Of a DNA stretch of 64,000 nucleotides, positions 1-64,000 are shown piece by piece. Under the pieces are notes generated by a model. That model did no database searches. It saw nothing but the letters and a program-made list of their open reading frames with translations, and was not told the DNA's origin. A program made the translations under genes and the position numbers. Source of the DNA: Branchiostoma floridae (Eukaryota; Chordata; Leptocardii; Amphioxiformes; Branchiostomatidae); assembly GCF_000003815.2 (NCBI RefSeq), contig NC_049993.1, positions 17,887,139 through 17,951,138 on the forward strand. Direction: 5' to 3'. The first letter of the stretch is position 1. Every line of letters begins with the position of its first letter.

Positions 1-1100
1 TAGCAAGAGGATTTAGACTGATGTATGTATGACTCAGATAACCCTCCGTTACCTAAAGTTTATAGAAAATGTATGACTTGCTACTTTGACTTTGACTTTA
101 ACTTGATCTAGATCCACAATCAGCCTGGCATTTCTGTTGGCTATTCCTCCTATGGTCCTATCCATGAAGTACATTTGTACATCAATGGAAAATCACATGA
201 CAGACAGGGAAACTACATAACATCACACTAGACTAACTAATCCACATCAGTCATCTTGTAGGATTTGTACAGATTTATATCTGATAACCTTTCGACCTTA
301 GCTTATACGATCTAGAAAATTTATGACTTGCATGCCCAGTCTCAGTTATCTGGGAAGATTTAAACCAATCCATGTCAGAATGTCAGATATCTAAGAGGAT
401 ATGGACTTAATATCTGTATTACATGTAGATAGGTATTTCAATTATGCTGCTGAATTCATCAGTGTTTAGAGTTTATCTTTAAGGTATATAGAAAGACCGA
501 CGAATGCCTAATTACTACCTAAAGTCAGTGGCTAATGCTATGACCCAGTCTCAGTTATCTGTAAAGTTTAAGGTAAAATTTAAACTGATCCAAATTCAGA
601 ATTTCACGAGTTATTTGGGATGATTTGGACGTATGTCATCTGATAACCTTCAAATCCGTGGCGTATGGAAAGTCTTCATGATGACTTGCAATGATCCTGT
701 CTCGATTGTCTATTAAGATTTAAATCCATATCAGAACGTCAGTTACATGTATCCTGTTAGTGTGACAGTATATATAATATATCAGATTAACTTCCAACCT
801 TTCAAGTATAAAAAGTATCTGACTTTCGAGACCTAGTCTAAGTCTATCTGGGAAGATTTATACTACTCCATATCAGGACATCAGTTTATCCTTTAGGATT
901 TAAACTGATTATGTATCAGATGCCCTTCCAACCAGTGACATATAGAAAATCTCTGAATTTCCTGACCTAGTCTCAGTTTATCTGGGAAGATTTATACTAC
1001 TCCATATCAGGACATCAGTTTATCCTCTGGGATTTACACTGATTATGTATCAGACGCCCTTCTTACCAGTGACATATAGAAAATCTATGACTCGTCGCAG
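1..1100. repeat. Diverged tandem array, unit about 130-200 bp
   Basis: The phrase tctgggaagattta and its variants recur near 349, 558, 710, 845 and 978. Each is followed by a 'tccatatcag..catcag' stretch and a 'gacatatagaaaatctatgact' type stretch. The last two copies (about 835-960 and 965-1090) are the most alike. No coding content is visible. Confidence 0.6.
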
Positions 1101-1958
1101 ATAGAAGGCGTCGTGTGTCAGGGGAGGGGTGAAATATTTATCCTGATAGGTCTCAGGATGCCAGGAGGGACTGCTGATTGTTCTGGCTGATGTAAAAGCC
1201 ATTAAAATTTATTGGTTTCAGTTTGTTGGGTGATTTAGAGAGTGCTGTGGGGAGGATAGAGATAGATTAAGAGGTACTGTGGGATAGAGATGTGGCTGCA
1301 TGACCTGTGTGGGCAAAGTTGACATCTAATGTACTGCAAATTCATTTACTTTCACAGTGTTTATTTTGCTGTAGAAGAAATAAGCCAGGAGCTGGTTTCT
1401 GCAGTGTTTTAGATTTGCAGTTGAAACGATTCGGTAGTCTTTCAACGTAGACCTATTCCCATGATTTAATGTCTTGAAGACGTATTGGTGAGGTAGCCTT
1501 GAAAATTATGAAAATGAAACGACCACACACCATGGACATTTTATGATTTTTAGTAGTATGTAACGATGAACAAGAAACACAAAATTGGTGTGATTGATCG
1601 ACTATTGATTGATTGATGGACAAGTGACAAAAGATAATCAAAGGAAAGTAAAGAGCTAAAACTAATTGTTTCAACACACACACATAAAAAAAAGGGTTTC
1701 AGCTCTGTATTATGTTTGCCCAGTCCTGACCTATATATGTACAGAAACTTGGCAAGGGCCATTTCCTGAGGAAGGGGTGTTCATGTCAAGGGAAGTCAGA
1801 CTAGACCAAACATGCTCCATTGCTTTTGCTAGTCTCCTTGCATTAAGGAACATCATTAACATCAGGCAACCATATTACTAGGTAGAGTTGGTTATAGTTG
1901 GTTGTTTGGTTATTTGGTTGGTTGGTAGGTAGGTTGCTTGCTTGCTTGGTTACAGTTT

Positions 1959-2112
1959 TAACGAACGCTTGCAGATAGATGTGCAAAAGTTAGGTGTGAC
2001 GGATCCTTTGGTATAATATAACCAGCTGCTGCCGTGCCGCGTGCCTGCGAAGCTGGTGTGTTACGCGAAAGGGCGGTTATACGGGATATATTGATACAGA
2101 TACAGAAGTGAA
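1959..2112 (+). repeat. Dispersed repeat, also found inside genes D and E
   Basis: The block runs from acgaacgcttgcagatagat to gatacagatacagaag. The same block, reverse-complemented, lies at about 49341-49482 and 57002-57140 between the collagen and lectin exons of two lectin genes. It is probably a short non-autonomous element. No coding potential. Confidence 0.6.
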
Positions 2113-2264
2113 GAAGTTTTGAGCAGGTCGCTAAATCTATTTTTGGGTACTGGCCCTTGCCATTTGATGAAGCTGCCATCAGAAAGCCAATATCATGTGG
2201 CCTGTGGTATACTGGCAAAGTGCCTTTTCCTCTAAGTCTAACAGTATGAAGACAAGTATGCCAG

Positions 2265-4345
2265 TGTCAGGATGGGAGCATGGTGTCTACTGGAGCAGTA
2301 GATTGAACTAATAACTCACTTCCTAACATTTAAACGGTTTACATTTATAAGGAACCTTCCTCAAGGCTACCTGCTGACTTTAAAGAAGCAAGAAAGCTTC
2401 TGAAAAAAGTTGGCCGGTGCATATTTTGGAAAAAGCCTGGATGTTAAACAAAATCACATGTGAAAAGAGTTTTTAAACATCAAATTACTGAATTGGTCTG
2501 TCTTCTATTAAAAAAACATTACATGACATTTGTCTAACAAAGACAAAAAAATGCTATCTGCACCCAGCACCTTAGACCGCTCGGCCATGCTGACTCGATT
2601 ATGTCACAGATGTATAGAAGGGCTATTAGAAGGGTTTGGTTAAATTGACCGGTCCATGCATCCATCCATGCATTCAAATGAACGGTTGAACGAAACATTT
2701 CTGTCGATTCAAAGACTTAGTACATATCTGAATAAAAACCTGATGGGATTTAACTTAAAGTCTAATTCTCATTCTGAGGAGAAAGTTAGTTCAGCTTTTC
2801 TTCAGCCCTCTTTTATCTTGCTCAAACATTCACAGAGCAACAACAAAGGAATTGAATTAATTTGGCCCATGGAATGAAGAGAAGTGGCAGGATGGGAGGA
2901 TGATGCCTACTGAAGCAGCAAAATTGAACTGATAACTCACTATCTCACAGAGGGTTGGTTTACACTTATCAGAACTTTCCCTAGGCCACACCAATTTAAT
3001 TTCTTGGTTCACGGATTCGCTCGCTCCTATTTTTTGGAAAATAAAATAAAAATAGAAATTACCACTCAGCAAATTTTCACCATTAATGAAACCATTCACC
3101 AACTTTCTGGTGTAGCAAATTGGCCTTTATATTATAAGCTCCTTAAAGTGTGGGTACAGGTGCTGTTACTGTATAATAATAGTGTTTTTGTACTTTTTTC
3201 AAGCTGAAAACTTTTTTTCTTTATGTTTTGGATTAGCCCTTACCTTTACCCCAACGATTTTACAATTTTTATTTTTATTTTGCCCTCTCGCTCCATATTT
3301 TTTAGGAAAAAATCCGTGAACCAAGAAATCAAATTGGTGTGGCCTAAGGACCCATATTTAAGTTCTTGAAAATAAAAAAAAGATAGTCGCAAACCAGGAA
3401 GACATCGGAATAAAAACTGAGGGGAAAGTTTAATTCTCACTTTGAGGAGAAAGTCAGATTCTGAGTTTTCTCCCTTCTCTTAATTAGCCAGCATTTTTCT
3501 TAGTAGATATTTGCTTAGAATTTGATAAGAGAACCCAGGAATTGAACTGGCCTGGCCTCATGGCATGAAGACAGGTGTGTCAGAGGGAAGATAGGAGGAT
3601 GGTGTTCACTGGAGCAGCAGATTGGGCTGATAACTCACTTCCTCAGCAAGTTCTTACATCTTCATCAGGAGGTAACCCTAAGGCCATATGTACACCAATT
3701 TAGATTCTTGGATTTATAAAAATTAGCTGGAATATAAGGCAGTGTCAAAGGGAAAAGTCAAAGTATAGAATGGTTCATAACTATACTGTTTCTAGTTCTG
3801 AAAATAAATACAGATAGGGGGACCTCCACAACAATTTTCGCTTAAGTCAGAAGAGTCTAAGTCTTAATATATATTTTCCTATGAATCATAAGAAATAAGA
3901 AAAAGGCTGCCTATACCTTGCGGAAAAGAGTATGCAGAACCTTAATATAGTCAGCACTCAGATTTTGTACTTAGGGTATCCAAGAACAACTGACATGTGT
4001 TAATTTTTCCTAACAGTTGGGAGATATATAGGTCAAAAACAGGATGGGAGGATGATGTTTACTGGAGAGGTAGATTGAGCTGATAACTCACTTCCTCAGC
4101 CTGAGGTTTGGCATAGTTCTGCATTATTAGGAAAGTATCCCTAAGGCTTAGAGTCAAGTTTTCCTTCCAGCGCTTTGTTTTCTTCTTGTACAAGAACCAC
4201 TAAAATGATTCGTGCATGTATGGCCTAACACTTTGGGAGATAAATAGGCCAAAGACAGGATGGGAGGGTGATGTTTACTGGAGAGGTAGATTGGGCTGAT
4301 AACTCACTTCCTCAGCCTGAGGTTTGGCATAGGAAGTAGCATGGA
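2265..4345 (+). repeat. Five interspersed copies of a ~100-bp repeat
   Basis: Copies begin near 2267, 2888, 3583, 4040 and 4256. Each starts with 'aggatgggaggatg' or close to it, followed by 'ctactggag..gtagattg' and 'tgataactcacttcctca'. The last two copies are almost identical. They are separated by unrelated sequence, so this is a local dispersed family and not a strict tandem array. Confidence 0.65.
2978..3346. mobile_element. MITE with ~38-bp terminal inverted repeats
   Basis: The left end at about 2981 (taggccacaccaatttaatt...) is matched in reverse complement by the right end at about 3308-3346 (...aaattggtgtggccta). A relative with the same ends sits at about 12637-13062, and single ends resembling it occur near 3692 and 6680. 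Confidence 0.7.
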
Positions 4346-4422
4346 GGTGTGACTGGCTCTGATAATGGGAAAGCAAGCAAATGATGCCATTATCTGTAAG
4401 CAGATGGGTGACATTCTGTACC

Positions 4423-4576
4423 CTCCAAGCAGAGGTTGGTGGGGAAAAATCGTGACCTTTTCCTTTCATCAGTGTTTTTTTTTTTTTTATCCACCACCAA
4501 TGCCGATTGAAAAAAAAAACGGATGAAAGGAAAATGTCACAATTTTTCCCACCAATCTCTGCTTGGAGAGTAGACT
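4423..4576. mobile_element. Small foldback MITE (family with 'ctccaagcagaggtt' ends)
   Basis: Sequence from about 4425 (ctccaagcagaggttggtgg) reappears in reverse complement ending at about 4573 (ctctgcttggagagtag), so almost the whole element folds back on itself. Elements with the same ends lie at about 40286-40498 and 41062-41257, beside and near gene C. Confidence 0.7.
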
Positions 4577-4894
4577 TTTTGTATGTCTAGGCAGACAGAC
4601 AAAAAACTGCACCACAAATACTGTTCATACGGTCTCATCCATGCATTACTCAGAGAGGGTACTGAGTAAAAGAGTACCGACCCAAAAGTAAACGATTGCA
4701 TGAACATGTTAGAAATTCCCTTGTAGCCTTAGTTATTTTAAACATTAGATTGGTAAAAGTTTGTTTGTAACTGAAGAAATCAGCAGGTAAAGTTTGGCAG
4801 CTGCACACTAGGTAGGAGGAACAGTCCTGGTTTTTTTGTGATATTATGTGTCTTTGACGTACTGTAAACCTCATTTGTCAAGTTAGTTTCTTAT

Positions 4895-5294
4895 CTGATG
4901 CTAAAGCGCCCTCCTTCTGTTTGTATGCAAACTGCATTTTTAACTGGCACAGAACCAGCAAAACATTACCACCAGCATTACATACAGTCCAACTCACAGT
5001 TTACAGGAACTTGTGGCGCAGTTCTGAGCAAAATATGTACTCAAGCTCCCTCATTCTGTTGGTTCACAAACTGCAGGTTTAACTGTGGCACAGGACCGGC
5101 AAACATCACAACCAACAGCACAGTCCAGTTGGGCAAGTGGCACAAACTCACAGTCTAAAAATCTGAAGAAAAACTGTACTTAAGCTCTCTCTTCCTGTTT
5201 GTTCACCAACTGCAGGTTCAACTGCGGCACAGGACCGGCAAACATTACAACCAACAGCACAGTACAGCTCGGCAAGTGGCACAAACTCACAGTC
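4895..5294 (+). repeat. Three tandem copies of the LG1 exon start with its acceptor
   Basis: An intron-acceptor-exon unit of about 138-141 bp occurs three times. The exon-like part starts near 4933 (decayed, acceptor lost), near 5076 (acceptor tgcag kept, but a stop follows after the HKLTV codons) and at 5216 (the intact exon). Only the third copy keeps an open frame through to a donor. Confidence 0.75.
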
Positions 5295-5360
5295 TACAGA
5301 AACAGATGGAATGGCTGGGTCAGTTTGGACAACAAAGACACTGTGCACGGAAGAGCTAAG
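5216..5360 (+). CDS. EGFLAM: EGFLAM exon: second half of LG1
   Basis: Acceptor tgcag ends at 5215; donor gtgagc starts at 5361. It begins with the third base of an Arg codon and ends on a full Lys codon. It contains RFNCGTG, two NxT sequons (NIT, NST) and GKWHKLTVYRN, a standard LG strand pattern. Confidence 0.9.
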
Positions 5361-8300
5361 GTGAGCTATGTACTGAACCGTATGATCAGAAAGTCTATAT
5401 CAGTCTATGAAAGTCTACATTTGATGTTCTAATATGCTTTTGCCCGTACATATTGTTGTATTTCCTGTCCCTGGTGCTGAACAACATCCATACACAGGTA
5501 AACATACCTGTCCCTGGCACTGAATTCTGTCAAATGCAAACATACCTGTCCTTGGTGCTGAACACCGTCCACACACACACACACACACACACACAGGTAA
5601 ACACACCTGTCCCTGGTGCTCAACACCATCCACACACAGGTAAACACACCTGTCCTTGGTGCTCTACACCATCCACACACCTGTCCTTGGTGCTGAACAC
5701 CTTCCACACACGGGCAAACACACCTGTCCCTGGTTCTGAACATTATTCACATACAGATTAACATAGTTTAAATGTTCCTGGTGTTGAATGCCATCCACAC
5801 GCAGGTAATAGCCAAAATAACATTAAAAGTTTCCAAATTTTGACTGATTTTTATCTGCACCCCCAGGGCCTGTATCATGGTATCACCTTCCGGCTTCCCT
5901 TATACCTGGGTGGAGTGCCAGATCTTGGACTAGTACAAGAGCACACAGGGGTGGCAGAGGGCTTCAAGGGTTGTGTGCAGAAGCTTATTGTGAACAAGGA
6001 GAGATACAACATGCGGCCTCAGCCTTATGGAAAGGCAGTGTCTGGGATCAACGTTGGTATGATCATCTTTTTTTATTGGAGGAAACACTTGCTTAATTTT
6101 TTCTGGAGTGGATTTTTCCATCCCGACCTCTTGCTAAACTTTTCCTTTTAAAGATGCCCAAAATACGAGTAAATTAATAAAAAAAAGGATGAGACCTTAT
6201 TTCTTTGCTTCTGATTATTTATCAATTTGCTCATTTACTAATATGCTTTTCCACAACAGTGTATGGTATGGGAAAACAGATGGTCCTTGTCAAAGTCACC
6301 CTTTCAAGGTCACCATACCGATACAGTCATACAAAAGCTATTCTTTTTCTAATGTGTATAAAATGTTGTGTGCATAGTTTGTGTGCTTATTTTTGTATTA
6401 CTATTTTCTTTGGGTTGCATACCTGAAATAAAGAATTCATTCATTTGTATCCAATACATATTGTTGTATAGGGGAGTGCAGCGAGGGAGTTTGTAACTAC
6501 GTTTACTGCCGGAACGGAGGCAAGTGTGTGGCTGGGTCAGCTGACTCCCACCTCTGCCTTTGCCCCCTGGGATTTACAGGGACCAGCTGTGAACAGGGTA
6601 AGTTTGTGTCACAGTCAGCTTCTTGATGACTGCCTGTGAACAGGGTAAGTCTTGGTGATAGTTAGGTTTTGTATAAGGCTACACCAACTTTATTTTATTT
6701 TATTTAATTGTTCTCTAAATATAGGATACACTTCTGATTAGCACTGCAGCATCTGTTTTTGATTTTTTTGCTTTGACTTGCCAGATAGTGGAGTTTCACT
6801 AGGTTGATTTTGATATGCTAACGTCCATTTGAGATCCCAAATCTTCTGACAGAGATAAAATAAAACAAGAAAATCAACAATCTTAAGTTATATTTCAGTT
6901 GATCAATAGGGATTCCATTTGTGAAAACATTTAAAGAAGCAAAATTTATCTTTTGTTGTAATCAAGTATGAATTAAGGATTAATGACCCACCCCGAGGTG
7001 AATATGGTGTCATAACGCCTTGCTATAACTACCTCATTAAACCATATGTTTTATGTGTGGGACTCCTGTATGTGGGACCGCGTGGCACGATCGGGAGCGC
7101 GTTGGTCTCAGGCCCGAGAGGTCCCGGGTTCAAATCCGCTTGCCGTGTCACCGATCTTGTGCCCTTGGGAAAGGCACTTTACACGACTTTCCTCACCTAA
7201 CTCAGGTGTAAATGAGTACATAGCTTCGGCTAGTGGCAGTGACAGGCCTTTGTTGTGGTGACAGGCCATAGGGGCATGTTCGGGCATGACGCACCCGCCA
7301 TGACACACGAGTCAGGGGTAGGAGGAACCCCTTACATCCTTGGTCGGAAGTCCTCCTAGGAGACGGAAACTCCAAATAACAAACCTGCATCTGCTGGGGC
7401 CGTCTTACACGTTGCAAACAATTGCCCCTGTAGGACTTAGTGCGCCAGTGGACGAGAGGGTGGTGGAGAAGGAAGTGCACACCCCTCCTTCACCTTAAAA
7501 AGTGCAGGCCAGGCAGACGGGTCGCCTTAAACCCACCCTGTCTGCCTACCATTGTCTTCCGAGACAGACGGATGCCAAAACAAAATAGCAAAGGACCAGG
7601 CGTTATGACACCATATACACCGAGGAACAGGCGGGTCATTAACGTTATTATCATATAGCCTACCCAAACTTGCAAACTCCTGTATGACGCAAAGATCCCT
7701 TGGTACTATACGTGTGAATTCCTTTGTCGAATTTCTGAAAATTCACGTTTGTTCTCTGGTACATACATTTGTTAGGAGATCACAGATTGCATTTTGAAAC
7801 CAAAATTTCCCAGAAAATATTCGAAACATTGCAGTCTTGGTATATGCTAAACCTTTTCAAACTCTTTTTTCTTCCAGACCTGGACCTCAGCATCCCCTTC
7901 TTCAACTCCTCCCGCTCTGCCTACTCGGCCTACCCGTCTCTCACCACCAAGTTCCTGTCCTTCATCGAGATCGAGGTGGTCTTCAGGCCGGCCGCGAGGA
8001 ACGGAGTTCTTCTGTACACAGCCCTGCGGACAGATGGCACCGGGGATTTCCTGTCTCTGGTGCTGGACCATGGGTTCCTAGAGTTCAGGTTTGACTGTGG
8101 GACCGGACCAGCTATTATCAGGTGGGTTTAAGGTTTAAAAGTTTATTTTCTTGAAGAAAATGGGTAGAAAAAAAGGTAAAAATGTAGCAACAGTGAGAAC
8201 AGAGGCCCGGGGATTTCCTGTCACTGGTGCTGGATCATGGGTTCCTGGAGTTCAGGTTTGACTGTGGGACTGGACCGGCTATTATAAGGTGGGTAAAAGA

Positions 8301-11300
8301 TGAAAGGTTATTCCCAGGTTTCCTGACATTCTATATTATGGTGAAAGTAGAAATCCAATTTGGAGTTCTGGAGATTTCCTCTCGCTTTTTCTGGACCCTG
8401 GCTTCCTGGAGTTCAGATTTGAATGTGGAACTGGCCCAGGTGGGTAAAAGATGAGAGGTTATTCCCCTGGTTTCCTGACATTCTAGATTAATGTGAAAGC
8501 AGAAATCTAGGAAACGTTCTGGGGATTTCCTCTAGCTGGTGCTGGATCATGGTTTCCTAGAGTTCAGGTTTGACTGTGGGACTGGACCGGCTATTATAAG
8601 GTGAGTTTATTTCGTTGGTTTGCAGATATCGTATTAAGTAAAATCTAGTTACAAGTGTAAACAGAAGTGTTCAGAACCGGGGATTTTCCTGTCTCTGGTG
8701 CTGGATCATGGGTTTCTGGAGTTCAGGTTTGACTGTGGGACTGGACCAGCTATTATCAGGTGGGTTTAAGGTTTGAAAGTTTATGTCCTTCGTTTTCGGA
8801 TATTCTAAAGTGAAGAAAATGGGTAGAAAAAAGGTAAAAATGTAGGAATAGTGCAGATAGATGGAACAGGGGTTTCCTGTCACTGGTGCTGGATCATGGG
8901 TTTCTGGAGTTCAGGTTTGACTGTGGAACCGGACCAGCTATTATCAGGTGGGTTTAAGGTTTGAAAGTTTATGTCCTTCGTTTTCGGATATTCTAAAGTG
9001 AAGAAAATGGGTAGAAAAAAGGTAAAAATGTAGGAATAGTGCAGATAGATGGAACAGGGGTTTCCTGTCACTGGTGCTGGATCATGGTTTCCAGGAGTTC
9101 AGGTTTGACTGTGGGACTGGACCGGCTATTATAAGGTGGGTTTAAGGTTTAAAAGTTTATGTCCTTCGTTTTCGGATATTCTAAAGTGAAGAAAATGGGT
9201 AGAAAAAAGGTAAGAATGTAGCAAAAGTGAGAACCGAGGCCCGGGGATTTCCTGTTCAGGTTTGACTGTGGGACTGGCCCAGCTATTATAAGGTGGGTTT
9301 AAACTAGAGTTCATTTCCTTGGTTTGTAGATAAACTAAAGTAAAAATGTAGTGTAAAAATATAGTGTAAATCAAGTGTAAACAGAAGTGTCCAGAACCAG
9401 GGAGATATCCTGTCACTGGTGCTGGACCATGGTTTCCAGGAGTTCAGGTTTGACTGTGGGACTGGCCCAGCTATTATAAGGTGGGTTTAAATTAGAGTTC
9501 ATTTCCTTGGTTTGCAGATAAACTAAAGTAAAAATGTAGTGTTAATCTAGTGTAAAGATATAGTGTAAATCAAGTGTAAACAGAAGTGTCCAGAACCAGC
9601 GAGATTTCCTGTCTCTGGTGCTGGACCATGGCTTGCTGGAGTTCAGGTTTGACTGTGGGACCGGACCGGCTATTATCAGGTGGGTTTAAGGTTTAAAAGT
9701 TTCTTTCCTTGGTTTTCGGATATTCTAAATTGAAGAAAATGGGTAGAAAAAAGATAAAAATGTAGCAACAGAGAGAACAGAGGCCCAGGGATTTTCCTGT
9801 CTCTGGTGCCGGACCATGGATTCTTGAGTTCAGGTTTGACTGTGGCCTGTGGGACCGGACCAGCTATTATAAGGTGGGTTTAAGGTTTAAAAGTTTATGT
9901 CCTTCGTTTTCGGATATTCTAAAGTGAAGAAAATGTGTAGAAAAAAGGTAAGAATGTAGCAATAGTGAGGACAGAGGCCCGGGGATTTCCTGTCTCTGGT
10001 GCTGGATCATGGCTTTCTGGAGTTAAGGTTTAACTGTGGGACTGGACCAGCTATTATCATGTGGGTTACAAATGTTGAATGATAAAGATGTTGAATGATA
10101 AAGATGTTGAAGGCTAGCTAGATAGGGAGCAACTGCAAATCAATGTTTTTCAAATTATTTAAAGAGTTCAAAGCGCCAGAATCTTGTTAAAGTTGACACT
10201 AGATCTACATAGTGGTGAAAAATATGTATAGAATTTCTTCAATCTTGATGCTTCTTACAAAGTTCTTTTGTAATGGAATAAACTTGCCCAGAAAAAAACT
10301 GCAACATTAATCAATTTTTTTAAAAAGCTACTGCCCAACTAACTTACTAATAGTAATGTTGTTCTCTGTGATGGTACTTTTTAAAACATTTTATGTTTTC
10401 ATACTTGCAGTTAGAGAAATAAAAGAAAGGATTCTGTACTTATTACATAGCTTATTCTAATAATTATTATTGACTCTCTCTATCTCTCCTACAGGAGTGC
10501 GGAGCCTGTGACTATGGGTGAGTGGCACAGAGTCGTCCTGTCCAGAACAGCACGGGACGGACTCATGACGGTCGACTACAACCCCCCTGTCTCAGGAACA
10601 GCGGAGGGGGGGTTCTCCCAGATCAGCTTCATCACCCCCCTGTACGTTGGGGGGGTGGCTGATTACGAGGAGGTGGCTAAATACTCGGGAGTGTACGAAC
10701 CATTCCACGGAGATATACAAAAGGTACAGGCTTTGTCTCAGCAACCACTTGAAGGACTAGGAAAAATGGTTGAGGAACAAGTGTGATTGATCCAAACAAG
10801 GGGGTTGTAACAAGGGGTGGGTACTGGTACAGAAAAATTGGGTACAGGTACGGTCTAGGTCCAGAGGATCGGGTCCCAGTCCAGACTTGAACCTGGACCT
10901 AATTGTTTGTGAAAACTTTTAAATGGGATTTGCTCAAAAGAGTGGACCGACTTGCGACTATCTGATGTCCATTGGCATTTCAAAACCCTGTCTTCATGTT
11001 AAGTCTGTAGAAATTTGGTCCCCATGTCTACTAAACATTATCTACTCTACTTTGCACTTGTTATTTTCTTGAACCCATAAGTGCCAAAATATGTAGACCC
11101 CTTCTGATATGATGTATAATCTGATCATTTCCTACTTGGTCCAAAATCCATTCCACTGATATATGTCAGGTCCGGTTTTGTCGGACCAGCAAAAATGGTT
11201 TTGTGCCTGTACATCTTACCGATACCCCACCCTAGTCTTTACTGTATAGAATTGGATGAGACAGTTTCAATGTGACCTATGACTATGTAGAGATAGTTGG

Positions 11301-14300
11301 CTGCACAAAGAGATCGGCTTTGACTGTAGATCTCAAAGGGAATTTTCAAATTGTGTTTCCAATTTTGCTGCCAACCTCCCTGTCCTTGGTGCTGATCTAG
11401 CGACTGCTGCCTTCATCTCAACAAAGGAAATCACAACTTTTTCTAATTACTTTTTTGGACTCAATCAGACTCAAGATTCATGTTTGGCGTGATGTGCGTG
11501 CATTTGTCACATTCACCAGGGCAATACTAGCCGGTTCTACTTCACACTGCTGATGATTTGTTCATGTTCTCTTCCTTCTTTGTTTTTGTTCAAAATCACC
11601 TTTCCTGAATCTAGGGCAAAGACACATGAACAAGATGAAAGACAAATCAAATACATAGGACAACCCTTTATCTGGAATTAGGGTATCCAAGGGGTGCAAA
11701 GTACGAAGTATGTACATATAAAAATCGGTTAACCACTATTTTCATTCTATTTTGTACACACAGATCATAATAAACGACAGCCCCATGGACCTGATCTCCA
11801 GTGCGATTGTTGGCGTGAACGTGGCAAACGCTGACCACCCGTGCGTGGGGGACCCGTGTGTGAACGGGGGGCTGTGCGTGCCCGATCACGACTTCTACAG
11901 CTGTAACTGTCCACTCGGCTATCACGGCATGGACTGTGAGAAAGGTAAGCAGACTGGACTGAGGACTAACACTGATATAAAACAAACATTTACTAACATC
12001 ATCACTTGAAAGTTCATCTGTGTTCAAAACTTGGTAACAGTCATTCTGGACCAAGTTGAACTGTAATTTTCAACGCCATAGATATCCTGCAACTTATGAT
12101 CCACTGCTTACTGAGTCACGTGTTCTATCTGCATAACGTGGCGTCACGGCAGCAGTGGATTGCTTATTCCTTGATAAAGACTGGAGCTTATCAGTCAAAA
12201 ATTTGGGTAAGTCCAATTTTTTGTGTAGGAAATTACAGTTCAACTTGTTCCAGAATTACTGTGCCCAACATCATTCTGAAAAATCAAATATTTTGGAGAA
12301 GGCAAGAAACTGGCTCACCAGGTTTTCGACTCAATAAGGCTGGAAATTTTGTGAGTCTACTGCTTGCAATTTGTTGAGCCTAACTTTCTTATAAATTCTA
12401 ACATTGTCATGAGCATAGATTTTGCATGCTGATTTTTATGAAAAGATGACAAAGAATACCTGATAGACATGATATTCTAAACTTTCCAATTTCCATTATT
12501 GTAAGGGATAAAGGTGTATTGTAGTAGTTGTAGTTTTTGTGTATTATTTTGTCCATGACATCTGACTAACATTGTTGTCTCCAGTGTTGACATGACCTTA
12601 CCGTACACACCAATTGTGTGGGAGGGAGATCCAGGTGCTAATAAGGGCTACACCAAGTCAATTCTTTGGTTCTCGGATTTTGAAAGAAATGGAAAATATT
12701 AAACATGAAAGCAGGGAGCGAAGGACAAATTCTTGTCTTCAAGTTTGTAGACTTAAGGACAAATTCTTCAAGTATGTACATTCGAAGGTAGCACTAGAAA
12801 TTGACATGAGTTACAAGGTTTACCCAGAACTATGTTTCTTTCTGTTTTGTCAATTTTTTGTAGAAAATACTGAGCACCAAAGATAGGAGGAATCTAGATT
12901 CCAGGGGCATACAGCACATCCCCCCCCCCAAAAAAATTGGGGGTTTTGGAACCAGTATGTAAATTTTAAGTTCAAGGGAATTAAATTTCTATTTTTTGTC
13001 TATTGGCTTCATTTTTAGTGGGAAACACCTGAGAACCAAGGAAATGAGTTGCTGTGGCTTAAAACACTAGTTCACCTTTATCCGTGGGGTAACCTATATC
13101 CGTTGCTTTTAAAATCGGGGTATTTAGGGATATCAAGACAATGGATGGCGGTTTCAAGTAGCAACATTTTTAAAATATTACAATTTGAAGCCATTGTCCG
13201 TTGACAGAATTATATCCATACATTCCCTGCTTTTAAAAACAACAGATATAGGTTACCCCACAGATAAAGGTGACCTCGTGCTAACCCCCGCGCCTGGGTG
13301 TGCCTCCCTCCCCAACAGCTAAGGTTGCAGTAGTGGTTACACAGTTCGACGACCTCTTGACCTACGACCTGGAAAACCCCTTAGCGGCCCCCGCACCAGG
13401 TACCGCAGCCACAGGACTTTCGCTACGATCGGCCGTCAAATCCTCGTGATCCTGCTAATTAATCGTTAGAACTTAGAACTACTAATGAAATCAAGGGACG
13501 TGGCAATCACATGGGCAAGTGCAACACCTGTGAAAACGGAAATATCCCATCTTTCAGAAACTATAGTACAGATATAAAGACTTAATTCAGACCTTTCAGC
13601 CTAAAATCTTTCTTATCCTGGGCTTTAGAAAAAAAAGTAAGGCATGCAATGTTATTTTCTAAACAAACAGAGCACTGAAAAATACAAAACAATCCTTGAA
13701 TTGAAATGCAGGATTTAATCTTTTAACGTTTTTTGAAATTATCTTTGCAACAAAATTTGCAAAATGTACAATTGCAAAACTTCACATGTCATCGAAGTAG
13801 CATGCTTATATCTACACATGTAAATCAAATCAAGGTATCTTCATTTCAGTTTTGACTTTGTAAGTTCACAGACGCTGAGATATTTGTCTTTAAAAGTCAA
13901 TGATCATCAAAATCTTCAGCCTCTTTTAAATATATGTAAAAGTACCCATTACCTTTACTTACGAAAGCAGTACAGGTTTTACTGGTGTCACACCTGCCCA
14001 TCCACACTATACAGGATCCCAGTATAAAGCATGCCAATGATAATGACCAGATAATGCCTGTTCAGTCCTGGTTATTTCCTCTGCAAGAGTTGTGTGCTGT
14101 GGGGTGGTGTGTGGCTGTCTCTCCTACCTTCACATCACACTCATACACCCTCTGCCATCCTCAAAACTGGTTTTAGTTCTCATGCTGGTTCCTGAAGGAC
14201 ATATACATACATGTAGTATCAAAAAGTTACAAATCTTATAAAATCTGTGTATGCCCTGTGAACACCTTATAATAAGTGCACATTACAAGAGTTGAAATTT

Positions 14301-17300
14301 TGATTCAAAGTACAGATTTTTCTCAGTTTGTTAGAAATGCAAATTTCGTAAAATGGACAGTCAAAATCATAACCAAATGTTTGGCTGTTAAATTCCTTCA
14401 TTTTGTCTATCACCATTACTTACTTTTTTGAAAAATATTCTCAATGTTTTAAGCACAGTTCAACAGTTTGATGTAATCATGAAAATTAATCATGATGCCT
14501 TGATTCAGTCAAAGAAATTTAGTTTGCAGTCTTTTAAAGATTAAGTTTTTTTGGAAGTTGGGTTTTTTGAAAGGAACTGTCATTTAATAATTATTGTACA
14601 TCATGGTGATAAAATTGCTGCATTCCTATAGTGTAAATTAGACCCCACTTTTCAGAACTAGCACGTTCTAAGACCACTTTCCTCTAACTTCATCACGATC
14701 TCTACACCCAGCTTTCCAGCCCTGACGACCTCTGACCTAACTCTCACCATCCGGAATGTTCTCTTTCAGAGTGTCAGAGTAGATTTTAGTCTCCGTAGTT
14801 TTTTTTGCGCAGTCTCCATTCTTGCCTCTTGCTGACTATCGTAGTGGGTCTTTGTCCTGTTGTCAAATTTCTGATGGTATGATGCTTTTTTTTTCCACAT
14901 CTAGAGTTGAAAAGTCCAGTCACAGTGCCAAAGTTCAGTGGGAATAGTTACATGCAGTACACAGGGACACAGCTTATGAAAAGGTGAAGGTTTATCTTAA
15001 ACTGTCCACGGTCTAATGTTACTTTTACCAAGAACTCTATGTTTCCAGTGTAAGTTGCTTTTTTTTGCTTTTTTTCTGGTCTGTCACAATGGTTTTGTGT
15101 GTGAAGAGCATACATTTTAACTCATCAATAGAGCCTACATGTAATGCTAGTTCACCTTTATCAGTGGGGTAACCTTGATCCGTTCTTTTTAAGAGCGATG
15201 TATTTAGGGGTATCAAGTCGACAGATGGTGGTTTGAAACTGCAATATTTTGGAAGTATCAATTTGAAACTTCCGTCCATCGAGATAGGTTAACCCTATAG
15301 GTTACCCCGCAGATAAAGGTGAACTAACATTTTACTCCATTCCAATGGAACTGAGTCAGGGACTCTTGAGGAAAGCTCATGCCATGCCTAACTGCTACAC
15401 AGACTTTTAGAAGGGATTTGGAAGTAAATGTATATTTTAGTCAGATGCAGGTTTGTCCAGTTTTCATCTTGTCCTGTTTTAAAAGATGATTTTACTTTGA
15501 AATTCCTGAGAGCCATTAAGACTTGAAAGACTATTTCTGTAAATGCCATAAAATACCAGGCCTGGGTAGTCCTCTACATGTAGCTTGCCAATTATACTCA
15601 GTTGGAATTGGTCAAACAGACGTTTTATTTTCTCCAGATTGTCAAGGAACTGTTGAGGAATGACTTAAACTGAATGGGCTACACAGGAGTCTGAAAACCT
15701 CAATAAACAATAAAAGTTTGAGATTGCTTTTTTAATTTAGATTGTCAGGGGGAATAGGGATAAATTCCAGGTTGATTTTTGAAAATCTTATCTAGATTTC
15801 CAATTGATTTTTTTTTTTCCAATTTTCTCCAGATTGTCCGGGAACAGGAATGACTTCCAGATCCGGATCAAGACGACGACAGCGGATGGGATGATCCTAT
15901 GGAGCGGGTCGCTGCCGATGGGCAGACATCGCGACTTCATCTCCATAGGGCTGGAAGGGGGTGCTGTGGTGCTCAGGTTAGCGTATGCCAATTTTTTCGG
16001 ACTGTATGTTTGTTTGCCTTGGTGTGCATTCGTAGTTATTTCAATATACCATCAGTACTACGTCAGTACGTACTGTCAATCAGTCTATACTGTGACACAT
16101 AAGCTGCCACCCAAAAAATTTGATACAAAGTGAGAGGTGGTAGAACAATGTCTTAAATCAGAATTAACAGTCCTATATTCATGAGGTCAATGGAAGAGGC
16201 CACTGATTCATAGGAATGTATTGTTTATGGTCTGTCTTGGCCGGTGTTATTTGCTGTTATATGGTAGTCACTCTTCCATATGCTCGTCACATTCAAAGCA
16301 GAGGAAGAACATGATTTTGCTTTCTCACCATGATGTTGCGTATCTCTGCTGCATACACAGGTATAACCTTGGCAGTGGGGAGGCCCAGCTGTCATCCAAC
16401 ACCACTATTAATGACGGCAGGTGGCACAAAATCAGGGCAAGAAGGTCAGCACTGGTTTCTTTCACGTTGAGCATTCTATGGGATGCAAACATGTACTTAC
16501 TTAGCACCAGTTGATTTGCACCAGTTGATTTGCAATGGGTTAGATGGACACTCAGATGTTTCAGATAGCACCAGTTGCTGACAAAGACAGAGACACATGA
16601 AACATGGACCATTCACAAATTTAATCTATTATTATTCAGTTGCTTGAATAATTTTGTTATTGTGTACTTTTTTATGTGTAACTGTTATAAACATATTTAG
16701 AATTGTTTGCTTGGTCTAGCTGTTGTCATCGCACAGTAAAAAAATTGTTACACAACCTTCTTTACTAAGTTTGTTTAATGAATAAGACATTGTTCAATTG
16801 ATATACCAACCTGATGAAACTATTGACAGCTATAAATCGTGTTATTTGTGACCCAGACTGAGCAATATTTAACTTGCTGCACTTTGTTGCCCTTACAGGG
16901 ACGGCCCCAACGCGGTGCTGATTCTAGATGACCTTGACCCTGTCCCCGGAACCTCCCCAGGCAGACTGAAGCAGCTCAACACCAACTCAGGCCTCTACCT
17001 AGGTAACGTTTCAAATGATTCATTAACACAATTCAATAATAAAATGAATTTTTTAGCTTTACCAAGAACACTATGTTTTTGGTCTGTTTGTAGTTGGCTG
17101 GATGCCTGTTTGCATGTGTTTCTATACTTTGTTTGGGTACAGCAAAACTGGAGAAGCTGAGGATGGAACTTAATGGTGTGTTTATGAGTGTTGGCAAAAT
17201 AAAGTAATGATTAGATTTTGCGCCCCACTACTATGAGGCCCTAATCTCCAAGCAGATTCCTCCGGTGGCATAAAACAGTAACATAAGCTGGGGAAGGACT

Positions 17301-18593
17301 TTAGCCGACAGAGGGGTAAAATTGGCCACCGCGGAATCTGCCACAGAATGGAACGGGTCAAAGGCAGCGGGAGGGGCGATCTTTTCAGAAACGTGTTTCT
17401 GCTCCTCCTAGTATCCACTTACCTCCAACGTGCAAATTGGCTAAATTTGGCCAGGATTATCGTTTTACAACCCTTCCGAGCCAGTATCTGGGACAAACGC
17501 GGCGATCCGCGCCAGTTCACAGCGGGGGCTTCCCCCCGAGATCGCTGGAGCAGACCACATCACAGCGCACGAAGACAACGTATCGACATATGAAATTATT
17601 AGTTGTACACAAATAATACTATATTTACTAGTTGTTACTTGTATATATCTCGCAATAAAAGCTGTGTTTTAACTAAACACTTCCTGTGTCATTTTTTCTT
17701 GTCTGCAACTTCGAATCTTTACCGATCAAATACGCTTGGATTTGGTTCAGGGACCCACGCTCGTCACTTTTGACGCCAGAAATCGGCGTGTAAAAATGTA
17801 GACAGAACTTGAAATTTTGGAAAGATATCCACATAATCAGCACGTGTATTTGCAGCGAAGCCGATTTGAATCATTTTTAACGGCGACCGGCGACGATCTC
17901 AGACTACAAACAAATGGGTGCCGTAGCTTCGTGAAATGTTGGGTAAATCGACGTCAGCGCCCCCCTCCCCACTGCATTTGCGTCCTGTCGCATCGTGCTC
18001 AGTCGGACGTTTTGCTGTTGTTTTCCTTCAGTACGTAGTCAGTTATTGACACCAAAGAAACAAAAACAAAAAAATCCCTAATTGTCACAGAAAACACAAA
18101 GAACTCTTGCAGCTGACCCGAGACGGGATCCCTGGCCCCGCACGCCCGGAGTAATTAGCACCTTCTTCCTAACGCAGTTTGATTGCCTGATAATTGCCTT
18201 TGACCCGTTCCGTTCTGTGGCAGATTCCGCAGTGGCCAATTTTATCCCTCTGCCAGCTAAAGTCCTTCCCGAGCTTATGTTACTGTTTTATGCCACCGGA
18301 GGAATCTGCTTGGAGATTAATGGGGCCCCACTAATCAGGCCAAGAAAAAGGAAAATGCTGCTACTAGCTGTATGGAGGCTAAATAAGCTTAACAGGGTTG
18401 CTTGATTGTCATTTTGCTGATTTAAACAAATTTCTTGACTGCAGGTGGCATGAACAATATTGTGATGGACACCGGGCGACACTACACCCGAGGCATTGTG
18501 GGATGCATCTCCCATGTTACCTTGGCGACCGACTATCACATCCGCTTGTATGAGGAGGCAACAGCAGGACAGAACATCGTGGAGTGTTCATGA
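5216..18593 (+). CDS. EGFLAM: Pikachurin-like EGFLAM, C-terminal half (LG1-EGF-LG2-EGF-LG3)
   Basis: Pikachurin is a secreted extracellular-matrix protein; in vertebrates it binds dystroglycan through its laminin G domains at photoreceptor ribbon synapses. Candidate exons: 5216-5360, 5867-6056, 6472-6597, 7878-8121, 10495-10723, 11764-11944, 13319-13399 (doubtful), 14905-14983, 15833-15976, 16361-16444, 16899-17002, 18445-18593. All have AG/GT borders, and the phases join without a break to 584 residues and a stop. Order is half of LG1, EGF, LG2, EGF, LG3. Diagnostic matches to vertebrate EGFLAM from memory are FNCGTG, LCPLGF, the LSF.E.E...RP...GVLLY run of LG2, SGVNV/VGVNV before HPCV, YNLGSG, the RQLN/KQLN run and GCISH.TL.TDYHI near the C-terminus. 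That pattern separates it from agrin and perlecan. The N-terminal FN3 and EGF part is not in the window. Several introns hold duplicated exon fragments. Confidence 0.9.
5430..5812 (+). repeat. Intronic minisatellite with (CA)n core
   Basis: About eight imperfect units read roughly 'aacacacctgtccctggtgctgaacaccatccacacacagg', 40-60 bp each, between two EGFLAM exons. A pure CA run covers about 5571-5595. The open frames across it on both strands are by-products of the repeat. Confidence 0.8.
5867..6056 (+). CDS. EGFLAM: EGFLAM exon: end of LG1
   Basis: Acceptor ccccag ends at 5866; donor gtatga starts at 6057; phase 0 in and 1 out. It encodes ITFRLPLYLGGVP, then GFKGCVQKLIVN and GKAVSG, the C-terminal LG strands leading into the EGF domain. 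Confidence 0.88.
6472..6597 (+). CDS. EGFLAM: EGFLAM exon: EGF-like domain between LG1 and LG2
   Basis: A phase 1-1 exon with acceptor tatag and donor gtaagt. It holds seven cysteines in the order GEC, GVC, VYC, GGKC, LCLC, TSC, with the CPLGFTG signature. The first cysteine belongs to the LG1 end and the other six form the EGF fold. Confidence 0.9.
6979..7640. mobile_element. Inverted-repeat element carrying a tRNA-like SINE core
   Basis: The ends match in reverse complement: about 6979-7020 (taatgaccc...ggtgtcataacgcctt) against about 7588-7638 (aggcgttatgacacc...gggtcatta). Inside, about 7075-7160, lies a tRNA-like segment with a B-box-like ggttcaaatcc and the 'gtgcccttgggaaaggcac' motif shared with the SINEs near 37300 and 58380. 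It sits in the intron before LG2. Confidence 0.65.
7878..8121 (+). CDS. EGFLAM: EGFLAM exon: first half of LG2
   Basis: Acceptor ttccag ends at 7877; the first downstream donor is gtgggt at 8122; phase 1 in, 2 out. It encodes LSFIEIEVVFRPAARNGVLLY, then GDFLSLVLDHGFLEFRFDCG and GPAIIR. The last ~80 bp with the donor are repeated about eleven more times downstream, so the donor really used is not certain. Confidence 0.85.
8036..10061 (+). repeat. About 12 tandem copies of the LG2 exon end plus donor site
   Basis: Exon-like segments coding for the SLVLDHGFLEFRFDCGTGPAII stretch end at 8121, 8288, 8439, 8600, 8759, 8947, 9135, 9292, 9480, 9679, 9873 and about 10060. Eleven are followed by a gtgggt or gtgagt donor; the last reads tcat before gtgggt. 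The period is about 150-195 bp because some intron is included. The copy ending at 9292 is shortened, the copy ending at 8439 is diverged, and the copy near 8680-8759 has an extra base. None has a full exon start. Confidence 0.85.
10495..10723 (+). CDS. EGFLAM: EGFLAM exon: second half of LG2
   Basis: Acceptor ctacag ends at 10494; donor gtacag starts at 10724. It completes the Arg codon left open upstream and encodes SAEPVTMGEWHRVVLSRTA, then ITPLYVGGVADY and GVYEPFHGDIQK. Ends on a codon boundary. Confidence 0.9.
10724..11763 (+). other. EGFLAM intron without recognised features
   Basis: About 1 kb between two well-supported exons. I see no further exon, tRNA-like segment or strong inverted repeat in it. 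Confidence 0.6.
11764..11944 (+). CDS. EGFLAM: EGFLAM exon: LG2 end and second EGF
   Basis: Acceptor acacag and donor gtaagc; phase 0 to 1. It reads IIINDSPMDL..SAIVGVNVANADHPC and then a six-cysteine EGF module (HPC, DPC, GGLC, YSC, NC, DC) with CPLGYHG. Confidence 0.9.
12095..12195. repeat. Short inverted-repeat element
   Basis: 'gatccactgc' near 12099 pairs with 'gcagtggat' near 12155. A clear relative, with the same 'gagtca.gtgttc.at.tgcataacgt' centre and the same 'ttgacaaagactgga' right side, lies at about 45147-45240 upstream of gene C's second exon. Confidence 0.6.
12637..13062. mobile_element. MITE related to the one at 2978-3346
   Basis: The left end (ggctacaccaagtcaattct...ttggttctcgg) is matched in reverse complement at about 13025-13062 (gagaaccaagg...tgctgtggctt). 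It contains a C9 run followed by an A-run near 12920. Confidence 0.55.
13066..13286. mobile_element. Palindromic MITE, 'ttcacctttatc..tggggtaacct' ends
   Basis: The left end 'ttcacctttatccgtggggt' at about 13072 is repeated in reverse complement at about 13255-13275 (accccacagataaaggtg). The inner arms also pair ('aatggatggcgg' region against 'ccattgtccg'). A second copy lies at about 15145-15335 in the same gene. Confidence 0.7.
13319..13399 (+). CDS. EGFLAM: Possible EGFLAM cassette exon (27 codons)
   Basis: Good acceptor (ccctccccaacag) and donor gtaccg; an open phase 1-1 exon of 81 bp that can be included or skipped without a frameshift. Its peptide VTQFDDLLTYDLENP resembles the linker before LG3 in vertebrate pikachurin as I recall it. 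The following exon at 14905 already supplies that linker, so this could be an alternative exon, a diverged duplicate, or chance. Confidence 0.4.
14905..14983 (+). CDS. EGFLAM: EGFLAM exon: linker and start of LG3
   Basis: Acceptor atctag ends at 14904; donor gtgaag starts at 14984; 79 bp, phase 1 in and 2 out, exactly what the flanking exons need. It encodes TVPKFSGNSYMQYTGTQLMK, matching the start of LG3 in pikachurin. Confidence 0.75.
15145..15335. mobile_element. Second copy of the palindromic MITE
   Basis: Same terminal words as the copy at 13066-13286 (ttcacctttatcagtggggt against accccgcagataaaggtgaa) and the same inner arm 'aggggtatcaagtcgacaga'. Located in the intron before the LG3 exon at 15833. 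Confidence 0.7.
15634..15868 (+). repeat. Three copies of the LG3 exon acceptor junction
   Basis: 'ccagattgtcaaggaactg' near 15636, 'tagattgtcagggggaatag' near 15738 and 'ccagattgtccgggaacagg' at 15829 are spaced about 100 bp apart and continue in similar sequence ('aatgactt', 'aattccag', 'gacttccag'). Only the third opens into the coding exon. Confidence 0.55.
15833..15976 (+). CDS. EGFLAM: EGFLAM exon: LG3, first part
   Basis: Acceptor ctccag and donor gttagc. It completes an Arg codon and encodes LSGNRNDFQIRIKTTTADGM, then ILWSG and RDFISIGLEGGAVVLR, the usual LG beta-strand pattern. Confidence 0.9.
16361..16444 (+). CDS. EGFLAM: EGFLAM exon: LG3, middle
   Basis: Acceptor acacag and donor gtcagc. 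It encodes YNLGSGEAQL, then NDGRWHKIRARR; NDGRWHK is a hallmark LG strand. One NTT sequon. Confidence 0.88.
16899..17002 (+). CDS. EGFLAM: EGFLAM exon: LG3, later part
   Basis: Acceptor ttacag and donor gtaacg; phase 2 in and 1 out. It encodes DGPNAVLILDDLDPVPGTSP, then RLKQLNTNSGLYLG, leading directly into GGMNN in the last exon. Confidence 0.9.
17215..18345. mobile_element. ~1.1-kb non-autonomous DNA element with ~145-bp inverted ends
   Basis: About 17220-17368 (aatctccaagcagattcctc ... acgggtcaaaggca) is matched in reverse complement by about 18192-18335 (tgacccgttccgttctgtgg ... gaggaatctgcttggagatt) with few differences. The inner ~820 bp has no recognisable transposase. It occupies the last EGFLAM intron. 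A degenerate relative with the same edge words lies at about 32256-32400. Confidence 0.8.
18445..18593 (+). CDS. EGFLAM: EGFLAM terminal exon: LG3 end and stop
   Basis: Acceptor ctgcag ends at 18444; stop tga at 18591-18593. It encodes GGMNNIVMDTGRHYTRGIVG, then CISHVTLATDYHI and a final ECS. The TRGIVGCISH.TL.TDYHI signature is the best single identifier of pikachurin in the window. Confidence 0.93.
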
Positions 18594-18611
18594 TAAAGGG
18601 TTCCCATTCCT

Positions 18612-18890
18612 TTAAGATCTTAAGCACATTCTCAAGACGTTTTCTTAAGGATATAGCATATTCTAAAGATGTGGTTTTGAAGATAAAAAAAGGCGCATTC
18701 TTCTGATATAATCTTAAGGCTGGTCTTAAGACATTTTCTTAAGGTTAGGGAATGTCATTGACATGTTATCATAAGGATGTTCTTGAGACATGTTGTCCTG
18801 AGGATAGGCTATATTCTTAAGACGTTGTATAGTATGTTTTTGAGACATCTTTTAAGGATATAGCATATCCTTGAGACATAAGCTAACATC
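18612..18890 (+). repeat. Short imperfect tandem repeat ('aagac.ttttcttaaggata')
   Basis: The words 'tctt aaga', 'gacgttttcttaaggatata' and 'gacattttcttaagg' recur roughly every 40-60 bp just after the EGFLAM stop, probably inside its 3' UTR. Confidence 0.5.
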
Positions 18891-19317
18891 TGTATATGCC
18901 TTTGAGTGGCTCAAGACAGGACATTCAACAGACCCTGAAATTTGCCAATTTTCAGATGAAATAGACTTAAGGATACTGTGATTGCTACAATTCACTGAAA
19001 TGCATCATACGTAGCAGTCTACATGAGGTTGGGAACTCTTGTGAATGTTAACTCTTTCAGAGGGTCGTGTAATTCTGTCAAAGTGACAGGCATATAAGTA
19101 TGTAGGAAAGGACTCGATACAACGAGAATATGGAACACACATGTAGTGTTACCACCACTTGCTGGCCAGTAAAATATTTTCTGTACATAGGGGTTGAAGG
19201 AAGTGGGTTGTTTTAAGTCATATATTGGTGTAAGGCTTAGAAAAAACTGTGTATGTTGTTGCCTTTTTTTAAAAACTTTCATTTCTTTATGGATTACCAG
19301 CATTCCAAGAGTAGCCT

Positions 19318-19412
19318 GATATCCAGCCGTAATATAGTTCCAGAGTCTCTTCTCTCCTCTCAATTGTGGAGAGGAGAGAAGAGACTCGGGAACTATATTA
19401 CGGCTGGATACC
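19318..19412. repeat. Long near-perfect hairpin
   Basis: Arms 'atccagccgtaatatagttc...tctctcctct' and its reverse complement 'aggagagaagagactc..gaactatattacggctggat' are separated by only a few bases around caattgtgg. Stem length is about 42 bp with one or two mismatches. Either a very small foldback MITE or a hairpin-forming locus. Confidence 0.75.
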
Positions 19413-20898
19413 GGGCTATTGCAAGAGTACTTTTAGCTGTCAGGTTGCCAACACCCTCCAAAGATGCGTACTTATATAGAAAGGCACAAATTGGAATTCT
19501 GTTTGAGTTGAGTTTTTTGTACTTTTTAAATCTTGATACTAGTAACAATGTTAATATTGTAATCTATGGCAAGGTGATGTCCTGCAGGGCTCAAAATACT
19601 TTCTCCTGCATACCTGCCCGGTGCAGGTCACATTGAAAATTACCTGCACCTGACAAGTTTTTACCTGCACTAATATTGTTTGGGAACCATTGCTGTGTTT
19701 TTTTCTACACTTGATTGGTGGTAACAGTCAATGCAGCTAATAACAATCCCTTTGCATCTAAATCAAAGGAAATATATGTATAAAACCCAGTACATGGACC
19801 AGTGCAGGTAGACACCAGAAATACCTGCACAGCTCCAATTTTACCTGCACTAACCTGCATATGCAGGTGGTATTTCGAGCCCTGTCCTGGCAACCAAAAA
19901 TTAACCACTTTCTCATGTGGTCAGTGTAGTTTTTAACTTTAAGTCAATGTCATTTATCTTACTGTAGATTGGGTTCTAGTTCCTGATTGCAGAATGGAGT
20001 CATATTATTCTACATTGTACAGGTCTTTGAAGTATTACATAGGCCACATATCTACAGGAATAACAATCATGCTTTTGACTTTCAAATACCGTAATAGAAA
20101 TTCTATGCGCTATACCCAGTTGACCACTACATGTATTGACCACTTTAGTACGTGATTACAGTTTGCAAATAAAAGTACCAGGTATTGTTTACAAGTCAGA
20201 CAATCAAGGAAAGCTTCATTGTTGAATTCAGAGACATGAAGTTTTAAATCTTTCATTCAGGATTTGGTCTAAGATTATTAAAAGAAAAGTCTTACCGTCT
20301 TGTAGATATCAATTTTTCATATGTGCCAAATGAAGAGCCTCAGAACATGTTACAGGTATTGCTTTTTTTGTTTAAGAAACCATGTTAAGTTTGTAGGTAA
20401 AAGAATCAGTATCATTCTTGTCTGACAGTGTGTATAGTTTGTCGATGTTCGACCATCCTTTAGTTTTGCTATTGTGAGTATGCCTCAACTATATATGTAA
20501 CAATCTGTTCTATCTAGTACAGATCAGTTATCATAAACTTATGAATTCAGTCCTGAAGTAGTGTTAGACTCCTGTCTACCCCTTGTATTTGGTGCTACCT
20601 GTTTTGTATCATTTTGTATTGTACTCAATAGTTATTGTACTTAATGTGTACAGTGTTTATGAACAAGGTTTAACTCGAAATCCTCATAATTTACAGGTCA
20701 ATGATTGCCACAAATGAGTCAAATGCCAAAACACTGGACAAATGATGTTTGTCTGTGGATACTTTGATCTAGTTGGTACGTCACTGGACATTCAACCAAG
20801 TCTTTTTACCTTGCTGGTATTTCTCAGGGCAATACTGAAAAATGGTTTTATTTTGAACTGCAGCTAGGCTGAGCTTCGAAATGCATTCTTCACATTAT

Positions 20899-21064
20899 GC
20901 AGCAGTGACACCTAGCTGCAGTGTGCAGTACTGCAGCAGTGACACCTAGCTGCAGTGTGGAGTACTGCAGCAGTGACACCTAGCTACAGTTTGCAGTACT
21001 GCAGCTGTGACACCTAGCTACAGTGTGCAGTACTGCAGCTGTGACACCTAGCTACAGTGCAAAG
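20899..21064 (+). repeat. 34-bp tandem repeat, five copies
   Basis: Units start at 20899, 20933, 20967, 21001 and 21035, each beginning gcagcagtgacacctagctg or gcagctgtgacacctagcta. Spacing is exactly 34 bp. Each unit contains ctgcag palindromes. Confidence 0.9.
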
Positions 21065-22668
21065 TAGAACCACTCAGTTTTGTCCTGTGGAAGCTGAAAG
21101 ATGGTTTACATCAAAATGTCAACTTTCTTGACGAGGCCTTGGACATTCTCAGTGGCACAATGTAGTTTCCTTCGTCTAGTTCAACAGTGACAAGTGATAA
21201 TGCCTGAATTTGTACAAATCCATATATATCCAGTGTCCTTTTTTTCTGTTATATATTCCATCATAAGCTTGCATTAACCCGACAGAAAGTTGAGTCTTTT
21301 GTTGCATGTTTGCAATCCATTTATGTCACAGTGTCTTGGACTCTTAAACATAAACGTTTAACTATCATGGTTATACATATATTTACCTGTATGTTACATA
21401 GCATTTATTATGTCAGCATTATTTATGTTCTCTATACCCTATGTTTCATGTACTAGTCACATTTCCCAATGTATTTCCTTGCTGTTGTTTTGTTTTTGTT
21501 TTCGTTCCAAAACATTACTGAATATGAACGTAAACAGATATTCAGATGCATCAGATATGGATTTAAAAGTAAAACAAATAAAAATGTTCAGGTTTCAGAA
21601 TGGAGAGTGTGCGTTCTTTCATGTTTCTTTATACCATTTACAAATACTACCGTAACACGCACAGGTCTAGCACAAAACTGTACTTTAGACCACCTCTACA
21701 CAAGGGCAATGTAACTACTTTTTTGTGGTTCCTTATAGGTAAGTTTTGGCGACGCCTCAGGGGCTAGCCTAATAGTATAGTGTGCGTCCGTTTTACAAGA
21801 TGAACAAATTTTGTTTCTTTGCCCCCATTGACCTTGTTTTCGTTATGTCCGCTGCATGAAAAAGCTGTGCGAGAGCAACAACAAAAAGTCCAGAAAATGC
21901 TAATTTCTAGCGTTTTACGAGATCATTAGCATGAAATTAACTTTCTGCGTTGACACATTGTGTGATTGAGTTGTGCACAGGTGACTGTTGATTAATGAGA
22001 AAAGGGAACAGAAAAATAGATGCCATGCCTGTAGCACATGGATGACTCCCCCTAAACAGTGTGCGGTGTGTTACTCGGTGTTTGCATCTTGGAGAGGGGT
22101 GGGTGGGTGTTGGTACGAGGTAATTGAATGAATGAATGAATGAATTTATTGCTCAACAATCGTACAGGGTACAATGTATAGCAACCAATAACAACAGCGA
22201 GAGAGATGTGTGTTTTGGTTCTAATATTCTTAAACAATTAAAATTTGATGCAGAAACAAGAATTTTCTGGAGGCAAACTTGGTACAAGCCCCGGCACCAC
22301 GTCAAGGTGTCGCCTCCGTTGCCGAGGTAATTTGTGACGTCATCCTGACACCAACCACTGATAGCCTCGGTATAACCAGAACAAAGCAGCGAAGTTTAAA
22401 TTGTTTCCCTAAGCTCACAGTAGATTGTAAAATATATTAAATGACATAATTTTGAGTTAAAGTGAACAGCCAGGAGTGAAATTTGAATCCTAGAAAGAAT
22501 TCAAATATTACTATTATTCAACGAATTACGGGTTACATATAAAGAACGAGCTCGTTATGACTATACAACGCACGCATCTTTTCGTTGCTAAGGCAAGCAT
22601 CTGCCTACCCAACAGAAAAGACTATTCATCTAATGCATGCTGTGAAACAGGGGTTCACATGAGCGCGC

Positions 22669-23058
22669 TATACACCTTTCTCACGCGGCGGCCATGATAG
22701 ATCTAAACGAGTTCAATGTGGCAAACAAAAGGCTGTCCATCATAATTAGCAGTTTGACCAATGGTAGCCTGCCAATTAGGAAATCGACCAATAGGTGAAT
22801 GGCTGCAAATTCGTTAAAAATTTGCATTATTATGTTTTTATTTTGCATCTCTTAAGGGACTATGGGGTCAGTCTACACTACTCTAAATTGCTACATCTTT
22901 CGGTGCATAACACTTCTTGTAATATTTATTATTCTATCTTATATCATTAAAATTTGTGTGGTTTGGGGGAAAACTAAATGGGACCTGATTTTAGAAAATT
23001 TTGCCTCATTGACCTCTTCTTCGATCTATCATGGCCGCCGCGTGAGAAAGGTGTATAA
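22669..23058. mobile_element. MITE with ~35-bp terminal inverted repeats
   Basis: 'tatacacctttctcacgcgg' at about 22669 is followed by cggccatgatagatc; the reverse complement ends at about 23058 (gatctatcatggccgccgcg, tgagaaaggtgtata). About 390 bp, no open reading frame of note. Confidence 0.8.
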
Positions 23059-23559
23059 CAAGACAAAACACCACTGACCTGTACGTACCACGCTGCCGGT
23101 GCAAAATGGCGCAACGGACTGTCTCTACGGTGACTTCAGACTGTTACATTTTTTTTCTACGGGTAAATGGCTACATCACAAGAAAAGAATGTTTTTTTAA
23201 TGGCTCAAACAACAACACAGAGTAAGTTAGGTTCCCTTTCCTGATATGTTTATATTACAACATATATCAAATGTGTTTTATGAGAAAACGTACATTTACT
23301 AATTCGGCAATAATCGGTAATAATAAGAAGTAGTCATAGCCTTAGTACCCCATTTAGACTGAAACAATGGTATCTCCAGCATATTCCACACCTGTGTTTC
23401 AACTGCCAATCACACACAATCACACCTGGCGGCTCAACCAATGATAATAATTTCCTTATTTCATACACCTAAGTTCTGTACAAAAATTCATATTCCTAAT
23501 GCAACTAGACAAAGCATCGATCATAAAACATATCTGCTCTTTTATCTCCACTATAACAG

Positions 23560-23699
23560 AAAAGCGAGAAGAAGTTGAATTTATCCAGCAATAGTGTCAT
23601 TTTGTATCTGTTAACTGTATCTTTTCAACATGTCTTGTTGTGACCTGTACTAAGCCCGGTGTGGCAAAAATGTGCAATAAAGGTCTTCATTCATTCATT
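23560..23699 (+). mobile_element. LINE 3' end with ATTC tail
   Basis: It ends in 'ttgttgtgacctgtactaag', then 'caataaaggtcttcattcattcattcg'. The same 3' end occurs at 25021-25191 and, inverted, at 28393-28640, 35032-35620, 55000-55320 and 62915-63265. Probably CR1/L2-type. Confidence 0.65.
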
Positions 23700-23957
23700 C
23701 GATAATAATAATTTTAGCATGGCAATAAGTAATTCGACCAATGAGTCTGCCTACATGCCGTTCTCGGAAATCAGACAGATCACTCAGCAAGCTTCTTGGG
23801 AAAAAAGTACAAAGTTTATATATTTAGTTTCGCAGACTATTCAGTAGAATATGTCTTACTCGGGTGCTGTGTTCTTGTTGTTTATCAAATCTGCTTTTCT
23901 TTTATCCCTTTTCTAATAAACATCATTCAGTCAAGTTGTTGGTTATTTAGAAATTCA

Positions 23958-24022
23958 GTCGACAAACACCGTGGCAGGTGTAGGACGTGTTTTTGCTGTG
24001 CAGAAACCTGACAAGCGGCATC
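23958..24022 (+). promoter_or_regulatory. Conserved leader block upstream of gene A start
   Basis: The sequence from gtcgacaaacaccgtggcag through 'gtaggacgtgtttttgctg' to 'cagaaacctgac' directly precedes the ATG. The same block, on the other strand, precedes the ATG of genes B (38385-38450), C (45898-45965), D (54368-54432) and E (62294-62360). It is likely 5' UTR or core promoter; which of the two cannot be told from sequence alone. Confidence 0.6.
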
Positions 24023-27000
24023 ATGTCTGGAGGGAAGCAGCAGTCACAGACTGGTGACACAGGAGGTAACTTGTTTTTTTCTCTCAATTTTTTCACTTAA
24101 TGTCGTACTTTCTGTTGTCGTTGCGACGTTTCTGCATTTGTAGAACGGTACAGACTTGTAACTGCGCGTTTACCACTTCACTTCAAAGGAGTTGTCTAAA
24201 AGTATTGTCCGTCCGTCTGTCAGACTGCCGATACTGTATATTTGTCTCTGCTTGTCTCTTTGACGCATGTGAAGGGGTGAAGTCTACCACATTTGCCTTG
24301 TTCGCATGTTATGGAGCAAGGGAGGGCGTTTTCTTATCATTTTGTAATTTTCCCACAGGTGCCACACCCAAGCAGCAAGACCAGACTGATCGACGGGCAC
24401 GTGCGGGCGCCACTGGCACTGCGAATTTCCCCAACCCTGTCTACGGCGCCGGAGAAGGTTAGAAGATTTCACGATCATGTCCCGGTTTTGTAATACGTAC
24501 CTTACAGGTAGCGTGCGCTATTTGTGCTTATATGGAAGTTTATTTGCAAGTTCATGCCCGACGGCTAGTTGCAAGTACATGGTGTAAACATAGGAGATAT
24601 ACAAATGACAATGAACAGTTATAAACAATAGTCTACTCTAATACTAGTGTTGGCTATTTCTAAACAGGTTGGGTTTAAGTTCTTTGTTGGAAGCAGAGGG
24701 AGACTTGTTTTCTAACAATGCTTATTTTGTAATTTTCATCCAGACCCCACACCCAACAAATTGCCGCAACAGCAGACTGATTGGCAGGCACGTGCGGACG
24801 CCGCTGCGAGTATACCCAACCCTATGTACAGCTCTAAAGCAGGTAAACGTTGGGTATCCTACCGCTGTACTACTTTTTATGACTTTTACTTTTTCGGATA
24901 GCAACAGGGACATTACAATGTGAAAACTAGGCAGCTAACTGATTTTGTAACCACATACATTGTAAACTATCAGCAGAAAACATTGCCCCAAAAAGGCTTA
25001 ATAAGAAGTATTTATTATCCCATACAGTCCTACATTTTCACCATTACCAAGAAGGAGAAGAAGCCGAACTTTTGTGTTAGACTAGATTTGTGATACTTTT
25101 ATATGTATATATCTTGACTTGTTGTGACCTGTACTTAGCTCGGTTGGCCAAAACTGTACAATAAAGGTCTTCTTCATTCATTCATTCATTATGATGCAAT
25201 AATGCTTATGTGGTCAGTTTCCCCAGGCGCTTCACCCAAGCGGCCACAACACACTGATTGGCAGGCACGTGCGGACGCCACTGCGAACATACCCAACCCT
25301 ATGTACGCCTCGAAGTCAGGTAAAATGATATACTTTTTATATTACATTATATATGAAATATGACTGGTATATTTCAAAATACAGCAACATTGACACACAC
25401 ACAGCAGCCATACATAGTCTACAGTAAATGTATTTCTTTATTTCATCACAAAATGTACCAAACGGCTCGATCGACCACATTAGTCAGCCTCATTACGCAG
25501 CATATTGTGTACCTACTGACTGCAAATACACCCGATATACTATATACACCCGACATTCATTTCATTACTATAAAATGTATTAACCATGCTTATGTTGTTA
25601 TTTTGTAATAATTATCCTATTGTAACGCCTGCAGACGCCACACCTACGCAGCAAAATCAGACTGATTGGCAGGAAAGTGCGGACGAAGTTGCGAGTACAC
25701 CCAACACAATGTATGCGTCTATAGCAGGTAAAACCTCGATATCCACTACCGGTCGCTGTACTGCATTAAAGGTGGTATCACACTGCACTTGGGGCACCGG
25801 TGAGGCACTGCGGGGTTCGTTTACCGCGGCACTTTTTTTGTTATTTTCGACATTTTTTTAAAATAAGTTAGATATTGCGTAATACGTCAAAGTATGACTT
25901 AGAAGACAACAAAAAATACACAAAACGTAAGAAAATTTGTTCTTTGTCTCTTAAATTCGTTAAGGAATCTTTTGATCCCCGTAGTGCCACACCGTGCCCC
26001 AAGTGCAGCGAGATACCAGCTTAAGGGCCTTTGTAGGAACCCATGTAGTCACTGAGGCCTTTCTCTGCAGACTTTTGGGTATATCTATTTATTTTCGAAA
26101 TCATATCGTACGTTATCACTATTACTCCTGTTTTGTTCTTGTTGTTTTCATTAGGATAGAATGTTTCAGTTTCATTGGATACTTGAGATCTTTTTTAACA
26201 CAAAAAAAGTCCCCAGAAAAAAAATGATACAGATTTTGCTATCACAAACCTGTAAATATTACCATTCAGAGCCACATACACATAATTTCAATCTAAAAAC
26301 AATGCCTTTTATCCATAACATTAGTAAAAGATAAAAGGAATGGATTCATTGTATAAAACGTACCATTAAACTCCTCAGGCTGTTTTTTGTTATGTGTTAT
26401 CTAAGCCGTGTGTATATCTTCACCCCAGACCCTTTGAATTTTTTAAATATATTTTTTTAGAATCCGAGAAACAATAAAAATCCGAAAAATTTCTAAAAAA
26501 TCCGAGAAACAATAAATAAATTTGGTGTATCCTCACCAAGATTCAACAGACATTGGGACGGACACCCAGAAGAAGAAGAAGAAATATCTCAGCCTCTTCA
26601 AGAAGTTCGCGAAAGCCACAGGCCTCTTCTTCGCCGTGATGACCGTCGTTCTTTTGCCATTATTTGCAGGTGGGCCTTTTCTGTAATTTGTAGAATTCTG
26701 TGTCAACATTGAAAAACGCGTCACATTTCAACACTGCGGTCTCGCCTAATTATTAGAATCGTATATTCATCAATACAACTACAAAGGTTTAGGTCTAAAA
26801 ATTGTAGATTGCATCTTACTACATTATGTAGTTATTAAACACAAACTGGGACTTGTTGTCATTGTTATTGTTTCAAAATATGAGAAAAGATGCTTGACAT
26901 GTGAAAAGGAATTATCTAAGACTGTAGTGCATGTATCGCTCGACCGAGGATTGATTGATTGATTCATTCGGTTATTTATTTATTTATTTCCTGCTTCTTT

Positions 27001-29193
27001 CCTTCATTATTTCATTAAGTCTTGCGTTATCTTTAAGATATTGAACAACGTTATTCAAATATTTAATTCATCTTAGAAGAGTTTCCTCGACTGTCAGAGT
27101 TGCACCATCATCAGTTTAGAATGACCAAATACCTAGGACACGTGACCGTACAGCGTCAGCAATGGGTTTTTCTCTTTCTCTCTTGGTTCAGTTAAAGTGG
27201 TCATTCTCTCTGACGACATGGGCAGGCTTACTGCATGGAACAGGAGGGCTGAGCTGCGAATCTTTGACTTGGAACGTAAGACATTTATCGTAACACCATA
27301 GGACGAAACATTACAATATCTGCAAGAAGTATTCGCATGGCCATCAGCTGTTTAGAATGACCATCATCGACTGACTTTTTGTACTCTTTGAAGTCTGACA
27401 CTGTTGTTAGAAACATTTAGGACCTCAAATAATCTACATTTTCTACAGATTTATATGATGTACGACGATCTTATAGAGTTGTATGACATATTGTTTATTT
27501 TTAGTGTTGATGTTTGATATTTTACATTTTACACAGTTGTGTGATGCTCTGCATTTCACATAGTTGTACGTTCTAATTTCTAATACCGTTCTAATTTCTT
27601 TCTTTCCTGACACAGTTAAGGACAATGCTGTATCTGAGGATGTTGAAAAGCTTGCTGCACGGACAGAACTGCAAATGATTGAGCTGAAACGTGAGCTGGA
27701 GCGTGAGTACTGTCTCTTGAAATCATTGCGCATAAATTCGTGCACCAAAGTTCTCAAACGGGTGTATTACGAGGGGCGTGCAATTAGTAATGGTCCTGAC
27801 CCATTTCCCATAGCAGGAGATTAATGAAACTTGGCACAGTTATTAGTCTTTCTCTTCATAGGAACCACCCAGAGTTATGCATTTCTCCCATCGTTTGATG
27901 CAGCTCTGGACACCGATTTTGTAGGACACCCCAGGTTGGTCCTCCAACTGATGCCTCATCAATGGCACAAGAGGGACGACCAGGTCTGGGAGCTGTTTCC
28001 ACAGACTTCCAGCCACGTTTGAATTCAGGATGCCAGCGTTTTACAAGGTCATATGATGGGGCATCATCACCATAAGTTTCATTTATTTCATCAAAAGTGT
28101 TCTTTGGTGTGCGTCCTTTCAAATACAAAAACCGGATCACTGCGCGACACTCAACTGGTTCCATTTCACACCTGGTCCATTTCGCACCTGACTAAGTTCA
28201 AACACCAGTAAATCAGAAACCACAATTAGTTCAGAGCTGTCTTTTGCAACATAACCCATAGAGATATGAATTATTACACATACAAAATTTCATCTAGATC
28301 AGACAACTGGAAGTGGGTCAGGACCATTACTTATTGCACGCCCCTCGTACTTAATGTTTATTGTAGACTCATCCTAGAATTTTGTAGTTAATTAATGAAT
28401 GAATGAATGAAGACCCTCTTTGTACAGTTTTGCCCAACTGAGCTACGTACAGGTCACAAAAAGTCAAACATGGATATATATATATATATATATATATCCT
28501 AATATATAAAGTATCACAAATCTAGTCTAACACAAAAGTTCGGCTTCTTCTCGCTTCTTGGTAATAGTGAAAATGTAGACTGTATGGGTTTAGCTATGGT
28601 CTGTTTGTTCAAACGCATGTCATCCTCAAATCTACATTTCAGAAATGTGTGTGCTCCCTTGGCTAAACGGGTCGTTGGCAGGGAATGGGTTTTTGGGCCC
28701 ACCGACCCCAACAGGGCCACCGGGACCTTCCGGACAGACGGAGCTCGTCTTGCCGGGAAACCTGACCGGAGTCGTCGGGCCTCCTGGGCTTCCGGGCCCG
28801 CCGGGACCTATCGGGCCACCCGGTCTTCCGGGGTCCGCTGGGGGGCCTCCTGGACCACCCGGACCTATCGGGCCACGCGGAGTTTCCGGGCCAAAGGGAA
28901 ACCAAGGGCAACCCGGACCCGAAGGGCAATCCGGTACCCAGGGGCCACCAGGGCGTAGAGGCCCAAAAGGAGACCGAGGGCCACGCGGGCCTGAGGGGCA
29001 AAGCGGGCTCCAAGGCCCGCCCGGATGGCCGGGGCCTCCCGGGGGGCCGCCTGGGCCATCCGGACCTAAAGGAGAGAAGGGAGACAAGGGCAAGAAGGGA
29101 CCCCCTGGACCCCCAGGAAAGAAGGGAAAAAGTAAAAGGGAAGCAAGGAGATATCGATTTGTTTACACAAAAAATGTAAGGGTCAAGGGTTAG
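24023..29193 (+). CDS. Gene A: type II membrane collagen with four NPxY-type tail exons
   Basis: Exons: 24023-24065, 24359-24457, 24744-24842, 25227-25319, 25635-25727, 26550-26669, 27192-27275, 27616-27702, 28643-29193; all junctions are phase 1 and the sum is 422 codons plus stop. Exon 1 encodes [14 protein letters not shown]. Four tail exons follow with NPVY, NPMY, NPMY and NTMY. Exon 6 has a lysine cluster (QKKKKKY) before a hydrophobic stretch ([16 protein letters not shown]), giving a type II topology with the N-terminus inside. Exons 7 and 8 encode heptad-like segments ([39 protein letters not shown]). Exon 9 starts with [10 protein letters not shown] (a probable inter-chain cysteine and a sequon), continues in Gly-X-Y repeats and ends in a basic tail. 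No lectin domain follows within 2 kb. I know no gene name for it; the plan recalls class A scavenger receptors and CL-P1/COLEC12. Confidence 0.8.
24533..24712. mobile_element. Fragment of a second LINE family
   Basis: 'ttatttgcaagttcatgccc' to 'ggaagcagagggagac' matches about 48057-48206, where the reading frame on the - strand looks like the end of a LINE protein (see 48050). It lies in the intron between the first two NPxY exons of gene A. Confidence 0.55.
25021..25191 (+). mobile_element. LINE 3' end with ATTC tail, intron of gene A
   Basis: It carries the codons for the YIFTITKK terminal region (cctacattttcaccattaccaag...), the ttgttgtgacctgtacttag motif and a tail of attcattcattcatt. 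Same family as 35032-35620. Confidence 0.7.
25766..26024. mobile_element. MITE with 'ggtatcacactgcacttggg' ends
   Basis: The left end (ggtatcacactgcacttggggcaccggtg) is matched in reverse complement at about 25988-26024 (caccgtgccccaagtgcagcgagatacc). A second copy lies at about 33938-34193 in gene B's intron. Confidence 0.75.
26550..26669 (+). CDS. Gene A transmembrane exon
   Basis: Acceptor caacag and donor gtgggc; 40 codons. The basic stretch KKKKK...KKFAK precedes about 20 hydrophobic residues ending in LLPLFAG. The same LPLFAG or QPYFAG end is shared by the paralogous exons in B, C, D and E. Confidence 0.88.
27770..28347 (-). mobile_element. Truncated mariner element with TA target duplication
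   Basis: About 40-bp terminal inverted repeats (cgaggggcgtgcaattagta... against ...attgcacgcccctcg) are flanked on both sides by TA (27768-27769 and 28348-28349). Inside, 28164-27856 on the - strand, a partial transposase N-terminus reads [20 protein letters not shown], then [20 protein letters not shown] and a GRPS motif. That is the helix-turn-helix part of mariner transposases. The catalytic part is missing, so it cannot move on its own. Confidence 0.88.
28393..28640 (-). mobile_element. LINE 3' fragment with GAAT tail, intron of gene A
   Basis: A gaatgaatgaatga tail at 28396 is followed by the 'gtacaggtcacaa' motif, a TA run at 28472-28496 and codons for a terminal TIAKPIQS type peptide on the - strand. 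It abuts the acceptor of the collagen exon (28643), and may supply part of its upstream signal. Confidence 0.65.
28643..29193 (+). CDS. Gene A collagen-like terminal exon
   Basis: Acceptor tttcag ends at 28642. The exon opens with [16 protein letters not shown], includes a GNLTG sequon, then about 115 residues of Gly-X-Y with few breaks and a Lys-rich end ([23 protein letters not shown]). Stop tag at 29191-29193; a candidate poly(A) signal AATAAA lies at 29318-29323. No cysteine follows the opening one. Confidence 0.85.
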
Positions 29194-31807
29194 ATGATTT
29201 TCGGCGTAGTGTGGTCTAAATACACACCACTATGCTATTTCAGTCTGGATAGATTTAAAAATTAACACAATTTAGTGGTGATGGATAGAAGAGGGCCTCA
29301 GTATAATGACACAATTCAATAAAAAAATATGTACACTGATGTTGACACATGTTACAAATGTAGCTTTGATTTACATGACTTTCATATAGTTGTGTAATGT
29401 TCTACATTTGAAAGAGTTGTATGATGTACTAAATTTTTTAGTTGTATGATGTTCTATATTTAAGAGTTGTTTTGTGTTCTTCACTCTACAGAGTTGCCTG
29501 ATATTCGGCATCTTTATGGGAACAGAGTTGTCTGATATTCTACACTTGACACAGTTGCATGATGCACTACATTGTTGTATTATGTTCTACATTTTACATT
29601 TGTATAGCGATGTTCTATATCTCTTACAGAGTTGAGAACGTTCTATATTTCTAGAGTTGTTTGATGCTCTTCATTTTACAGAGTTGTATGATGTTCTACA
29701 TTCTTATAGTTGCATGCTGTTCTGTGTTTTAGAGTTGCATCATTTGCTTCATTCTACGGAGTTGTACGATGTTCGACATCTTATAAGAGTTGATGTTATT
29801 CTACATTTTACAGTTGCATGATGTACCACATTTTGTACATAGTTGTATCATGCTCTACGTTTTACAGTTGTATAGCGATGTTCTATACTTCTTACAGAGT
29901 TGTATGATGTTTTACATTACTAGAGTTGTAAGATGTTCTGCATCATTAGAGTTGCATGGTGTTTGACAAGTTACAGAATTGTCTTATGTTCTACATTATT
30001 AAGAGTCGTGTTTGATGTTCTACATTTTTCTACAAGTTGTGAGATGTTCTACATTTCTTAAAAGAGTTGTAGAATACTCTACGTTATAAGAGTGTTATGA
30101 TGATGTAAATTTTTTTACGGAATTGTGGCATGTTTTACATTATTCAGAGTCGTGTTCTATGTCCTACATTTCTTACAGTCTAGTAAGAGGTTCTACATGT
30201 AGAGTTGTATGATATCGATGTTCGACATCTTTACAGAATTGTACTATGTTCTGTGTATACATTTTTAAGAGCTGCTTGGTATTGTAAATTTCTACAAGTG
30301 GTGTGATGTTATACATTTCTTACAATTATAAATTTCTACATTTTAGAAACCGAAGAAAATGTTATGCCAATCTTATGTTCTAAGCGCTGACAAGCAACTG
30401 TGTGTTATGCAATCACAACGGCTTATCATAATAGTTCACTGCACTTTTATCAAGAGAAATTGGTTTTACCGATTTATAGTTTTTTTTACTGATTGACTGT
30501 AACTTTCATTCCTATGTTGTTTTATTGCTATTTCATTAAAAGTAAGTGCTGAGGCACTAAGATCAGAGAAACAGACATGTATGACTAAAATGTATTTGCT
30601 TTTCTTCCGTTGATGCTCATTTAGCTTATTCAATGTCAACCTTTGTTATTTGTTGTAGTTCCCGTTGACTTTGATTGTTACTTGTTTTATGTTAATTGAG
30701 CAGAAGACTCACATAAGCAGATATGCTTTTTGTCCTATACTCATTAATCAAATGTGAATAGAATAAATAAATAAATGAAGTATTAGTAGGGAATGTGTAC
30801 TCAAGATTTTGGAAAGCAATAAACTAGTGGAATTAATTTAAAAAATCAATGAGGAAATTTATAGTTCCAGTGTTTTCCATAATATGAGCTTAATGCATGT
30901 AACGTAATCATTGGCAGACGGAACATTAACAGAAACCGATAGATGCAAGTTAGTATAGATATGGGCTCAATTTGCATAATTAATGCGAAAGTTCAATAAT
31001 TCATGCAAGTGCTAATTACATTTATTTCATACTTGTGACGTGAAAGTTTGCGAAAGTTTACATAGGCATGTATACATAGGTTATACAACTGTGCATCATT
31101 GTATACCATTTGCATAATTACAATACATGTATTTCATTGAAGTATAACGTTTCCGAACTTAACAGTACAGTCATTCCTGGTTGCTCAACACTGGAAATCA
31201 CATTCTTATGACACATAAGTTGCAGAAGCACAAGAAGCAATTTTACTGTTTGAATTGTTATTCGGTGTATTCGCATCATCCCAACTACATGTTATGATAA
31301 ATTCTTATCATTATGAATTATTAAAATGAAAAATGATAATAATGATGTTAGAATCTGTGCTCGTATTTTACAAAATTGTCGCTGACTTTGGCCACCACAC
31401 CACATCTCCTAGATTAGAAAGAAAAGCGTACAGGCAACCTACGCAAGTGACCACTTTTACATAAGAACTGGTACCAACTTGCCAATGTGTGGCCCCGACA
31501 GACCTAGCCCAACCAGCTTTTCGCGTTCCTCCTTTCTCGAGATCAAGTTGCCCCCAACACCCGGCAGACCTAGTCTCTAACAGACTCCCGCCTGGCCGAA
31601 TAGGGGACTTTGGCCAAGTTTAGAATAAAAGCCTAGCAGGAGTTAATTGACCTAGGAGTGTTGGCCGGCCGGTCGCAAACTGTACTCCTCGCCAATCTAA
31701 CTCTTCCTGCGTGTTTTCCGTCTTATTTGGCCATTTTCTACTATTTTTTCAGCAACCTGCGGAGCCTGGTAGAGTCTACAGCAAACCCAGAAGGCCCAAC
31801 CATTCCC
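29194..31807. other. Intergenic region between genes A (+) and B (-)
   Basis: The genes are convergent. The left third is the minisatellite; the rest is AT-rich with no gene. About 31180-31780 resembles the 3' flank of gene C (for example 'tttggccat', 'ctattttt', 'gagcctggtagag' also near 41000), indicating that B and C arose by a duplication that included their 3' flanks. Confidence 0.5.
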
Positions 31808-32148
31808 CTAGAATTCGAACCAGGAGGCCCCGGTTCCAGGAGGCCCGGGCCTACCAGCCTTCCCCCTGCGTCCGGCTGGCCCTATCGGCCCCTTCCGTCC
31901 AGGAGGCCCGGGAGGTCCAGGAGGCCCGGTAACAGCAGGGCCAGCCGGCCCCTTCTCTCCAGGACGCCCGGGTGGCCCGGGTGGTCCGGGTGGGCCCGGA
32001 AGCCCACGAGATCCGACAGATCCAGCGCCTTTTGTCTGGTTCCCCTTCTCTTCCGAAGACCCGGATGGCCCTGTCGGAGCCGGTGGCATCATCAAGACAT
32101 TTCCTCCCATAGTCAAAGAGCGTTTTGGCTCAGGGAGTACACACATTT
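31808..32148 (-). CDS. Gene B collagen-like terminal exon
   Basis: Acceptor tttcag on the - strand. It starts [16 protein letters not shown], has an NQT sequon, then a short Gly-X-Y tract rich in GPPGPPG, and stops after WFEF. The ending is unlike the basic tails of A and C, so a frame loss or an unseen further exon is possible. Confidence 0.7.
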
Positions 32149-35100
32149 CTGAAAGGTAGAATATATGCTTTCATTGGCTTGAAAAACTAGGTAAAAAAAT
32201 AAACTAACTTAAAGCTTAACTAGATCTAACTACAAAAAAGAATGGATGCTTTGTCAATCTCCAAGCAGGTCCTACGGTAGCATAAGATAGTACATTGTAT
32301 TAAAAGCTGCCAGAGGAGTGTGTTTGACTACCGGAGTGGCTGATGACTCCCATTGGAAAGCTATACTCCTTAACCAGCTTTGACCCTATCTTATGTCACT
32401 GGTAAATTGATTGATTGATTGATTTTATTTTTGCACTTGAAAAAATGATAACATACAGTAATTATAGAAAACAACAGAACGTGCAAGGGGGGAAAAAAAG
32501 ACATGTGGCTTATACAAACTCTTCCCCCGTGAAAATTTACAAATCATAATACAATTAAATGGACATGAAGATTATACATCAAACAATAATAAACCAAGTG
32601 AAAAAGATATAACCCAGTGATCATCATAACGTTACTATTGATCTTAACATCAAAAACTGAAATTAGACAAAACTAAACATGATCTACAGATCATAAAGAA
32701 ATTAGTCAAAATCATAAAATTAATCTGCTAGCAAAACCAAATGAAAGCAAATACAGAAAACCAAAGCAAGGGTTGCAAACAAACAGGTTAAAGTAGCACC
32801 AAATACACGGTATGATACTAAGTAATAATTGAGCATAATATAATCAAAAGCAAGGAAAAAACATCCTGCCTGCTAATCAGTGACATACATGAAAAGAACG
32901 CAGAGAAGTGATGTGGTCATGTTATGGGTCTTCTGGTGTACAATTTATATCTTATTATTGACATCAGGTCAACAAACGTACGTTCCAGCTCGGTCATTCG
33001 AAGTTCAGTCCGCGCCGTAAGCTTCTCCACGTCATCAGAAAGGGTGACCATCTGAACTGTGTCAAGTAAGAAAGTAAGAAAGAAACAAAATAAACGATCG
33101 ATGATCATGTCGTATGATCACGTGCCCTTTATAAAGAAAATAAGTCCAATACAACAAGTTACTATTTAGTTTGTTTGTCCCCTCCAATCTGTTACCTGCA
33201 ATTAGCCCTCGGGCAAGAATTTGCAATAAATCATTATTCTATATCAAACCTGGATATCTGAGATGTTCATGCATTGGGGTTACTGATGCTACATTAGCAT
33301 ATCTTAGGGTAACCCGCAGAATTATCGACCGAGTTGATCTTCTTCAAACTATAGCAAAAATCAGAACAGGAAATATGAAAAATGGAAGTTCCGCTGCAGT
33401 ACCTCAGCAAGCCACTAGGGGCCCATTATAGAACTTGACCTTCTTTTTTTCTTGACCACTACCCACCTACCAAATATCATCAAGATCCATCCAAAGCTTC
33501 TCAAGTTATGCTGTTGACACACACACAGACAGACAGACAGACAGACAAACAAGCTCAAAACATAAACTTCTGGCGAAGGTAATTACCTGCAAATAATGGC
33601 AACATGATGATGATGAGCACATTGAGGAAGAGACCTGCAGCTTTTAGCAACTTCCTGCACAGGTTCAGACATTTTGCTTTGTTGTTCTTGTCTGGTTCAT
33701 TGTTATAGTGTGATGGTTGAAGAAAAGAAAAGAAAAATTATTAGAATGAAAACATCACATTATGAGATATGAACATCCTGGTACTTTTGCTAATTGCCGA
33801 CGTCATGGTTATATCATGCCGACGTCATGTGCCCGTTAGGTCACGTGTCCTGAGTGGTTAGGCGTGTGCAAAACGAGGAATGTTATATCGTTTTCGCTTC
33901 AATCTTTTTGGTACATTTTTATTACTAAAGGTGAATTATTAAATGTGATATCTCACTGCACTTGGGGCACCGGTGCCGCACTGCGGGGTTCGTTCACTGC
34001 GGCACTGTTGTATCATTTTCGCCATTTTCTTTTTAATAATTTAGATATGGGGTAATATGTAAAAGTATGGCTTAAAAAACAACAAACTACACAAAACGTA
34101 AGAAAATTAGTTTTTTATCTCTGAAATTCGTTGAATAATTTTTCGAACCCCGCAGTGCCGCACCGGTGCCACAGGTGTAGTGAGATACCACCTTTGCATG
34201 ATTTTCAGGTATTTCTCACAACAACAACATGCTAGAATTCACACTTGTAGTAAAGTATCACCGAGTATAAAAACAGTGCGACATCAAATTACTATAAAAA
34301 TTGCACAGGAACAGTAGATAGCGTTTACCTGCTCGTGAGATGTACATAGGGTTGGGTATACTCGCAGCAATGTCTGCAAGCGACTTCCAATCCGTCTGAT
34401 CTTGTGGCAAGGGTGTGGCGCCTGCAAAAAAACATAATCACAAAATAAGAAAATATGAACATTATTTCATATTATAATCTTACATATAAAGCCCTGCCAT
34501 CAAGGGGTCTTAGTCATAATGGCATAACTTACTATAGGTAAATGTCTTAGCACTCTCAATTTATGTACAAAATCGAATAGCAGACTCTACACAGATATTG
34601 ACTTGCCACATGCAGGCAAACACAAGAGAGATAGGATTTGCCGGGCAAGTGATTGTTTTACCTAGCCTGGAATCCAGCCGTGTTGTGCTTTTGTCGCTCC
34701 CCTAAGGTACGCTTCCTGCAACACGTCTGGTGTTCGTTACCATTTGAACGATCGGCATTTGCATATTCCCAGAGATTTTTGATTGGCTGGTTTAAGCGCT
34801 CGTTCGAACAGGCGTTCCATTATCATCAACAGCTCATCTTCTTCGAGACTATTGGAACGATCTGATAAATCAAACTCTTGCCATACTCGCTTGGCAAGAG
34901 TGCTATTCAAACATCCTTCCCGTTGAGAAAAGCCTCTAAGGTCTTTGTTTGCTCGTTTTAGTGCAGAAATTCCGGGAAATTCGCTGGGCAGTTCAGGCAT
35001 TATGAACGTCTGACGCGGCGGCCATGTTGATGATAATGAATGAATGAAGACCTTTATTGTACAATTTTGCCCAATCGAGCTAAGTACAGGTCACAACAAG

Positions 35101-38100
35101 TCAGGATATATACATATAAAGGTGTCACAAATCTAGTCTAACACAAAAGTTCGGCTTCTTCTCGCTTCTTGGTAATAGTGAAAATGTAGGACTGTATGGG
35201 TTTCGCTATTGTCGGTTTGTCAAAACGCATGAGAAATATAAACTTATCAGTGCTACTCATGTGTCTAAAATGAGGGAATCTACTTTCTATATAACTAAAT
35301 AGAGTATTTCTATCATTCGCATACATATCGCAATCAACAGTGAAGTGCACTTCATCTTCTACCATGTTTGAGGTACAAAATTGGCAGACTCTTTGTTCTA
35401 GAGGAGTGGGGTTGTGCCTTCCTGATTCAATTCGCAGTCGGTGGCAACTGATTCTTAGTTTAGCAATGGTAGTTCTATGCCGAATGTTTGTAATTTTCAA
35501 ATACTGCTCTTCATTGTATGTGGATTTCAGTAGTCTGTACGTTCGGAGATTGTTCTTCGCACGTAAACCTTTGTCATCATTATGAATGTTGGTTAGAAAA
35601 TTCTGGAAATAAATATCCTTCAGTCGTTGGTGGTGGAATGCCTGTTTGAACGAGCGCTTAATCCATCCATAATTCAGCCAATCAGAATCAGAAATCTCTG
35701 CGAATATGCAAATGCCAATCGTTCAAATGGTAACGAACACCAGACGTGTTGGCAGGAAGCGTACCTTAGGGGAGCGACCAAAGCACGACACAGCTGGATT
35801 CCATGCTACGTTTTACCTGCTCTGTAAGGAAAGCAGAGAAGATTTAAAAAATGGAATAGAGAGTTTTTTAACCTGTTTCTGAGGCGTACATAGGGTTGGG
35901 TACATTCGCAGTGGCGTCCGCATGTGCCTGCCAATCAGTCTGGTCTTGCTGCTTGGGTGTGGCACCTGTAGGAAAAATTGAAATAAGTATTGTGGCCAAA
36001 TATGAACATAAACATTATAACAAGTAATCTGTAAGGTAAAATCAAATGTTAAAGCCATTAAACATACCCTCAGGTGTCCGGATGTTTTTAGAAAGTCACT
36101 AAGCCATAAAAATAGAGTACCAAAGAAAGTGTGATGTATACACATCACATACACCTCACATCAGAAGATACGTTGTTTCATTTCATTTCATTTTTATCTA
36201 TTTTACCAGAAGTGTACTTTAGTAAGTAAACAAAACAGGCAGGATAAAAAAGGGGAGTGGCGCCTATATTACAAGATAAGTAACATTACAAAACAAAGTA
36301 TGGTTATCTGTAAAAGTAACATTACAAAACAAAGTATGGTTATCTGTAAAAGTAACATTACAAAACAAAGTATGGTTATCTGTAAGTTAGACTAAAGTAT
36401 TAGAATATTGAGGCCTCTACAGTTGCTTTCAGTTGACCTGGCTATTTTCCTAGTAAATCATACTGTACTGAAGGAATTGCAGCTGAACTCTCAATTTATA
36501 GAACTTTCTTAGAAACCAAATAGAGCAACGTTCAGTGGATTATCTATAAATCAACACTTATTTATGCAAGCAGCTAAGATTCCAAGACCAGGATAAGAAA
36601 GTGTTTATTCTAATCAAGTAATTCCAAGCGCAGGTGTAGAAAGTTAACAAATCTAATCAAGACAGGTGAGAAAGATTAGAGGAAACAGATGAGGCCTGCC
36701 ACGTGTATACAGGGTATATTATACACAGAACAAAGGAAATCCATGCAGACAGTCCAAGTGAATGCCGAGCGCAGGAAAGCGAGATGGAAGCAAGGACATG
36801 AAGAGTTAGAGTTACGTAAGCGGGGTTAATAAATGGGTTGGTGAAGGGAAGGAAATAGGAGGAAATTTTAAAACCCATCCGCCCACCCTTCAACCATTCA
36901 GTATTTCTCGTTGCTGAAAAGTTTTGCTCCGTCAATGGAGGACGTCCCCCACTAACACCCGATATCAATCCCCATACCAACATATGAGATGTATTCTACA
37001 CCGGAGCGGAGGGATACTTGGTTAGGATAGGGTACTTACCTGCTTCAGAGGTGTACATAGGGTTGGGTATACTCGCTGCGGCGTCCGCAAGTGAAGTCCA
37101 ATCAGTCTGATCTTGTTGCATGGGTGTGGCACCTATAAAGGAATATTGCAACATTAGCATAACGTCAAACTATCTGTCCCTGGAAATTTTTTGGCATTTA
37201 AGGTAGCTTTCATATCTTAAGTTTTATTTCAGAATGCATCTAAAAGAGTGGGATCGCGTGACGTAATAGGCAGCGCGTTGGGCTCAAGCCCAATACATGT
37301 GGGTCCCGGAACTTGCCATGTCACCGATATTGTGCCCTTGGGAAAGACACAATTTCCTCACCACTTCACTCACCATCAATTTCCTTGATTTATTTTATTT
37401 TACTTCACGTATGCAAATCACTGTTTTTCAGTTTACCATATGTTTGCTTTCTGTTATTTCAAAGTTATAATTTGTATTATTTGTACATTTCTGTTGCTAT
37501 TATTTCTGTATTGTTTTAATGTGGACTCCAGGAAGACTAGTGTATTTCACTAATGGAGATCTAAATAAACCAAACCAAACCAAACCAAACCAAACCAAAC
37601 CACACCCAGGTGTCCAAAAAATGGGCGCGTGACTTCGGTTGGGTAGAAAAATGTGGTGAAAGTCTTCGCCTTCCAATACTGTGTCCAATACATTACGGCT
37701 TCAAAAGCCTATGGGTCTACCTTTACCTTCTGTCTGTTCATTATGTTACCTTCACAGAAGGGAACATATTGTTTTTGCTTTGTTTCTTCTTCTTCTTTTC
37801 CGCACAAATAAGGTCAACGACCTGGACCAGACGGCTGTCACCGTGGTAACCGGTAAAGTAGCAGGCACCATGTGGTGTTCGGTTACATAATGTAGCAAAT
37901 GTCAGATCTAGAGGGGCTCGGGTCACTACATTTAGAAATGTGTTCAAATAAGAATGAACAAAACAGTTGCCAGTGTTAGACTACAACATGTGAAGGTAAC
38001 ATTCTGTATTTGCTTGCAAATATTACTTTTCTAGTTGTATTTGGTACTGTGAAAATAAGCCATTAAACTTGAGTGCAGTCAAACCCATCAATTAGTTAAA

Positions 38101-38384
38101 GTAGACTTAGATTTAGAACATATGTTATTTCCCTTCCAATTTATCTACATGTATGAATCAAATTTTCCTTCTTTGTTAAGTATACAATTGTGTACAGCTA
38201 AGGGTTTACTTTGTTTGCCTCGGGCATGAACTTGCAATAAAGTTATCATATCACTATTGTCTGTCTGAAGGCAAGTATAAAATGTAAGCCCAAAGTCATA
38301 TGTGGTGAAGACTGGTAAAGATGCCAACTGCGACATATTACCTTCGGTGTCGCCAGTCTGGGACTGCTGCTGCCCTTCCGACAT
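31808..38384 (-). CDS. Gene B: short type II membrane collagen with three NPMY tail exons
   Basis: Exons in transcript order: 38384-38342, 37132-37040, 35965-35873, 34421-34329, 33691-33587, 33056-32982, 32148-31808; all junctions are phase 1 and the sum is 280 codons plus stop. Start [15 protein letters not shown]. Three 93-bp tail exons each end in NPMY (contexts YTSEAG, YASETG, YISRAG). The transmembrane exon reads [20 protein letters not shown], then [12 protein letters not shown]; two cysteines sit just inside the membrane. One coiled-coil exon ([18 protein letters not shown]) precedes a collagen exon opening [11 protein letters not shown] and ending GTGASWFEF. The collagen is much shorter (roughly 65-75 residues) than in C. 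No lectin domain. Introns hold MITEs, a LINE and a SINE. Function is inferred from architecture only. Confidence 0.75.
32256..32402. mobile_element. Degenerate foldback element near the 3' side of gene B's last intron
   Basis: 'tctccaagcaggtcctacgg', then 'tagcataagatagta' pairs with 'tatcttatgtca' at about 32388. Its edge words resemble the element at 17215-18345. An ATTG tail (about 32408-32424) starts another, LINE-like, fragment. Confidence 0.5.
33364..33585. repeat. Dispersed repeat ending just 3' of a transmembrane exon
   Basis: It contains 'gccactaggggcccatta', 'ccaaatatcatcaagatcca' and 'ctcaagttatgctgttgac' plus a (CAGA)n patch. Similar blocks occur three times at about 43785-44325, again just 3' of gene C's transmembrane exon, and partly near 54900. 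Probably a retroelement 3' region. Confidence 0.55.
33587..33691 (-). CDS. Gene B transmembrane exon
   Basis: 105 bp, phase 1-1; the donor on the - strand follows LPLFAG. The polypyrimidine tract and acceptor (gaaccag) are acceptable but the exon is 15 bp shorter than its homologues in A and C. The cysteine pair in KCLNLC next to the membrane suits palmitoylation (inference). Confidence 0.75.
33938..34193. mobile_element. Second copy of the 'actgcacttggggcaccggt' MITE
   Basis: It has the same terminal inverted repeats and the same centre ('aacaacaaactacacaaaac') as 25766-26024. Intron of gene B. Confidence 0.78.
34665..35815. mobile_element. Long-TIR DNA element split by a LINE insertion
   Basis: About 34665-34825 (cctggaatccagccgtgttg ... 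cgttcgaacaggcgttcc) is matched in reverse complement by about 35630-35815 (gaatgcctgtttgaacgagc ... ctggattccatgctac). Between the arms lies other sequence and the LINE at 35032-35620. The element interrupts the intron between two NPxY exons of gene B. Confidence 0.75.
35032..35620 (-). mobile_element. LINE 3' end, ORF C-terminus and GAAT tail
   Basis: On the - strand, 35500-35138 encodes the end of a retrotransposon protein: [15 protein letters not shown], a C-x2-C...H-x4-C type zinc motif (VCQFC, then HFTVDC) and the terminal [14 protein letters not shown] before the stop. It is followed by the 'gacctttattgtacaattt' region and a gaatgaatgaa tail at the low-coordinate end. It is the most complete copy of this family in the window. 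Confidence 0.8.
36279..36386 (+). repeat. 36-bp tandem repeat, three copies
   Basis: The unit agtaacattacaaaacaaag, followed by 'tatggttatctgtaa', starts at 36279, 36315 and 36351 with almost no difference. Intron of gene B; an ATTTC patch lies just before at about 36178. Confidence 0.85.
37232..37385 (+). mobile_element. Degraded tRNA-derived SINE
   Basis: 'gtgggatcgcgtgacg' through 'ggcagcgcgttgggctcaag' and 'atattgtgcccttgggaaag' match the core of the element at 6979-7640. The B-box part is damaged. Confidence 0.55.
37566..37603 (+). repeat. (AAACC)n simple repeat
   Basis: Seven to eight pentamers in a row, directly after 'tggagatctaaata'. Typical tail of a retroposed element. Confidence 0.85.
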
Positions 38385-38450
38385 GATGCTGCTTTCTCAG
38401 GTTTCTAGTCAGAGAAAAACACGTCCTACTCCTGCCACGGGGTTTGTCGA
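38385..38450 (-). promoter_or_regulatory. Conserved leader block of gene B
   Basis: The reverse complement reads gtcgacaaac/t..ccgtggcagg, then gtaggacgtgttttt and agaaacctgag just before the ATG, matching the block upstream of gene A despite opposite orientation. About 150-250 bp further out, a second shared stretch ('aggacgaaagcaag', 'tgtgtattgaagt', about 38612-38685) also appears in C, D and E. Confidence 0.55.
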
Positions 38451-39021
38451 CAGACGCTAAACCCACACGTAACGTGGAGCTTAACGACGAGGTCATTCTA
38501 GATCCAAATAAAAACAAAACGGGGAAGGACGAAAGCAAAATACATTTGATGAACAAGGACAGATCCCCATCATTCATATATTTACAAACTAGTCTGCGAA
38601 CATGAAAAGAAAAAGGACGAAAGCAAGCCGTAAGAGATAACCGCAGTCACGTACTCATTTTGGTCGGTAACGTGTGTATTGAAGTGGCCACAATCTATGA
38701 ATGTATAATCCTTTTCTTGGTAAAGCACGGTAAACTTAATTGTGTACATTTATACATATCTGTACTTTATACTACAAACAGTCTTTGAAGCGGTTGCACG
38801 TACGCCAGAGAAAAAGTGAAATCATTACATAACATTGTACAATTTTCGTTTTAGTTTTATTTACATGGCATGCTTACTTTTTTTCTAACTCTAATACATA
38901 ATTGTACGTGTTATCAATTAATGTCACTAGCAGAAACTTTCTGGACGAATTATTTTCTATTTTTACATTATTCTCGTTTTAATTGTACTTAATTTCACAG
39001 GTTCTACCTTCTTACGTATTG

Positions 39022-39278
39022 CCCAAACCTTCAAACCATTGTCATGTTACGTCGATGACGATTGGACATCCAGGTAATAAGATATGCCAAAAAGCAGTTA
39101 CTCAAGCAACTGAAGATGATTTTGGAAACGGCCAGACGTTTCAGATAGTACCCAAACCTTCAAACCATTGTCATGTTACGTCGATGACGATTGGACATCC
39201 AGGTAATAAGATATGCCAAAAAGCAGTTACTCAAGCAACTGAAGATGATTTTGGAAACGGCCAGACGTTTCAGATAGT
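39022..39278 (+). repeat. 129-bp tandem duplication
   Basis: Two copies start at 39022 and 39151 (cccaaaccttcaaaccattg) and are identical as far as I can see to 'cagatagta'. Because 129 is 43 codons, an open frame of 149 codons crosses both, but the peptide has no recognisable features. Confidence 0.85.
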
Positions 39279-39885
39279 ATCGAAAGTATTGGGAACAATT
39301 ATAGTTTCGATTCAGACAATAACATTCAAACACTTATGCTTTATTGGCTTTTGTAATCTTGGTTACATTTTCAACAGTGATTTTACAGCAGGTGTAGATA
39401 TTGGTTCTCAAAGTCTACTTTTTTGCTTATAATGTAGAGTACATAATGTTAGAATAATACAATAAGACATATTCCATATAATTGATATTTTAACACAACA
39501 ATGCATTCGTTCATGGTTGCTTAAGACTGTAAATCAACCAATTAGTACGTTCTTATGATATGATAAGTTCCAGAAGAACCCCAAGTCATTTCACTGTCAT
39601 TGATTTATATTTGCTATATGTTTTATATACATCAAGCAGACTACATATTATGATGAATAACATCATTATTATGATTATAGAATACTGAAAAAAAACGCTT
39701 ATAGAATACAAACGTGTATAATGCTTTTAGCTTCTTCTAACTTTCCTAAGAACAAGTCATTAAGTAGAAGAAAGTGTACAGTCATATGTCATATGTCATA
39801 TGAACTGTGACCATCTTTACATAAGGACCATCTGACTAATACATGGCCCTGTAGATGACCAGCATAACCATCAATCCTGTCTATA

Positions 39886-40640
39886 ATCGTGGCTTGGCCT
39901 ACGTGGCTATACCCTGGGAGCCAGCCAGGACCGGGTAGCTAGCGAGTTTTGTTCGGGGAGCCAAGGCAGTCAGCCCGCCGATCTCACATAAGCGCTCCGG
40001 GAATTTCAAGCCTGAAGGAGTTATCGCTACCCTTGGATAAGGGCAGGTGGACCTCATCGGGCTTAAACTCCCCGGGGCGCTGATAGGAGATCGGGCGGGC
40101 CTGACTGTCTTGGGCCACCGAATAAACGTTAACTGTCCTAGCTGGCCGGTCCAGGCTGGCTCCCAGGGTAGCGTAGCTAGCGTAGGCTCTCTACGGGGCA
40201 GATGCACCTCTCTGCCGCCGGGGTAATCGTCTGCATCCGGTAGGATTTTCACGCTTTAGTACTTTTGCCCGATGGGGCTTTCATTTACTCTCCAAGCAGA
40301 GGTTAGGCTCCGGCTGATTTTTTAACGCTTTTTTAGTCATTTTTATCGGGCTTTCTATTTTTATTTTATATTGCCGTGTCAAAACCTAACTGGCTGGCAT
40401 ACTTCAAGAAAAATGACAAAATAGAAAGCCTGATAAAAAAAGACTAAAGAAACATTAAAAAAAACTGCCGGAGCCTAACCTCTGCTTGGAGAGTAGCTTT
40501 CATTGGCCGCCACGAATTAAACTGCCACAAAATACCAACCGCGTATAAGTCCTACCGGGTGCAAACGATTACCCCGGCGGCAGAGAACTTCATCTACCCC
40601 GTAAAGAGCCTACACTAGCTACGTAGGCCAAGCCACGAAT
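39886..40640. mobile_element. Nested foldback element
   Basis: The outer ends 'cgtggcttggcctacgtggc' (39886) and 'gctacgtaggccaagccacg' (about 40618-40637) are inverted. Inside, 39903-40035 and 40060-40170 form a second inverted pair ('accctgggagccagcc' against 'ggctggctcccagggt'), and 40176-40250 pairs with 40540-40610. A small MITE (40286-40498) is inserted in it. Confidence 0.75.
40286..40498. mobile_element. Foldback MITE, 'ctctccaagcagaggttagg' ends
   Basis: The left arm 'tccaagcagaggttaggctc' is matched by the right arm 'gagcctaacctctgcttgga' near 40475-40496. Same family as 4423-4576 and 41062-41257. Confidence 0.8.
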
Positions 40641-41061
40641 ATAGACTGAAATCCAGGTTATAGCCCTTGAGGGCAAAATTACAGTATTTGGCTGCCTATA
40701 CTTATATAATGGGAATCATGGCAGAAGGAGGCTGTCAAAAATCATCTACCAGAATGTAAAAACATGAAAAACTCACATTGCCATGGTTGTCCTGCATCTA
40801 AAATGTACAGTGTAACACCAAACCAAGAAAAAAGTATACGGCACAAACATGTAAAATATGACCATAACAGTCATGGTGACCTTTTGACCCGTCTCTACCG
40901 CCTGGAAAGAATATCAAAACACCTAACTTCTAGAGCCTACTGCAACCACAAACATTACCAAAATCCTCGGCCAACCAACTCCTATGGTGTGTTTTCTGTC
41001 TATTTGGCCAATCTCTGCTATTTTTCCAACGACCTGGGGAGCCTGGTAGAGGCTAGGACAT

Positions 41062-41257
41062 ACTCTCTAAGCAGAGGTTAGGCTCCGGCTGTTTTTTAAA
41101 CGTTTTTTAGTCGTTTTTATCGGGCTTTCTACTTTGTCATTTTTCTTGAAGTACGTTTGGACACAGCAAGATAAAATAAGAAAATTGAAAGCCCGATAAA
41201 ATGACTAAGAAACGTTAAAAAAACAGCCGGACCCTAACCTCTGCTTGGGGAGTAGCT
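41062..41257. mobile_element. Foldback MITE beside the gene C stop
   Basis: Same arms as 40286-40498 (ctctaagcagaggttaggct against ccctaacctctgcttggg). It ends about 10 bp from the gene C stop codon at 41267, so it probably lies in the 3' UTR and may shape transcript ends. Confidence 0.8.
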
Positions 41258-41266
41258 AGGACAAAC

Positions 41267-43077
41267 CTAGCCTAGCCAGCTGTCTTTCTTCCCGCCCTTC
41301 CTCCTTTTTCGGGATCCAGATGTCCCAGGACGCCCGGCAGAACCAGGGGGTCCGGCCCTTCCCGTGGGTCCAGTCGGCCCTGGGGGTCCCCTGTTCCCTT
41401 TTTCTCCAGGTAGCCCGGCCTTTCCCTTACGGCCAGGCGGCCCTTTGGACCCCTTTATTCCTTTAGCTCCAGTAGGCCCGACAGGCCCAGATTTCCCATC
41501 CTTTCCCGCAGGCCCAGCTGACCCCTTGGCCCCCTTACTTCCCGGAGATCCAGGTGGACCGGGAGGCCAGCCAGGTTTGCCAGCCTTTCCCGCAGTCCCC
41601 TTGAGACCAGGAGGCCCAGGCTTACCAGCCTGTCCCACAGGACCAGCTGGCCCCGTGGTTCCTTTCTTTCCCGGAGCTCCAGGAACCCCAGGTGCCCCAG
41701 GATTACCCTGCAGGCCAGCTGGACCTGTGGGCCCCTCCGCGCCCGGACGTCCAGGTGGCCCGACTCGCCCAGGCCGGCCATCCTTTCCCCCAGGGCCAAT
41801 CGGCCCCGGGAGTCCATCCTTTCCTGGAGACCCGCGCCCAGCTGGCCCCAGGGGCCCCTTCTCTCCTGGAGGTCCGGGTGGCCCCGAAGGACCAACAGAC
41901 ACATTGCCAGCTGGCCCCATGGTCCCTTTCTCTCCAGGAGGTCCAGGTGGCCCGACTCGCCCAGGCCAGCCATCCTTTCCCACAGGGCCAATCGGCCCCC
42001 GGAGTCCAATCTTTCCAGGAGGCCCACGCCCAGCTGGCCCCGCGGGCCCCTTCTCTCCTGGAGGTCCGGGTGGCCCTGGGGGACAAGAAGACACATTGCC
42101 CGCTGGCCCCACGGGCCCCTGTTCCCCTGGAGGTCCAGGGGGCCCTGGAGGACCAACAGACACATTGCCAGCTGGCCCCACGGGCCCCTGTTCCCCTGGA
42201 GGTCCAGGGGGCCCTGGAGGACCAACAGACACATTGCCAGCTGGCCCCACGGGGCCCTGTTCCCCTGGAGGTCCAGGGGGCCCTGGAGGACCAACAGACA
42301 CATTGCCAGCTAGCCCCACGGGCCCCTGTTCTCCAGGAGTTCCAGGTGGCCCCAGAAGACCAGTTGATACATTGCCAGCTGGCCCCATAGGCCCCGGTTC
42401 TCCTGGAGGTCCGGGTGGCCCCGGAGACCCGATAGACACATTGCCAGCTGGCCCCACGGGGCCCTGTTCTCCTGGAGGTCCGGGTGGCCCCGGAGGGCCA
42501 GCAGACACATTGCAATATCCTGGAGGTCCGGGTGGTCCTGGAGGGCCAACAGACACATTGCAATCTCCTGGAGGTCCGGGCGGACCTGGGGGCCCAGCAG
42601 ACACATTACCAGCTGGACACACGGACCCCTTCTCCCCAGGAGCTCCAGGTGACCCTAGACGCCCGGCAGAAATATTGCCAGCTAACCCAACAGACCCCTT
42701 CTTTCCTAGAGACCCGACAGACACATTGCCAGCTGGCCCCATGGACTCCCCCGGAGGTCCAGGCAGCTCCGGAGTGGCTACAGGTCCATCAAACCCAGGG
42801 CCAGCCGGCCCCTTGTATCCAGAGTGCCCTGGACGCCTGGCAGACACATTGCCAGCTAGCCCCATGGACCCATTGTGTCCAGGACGTCCGGGGGGCCTTG
42901 GAGGTCCAGGCGACCCAGGAAGCCCTTGAGGCCCGAAGGCTCCGGTGACTCCTGTCTGGTTTCCCGGCAAAAAGATGTCCATCTGTCCAGAGAACCAGGG
43001 CGTCGCTGTTGGAGTCGGTGTTATCATAATGCCGTTTCCTCCCATAGAGCGGTTTAGCCCAGGGAGGACACACATTT
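41267..43077 (-). CDS. Gene C collagen exon with N-glycosylation repeats
   Basis: A single open exon of 603 codons. The membrane-proximal half has thirteen N-V-S or N-I-S sequons, each in a GNVSxG or CNVSxG break of the Gly-X-Y pattern. A central block (about 42091-42505 on the + strand) consists of 69-bp units with start points exactly 69 bp apart at 42091, 42160, 42229, 42298, 42367, 42436 and 42505; two shorter 48-bp units follow at 42553 and 42601. The C-terminal half is ordinary Gly-X-Y rich in Lys. The equally long open frame on the + strand is a by-product of base composition. Confidence 0.85.
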
Positions 43078-45897
43078 CTGAAATATAGATTTTATGCTAT
43101 AATTGGCTTGGATACCTAGAAAACAGTCGAAAACGCTCAAATCATTTGCAAAAAAAAATTATTTTTTTAGATTATTTCTGTTTGGACAACAAATATTGTA
43201 ATGTTATGACCGACCGACAAGCTATAGGGTTTACAGTTTGATTTACTTGTATCGGTCCAACAAAAGAATGAAATTAGATAAAGTTTCGTAATAGATAAAG
43301 CCGTCTGATGTACAGTTGATATTCTACTGTTGCTACTTACGTTCCAGGTGGGCCATTCGCTGCTCAGTCAGCCTGTTCCCTGCAGTAAGCTTGCTCATAT
43401 CGTCAGAGAGAGTGATCAATTTAACTAGAAAAAAATACTCAAATTTAAATAATGGATTGAATGGAAAAATTATGAATGAAAAAATTACGAATGAATGAAT
43501 CAGGTAAGAATGGCAATATTGCGGACTTCTATAGTCTAGAAAGTACACATTTTAGATTATCCATAACTAAACTACATTCCATCTATTCCACCATTACACA
43601 CTAGAGGACGTATTAATTCTCACAATTATTTTACATTGCATATTTTATGTTAAGTACAATATACATGCTTATGCCTTTAATTGTGCATGTATTTAAATTA
43701 GCTTTGTAGGCATCTTTGTAGGTCAGCCGTCACCAGTGCAAGCGGCCTAGGCTGACAAGTGTAATTTTCAAACATACCAAAAATCATGATGATCCGTCAA
43801 AACGTTCTCGAGTTATTCTAGTCCATAGTTTGAAAGGAAATCGGTGCCTGTAGTTCCCAGCCGCTAGGGGGTCCAAACTCACAGCACTTACTCTCTGCCC
43901 CAAGGGCTATCTATCACTCAAAAACCATGACCACAGCATGTCCAGAACACGAAGTGTCAAAATTGAAAGTTTTGCTGCAGTACCTTAGTCAGCCACTAGG
44001 GGGCCCATTATCGAACTTGACTTTTATTTTCCTGACCCCCACCAACCTACCAAATACCATCAGAATCCATTCAAGGGTTCTCGAGTTATGCTGTTAACAA
44101 GAAAGCGGACGCACACGTTTGGCCCGCCACCGCCCTGACGGAAAAAGGCTATGCCAACCAAAGGCTACGCCAACCATTTTCGAACACGACCTTCCTTTCC
44201 GTAACCGCTACTCAAATGCCAAATATCATTAAAATCCATACACAGCTTCTCGAGTTATATGCTGTTGACCTACATATAGGGACACAACATGAGGCCTTAA
44301 CCGAAAATATAACCTTCTCGGCGAAGGTAATAAATACAAAGTACAAATACAATACAAATGTCTAGATTACGGATGCTGCATCAGCAGGCCTTTTACGTTA
44401 GTTACAGGGCACCCGGCGGGACTAGGAGAGTTCACGAGACAATTTATGCCGATTCCACGGGCTGGCAGGGGTGTTCGAGGGACGTCCCCTTTCCCCGGTA
44501 AACATACCATTTCCTGGAGGAGCGTCCCCTCATAAAGGGAGGCACATCCCCTTTCCAAGAGGAGCGTCCCCTTGAAAGTCGGGGAGGGGTGTCCCCTTTT
44601 CTAGAGGAGTGTGCACATTCGCGAGGGATGTCCCCATTCGATTGGTCGGGGTGATACTGTCACACACTCACATACTGTCACACATACACACACACAATCG
44701 CTACCGAATATATAACATTTTAGCGAAGGGAATTACCTGCAAATAGTGGTAACAGGACGACGTTGAACATAGCTAAGGAAAGGCCAGTTGCTTTCAGCAG
44801 CAGCTTCTTGCACAGGTGCAGACATTTCTTTTTGTTCTCTGTGTCTGGTAGATAGTCTGGCGTTTGACCAAAATAATGAAAGAATATTCATCATATTTTC
44901 ATAAATATCACGGTGAGCAGTATGGATATCATGGCAACAATATATTAGTTGACTTCATGTGTGCCCACGGTGACGTTGATTAAGTGAAGAAGAGTTGTGA
45001 GGATTATACAATTTTGGGACATTTTTGTGTAAATGAAACGTTCAACTAGGTACAAATATATAACATTGCGTTCAAAGAAGCCATATACATCAGACCTCTA
45101 CATCCATTCCTCGGCGGAGACGGGGGGCGCCATAGATTATCTAAACTTATGATCCACTCCTCAATGAGTCATGTGTTCCATTTGCATAACGTAACTTCAT
45201 AGGCAGTGGATTACGTATTCATTGACAAAGACTGGAATCGATACATTTGGATAATTCTATTGTCTGTTGTGTTGCAGTTTAACTGATTCAGAATTAGTCT
45301 TACCAAGAGAGATGAACTTTATTTTCAGTTCTTTCTCACACGACATGCTAGGAGGAATGAAAAACAACCACGATGTATTTTCAGAATACCTAGACAGTAA
45401 AAACGTAAAGTTGACCGTTTTTAGAAAGCGTTTTACCTGCTCTGGAGACGTACATAGGGTTGGATATGCCCGCAGCTGCGTCTGCAACTGACGTCCAGCT
45501 AGTCCGATCTTTCGGCGAGGGTGCGGCACCTTAAAAGTAATAGCAAAATAATAAATAAAAACACCAAAACCATTGCAAGTTATCTGAAAGATAAACCCTT
45601 GCAACCAGCATGAGTAAATCATCAAGCCATTATATAAGGTATCAAAGTAGTATTGTTTCAGCTTAACATATCATTTTACCAAACATGTCCCTGCACGGAA
45701 GTAAATTCCTACAACATTCTAAAAAAAAATTCAAACAAAACTGAACACGCTTCGAGTGGAAACATGCAACAGGCATTTAACGTTTAATCCACAAAAACTT
45801 CTAGCACAGAGTTGAGATACCAATGGGGTGGATTCCAAGTCAAAGTCATACTACCTTTGGTGTCGCCAGTCTGGGATTGCTGATGCTCTCCCGACAT
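41267..45897 (-). CDS. Gene C: type II membrane collagen with sequon-bearing repeats
   Basis: Exons in transcript order: 45897-45855, 45529-45437, 44856-44737, 43424-43341, 43077-41267; all phase 1, sum 716 codons plus stop. Start [15 protein letters not shown]. Only one tail exon, with [10 protein letters not shown]. The transmembrane exon reads [20 protein letters not shown], then [15 protein letters not shown], with two juxtamembrane cysteines. The coiled-coil exon is [20 protein letters not shown], then EQRMAHLER. The last exon, 1,811 bp, opens [15 protein letters not shown] and is almost all Gly-X-Y, the first half interrupted at regular intervals by GNVS-type breaks, ending in a basic tail ([10 protein letters not shown]) and DSWLG. 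No lectin domain. It shares leader, exon plan and 3' flank similarity with gene B. Likely a cell-surface binding receptor; ligand unknown. Confidence 0.82.
43785..44330. repeat. Three copies of a retroelement-like repeat, intron of gene C
   Basis: 'ccgctagggggtcc', 'gccactagggggcccattat' and later 'ccaaataccatcagaatcca', 'ttctcgagttatgctgtt' recur in three successive blocks, the same as at 33364-33585 in gene B. Confidence 0.55.
44475..44640. repeat. Short minisatellite 'gaggagcgtcccctt'
   Basis: Roughly nine imperfect units of 14-35 bp built on 'gtcccctttcc' and 'aggag.gt'. Intron of gene C, near the transmembrane exon. Confidence 0.6.
45147..45242. repeat. Relative of the short element at 12095-12195
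   Basis: It shares 'cttatgatccactcctcaat', 'gcataacgtaacttca', 'gcagtggatta' and 'ttgacaaagactggaatc' with the copy in the EGFLAM intron. Confidence 0.65.
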
Positions 45898-46400
45898 GAT
45901 ACCAGTCGTCAGGTTTCTGGACAGCAAAAACACGTCCTACTCCAGCCACGGTGTGTATCGACTGACCAATAAAGCCCACGCAACATGCAGCTTAGCGACA
46001 TCTAAAAAATAACAAAGGGGGCAATGATTAGAGCAAAGATAAAAGTGATAGATGATACATATTTTACTAACTAGTCTACGAAAATGAAAAGCTTAAGGAT
46101 GAAAGCAATGAAGCAAACAATCACGTAGTCATTTGATCACTGGTGTTACGTATCCAACTTATAAAAACAAGCTGCGAATGCAATCATTTTTCTTCAAAGT
46201 TCAATTGGGTACATTTATTCATATCAATACTTAAAAGCAAATGTGTCTGATGTGTAATGATATATCATACATACCTTTATACCAATAATAAGTCTACGAA
46301 AAATAAAAAGCAAAAGGATGAAAGCAAGAAAATCATTTTGCTCCCTTGTGTTATGTATTGAAGTTATCAAAACAATCTGAGAATTCAATCACTTTGTTTT
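45898..46400 (-). promoter_or_regulatory. Leader block and upstream shared region of gene C
   Basis: 45898-45965 is the same leader block as in A, B, D and E ('aacacgtcctactccagcca' on the + strand). Two further shared blocks (about 46085-46200 and 46305-46400, 'aggatgaaagcaa' on the + strand) correspond to single blocks upstream of D (54565-54700) and E (62508-62640); gene C carries the block twice. Confidence 0.5.
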
Positions 46401-46790
46401 TCTTCAAAATGAAAGATGGCAAAATTATTTGTGCACGTTTAGCTATATTTTGCAAACACTATCTGTAGTGATTTGAATTTACTGACTACGGATTTCTGTC
46501 GTATCTATTTGTTTTGTTTACGCTAAGTAATACGTTCTTGGTTAAACCTAAAGAATATAAGATAATTGGTGACAGCCGTGGGAGATCACTCCATTTTTTT
46601 AAAAACAAAATACATATCATTAATGAGATTTCAGAAAATCGGATTCAAACATTTATTTCTTTATTTGCTTTTGTAATCTTGGGTACATGTAAACAGCACT
46701 AAAAAATCAGCTAAGTTTACTGTTGTATATCAGACTCTATCCTTACTAAAAAAAACAATATAGATATACGAAGTAGCTTGTTAGGGCGCG

Positions 46791-46985
46791 GTCACATAGG
46801 TCGTGTGATCGTCGTACGGCATTTTGGAGGACAGAAATGTACGTCTCCTATAAAGTTCAACTGTCTAGGTACACAAAATACTGTTTTGGATCCATGTCGG
46901 TGGTTGCTTCGGTCACGGTCTGCTTGAAAATTCTATGGCATCAAAATCATGCGACGATCGCACGGCCTTTGTGACCGGGCCCTAA
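46791..46985. mobile_element. ~195-bp MITE, 'ttagggcgcggtcacatagg' ends
   Basis: The left end ttagggcgcggtcacataggtc.. is matched in reverse complement by the right end ..gcctttgtgaccgggccctaa. The inner arms 'gtgatcgtcg' and 'cgacgatcgcac' also pair. Confidence 0.8.
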
Positions 46986-48049
46986 CTCACGTAGGACAGA
47001 CACAGTTAATCATTACATATTTTATTGCTAGATTCATTGGCTATAATAAAAAATCTTTCATGAAACACTTTTGTCTGAGTCAAAGTCTATCCAAACAAAA
47101 ACTCATCAGAACGTTAACATTGAGTAACGAATTCGGTTATTCACCAACCACAGTATTTACCTGCCTGTTTTTGTCACGTCATTTGTCAACTGACCAGCTC
47201 ATCCCTAATCTATTAAACACTGCATAAATACATAAAACAAATCAATCATAGTTAAGCACAACATCTTTTCTTAGTTCAGAATTTCATGATTGTTATAAAG
47301 TCAGTATCATTCATACATTAAAAAATCAGATTCTATTCCAACAACACTCATCATAATGTTAAATAAACTTCATCAGTTTTCACGCATATTGAAACTAAAG
47401 TTCTAAGAATACTGTAAGACTTAAACTCTGCTTAACTTTGGCTTTGCTTTGTTAAGCATCTTTTAGCTTAATCGCCTTAATTTGTTAATAGGATTATTAT
47501 ACTTGACACAATCCTAACCAAAGTTAACCAATTATAGTTAAGCACAACATTTATTCTTAATTCATAATTTTTTTCTTATCCAGTCCCGTTCGTTCCCCGG
47601 ACAGTAAAATTTTATATTTTTTTAGTTTTAGCTTAATTGCTTCAATATAGAATAATTATATTTCAAAGTCAACCAATTATATTCAAGCACAACATTTGCT
47701 GTTATTTCATAAAATCTTGATTCTTATAGAATAAGCATTATCAAAACATCTTTGAATCAGATTCTACCCCAATAACACTTATCAGAATAAGGAAACTACA
47801 TCAGCCGCATCCTTTACACGTATTAAATCTGAAGATCTGAGACTACTAAGATCTTCTTAACATTGCTTATTAGGATCTTTAATAGCTTATTTGTTATAAT
47901 ATATTGAAACCATTTTACTTGAAACACTTTTAATTACATTCTACCTCATCAAAATGTTTTAGAACATGAAGTAACCAGATTTAGGAATGAAACTGTCCTT
48001 CAACACAAACTGATCAATCTGTCTTCCTCAGCTTCGTGATCAAATTGAA

Positions 48050-48375
48050 GAAGGTTATTTGCAAGTTCGTGCCCGAGGGCTAATTGCAAGTACATGGTAT
48101 ACACATAGTGACAATGGACAGTCATAAACAATATTCTAATCTAATACTAGTGGTGGCTATTTCTAAACAGGTTGGGTTTGACTTCTTTTTTGGAAGCAGA
48201 GGGAGACGAAAAGCCCCACATTTTCTAAAATTTGTGGGTTCTGCGATTTCAAGAGAAAAGTAGCTTTCTGTTCGTCTGTCAATGTGGGGAAGTTGGGATA
48301 ATACTTTGTGACTTCTCTAAACAGAGTGATTCTTTCGGTTTCGTTGAATGAACATTTGGAAATGATCAAATCTCT
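48050..48375 (-). mobile_element. LINE remnant (second family), ORF C-terminus
   Basis: On the - strand the frame from 48369 to 48163 reads FNETERITLFREVTKYYPNF, then LTDEQKATFLLKSQNPQILE and NVGLFVSLCFQKR before a stop, resembling the C-terminal region of LINE reverse-transcriptase proteins. It is followed by the 'gggctaattgcaagtacatg' 3' region shared with 24533-24712. Confidence 0.55.
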
Positions 48376-48694
48376 CTGGACACGTGAGTTTTAATCACAT
48401 TTGACATCAGCGGTTAATGGGTCATTATATCTCAATCCATACATGGATTTAAATATACATTTTTTTGCGTTTCTTCTCTTCTTCTTGTTCTCCTGCCAAA
48501 TCTTCAAATAGATTCAACTTTTTCATTTCTGGGGCCAAATAGGCTGAAATTTGGCAGGGAGATGGCAGGGATGTAGAGATAGCAAATATCCCTTTTTTGA
48601 TGGAGGCCTTCTGCAAAGGTTGCTATGGAATAGTACAGATTTTGCATTGGGATGGAAATGGATTTGCTCCCGAGCAAATTTCGGCCTTTCTAGT

Positions 48695-49125
48695 TTACTG
48701 TAAATCGTCCAGGTTGTACTGGCATACGAAGGGTCGCCGAATGGCACATGGCATGTCGTTCCATTTGTAAGGTTGTCCGCCAACTCGGAAATAACCAACG
48801 CAATCCTCACCGCCCTCATAGTTATCCGGTTGCTCCGTACCCCAAGCGTTGTAGTTGCCAAGAGGAGTGCCATCCACCCACTCGAATTGCTCCTTTTCGT
48901 CCTGAATGCGCAAGCCAATCCAGGCGTCGTGATTGAATGCGGAGCTATTATCGATACATTGTATTGCTACTAGGTAGCGGTTGGTCTTGTCGTCTTTGGG
49001 CATGGCGAGGGTACCGCCTTGTTGGCGACAGGTCTCGGCCGCTTCGCTGAAGGGCTTGCCTGTTTTGAAGGCCTTGTAACAGATTCCATTCGGTGGAGAT
49101 TTCGGTTGATAACCAGTAGGACAAA
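48695..49125 (-). CDS. Gene D C-type lectin exon
   Basis: Acceptor ttccag on the - strand; 142 residues plus stop taa. It opens [20 protein letters not shown] (extra N-terminal cysteine pair of the long form), then [53 protein letters not shown] and FVCQY. QPD plus the Glu in GEDC plus WND are the calcium and galactose-type ligand residues of the family. There is one unpaired cysteine (AIQCID) and a DNSS sequon not present in gene E. Confidence 0.92.
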
Positions 49126-52100
49126 CTGGAAGAAAGAGTATCAACACCAGAGAGGTGACCTTGATATTGTAGCGTTCGTGTTACTGTAGTAATTCCACAC
49201 ATATCTAGAAAATGTCCCTTGTTCGGATCATTGTCCTTTTCATGTTGTATCGTTTTGGACGACGAAAAGACGTTGAACTGCGGCTTTACAAGGCAAGAAT
49301 TTTCACACGGCGCAGGTTGAGTGCATCCAATGCATGTAAACATCTGTATCTGTATCTATATAGCCGGTATAACCACCCTAAGGCGTAACACACCAGCTTC
49401 GCAGGCACGCAGCTGGTTATATTTACACGGAACGACCCGTCAAACCTAGCTTTTGCACATATCTATCTGCAAGCGTTCTTTAAAAATATCCAGAGAAGAT
49501 GCCCCTACTGTACTCGGTGATAACAAATTCCACTCTACGATAGTCTTGGAAAGTAATTTTCGAACACATCAATCCTAGATTGATAACTCTGGTAGCTTCG
49601 AACTTCTCATAAATGATACGAAAGAGCACTGACCTTTTTGTCCAGATAGTCCAGAAGACCCGGCAGAACCAGTCCCAACTCCTTTCTCTCCTGGTGCCCC
49701 CATGGGTCCCCTTTCTCCTGGTGCCCCGGCAGACCCAGTTGGCCCCACGGGTCCCCTCTCTCCGGGTGCCCCGGCAGACCCAGTTGGCCCCACGGGTCCC
49801 CTTTTTCCGGGTGGCCCGGCAGATCCAGCTGGGCCCATGGGTCCCCTTTCTCCGGGTGGCCCGGCAGACCCAGCCGGCCCCATGGGTCCCCTTTCTCCGG
49901 AAGGTCCGGGTGGCCCAGCGGACCAAACTTGCTCGATGAGCCCCCTTTCGCGTTCCAGCTCCATTATTCGTTCAGTTAGCTTGCCAAAGTCCGCAGAATT
50001 AGTGCTCACTTTTACTGTAAAAAGAAAATCAAATCAAAATCAATTGCATCATATGACGAGTCAATAAGTAACTGCAAGTTAAGAAGAAAAAGCAATTTGG
50101 GAATAATGGTTTATAAAGAATCTTGGAAAAGATCTTGGAAAAATATCACTATTTGCTAGCAATGGGGAGGGCAATTTGGAAAGCTTAAGTACACCATGAA
50201 TGTGTATCATCAATTATAATTAAGACTTTCATTAGTGTTCGTGCGTGTGTTAGTGTCTTTGTTTGACTGTGCCCACTATAACTCATAAGTACCTATATGG
50301 ATTTTTCTCAAACTTGGTATGTTGGCAGGTGTTGATGCAGCCTCGAAATGTTTAGACTTGGGTAACCTTAGGTGCTCGCTATCCTATCGTAACGGAATTT
50401 TTGGTGTTGATATCGTCTATCATATGTTGATAGATATCTATTATGGTCGGCAAGAGGTGACATAAATTTGGGCTCTATTTTTTTATTTTGTTAGTGGGAT
50501 TCTGTTGAAGGAAAAACTGTTATTTGCAATACAATGATTACCCTGCAAGCAAGTTAGGATAGTGGCGTCGCATGTGCCGTAAGTGGTAGAGCGTTCGACT
50601 CGGAATCTAGAGGTCCCGCGTTCGATACCCACCGTGCCCCCGACGTCGTGACCTTCCTCTATTCACCCAGGTGTAAAAATGGGTACCTAACTTTGGTCGG
50701 GGAGGTAAGAAAAGACTTGCCTTTACCTTTTGTCTGTATATGTGGCACTGTTGATATACTAACTTGAGTGCAGTGCCACATGGTCTCCGTCAGTCCAAAA
50801 GCAAATAGAAAGAAAAGTTTAGATACTGGCCTGCAAAATATGGCTGAAGTGCGATGGAGGCCACAAGGAACACAACGGCTGCAGCCCGCCACAGTTTCTT
50901 GAAAAACCCGGAACATTTCGGCTTGCCGTCAGTGTCTGCACCATAGTCTGAGGTTTGAACAAAAAAAAAACGCTTAATTTTTGGGGTAAATCATTAGTGT
51001 ATTTAACAAAGGAAAGGGGTGACACTCGCAATTTGCAACACGTAACGTTACATACAAAAGAGGAAATAAAATGGCCACCAGTATATTCATTATGAATGAT
51101 CACTCGTTCGCTGAGGGAATCGGAATTAGAAATGGTTTTACCTGCTCTGGTGACGTAAATAGGGTTGATTATACTCGCAGCGGCGTGCGCACGAGCCCGC
51201 CAATCAGTCTGGTCTTGCTGCAAGGGCGTGGCGCCTGGGGAAAATACAAAATATGTACAAACTAAGTACTATCAAAAAATAAGAAGGTATGCATAGTTAT
51301 CTATAAGGCAAACTTAAGTATTAGAATATTGAGGCCTTTACGATTGCCTTCAGTTGACCTGAACATTTCTTTGTAAATCATACAAAACATATAAAAAATG
51401 CTGGACTAAAGGACTCGCGGTTGCACTCTCAATTAATAGAACTTTGATAGAAACCACATAGCACAACGTCCAGTGGATTATCTCTGAATCAACAGTTATT
51501 TACGACAGGATTTCAAGACCAGGACAACAAAGAGTCTTACCTGTTCCCGAGGTGTACATAGGGTTGGATACATTCGCAACTGCGTCCACATATGCCTGCC
51601 ACTCAGTTTGTCCTGGCTGCTTCGGCGTGGTGCCTTTAGGGAAAATGTGAAATAAGCATTATGACAAAATAAAAATATTGGCATAATAACAATTCAAGGT
51701 AAGATTGAATGCTAAAACCAGTAAACTTACCATCAAATATCCCGATGTTTTTAGAAACTCGTCAAAACATAATAATCGTACCCAAAAAATATTATAGTAA
51801 TCTCAACTTATAGACCTCATGTCTGAAAACAAATAGTGCTAGTGTGTTCTGTTTGAATTATCATTTATTTGCTGAGTAAACTGAGTTAACAAAGCAGGGA
51901 GGAAAAAAGGACTGGAAATCTTGTTCACCTGTTCCCGAGGCGTACATAGGGTTGGATACATTCGCAACTGCGTCCACATATGCCTGCCACTCAGTCCGAC
52001 CTGGCTGCTTGGGCGTGGTGCCTGTAGGAAAAAATGTAAAATTAGCATTATAACAAAATAAGAATATTAGCATGATAATTAGTCATCTATAAGGTAAGAT

Positions 52101-54367
52101 TGAATGATAAAACCAGTAAACTTACCATCAGATATCCCGATGTTTTTTTAAAAACTCATCAAAACATAGAAATTACGTACCGAAGAATATTATGGCAATC
52201 TCAACTTATAGACCTCATGTCTGAAAACAAATAGTGCTAGTGTGTTCTCTTTGAATAATCATTTTTTGCTGAGTAAACTGAGTTAACAAAGCAGGAGGAA
52301 AAAGGACTGGAAATCTTGTTCACCTATACCCGAGGCGTACATAGGGTTGGATACATTCGTAACAGCGTCCACATATGCCTGCCACTCTGTCCGACCTCTA
52401 TAACTCATCAAAACATAGAAATTACGTACCGAAGAAAATGTGATGGTTATCTTAACTTATAGACTTTACTAATTAGAAAATAAATAGTACAGAGAAGAAG
52501 AATATCAGAAAAAATAAAGCTAGTGTATTCTTTACGAATTATGATTTGCTTATTCAGTAACCAGATCAGGCAGGAGAAAAAAAATAGGAGTTAAAAGACG
52601 TTTTACCAGTTCTTGAGGCGTACATATGGTTGGGTACATTCGCAGCGGCGTCCGCACGTGCCTGCCAATCAGTCTGATCATGCTGCTTGGGTGTGGCGGC
52701 TGGGGGGGGGGGGGGGGGTATACAGAATATGTACAAAATAAATATTATCACAAAATACGAATATAGGCATAGTTATCGGTAAGGCCAGCTGGAGTATTGG
52801 GGTTTTTAGTATTCTTGTCTTTAGGTGACCTGAATATTTTTGTAAATCATACATACAAAACTTTAAAAGTAGCGTAGCAAACGAAATGTGTTGTCTCAAT
52901 TTATGGAATGTATGTTAGAAAACAAATAGCATGACCAGTACACCATCAAACATGACAATAATAAGTTACCAAACGACATTTGGTGGCAATCTCAACTTAC
53001 AGAATAAAACCAGTATCAGTAAAATTTAAGAGTTATCATTTAAATAGTAAAAAAAGCAACCGGGATTCCAAAACCTGGATGGGAACAATTTTAGGCCCTT
53101 AAAAAGTTACCCTTGCAAAATCCAGCCGTCCCTGTATTTGGGGAGTTAAACAGTCGATGTAAGTGTACTAAATATTGTATGTGTAGTGAATATTGTACTT
53201 CTTCGTTCAGTTTCATCATATATTTGTGCTTCTACATTTTTTCGGTATGATTGCAACACGGTGTTAGAAATACCAGTGCCTGATGCGCTTTAATTTTACA
53301 TCACATTTTTGAACACTTCAGCTGAAATTGAAAAATGTAAGAAAATAAGGATGAATGAATAAATGGTTTATTGACTTGTGTGTGAAAATTTGCAGCCCTT
53401 TCTAGGCGCAAATACCTTCCACTCACATTTTAAGGTAAATAGAAAAGGTGGGACACTTCGTCTTCCACTGCTTCCAGAAAAGAAGTCAACCCCCAAATAC
53501 TCCGTAGCTATCAACAGTATTGCTAGAATAGTCACTTGTTTCCACTTGTCACCATTGTTACCTATGCCAAAGTCTTGTATTTGTATTATATGTATATGTT
53601 TACTATATATTCAGTATGTTCCATGTTGCAATGGGCCCTCGGGCAAGGACTTACAAAAATTAATAAACATAAATTTTGCTCAAAACGCCACATATTTATA
53701 GTGCACGTATCAAAAAGTTAAGGCAGTAAAGAAATCCTAGCTACCGACCTCTCAGTACAGTAACGGTAAACATGTTATTTGTTTTGCTTGTCCTTACCCG
53801 CTCTTGTGGCGTACACGTTGGGAATACTCGCAGTGCCCGCACGTGTCTGCCGATCAGTCTGATCTTGCCGCAGTTGCTTGGGTGTGGTGCCTGGAGGAAT
53901 AATGCAGAAAATACAGAAATTTTTTATTGCAAATTCTTGCCCATGGGGCTAATTGCAGGTGAACAAAATCAAATACACGTAGTGATTAAAAACAGGTAAA
54001 TGGTCTGAATTCAGACATAACGTTACAAAGATTAAGTGATTGACTGTACATACAGAATATAGAATAGGGTTCTAATCAAACGTTACTTTTGCGGGGTTAC
54101 ATTTTGGTCACAAATAGTAAGCGTACGACGAAACATAGAGATGGACAAACAGACAATATGTCAAAGACAATACTACAGTCCATTGGGGTGAAGTAATACA
54201 AAATCCCAATACTAATACTTCAGAAAACTCACAACTACAACATAAAGAACGTCTCACTCAATAAAAGGGAAATAAAGACTTTGACCAAGGACTTGCTTTG
54301 ACAAATCAAGTAAATATCTGTTACCTGCTGTGTCGCGAGTCTGGGACTGCTGCTGCCCTCCCGACAT
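48695..54367 (-). CDS. Gene D: membrane collectin (NPxY tail, collagen, C-type lectin domain)
   Basis: Exons in transcript order: 54367-54325, 53890-53798, 52699-52607, 52395-52324 (shortened copy, uncertain), 52021-51929, 51633-51541, 51234-51142, 50947-50831, 50014-49634, 49125-48695; phase 1 throughout; 502 codons plus stop with the uncertain exon, 478 without. Start [15 protein letters not shown]. Tail motifs in order: PNVY (NPxY lost), NHMY (proline lost), NPMY (short exon), NPMY, NPMY, NPIY. The transmembrane exon is [20 protein letters not shown], then [12 protein letters not shown]; its donor appears to be GC, not GT. A coiled-coil start ([20 protein letters not shown]) runs into about 90 residues of Gly-X-Y, then the lectin domain. 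This is the layout of CL-P1/COLEC12-type receptors: type II, trimeric, endocytic. It is the older-looking partner of the D/E tandem pair. Confidence 0.82.
49341..49482 (-). repeat. Dispersed repeat inside gene D intron
   Basis: Reverse-complement copy of 1959-2112 ('ccaccctaaggcgtaacaca', 'ccagcttcgcaggcacgcag', 'atctatctgcaagcgttctt'). The same element is present at the equivalent place in gene E, so it predates the duplication. Confidence 0.7.
49634..50014 (-). CDS. Gene D coiled-coil and collagen exon
   Basis: 127 codons. [20 protein letters not shown] then [17 protein letters not shown] marks the change from heptads to Gly-X-Y. The collagen is made of 24-30-bp units reading [15 protein letters not shown] or [15 protein letters not shown]. 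Gene E has 37 more codons here, from a different number of units. Confidence 0.88.
50555..50800 (+). mobile_element. tRNA-derived SINE in gene D intron
   Basis: A tRNA-like head (gtgccgtaagtggtagagcg as A box, gcgttcgatacccacc as B box) is followed by 'cacccaggtgtaaaaatggg' and a tail shared with the copy at 58275-58560 in gene E. It lies in the intron between the collagen and transmembrane exons. Confidence 0.75.
50831..50947 (-). CDS. Gene D transmembrane exon with probable GC donor
   Basis: 117 bp, 39 codons. The exon end on the - strand reads tttgcag followed by gccagtatc. A GC donor keeps phase 1, which the next exon requires; the nearest GT donor would break the frame. The same is seen in gene E at 58598. 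Confidence 0.8.
52324..52395 (-). pseudogene. Shortened NPMY exon of gene D, possibly still usable
   Basis: This copy lost its first part (acceptor and TPKQP codons). An AG just before the remaining codons (gttatagag on the - strand) would give a 72-bp, phase 1-1 exon encoding [20 protein letters not shown]. Whether it is spliced is unknown. Confidence 0.5.
52702..52718 (-). repeat. G17 run forming the acceptor tract of an NPxY exon
   Basis: On the coding strand this is a run of 17 C directly before the AG at 52701-52700. Gene E has 16 C at the same place (60625-60640). Such runs are unstable in length. Confidence 0.85.
53350..53700 (+). mobile_element. LINE remnant in gene D intron
   Basis: The frame starting near 53378 reads [20 protein letters not shown], then [13 protein letters not shown], similar to the end of LINE-encoded proteins. 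It is followed by the 'ccctcgggcaaggacttaca' 3' end. Duplicated at 61276-61626 in gene E. Confidence 0.5.
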
Positions 54368-54750
54368 GATACCGTTTCTCAAATTTCTGCACAGCAAAAA
54401 CACGTCCTACACCTGGCACGGTGTTTGTCGAATCACGCGAAGCATGACAAGCAATCATGGGTACCGTTACCTTATCAATTTTAAAAGTGAAAAAATGGCA
54501 AAAAATATTTCATGAATAGATTAGCACCCAAGCAATAAATATTTCTACTGACTGGAAAGAAGAACTTAAAAGGATGAAAGCAATTCATACTGCGTAAGCA
54601 ACAATTATGGTACTTTCAAAAGTCGATACACGTGCTCTTTATTTGAAGTTATCGAAAACAATCTACAAATGTAATCATTTTTTTTCAAACACGATAGACT
54701 TATTTGTGTTATTTCATACAACTCTAAACTAGATGAACACTATTGTAAAT
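54368..54750 (-). promoter_or_regulatory. Leader and upstream shared region of gene D
   Basis: 54368-54432 carries the shared leader ('aacacgtcctacacctggca' on the + strand). About 54565-54700 carries the outer shared block ('aggatgaaagcaattc', 'atttgaagttatcg'). Nearly identical to gene E through duplication, and recognisable in B and C. Confidence 0.55.
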
Positions 54751-54999
54751 ATTTTACGTGCGTCAATAAAAATCAAACGTTTTCTGCAGACAATATTTTC
54801 TTATTTTTCTTATTTTATGGAACAGACCATAAAGGATAGTTGGGGCCAGCCCTATTGTAGATGATTTACAGTTTGATGAGCAACACAACAAGTATGAAAC
54901 CAATCCATCCAGCCGTTCTTGAGTAATCATCTACACAGACAGAGACACATAACAGAAAATATAACCTCCATTCCATGACATTTCATGGAGGTAATAATG

Positions 55000-55320
55000 G
55001 CCTTTAATTGTACATTTTTGCCCAACCGAGCTAACTACAGGTCACAAGAAGACAAAACATAGATATATAAGCATCACAGACACAGATGTAGTCTAACACA
55101 GAAGTTCAACGTCCTCTCTCTTCTTGGTAATTGTGAAAATGTAGGACTGTATTGGTTTAGCTATGTTCAGTTTGTCAAAAAGCATGAGGAATATGAACTT
55201 GTCAGTGCTACTCATGTGTCTAAAGTGAGGACATCTACTTTCTATGTAACTGAATAGAGTATTTCTATCTTTGACATACACAGTCCAATCAACCATGAGA
55301 TGCACTTCGTCTTCTAAAAT
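55000..55320 (-). mobile_element. LINE 3' end upstream of gene D
   Basis: On the - strand it encodes [20 protein letters not shown], then DKFIFLMLFDKLNIAKPIQS and a terminal REDVELLC, followed by the 'acaggtcacaagaag' region. It has lost the GAAT tail that the gene E copy (62915-63265) retains, because other sequence (about 54845-54990) adjoins it. Confidence 0.75.
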
Positions 55321-55735
55321 TGGTAACAGATGTAGTACATTTTCATGATGAGACTTAGACAGTTACATTCAGAGACTTATTGCTTTATTTACTTTAAAAT
55401 TTGCAATCTTGGGTACATAGTAAATAGTAATATGAATTTATATATGCCAAATGTCGATATTGTTGTCTACATTGGCTTACTTAACTGTTGTAGATCTGAC
55501 TGCCCACTTACTATATGATATAGATATTCGAATGGTACATTAGTCAGTTAGTTTGTCAGTTAGAATCAGAGCCTACGTCAACAAAAATTATCATATCATT
55601 GATACCACATCCTTCATTCACCAGCCTGTGATTTTACCTGCCTGTTTTGGATAAGTCCATCCCTAATCTCTAAAACACTAGAGATAACAACTTCAAAGTT
55701 AACCAATTATAGTTAAGCAAACATTTATTCTGGGG

Positions 55736-55935
55736 TGTCTGTGCGGCGCAACGGCTAGAGCGTGGGAATCGTAATCAGTAGGTCCTGAGTTCGATACTCG
55801 CCATGCCCTGCCCCCACTCATGACGGTGGAGTGACGCCCACCGAGACTCACGGCTTATCTGTCAAAAGGTTACCAAAAGCACGTACGGATTTGGTTCGCC
55901 GGTGTGTCAACATCTGCACATTTGCCACTAAGACC
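55736..55935 (+). mobile_element. tRNA-derived SINE (second family)
   Basis: The tRNA-like head has gcggcgcaacggctagagcg (A-box area) and ctgagttcgatactcgcc (B box). Duplicated at 63664-63858. It lies between gene E's 3' end and gene D's upstream region. Confidence 0.7.
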
Positions 55936-56355
55936 CGTAAATCTATTCATAAACATTTATTGTTAATTCATAAATTCTTGATTCTTATCGAGTAAGCATC
56001 ATTGATACATCTTTTCATCAGATTCTACCCCAACAACACTTACAACACTTATCAGAATAAGGAAACTACATCAGCCGCATCTTTTACACGTATTGAATCT
56101 GAAGATCTAAGACTGCTAAGATCTGCTCAACATTGCTTTTAAGCATCTTTTATAGCATTAGTGTCATAATGTTTGAATAATTTTACTTGAAACACTTTCA
56201 ATCAAATTCTACCTCATCAAACGTATTAGAACATAAAGTAACCAGATCTAGGAATCGAACTGATGACTCTATCTTTCTCAGCCTCTTGACCCAATCCCTT
56301 GAACACGTGATTTTTAATGTTTTTTTTTTAAGTCAGCTGGCAGCCAATGGGTAAT

Positions 56356-56792
56356 TTATTCTAATTCGTCCAGGTTGTATTGGCATACGAAAGGTCGCTT
56401 TATGAAACATGGAAAGACGTTCCATTTGTAAGGTTGTCCGCCAAGTCGGAAATAACTAACGCAATCCTCACCGCGCGTGCCCTCGTAGTGATCCGGTTGA
56501 CCCGTACCCCAAGCGCTGTAGCTGCCAAAAGGAGTGTCATCCACCCACTCGAATTTCTCCTGTTCGCGCTTATAGCGCAAACCGATCCAGGCGTCCTGGT
56601 CGTATGGGTTGGTCTCGTCGGTATATGATATTGCTACTAGGTAGCGGTTGGTCTTGTCGTCTTTGGGCATGGCAAGGGTACCGTCTTGTTGGCGACAGGT
56701 CTCGGCCGCTTCGCTGAAGGTCTTATGTGTTTTGAAGGCCTTGTAGCAGATTCCGTTCGATGGAGATTTCGGTTGATAACCAGAGGGACAAA
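56356..56792 (-). CDS. Gene E C-type lectin exon, WND changed to WNV
   Basis: 144 residues plus stop. It has the same six-cysteine frame as gene D (VC, GIC, ETC, EDC, FPC, FVC), WIGL, and QPD followed by GEDC. The motif that is WND in gene D reads WNV here, removing a usual calcium-ligand aspartate. The stop codon taa overlaps an AATAAA on the coding strand. Confidence 0.92.
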
Positions 56793-59700
56793 CTGAAAAA
56801 GAAAGTAACATCAGAGAGGTGAACTTGATATTGTAGCGTTCGTGTTACTGTAGTAATTCCACACATATCTAGAAAATGTCCCTTGTTCGGATCATTGTCC
56901 TTTTCATGTTGTATCGTTTTGGACGACGAAAAGACGTTAAACTGCGGCTTTACAAGGTACGAATTTTCACACGGCGCAGGTTGAGTGCATCCAATGCATG
57001 TAAACATCTGTATCTGTATCTATATAGCCGGTATAACCACCCTAAGGCGTAACACACCAGCTTCGCAGGCACGCGGCTGGTTATATTTACACTGAACGAC
57101 CCGTCAAACCTAGCTTTTGCACATTTATCTGCAAGCGTTCTTTAAAACTATCTAGAGAAGATGCTCTTACTTTACTTGGTGATAACAAATTCCACAAAGA
57201 ATACTGACCATTTGGTCCAGGTGGCCCAGAAGACCCGGTAGAACGTGGCCCAACTGGCCCCATGGGTCCCCTTTCTCCGGGTGGCCCGGCAGACCCAGCT
57301 GGTCCTATGGGTCCCCTTTCTCCGGGTGGCCCGACAGACCCAGCTGGCCCCATGGGTCCCCTTTCTCCGGGTGGCCCGGCAGATCCAGCTGGGCCAATAG
57401 ATCCCATTTCTCCGGGTGGCCCGGCAGACCCAGCCGGCCCCATGGGTCCCCTTTCTCCGGGTGGCCCGATAGACCCAGCTGGGCCCATAGGCCCCCTTTC
57501 TCCTGGAGACCCAGCTGGCCCTATGGGCCCCCTTTCTCCAGGTGGCCCGGCAGACCCAGCTGGCGCCGCGGGCCCCCTTTCTCCGGAAGGGCCGGGTGGC
57601 CCAGCGGACCAAACTTGCTCGATGAGCCCCCTTTCGCGTTCCAGCTCCATTATTCGTTCAGTTAGCTTGCCCAAGTCCGCAGAATTAGTGCTCACTTTTA
57701 CTGTATAGAGAAAAAGCAAATCAAAATCAATTGCATCATATGCATATGACGAGTCAATAATTAACTGCAAGTTAAGAAGAAAAAGCAATCTGTGAACAAT
57801 GGCTGATAAAGAATCTTGGAAAAGATCTTGGAAAAATATCACTATTTGCTAGCAATGGGGAGGGCAATTTGGTACACCATGAATGTGTATCATTACTTAT
57901 AATTAAGACTTTCATTAGTGTTCGTGCGTGTGTTAGTGTCTTTGTTTGACTGTGGCCACTATAACTCATAAGTACCTATATGGATTTTTCTCAAACTTGG
58001 TATGTTGGCAGATGTTGATGCAGCCTAGAAATGTTTAGACCTGGGTAACCTTAGGTGCTCTCTATCCTATTGTAACGAAATTTTTGGTGTTGATATGGTC
58101 TATCATATTTATTTTATTTATTTATCTTTTTATTTATTTATTTATTTATCATATGTTGATAGATATCTATTATGGTCGGAAAGAGGTGACATAAATTTGG
58201 GCTCTAGTTTTTTTATTTTGTTAGTGGGATTCTGTTGAGGGAAAAGTGTTATTTGCAATGCAATGATTGCCCTGCAAGCAAGTTAGGATAGTGGCGTCAC
58301 GTGTGCCGTAACTGGTAAAGCATTCGACTCGGAATCTGGAGGTCCCGTGTTCGATACCAGCCGAGCCCCCGATGCTGTACCCATGGGAAAGGCACTTTAC
58401 ACGACCTTCCTCACTTCACCCAGGTGTAAAAATGGGTACCTGACTTCGGTCGGGGAGGTAAAAGACTACCTTTACCTTCTGTCCGTACTGTGTATGTGGC
58501 ACTGTTAATATAAGTTATTAACTTAAGTGCAGTGTCACATGGTCTCCGTCAGTTCAAAAGCAAATAGAAAGAAAAGTTAAGAACTTAAGATACTGGCCTG
58601 CAAAATATGGCTGAAGTGCGATGGAGGCCACAAGGAACACAACGGCTGTAGCCCGCCACAGTTTCTTGAAAAACCCGGAACATTTCGGCTTGCCGTCAGA
58701 GTCTGCACCATAGTCTGAGGTTTGAAAAAAAAAACGCTTAATTTTGGGGGTAAATCATTAGTGTATTTAACAAAGGAAGGGGGTGACACTCGCAATTTGC
58801 AACACGTACATACAAAAGAGGAAATAAAATGGCCACCAGTAGATTCATTATGAATGATCACTCGTTCGCTGAGGGAAAAAAACATGATTTAAAAATCGGA
58901 GTTAAAAATCGTTTTACCTGCTCTGGAGACGTAAATAGGGTTGATTATACTCGCAGCGGCGTGCGCACGTGCTCGCCAATTAGTCTGGTCTTGCTGCAAG
59001 GGCGTGGCGCCTGGGGAAAATACAAAATATGTACAAAATAAGTACTATCACAAAATAAGAATGTATGCATAGTTATCTATAAGGCAAACTTAAGTATTAG
59101 AATATTGAGGCCTTTACGATTGCCTTCAGTTGACCTGAACATTTCTTTGTAAATCATACAAAACATATAAAAAATGCTGGACTAAAGGATTCGCGGTTGC
59201 ACTCTCAATTAATAGAAATTTCATAGAAACCACATAGCACAACGTCCAGTGGATTATCTCTGAATCAACAGTTATTTACGACAGGATTTCAAAACCAGGA
59301 TAACAAAGAGTCTTACCTATTCCCGAGACGTACATAGTGTTGGATACATTCGCAACAGCGTCCACATATGCCTGCCACTCCGTCCGACCAGGCTGCTTGG
59401 GCGTGGTGCCTTTAGGGAAAATGTGAAATAAGCATTATGACAAAATAAAAATATTGGCATAATAACAAGTCATCTGTAAGGTAAGATTGAATGATAAAGC
59501 CATTTAACTTACCATCAAATATCCCGATGTTTTTAGAAACTCGTCAAAACATAATAATCGTACCCAAAAAAGATTATGGTAATCTCAACTTCTAGACCTC
59601 ATGTCTGAAAACAAATAGTGCTAGTGTGTTCTGTTTGAATTATCATTTATTTGCTGAGTATACTGAGTTAACAAAGCAGGGAGGAAAAAAGGACTGGAAA

Positions 59701-62293
59701 TCTTGTTCACCTATTCCCGAGGCGTACATAGGGTTGGATACATTCGCAACTGCGTCCACATATGCCTGCCACTCTGTCCGACCTGGCTGCTTCGGCGTGG
59801 TGCCTTTAGGGAAAATGTGAAATTAGCATTATGACAAAATAAGAATATTGGCATAATAACAAGTCATCTGTAAGGTAAGATTGAATGATGAAACCAGTAA
59901 ACTTACCATCAAATATGCCGATGTTTTTAGAAACTCGTCAAAACATAATAATCGTACCCAAAAAATATCATTAATCTCAACTTATAGACCTCATGTCTGA
60001 AAACAAATAATGCTAGTGTGTTCTGTTTGAATAATCATTTTTTTGCTGAGTAAACTGAGTTAACAAAGTAGGGAGGAAAAAAGGACTGGAAATCTTGTTC
60101 ACCTATTCCCGAGGAGTACATAGGGTTGGATACATTCGCAACTGCGTCCACATATGCCTGCCACTCTGTCCGACCAGGCTGCTTGGGCGTGGTGCCTTTA
60201 GGTAAAATGTGAAATAAGCATTATGACAAAATATAAATATTAGCATGATAACAAGTCAGCTGTAAGGTAAGATTGAATGCTAAAGCCAGTAAACTTACCA
60301 TCAGATATCTCGATGTTTTTTTAAAAACTCATCAAAACAAAGAAATTACGTACCGAAGGAAATGTGATGGTTATCTTAACTTATAGACTTTACTAATTAG
60401 AAAATAAATAGTAGAGAGAAGAAGAATATCAGAAAAAATAGAGCTAGTGTATTCTTTACGAATTATAATTTGCTTATTTAGTAACCAAATCAGGCAGGAG
60501 AAAAAAATAGGAGTTAAAAGACGTTTTACCAGTTCTTGAGGCGTACATAGGGTTGGGTACATTCGCAGCGGCGTCCGCGCGTGCCTGCCAATCAGTCTGG
60601 TCTTGCTGCTTGGGTGTGGCGCCTGGGGGGGGGGGGGGGGTACAAATATGTACAAAATAAATATTATCACAAAATACGAATCTAGGCATAGTTATCTGTA
60701 AGGCCAGCTGGAGTATTGGGGTTTTTAGTATTGTTGTCTTTAGGTGACCTGAATATTTTTGTAAATCATACATACAAAACTTTAAAAGTAGCGTATCAAA
60801 GGAAATGTGTTGTCTCAATTTATGGAATGTATGTTCGAAAACAAATAGCATTACCAGTACATCATCAAAAATGAAAAGGATAAGTTACCAAACGACATAA
60901 TATAAAAAAAGAAACCGGGATTCCAAAACCTGGATTGGAAGAATTTTAGGCCCTTAAAAAGTTACCCTTGCAAAATCCAGCCGTCCTTGTATTTGGGGCT
61001 TTAAACAGTCGATGTAAGTGTAGTGTATATATTACCATAGCAAAATCCACCCGTCCCTGTATTTGGGGAGTTAAACAGTCGATGTAAGTGTACTAAATAT
61101 TGTATGTGTAGTGAATATTGTACTTCTTCGTTCAGTTTCATAATATATTTGTGCTTCTACATTTTTTCGGTATGATTGCAACACGGTGTTAGAAATACCA
61201 GTGCCTGATGCACTTTAATTTTACATCACATTTTTTATCACTTCAGCTGAAAATAAAAAAATGTAAGAAAATAAGGATGAATGAATAAATGGTTTATTGA
61301 CTTGTGTGTGAAAATTTGCAGCCCTTTCTAGGCGCAAATACCTTCCACTCACATTTTAAGGTAAATAGAAAAGGTGGGACACTTCGTCTTCCACTGCTTC
61401 CAGAAAAGAAGTCAACCCCCAAATACTCCGTAGCTATCAACAGTATTGCTAGAATAGTCACTTGTTTCCACTTGTCACCATTGTTACCTATACCAAAGTC
61501 TTGTATTTGTATTATATGTATATGTTTACTATATATTCAGTATGTTCCATGTTGCAATGGGCCCTCGGGCAAGGACTTACAAAAATTAATAAACATAAAT
61601 TTTGCTCAAAACGCCACATATTTATAGTGCACGTATCAAAAAGTTAAGGTAGTAAAGAAATCCTAGCTACCGACCTCTCAGTACAGTAACTGTAAACTTT
61701 ATATTTGTTTTGCTTGTCCTTACCGGCTCTTGTGGCGTACACGTTGGGAATACTCGCAGTGCCCGCACGTGTCTGTCGAACAGTCTGATCTTGCCGCAGT
61801 TGCTTGGGTGTGGTGCCTGGAGGAATAATGCAGATAATACAGAAATTTTTTATTGCAAATTCTTGCCCATGGGGCTAATTGCAGGTGAACAAAATCAAAT
61901 ACACGTAGTGATTAAAAACAGGTAAATAATCTGAATTCAGACATAACGTTACAAAGATTAAGTGATTGACTGTACATACAAAATATAGAATAGGGTTCTA
62001 AACATACGTTACTTTTGCGGGGTTACTTTTTGGTCACAAATAGTAAGCGTACGACGAAACATAGAGATGGACAAACAGACAATATGTCAAAGACAATACT
62101 ACAGTCCATTGGGGGTGAAGTAATGAAAATCCCAATACTAATACTTCAGAAAACTCACAACTACAACATAAAGAACGTCTCACTCAATAAAAGGGAAATA
62201 AAGACTTTGACCAAGGACTTGCTTTGACAAATCAAGTAAATATCTGTTACCTGCTGTGTCGCCAGTCTGGGACTGCTGCTGCCCTCCCGACAT
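56356..62293 (-). CDS. Gene E: membrane collectin, tandem paralogue of gene D
   Basis: Exons in transcript order: 62293-62251, 61816-61724, 60622-60530, 60195-60103, 59803-59711, 59409-59317, 59010-58918, 58714-58598, 57700-57209, 56792-56356; phase 1 throughout, 548 codons plus stop. Start [15 protein letters not shown]. Tail motifs in order: PNVY (lost), NPMY, NPMY, NPMY, NTMY (proline lost), NPIY. The transmembrane exon is like gene D, with the same GC-type donor. The collagen exon is longer (164 codons). The lectin exon is strongly diverged from gene D around the binding site. Introns are close to identical with gene D. Probably a trimeric endocytic receptor; ligand specificity cannot be read from sequence. 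Confidence 0.85.
57002..57140 (-). repeat. Dispersed repeat inside gene E intron
   Basis: Same element as 49341-49482 and 1959-2112, in the equivalent intron between collagen and lectin exons. Confidence 0.7.
57209..57700 (-). CDS. Gene E coiled-coil and collagen exon
   Basis: 164 codons, acceptor tacag, donor gtcagt. Same start as gene D ([20 protein letters not shown]), then [15 protein letters not shown]-type units, several of them 60-bp repeats. Some units are shortened (GPAGSPGERG), showing unequal repeat exchange. Confidence 0.9.
58095..58160 (+). repeat. (TTTA)n simple repeat, gene E only
   Basis: A tttatttatttatc-type run inserted in the intron between the collagen and transmembrane exons. 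The same position in gene D (near 50415) lacks it, so it expanded after the duplication. Confidence 0.8.
58275..58560 (+). mobile_element. tRNA-derived SINE in gene E intron
   Basis: More complete than the gene D copy: it keeps 'atgggaaaggcactttacac' between the tRNA-like head and 'cacccaggtgtaaaaatggg'. B box ttcgataccagcc. Confidence 0.78.
58598..58714 (-). CDS. Gene E transmembrane exon with probable GC donor
   Basis: 39 codons: [20 protein letters not shown], then [20 protein letters not shown]. The donor side on the - strand is gcag followed by gccagtatc, as in gene D. Confidence 0.82.
58918..61816 (-). other. Gene E cytoplasmic NPxY exon array (6 exons)
   Basis: Six 93-bp phase 1-1 exons at 61816-61724, 60622-60530, 60195-60103, 59803-59711, 59409-59317 and 59010-58918. 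The three between 59.3 and 60.2 kb are repeats of one unit of about 390-395 bp including intron and encode [10 protein letters not shown] and SNPMY or SNTMY. The other three are older, more diverged copies. Confidence 0.87.
61276..61626 (+). mobile_element. LINE remnant in gene E intron
   Basis: Duplicate of 53350-53700, with the same open frame (107 codons) and 3' end. Confidence 0.5.
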
Positions 62294-62690
62294 GATACCG
62301 TTTCTCAAATTTCTGCACAGCAAAAACACGTCCTACACCTGGCACGGTGTTTGTCGAATCACGCGAAGCATGACGCCAACTTATCAAGCAATCATGGGTA
62401 CCGTTACCTTATCAATTTTAAAAGTGAAAAAATGGCAAAAAACATTTCATGAATAGATTAGCACCCAAGCAATAAATATTTCTACTGACTGGAAAGAAGA
62501 ACTTAATAAAAGGATGAAAGCAATTCATACTGCGTAAGCAACAATTATGGTACTTTCAAAAGTCGATACACGTGCTCTTTATTTGAAGTTATCGAAAACA
62601 ATCTACAAATGTAATCATTTTTTTCAAACACGATAGACTTATTTGTGTTATTTCATACAACTCTAAACTAGATTAAACACTATTGTAAAT
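62294..62690 (-). promoter_or_regulatory. Leader and upstream shared region of gene E
   Basis: 62294-62360 is the shared leader; 62508-62640 the outer shared block. Almost the same as upstream of gene D, apart from a short extra segment (about 62373-62385). Confidence 0.55.
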
Positions 62691-62914
62691 ATTTTACGTG
62701 CGTCAATAAAAATCAAACGTTTTCTGCAGACAATATTTTCTTATTTTTCTTATTTTATGGAACAGACCATAAAGGATAGATGGGGCCAGCCCTATTGTAG
62801 ATGATTTACAGTTTGATGAGTACAGTTTGCTTATTTCATTTTCGTCTACTCTTCTTATCTTTAGTTCGTCTACTTTTGTACATCGTTCTTTATACCTAAG
62901 AACCCGTGTTAAAT

Positions 62915-63265
62915 AACGAATGAATGAATAAATAAAGGCCTTTAATTGTACATTTTTGCCCAACCGAGCTAACTACAGGTCACAAGAAGACAAAACATAG
63001 ACATATAAGCATCACAGACACAGATGTAGTCTAACACAGAAGTTCAACGTCCTCTCTCTTCTTGGTAATGGTGAAAATGTAGGACTGTGTGGGTTTAGCT
63101 ATGTTTGGTTTGTCAAAACGCATGAGGAATATAAATTTGTCAGTGCTACTCATGTGTCTAAAGTGAGGACATCTACTTTCTATGTAACTGAATAGAGTAT
63201 TTCTATCTTTGACATACACAGTCCAATCAACCATGAGATGCACTTCGTCTTCTGAAATTGGTAAC
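62915..63265 (-). mobile_element. LINE 3' end with GAAT tail upstream of gene E
   Basis: A gaatgaatgaata tail near 62918, then the same C-terminal codons as 55000-55320 on the - strand ([20 protein letters not shown], terminal ELLC). Confidence 0.78.
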
Positions 63266-63663
63266 AGATGTAGTACATTTTCATGATGAGACTTAGACAG
63301 TTACATTCAGAGACTTATTGCTTTATTTACTTTAAAATTTGCAATCTTGGGTACATAGTAAATAGTAATATGAATTTATATATGCCAAATGTCGATATTG
63401 TTGTCTACATTGGCTTACTTAACTGTTGTAGATCTGACTGCCCACTTACTATATGATATAGATATTCGAATGGTACATTAGTCAGTTAGTTTGTCAGTTA
63501 GAATCAGAGCCTACGTCAACAAAAATTATCATATCATTGATACCACATCGTTCATTCACCAGCCTGTGATTTTACCTGCCTGTTTTGGATCAGTCCATCC
63601 CTAATCTCTAAAACACTAGAGATAACAACTTCAAAGTTAACCAATTATAGTTAAGCAAACATT

Positions 63664-63858
63664 TATTCTGGGGTGTCTGTGCGGCGCAACGGCTAGAGCG
63701 TTGGAATCGTAATCAGTAGGTCCTGAGTTCGATACTCGCCATGCCCCTGCCCCCATGACGGTGGAGTGACGCCCACCTAGCCTCACGGCTTATCTGTCAA
63801 AAGGTTACCAAAAGCACGTACGGATTTGGTTCGCCGGTGTGTCAACATCTGCACATTT
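63664..63858 (+). mobile_element. tRNA-derived SINE, duplicate of 55736-55935
   Basis: Same A-box and B-box words and tail. It marks the right-hand repeat of the ~7.9-kb tandem unit. Confidence 0.72.
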
Positions 63859-63864
63859 GCCACT

Positions 63865-64000
63865 AAGACCCGTAAATCTATTCATAAACATTTATTGTTA
63901 ATTCATAAATTCTTGATTCTTATCGAGTTAGCATCATTGATACATCTTTTCATCAGATTCTACCCCAACAACACTTACAACACTTATCAGAATAAGGAAA
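63865..64000 (-). repeat. Start of a further tandem unit, cut by the window edge
   Basis: The sequence matches 55940-56060, which lies about 300 bp from the lectin stop codon of gene E. A third D/E-like lectin exon is therefore expected shortly beyond position 64000. Confidence 0.6.

Follow-up and report, generated by a model that had tools for sequence, protein, structure and literature searches.

Tandem NPxY-module exons in the predicted cytoplasmic tails of a very large family of putative type II membrane receptors in a lancelet

Five genes (A to E) in a 64-kb stretch of lancelet DNA, which was analyzed as a whole and which we call the window, raise the question of why a short exon encoding a motif of the NPxY type is repeated in tandem, whether its copies are real coding units, and what they could do in a protein. 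NPxY is an uptake signal in other receptors, and uptake receptors usually carry one or two such signals. The window lies on contig C15 of a 513-Mb assembly, and our family searches cover the whole assembly.

To locate the modules, we built a profile from the 15 copies that contain NPxY and searched it against the six frames of the window. The scan returned 20 strong matches (E from 5e-24 to 1e-8), and the next-best match, outside the 20 module exons, appeared at E = 0.17. The profile thus gives exactly the 19 full-length exons and one shortened copy in five genes that the earlier note had claimed. Its copy numbers per gene (4, 3, 1, 5+1, and 6) and its range of 24359..61816 are also recovered exactly: gene A carries 4 modules on the forward strand, and genes B, C, D, and E carry 3, 1, 6, and 6 on the reverse strand, spanning 24359..61816 with borders computed from splice signals. 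In a search restricted to phase-1 borders, 20/20 window modules have an AG upstream and a GT downstream, in phase 1-1. All 20 therefore fit the proposed phase, and the 19 full-length exons have the proposed lengths (93 bp in 17 and 99 bp in modules 1 and 2 of gene A), with 72 bp in the shortened module 3 of gene D. As had been suggested, any subset of these exons keeps the frame. The donors of some module exons are weak (GTTAGA, GTTAAA, GTGAAC). The motif is NPxY in 15/20 copies, NxxY without the proline in 3/20 (NTMY twice and NHMY once), and NVY, with one codon lost, in 2/20.

The profile and splice borders place the forward-strand modules of gene A at 24359..24457 (module 1, NPVY, 99 bp), 24744..24842 (module 2, NPMY, 99 bp), 25227..25319 (module 3, NPMY), and 25635..25727 (module 4, NTMY). 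On the reverse strand, and by the same two lines of evidence, gene B has modules 1 to 3 at 37040..37132, 35873..35965 (with the weak donor GTTAAA), and 34329..34421, all NPMY, and the sole module of gene C (NPMY) is at 45437..45529. The six modules of gene D are at 53798..53890 (module 1, NVY, one codon lost), 52607..52699 (module 2, NHMY), 52324..52395 (module 3, NPMY, shortened to 72 bp), 51929..52021 (module 4, NPMY), 51541..51633 (module 5, NPMY), and 51142..51234 (module 6, NPIY), and those of gene E are at 61724..61816 (module 1, NVY, one codon lost), 60530..60622, 60103..60195, and 59711..59803 (modules 2 to 4, NPMY), 59317..59409 (module 5, NTMY), and 58918..59010 (module 6, NPIY). Other motif matches in the window were set aside. 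Two NPSY matches on the forward strand (53733 and 61659) belong to a reading frame that continues into the antisense side of module 1 in genes D and E, and the module profile did not pick up NPPY near 9.1-9.9 kb, NPVY at 39873, or NPIY at 19975.

Which protein would contain these modules? When the upstream regions were compared, one conserved ATG exon with a phase-1 donor was found to precede the array in 5/5 genes. (An initial ORF comparison for these regions gave a noisy signal, from which strong matches alone were taken further.) After the last module, 5/5 genes have a basic-flanked membrane exon entered in phase 1, and start exon, modules, and membrane exon join into a stop-free frame in 5/5 genes. 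The start exons, identified by this conservation and by the joined frame, are at 24023..24065 on the forward strand in gene A, where the exon ends in phase 1, and on the reverse strand at 38342..38384 (gene B), 45855..45897 (gene C), 54325..54367 (gene D), and 62251..62293 (gene E). The transmembrane exons, identified by membrane-exon comparison and the joined frame, are at 26541..26669 on the forward strand (gene A) and at 33587..33691 (gene B), 44737..44856 (gene C), 50831..50947 (gene D), and 58598..58714 (gene E) on the reverse strand. In genes D and E, the sole phase-1 donor seen at this exon is GC, not GT (GCCAGT in gene D). The resulting tails of genes A to E contain 4, 3, 1, 6, and 6 modules and measure ~70 to 225 residues.

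Downstream of the membrane exon, all five genes have a stalk exon that appears coiled-coil-like by eye, followed by collagen, which was assigned by Pfam in genes A, C, and E and by sequence reading in genes B and D. Specifically, gene A has a stalk exon at 27191..27289 and a second stalk-like exon at 27630..27692 (both given as similarity ranges), then a collagen ORF at 28594..29193 (Pfam Collagen 7.5e-18), all on the forward strand. On the reverse strand, the stalk exons of genes B and C (similarity ranges 32953..33057 and 43339..43425) are followed by a collagen-like ORF in gene B (31808..32170, from a Gly-X-Y reading) and a long collagen ORF in gene C (41267..43096, Pfam Collagen 1e-55), and a single ORF holds stalk and collagen in gene D (49575..50033, from sequence reading) and in gene E (57087..57848, Pfam Collagen 3.5e-19). 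A C-type lectin domain is present in gene D (48698..49123, -, Pfam Lectin_C 4.2e-20) and gene E (56359..56790, -, Pfam Lectin_C 4.3e-18). No lectin domain was found in the downstream sequence searched behind the collagen of genes A, B, and C. Therefore, the label “receptor” is firmest for genes D and E, since genes A to C have collagen without a detectable C-type lectin domain.

Since start exon, array, and basic-flanked membrane exon lie in one open frame, a cytoplasmic location is predicted for the modules. The earlier note had placed them before the transmembrane exon and hence in the cytoplasm of a type II protein. Its first point agrees with an ATG exon upstream and a membrane exon downstream of each array, and its second is supported, as a prediction, by the open joined frames and the basic N-side flank. 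The N side is net positive in 20/22 membrane segments entered (17 loci and the five genes, with L008, L011, L036, L038, L041-L043, and the second rows of L018 and L020 left out of the charge count); the C side, which ends at the exon end in the loci, was entered only in part. Type II orientation is a sequence-based prediction, and the membrane segment could in principle be a cleaved signal sequence or lie in the inverse topology, which would make the modules extracellular or lumenal. We consider this extremely unlikely, given the charge of the N side and the position of the collagen, kringle, lectin, and fibrinogen heads of the family, all extracellular folds, C-terminal to the membrane segment. 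Altogether, the exon order supports the prediction that the modules form the cytoplasmic tail of type II receptors.

The family extends far beyond the five genes to which the earlier note had confined it. An assembly-wide search with one 32-residue module gave at least 150 matches (the best 150 of 413 candidates, E < 2e-6), and among these best 150 of 413 none contains a stop and 18 contigs are represented, so that the module occurs in at least 150 places on at least 18 contigs. The membrane exon, searched with a query from a dispersed subfamily, likewise gave at least 150 matches (the best 150 of 325 candidates, E < 3e-14). With these numbers as lower bounds, the family of predicted type II membrane receptors that share repeated module exons is very large. 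The pattern AAYCCNATGTAY occurs 802 and 854 times in the genome, whereas its reversal occurs 522 and 451 times; this excess is too coarse for counting modules.

We sampled twenty 10-kb stretches selected among the module matches, together with 24 smaller stretches. MPGG/MSGG-type start exons are present in 13/20 of these 10-kb loci (16 exons; a phase-1 GT is nearby in 16/16 and at the same position in 15, and one exon has an in-frame stop), membrane exons in 18/20, strong stalk matches in 16/20, and lectin domains in 13/20. Neither a membrane exon nor a lectin domain was found within the 10-kb stretches of L009, which is partly N, and L015, and L008 has a collagen-like stretch with no lectin domain in the sequence covered. 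The modules form 43 clusters of 1 to 8 copies, some of which may be truncated where a sampled stretch ends.

These loci made it possible to ask whether the modules are under coding constraint. A DNA profile run over L001-L043 and the window found 117 copies, 112 of them full length. Stops occur in 0/117 DNA-level copies and frameshifts in 0/112 full-length copies. Being derived from intact copies, the profile favors such copies, but one damaged base would scarcely be enough to conceal a copy from it. Together with the profile E-values, the lack of stops and frameshifts in the full-length copies excludes a chance origin and bears out the earlier claim that the module is coding; its motif is of the Phi-x-N-P-x-Y type. 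Phase 1-1 borders, the only phase searched, are present in 111/114 copies, from loci on 17 contigs. In a parsimony count on a tree of these 111 copies (the 3/114 without a donor were left out of the alignment, and three later copies in L036 and L042 are absent from it), dN/dS is 0.66 overall and 0.75 outside Phi-x-N-P-x-Y, compared to 0.31 across the four codons of NPxY, 0.16 at Asn and Tyr together, and 0.07 at one conserved Thr. Only 90 bp went into the tree, and gene conversion between copies is likely; in raw counts, the difference between motif and rest is borderline (one-sided Fisher p = 0.058; p = 0.04 for Asn and Tyr).

Could the module exons nevertheless be neutral repeats or pseudo-exons that rarely or never enter mature mRNA? 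The several weak donors, the overall dN/dS, and the near identity (95%) of the two units that hold modules 3 and 4 of gene E, by which the likeness of copies would in part reflect recent duplication, all point in this direction. They have to be set against full-length copies free of stops and frameshifts, phase 1-1 borders (phase 1 being the one searched) that recur from contig to contig, and arrays flanked by start and membrane exons in matching phase, and on this balance we regard neutral repeats as very improbable.

The copies also define which residues matter. Because the query itself contains NPMY, the 43 copies outside the seed list were examined apart as a check on search bias; 42 of them retain the Thr, 41 the Asn, 37 the Tyr, and 25 the Pro. 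This retention indicates a conserved core of Thr...Asn-x-x-Tyr, in which Pro is usual but dispensable. In the whole alignment, NxxY is present in 100/111 copies and NPxY in 74/111, and Pro is missing in 28/111, a loss by which many PTB ligands would be weakened. A hydrophobic residue stands at Tyr-5 in 90/111 copies and at Tyr+3 in just 2/101 copies with the Tyr.

We consider it fairly probable that the arrays are the cytoplasmic tails of a very large type II receptor family and that their NPxY motifs lead, through PTB adaptors, to uptake. In the proposed mechanism, each gene would run from a short ATG exon through 1-8 phase-symmetric modules to a transmembrane exon, a stalk, and a ligand-binding head, with each module exon adding Thr-Asp-Trp...Phi-x-Asn-Pro-x-Tyr to the tail. 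The coiled-coil-like and/or collagen stalk is predicted to form a trimer. Each NPxY would dock a PTB-domain adaptor (of the Dab2/ARH, Numb, or CED-6/GULP class), and the docked adaptor would bring about clathrin uptake or engulfment of the head-bound ligand. Multiplied by the trimer, the repeats would offer many docking sites and thereby adaptor avidity. We further hypothesize that uptake may be tuned by copy number or by splicing.

Among the motif classes considered, a PTB-type Phi-x-NPxY ligand fits, and YxxPhi, ITIM, and ITAM are disfavored, since the residue at Tyr-5 is hydrophobic and that at Tyr+3 rarely is. In line with this, the five tails contain no ITIM, two YxxPhi motifs (both in gene A), and 0 dileucine motifs of the form [DE]xxxL[LI], and the family was accordingly not assigned to the ITIM/ITAM, YxxPhi, or dileucine receptors. 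The genome has 12 matches to PTB (PID) exons over the cut-off. A Pfam search with 19 window modules gave no significant match, and a search of PDB sequences with the module gave one match, at E = 1.2. For other receptors, the NPxY tail of MEGF10 is reported to bind GULP, while an APxA mutant does not (PMC1762421), and the FENTLY motif of the mannose receptor is reported to mediate clathrin-dependent uptake (PMC8551360). On these grounds, we infer that the NPxY modules are best explained by uptake via PTB adaptors.

The pattern of residues also bears on what else the tails might recruit. Instead of setting uptake, the copy number could set signaling, with the tails acting as phospho-NPxY platforms for Shc/IRS-type PTB or kinase-linked adaptors. 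The Tyr is retained where the Pro is lost, as the excess of NxxY over NPxY copies indicates, and sister tails on shared membrane and stalk exons contain DTYEEAEAV and EPYAVRY, which resemble kinase or SH2 sites. However, a hydrophobic Tyr-5 suits PTB domains of the Dab/ARH/Numb type, which bind without phosphate, and neither the ITIM-free tails nor the scarcity of hydrophobic residues at Tyr+3 favors such a platform, which we therefore hold to be rather unlikely. Recruitment of FERM domains of the talin/kindlin type, coupling the module to actin as in integrin anchoring, would account for the Trp upstream of NPxY, and one of 19 window modules does match Pfam Integrin_b_cyt, although below threshold (E = 0.15). 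The other 18/19 do not match, and the module Trp stands 15 residues before the Tyr, unlike that of integrin beta tails, which stands 8 residues before it. An integrin-like tail was therefore rejected, and anchoring of this kind seems to us highly improbable.

The heads of the family vary. Pfam assigns Lectin_C, Collagen, Kringle, Ldl_recept_b, and Fibrinogen_C domains in the window genes and the sampled loci. A kringle head lies behind the family stalk in L002 (Pfam 1.6e-24), and YWTD repeats lie behind it in L016, L017, and L019, where one exon of L017 exceeds the Pfam cut-off and the exons of L016 and L019, which fall short of it, are similar in sequence and position. A fibrinogen domain (3.5e-29) is found in L042, which was fetched for its membrane exon. 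A lectin domain is present in L036, L037, L038, L040, L041, and L043, and none was found in the stretch sampled at L039.

The tails vary as well. A second, exon-like tail frame, ...NPVYG...SMEPYAVRYQEED, lies upstream of the module in L016, L017, L019, and L042. This frame itself contains an NPVY, and MELLAS precedes it in L042. A third tail frame ends in DTYEEAEAVKR..TSAG; L041 and L043 have it, and in L018 it precedes the second of the membrane exons. Borders of tail exons of the NPVYG and DTYEEAEAV types were read by eye. The upstream sequence sampled at L041 and L043 yielded no NPxY module, and of the three stretches chosen solely by their membrane exon, one (L042) has a module. Since L041 and L043 have another tail exon and no module upstream, the module appears dispensable for the family as a whole, and the NPxY arrays seem to represent one among three or more kinds of tail on one platform. 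More tentatively, these loci could belong to a combinatorial system in which one membrane and stalk platform takes exchangeable tails and heads in at least 150 genes and the number of NPxY repeats sets uptake; we regard this wider reading as possible but doubtful. The exchangeable tails would then be NPxY arrays, PYAV tails, and YEEA tails, joined by phase-compatible exons, with repeat number set by exon duplication and splicing.

How does this family compare with known systems? CED-1/MEGF10, LRP1, and LDLR are of type I and have only one or two NPxY motifs each. They resemble the lancelet family in having NPxY in a cytoplasmic tail (here a predicted one), and some lancelet members also share a YWTD-type head with LDLR-type receptors. 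The lancelet NPxY differs in being exon-encoded and tandem, in proteins predicted to be of type II, with many heads. Genes D and E, which combine collagen with a lectin domain (the collagen of gene D by reading), appear to resemble CL-P1 (COLEC12) and class A scavenger receptors in their predicted type II orientation, coiled-coil-like stalk, collagen, and C-type lectin head, and genes A, B, and C are without a detectable lectin domain. We know of no NPxY arrays in vertebrate CL-P1 or class A scavenger receptors. Among solved chains, the gene D lectin domain scores best against members of the PLA2/mannose-receptor family and next against collectin-11. Lancelets are known for large numbers of C-type lectin genes.

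Searches of an open-access library yielded no description of NPxY modules in lancelet lectins, tandem NPxY exons, a shared start exon, or head/tail exchange. This agrees with the earlier note, which knew of no receptor family built in this way. NPxY receptors are known; the same searches found no large family of varied heads and tails in which an NPxY tail is built from repeated exons. One paper cautions that lancelet domain combinations may arise from errors of gene prediction (PMC4967905). The joins predicted here derive from exons in the DNA that agree in phase and recur at several loci, rather than from gene predictions.

If the uptake reading is correct, at least 150 receptors would provide a natural series for relating motif number to adaptor avidity, endocytosis, and phagocytosis, with the signal encoded by a repeated exon that is ready for splicing and is joined to ligand heads of many kinds. 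It would also suggest how an animal without antibodies could couple diversified recognition to a common uptake route, by a coupling in which tails as well as heads appear to have been shuffled.

Variation among the copies themselves is partly patterned. A variant type containing W(R/Q) recurs on several contigs. In genes with at least two copies, the SI/SL subtype (Ile or Leu at a diagnostic place) makes up 10/26 last copies vs 2/68 at other positions (p = 3e-5), NALY is found in 6/26 vs 0/68 (counted from the listing), and NPxY in 13/26 vs 50/68 (p = 0.048), all numbers inflated by shared gene ancestry. The single-copy stretches L026, L032, L033, and L035 have this variant type alone, with just 500 bases covered upstream. 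The mannose receptor is a type I protein with a single FENTLY motif. Its Phe-x-Asn-x-x-Tyr without Pro offers a precedent for NALY and NTMY and thus for a working Pro-less form (PMC8551360), a likeness in the motif alone with no shared tail sequence shown. As judged from these patterns, SI/SL-type copies without NPxY need not be dead and may be functional. The description of such copies as decayed thus holds only in part: some belong to a recurrent membrane-proximal type, and real loss is seen in NVY and Tyr-to-Asp copies. NVY occurs in module 1 of genes D and E and of L021 and L022, and in the L022 array the Tyr is replaced by Asp in 6/8 copies. Lastly, modules 3 and 4 of gene E lie, with their introns, in 394-bp units that are 95% identical and mostly intron, and module 4 of gene D and module 4 of gene E are related in the same way. 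These near-identical units point to apparent tandem duplication of whole exon-intron units, and module 5 of gene E has only 95 bp of exon in common with modules 3 and 4.

Matches to the tail module, the exon of ~31 residues with an NPxY-type motif, are concentrated on contig C10, which carries 49 of the 150 module matches listed (of 413 candidates); by eye, those listed there lie mostly at 19.3-23.9 Mb. Many of the membrane-exon matches listed (150 of 325 candidates) are also found on C10. Judged from sequence matches, C10 holds a megacluster of the receptor family. The lectin domains of the 10-kb stretches picked from module matches (L001-L020) differ in their sugar-site motifs (QPD, EPN, and other forms), which would predict galactose- or mannose-type binding, and WND is retained in some.

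Two other tail frames occur in these and smaller stretches. The first, MYEQAEPVRSPF...DTYEEAEAVKR...TSAG, is distinct from the NPxY module and is found in L041 (3831-4055), L043 (4123-4341), and L018 (7214-7441); it has an apparent phase-1 end, followed by a membrane exon of the family's usual kind. The second, ...NPVYG...SMEPYAVRYQEED, contains repeated EPYAVRY units and is found in L016, L017, L019, L042, L005, and L039. In L005, it sits 3' of the module array and 5' of the membrane exon, a position that perhaps points to a second promoter.

A smaller stretch, L022 (C15:17972900-17975899), has eight modules in its array, and six of them carry Asp in place of Tyr (NPMD, NPID). These copies may be either an acidic mimic of phospho-Tyr or a dead array. 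Elsewhere, 11-residue repeats (SGNALQPNPMY) with five NPMY motifs lie within one exon-like frame in L044 (C1:29114701-29115500) and do not visibly resemble the module of 31 residues. There seems to have been a second multiplication of NPxY in the B. floridae genome.

Within the window, the phase-1 donors of the membrane exons of genes D (50831-50947) and E (58598-58714) are GC (GCCAGT) rather than GT, so that splicing may be inefficient or may use another site. In L008, an in-frame stop (MRKG*QQS, oriented position 422) interrupts the start exon upstream of a four-module array; this gene is perhaps decayed. ORF listings of the intergenic parts of the window contain repeated fragments at 35138-35722 (minus strand), near 23451 (plus strand), and near 55362 and 63300 (both minus strand), which look like a retroelement tail.
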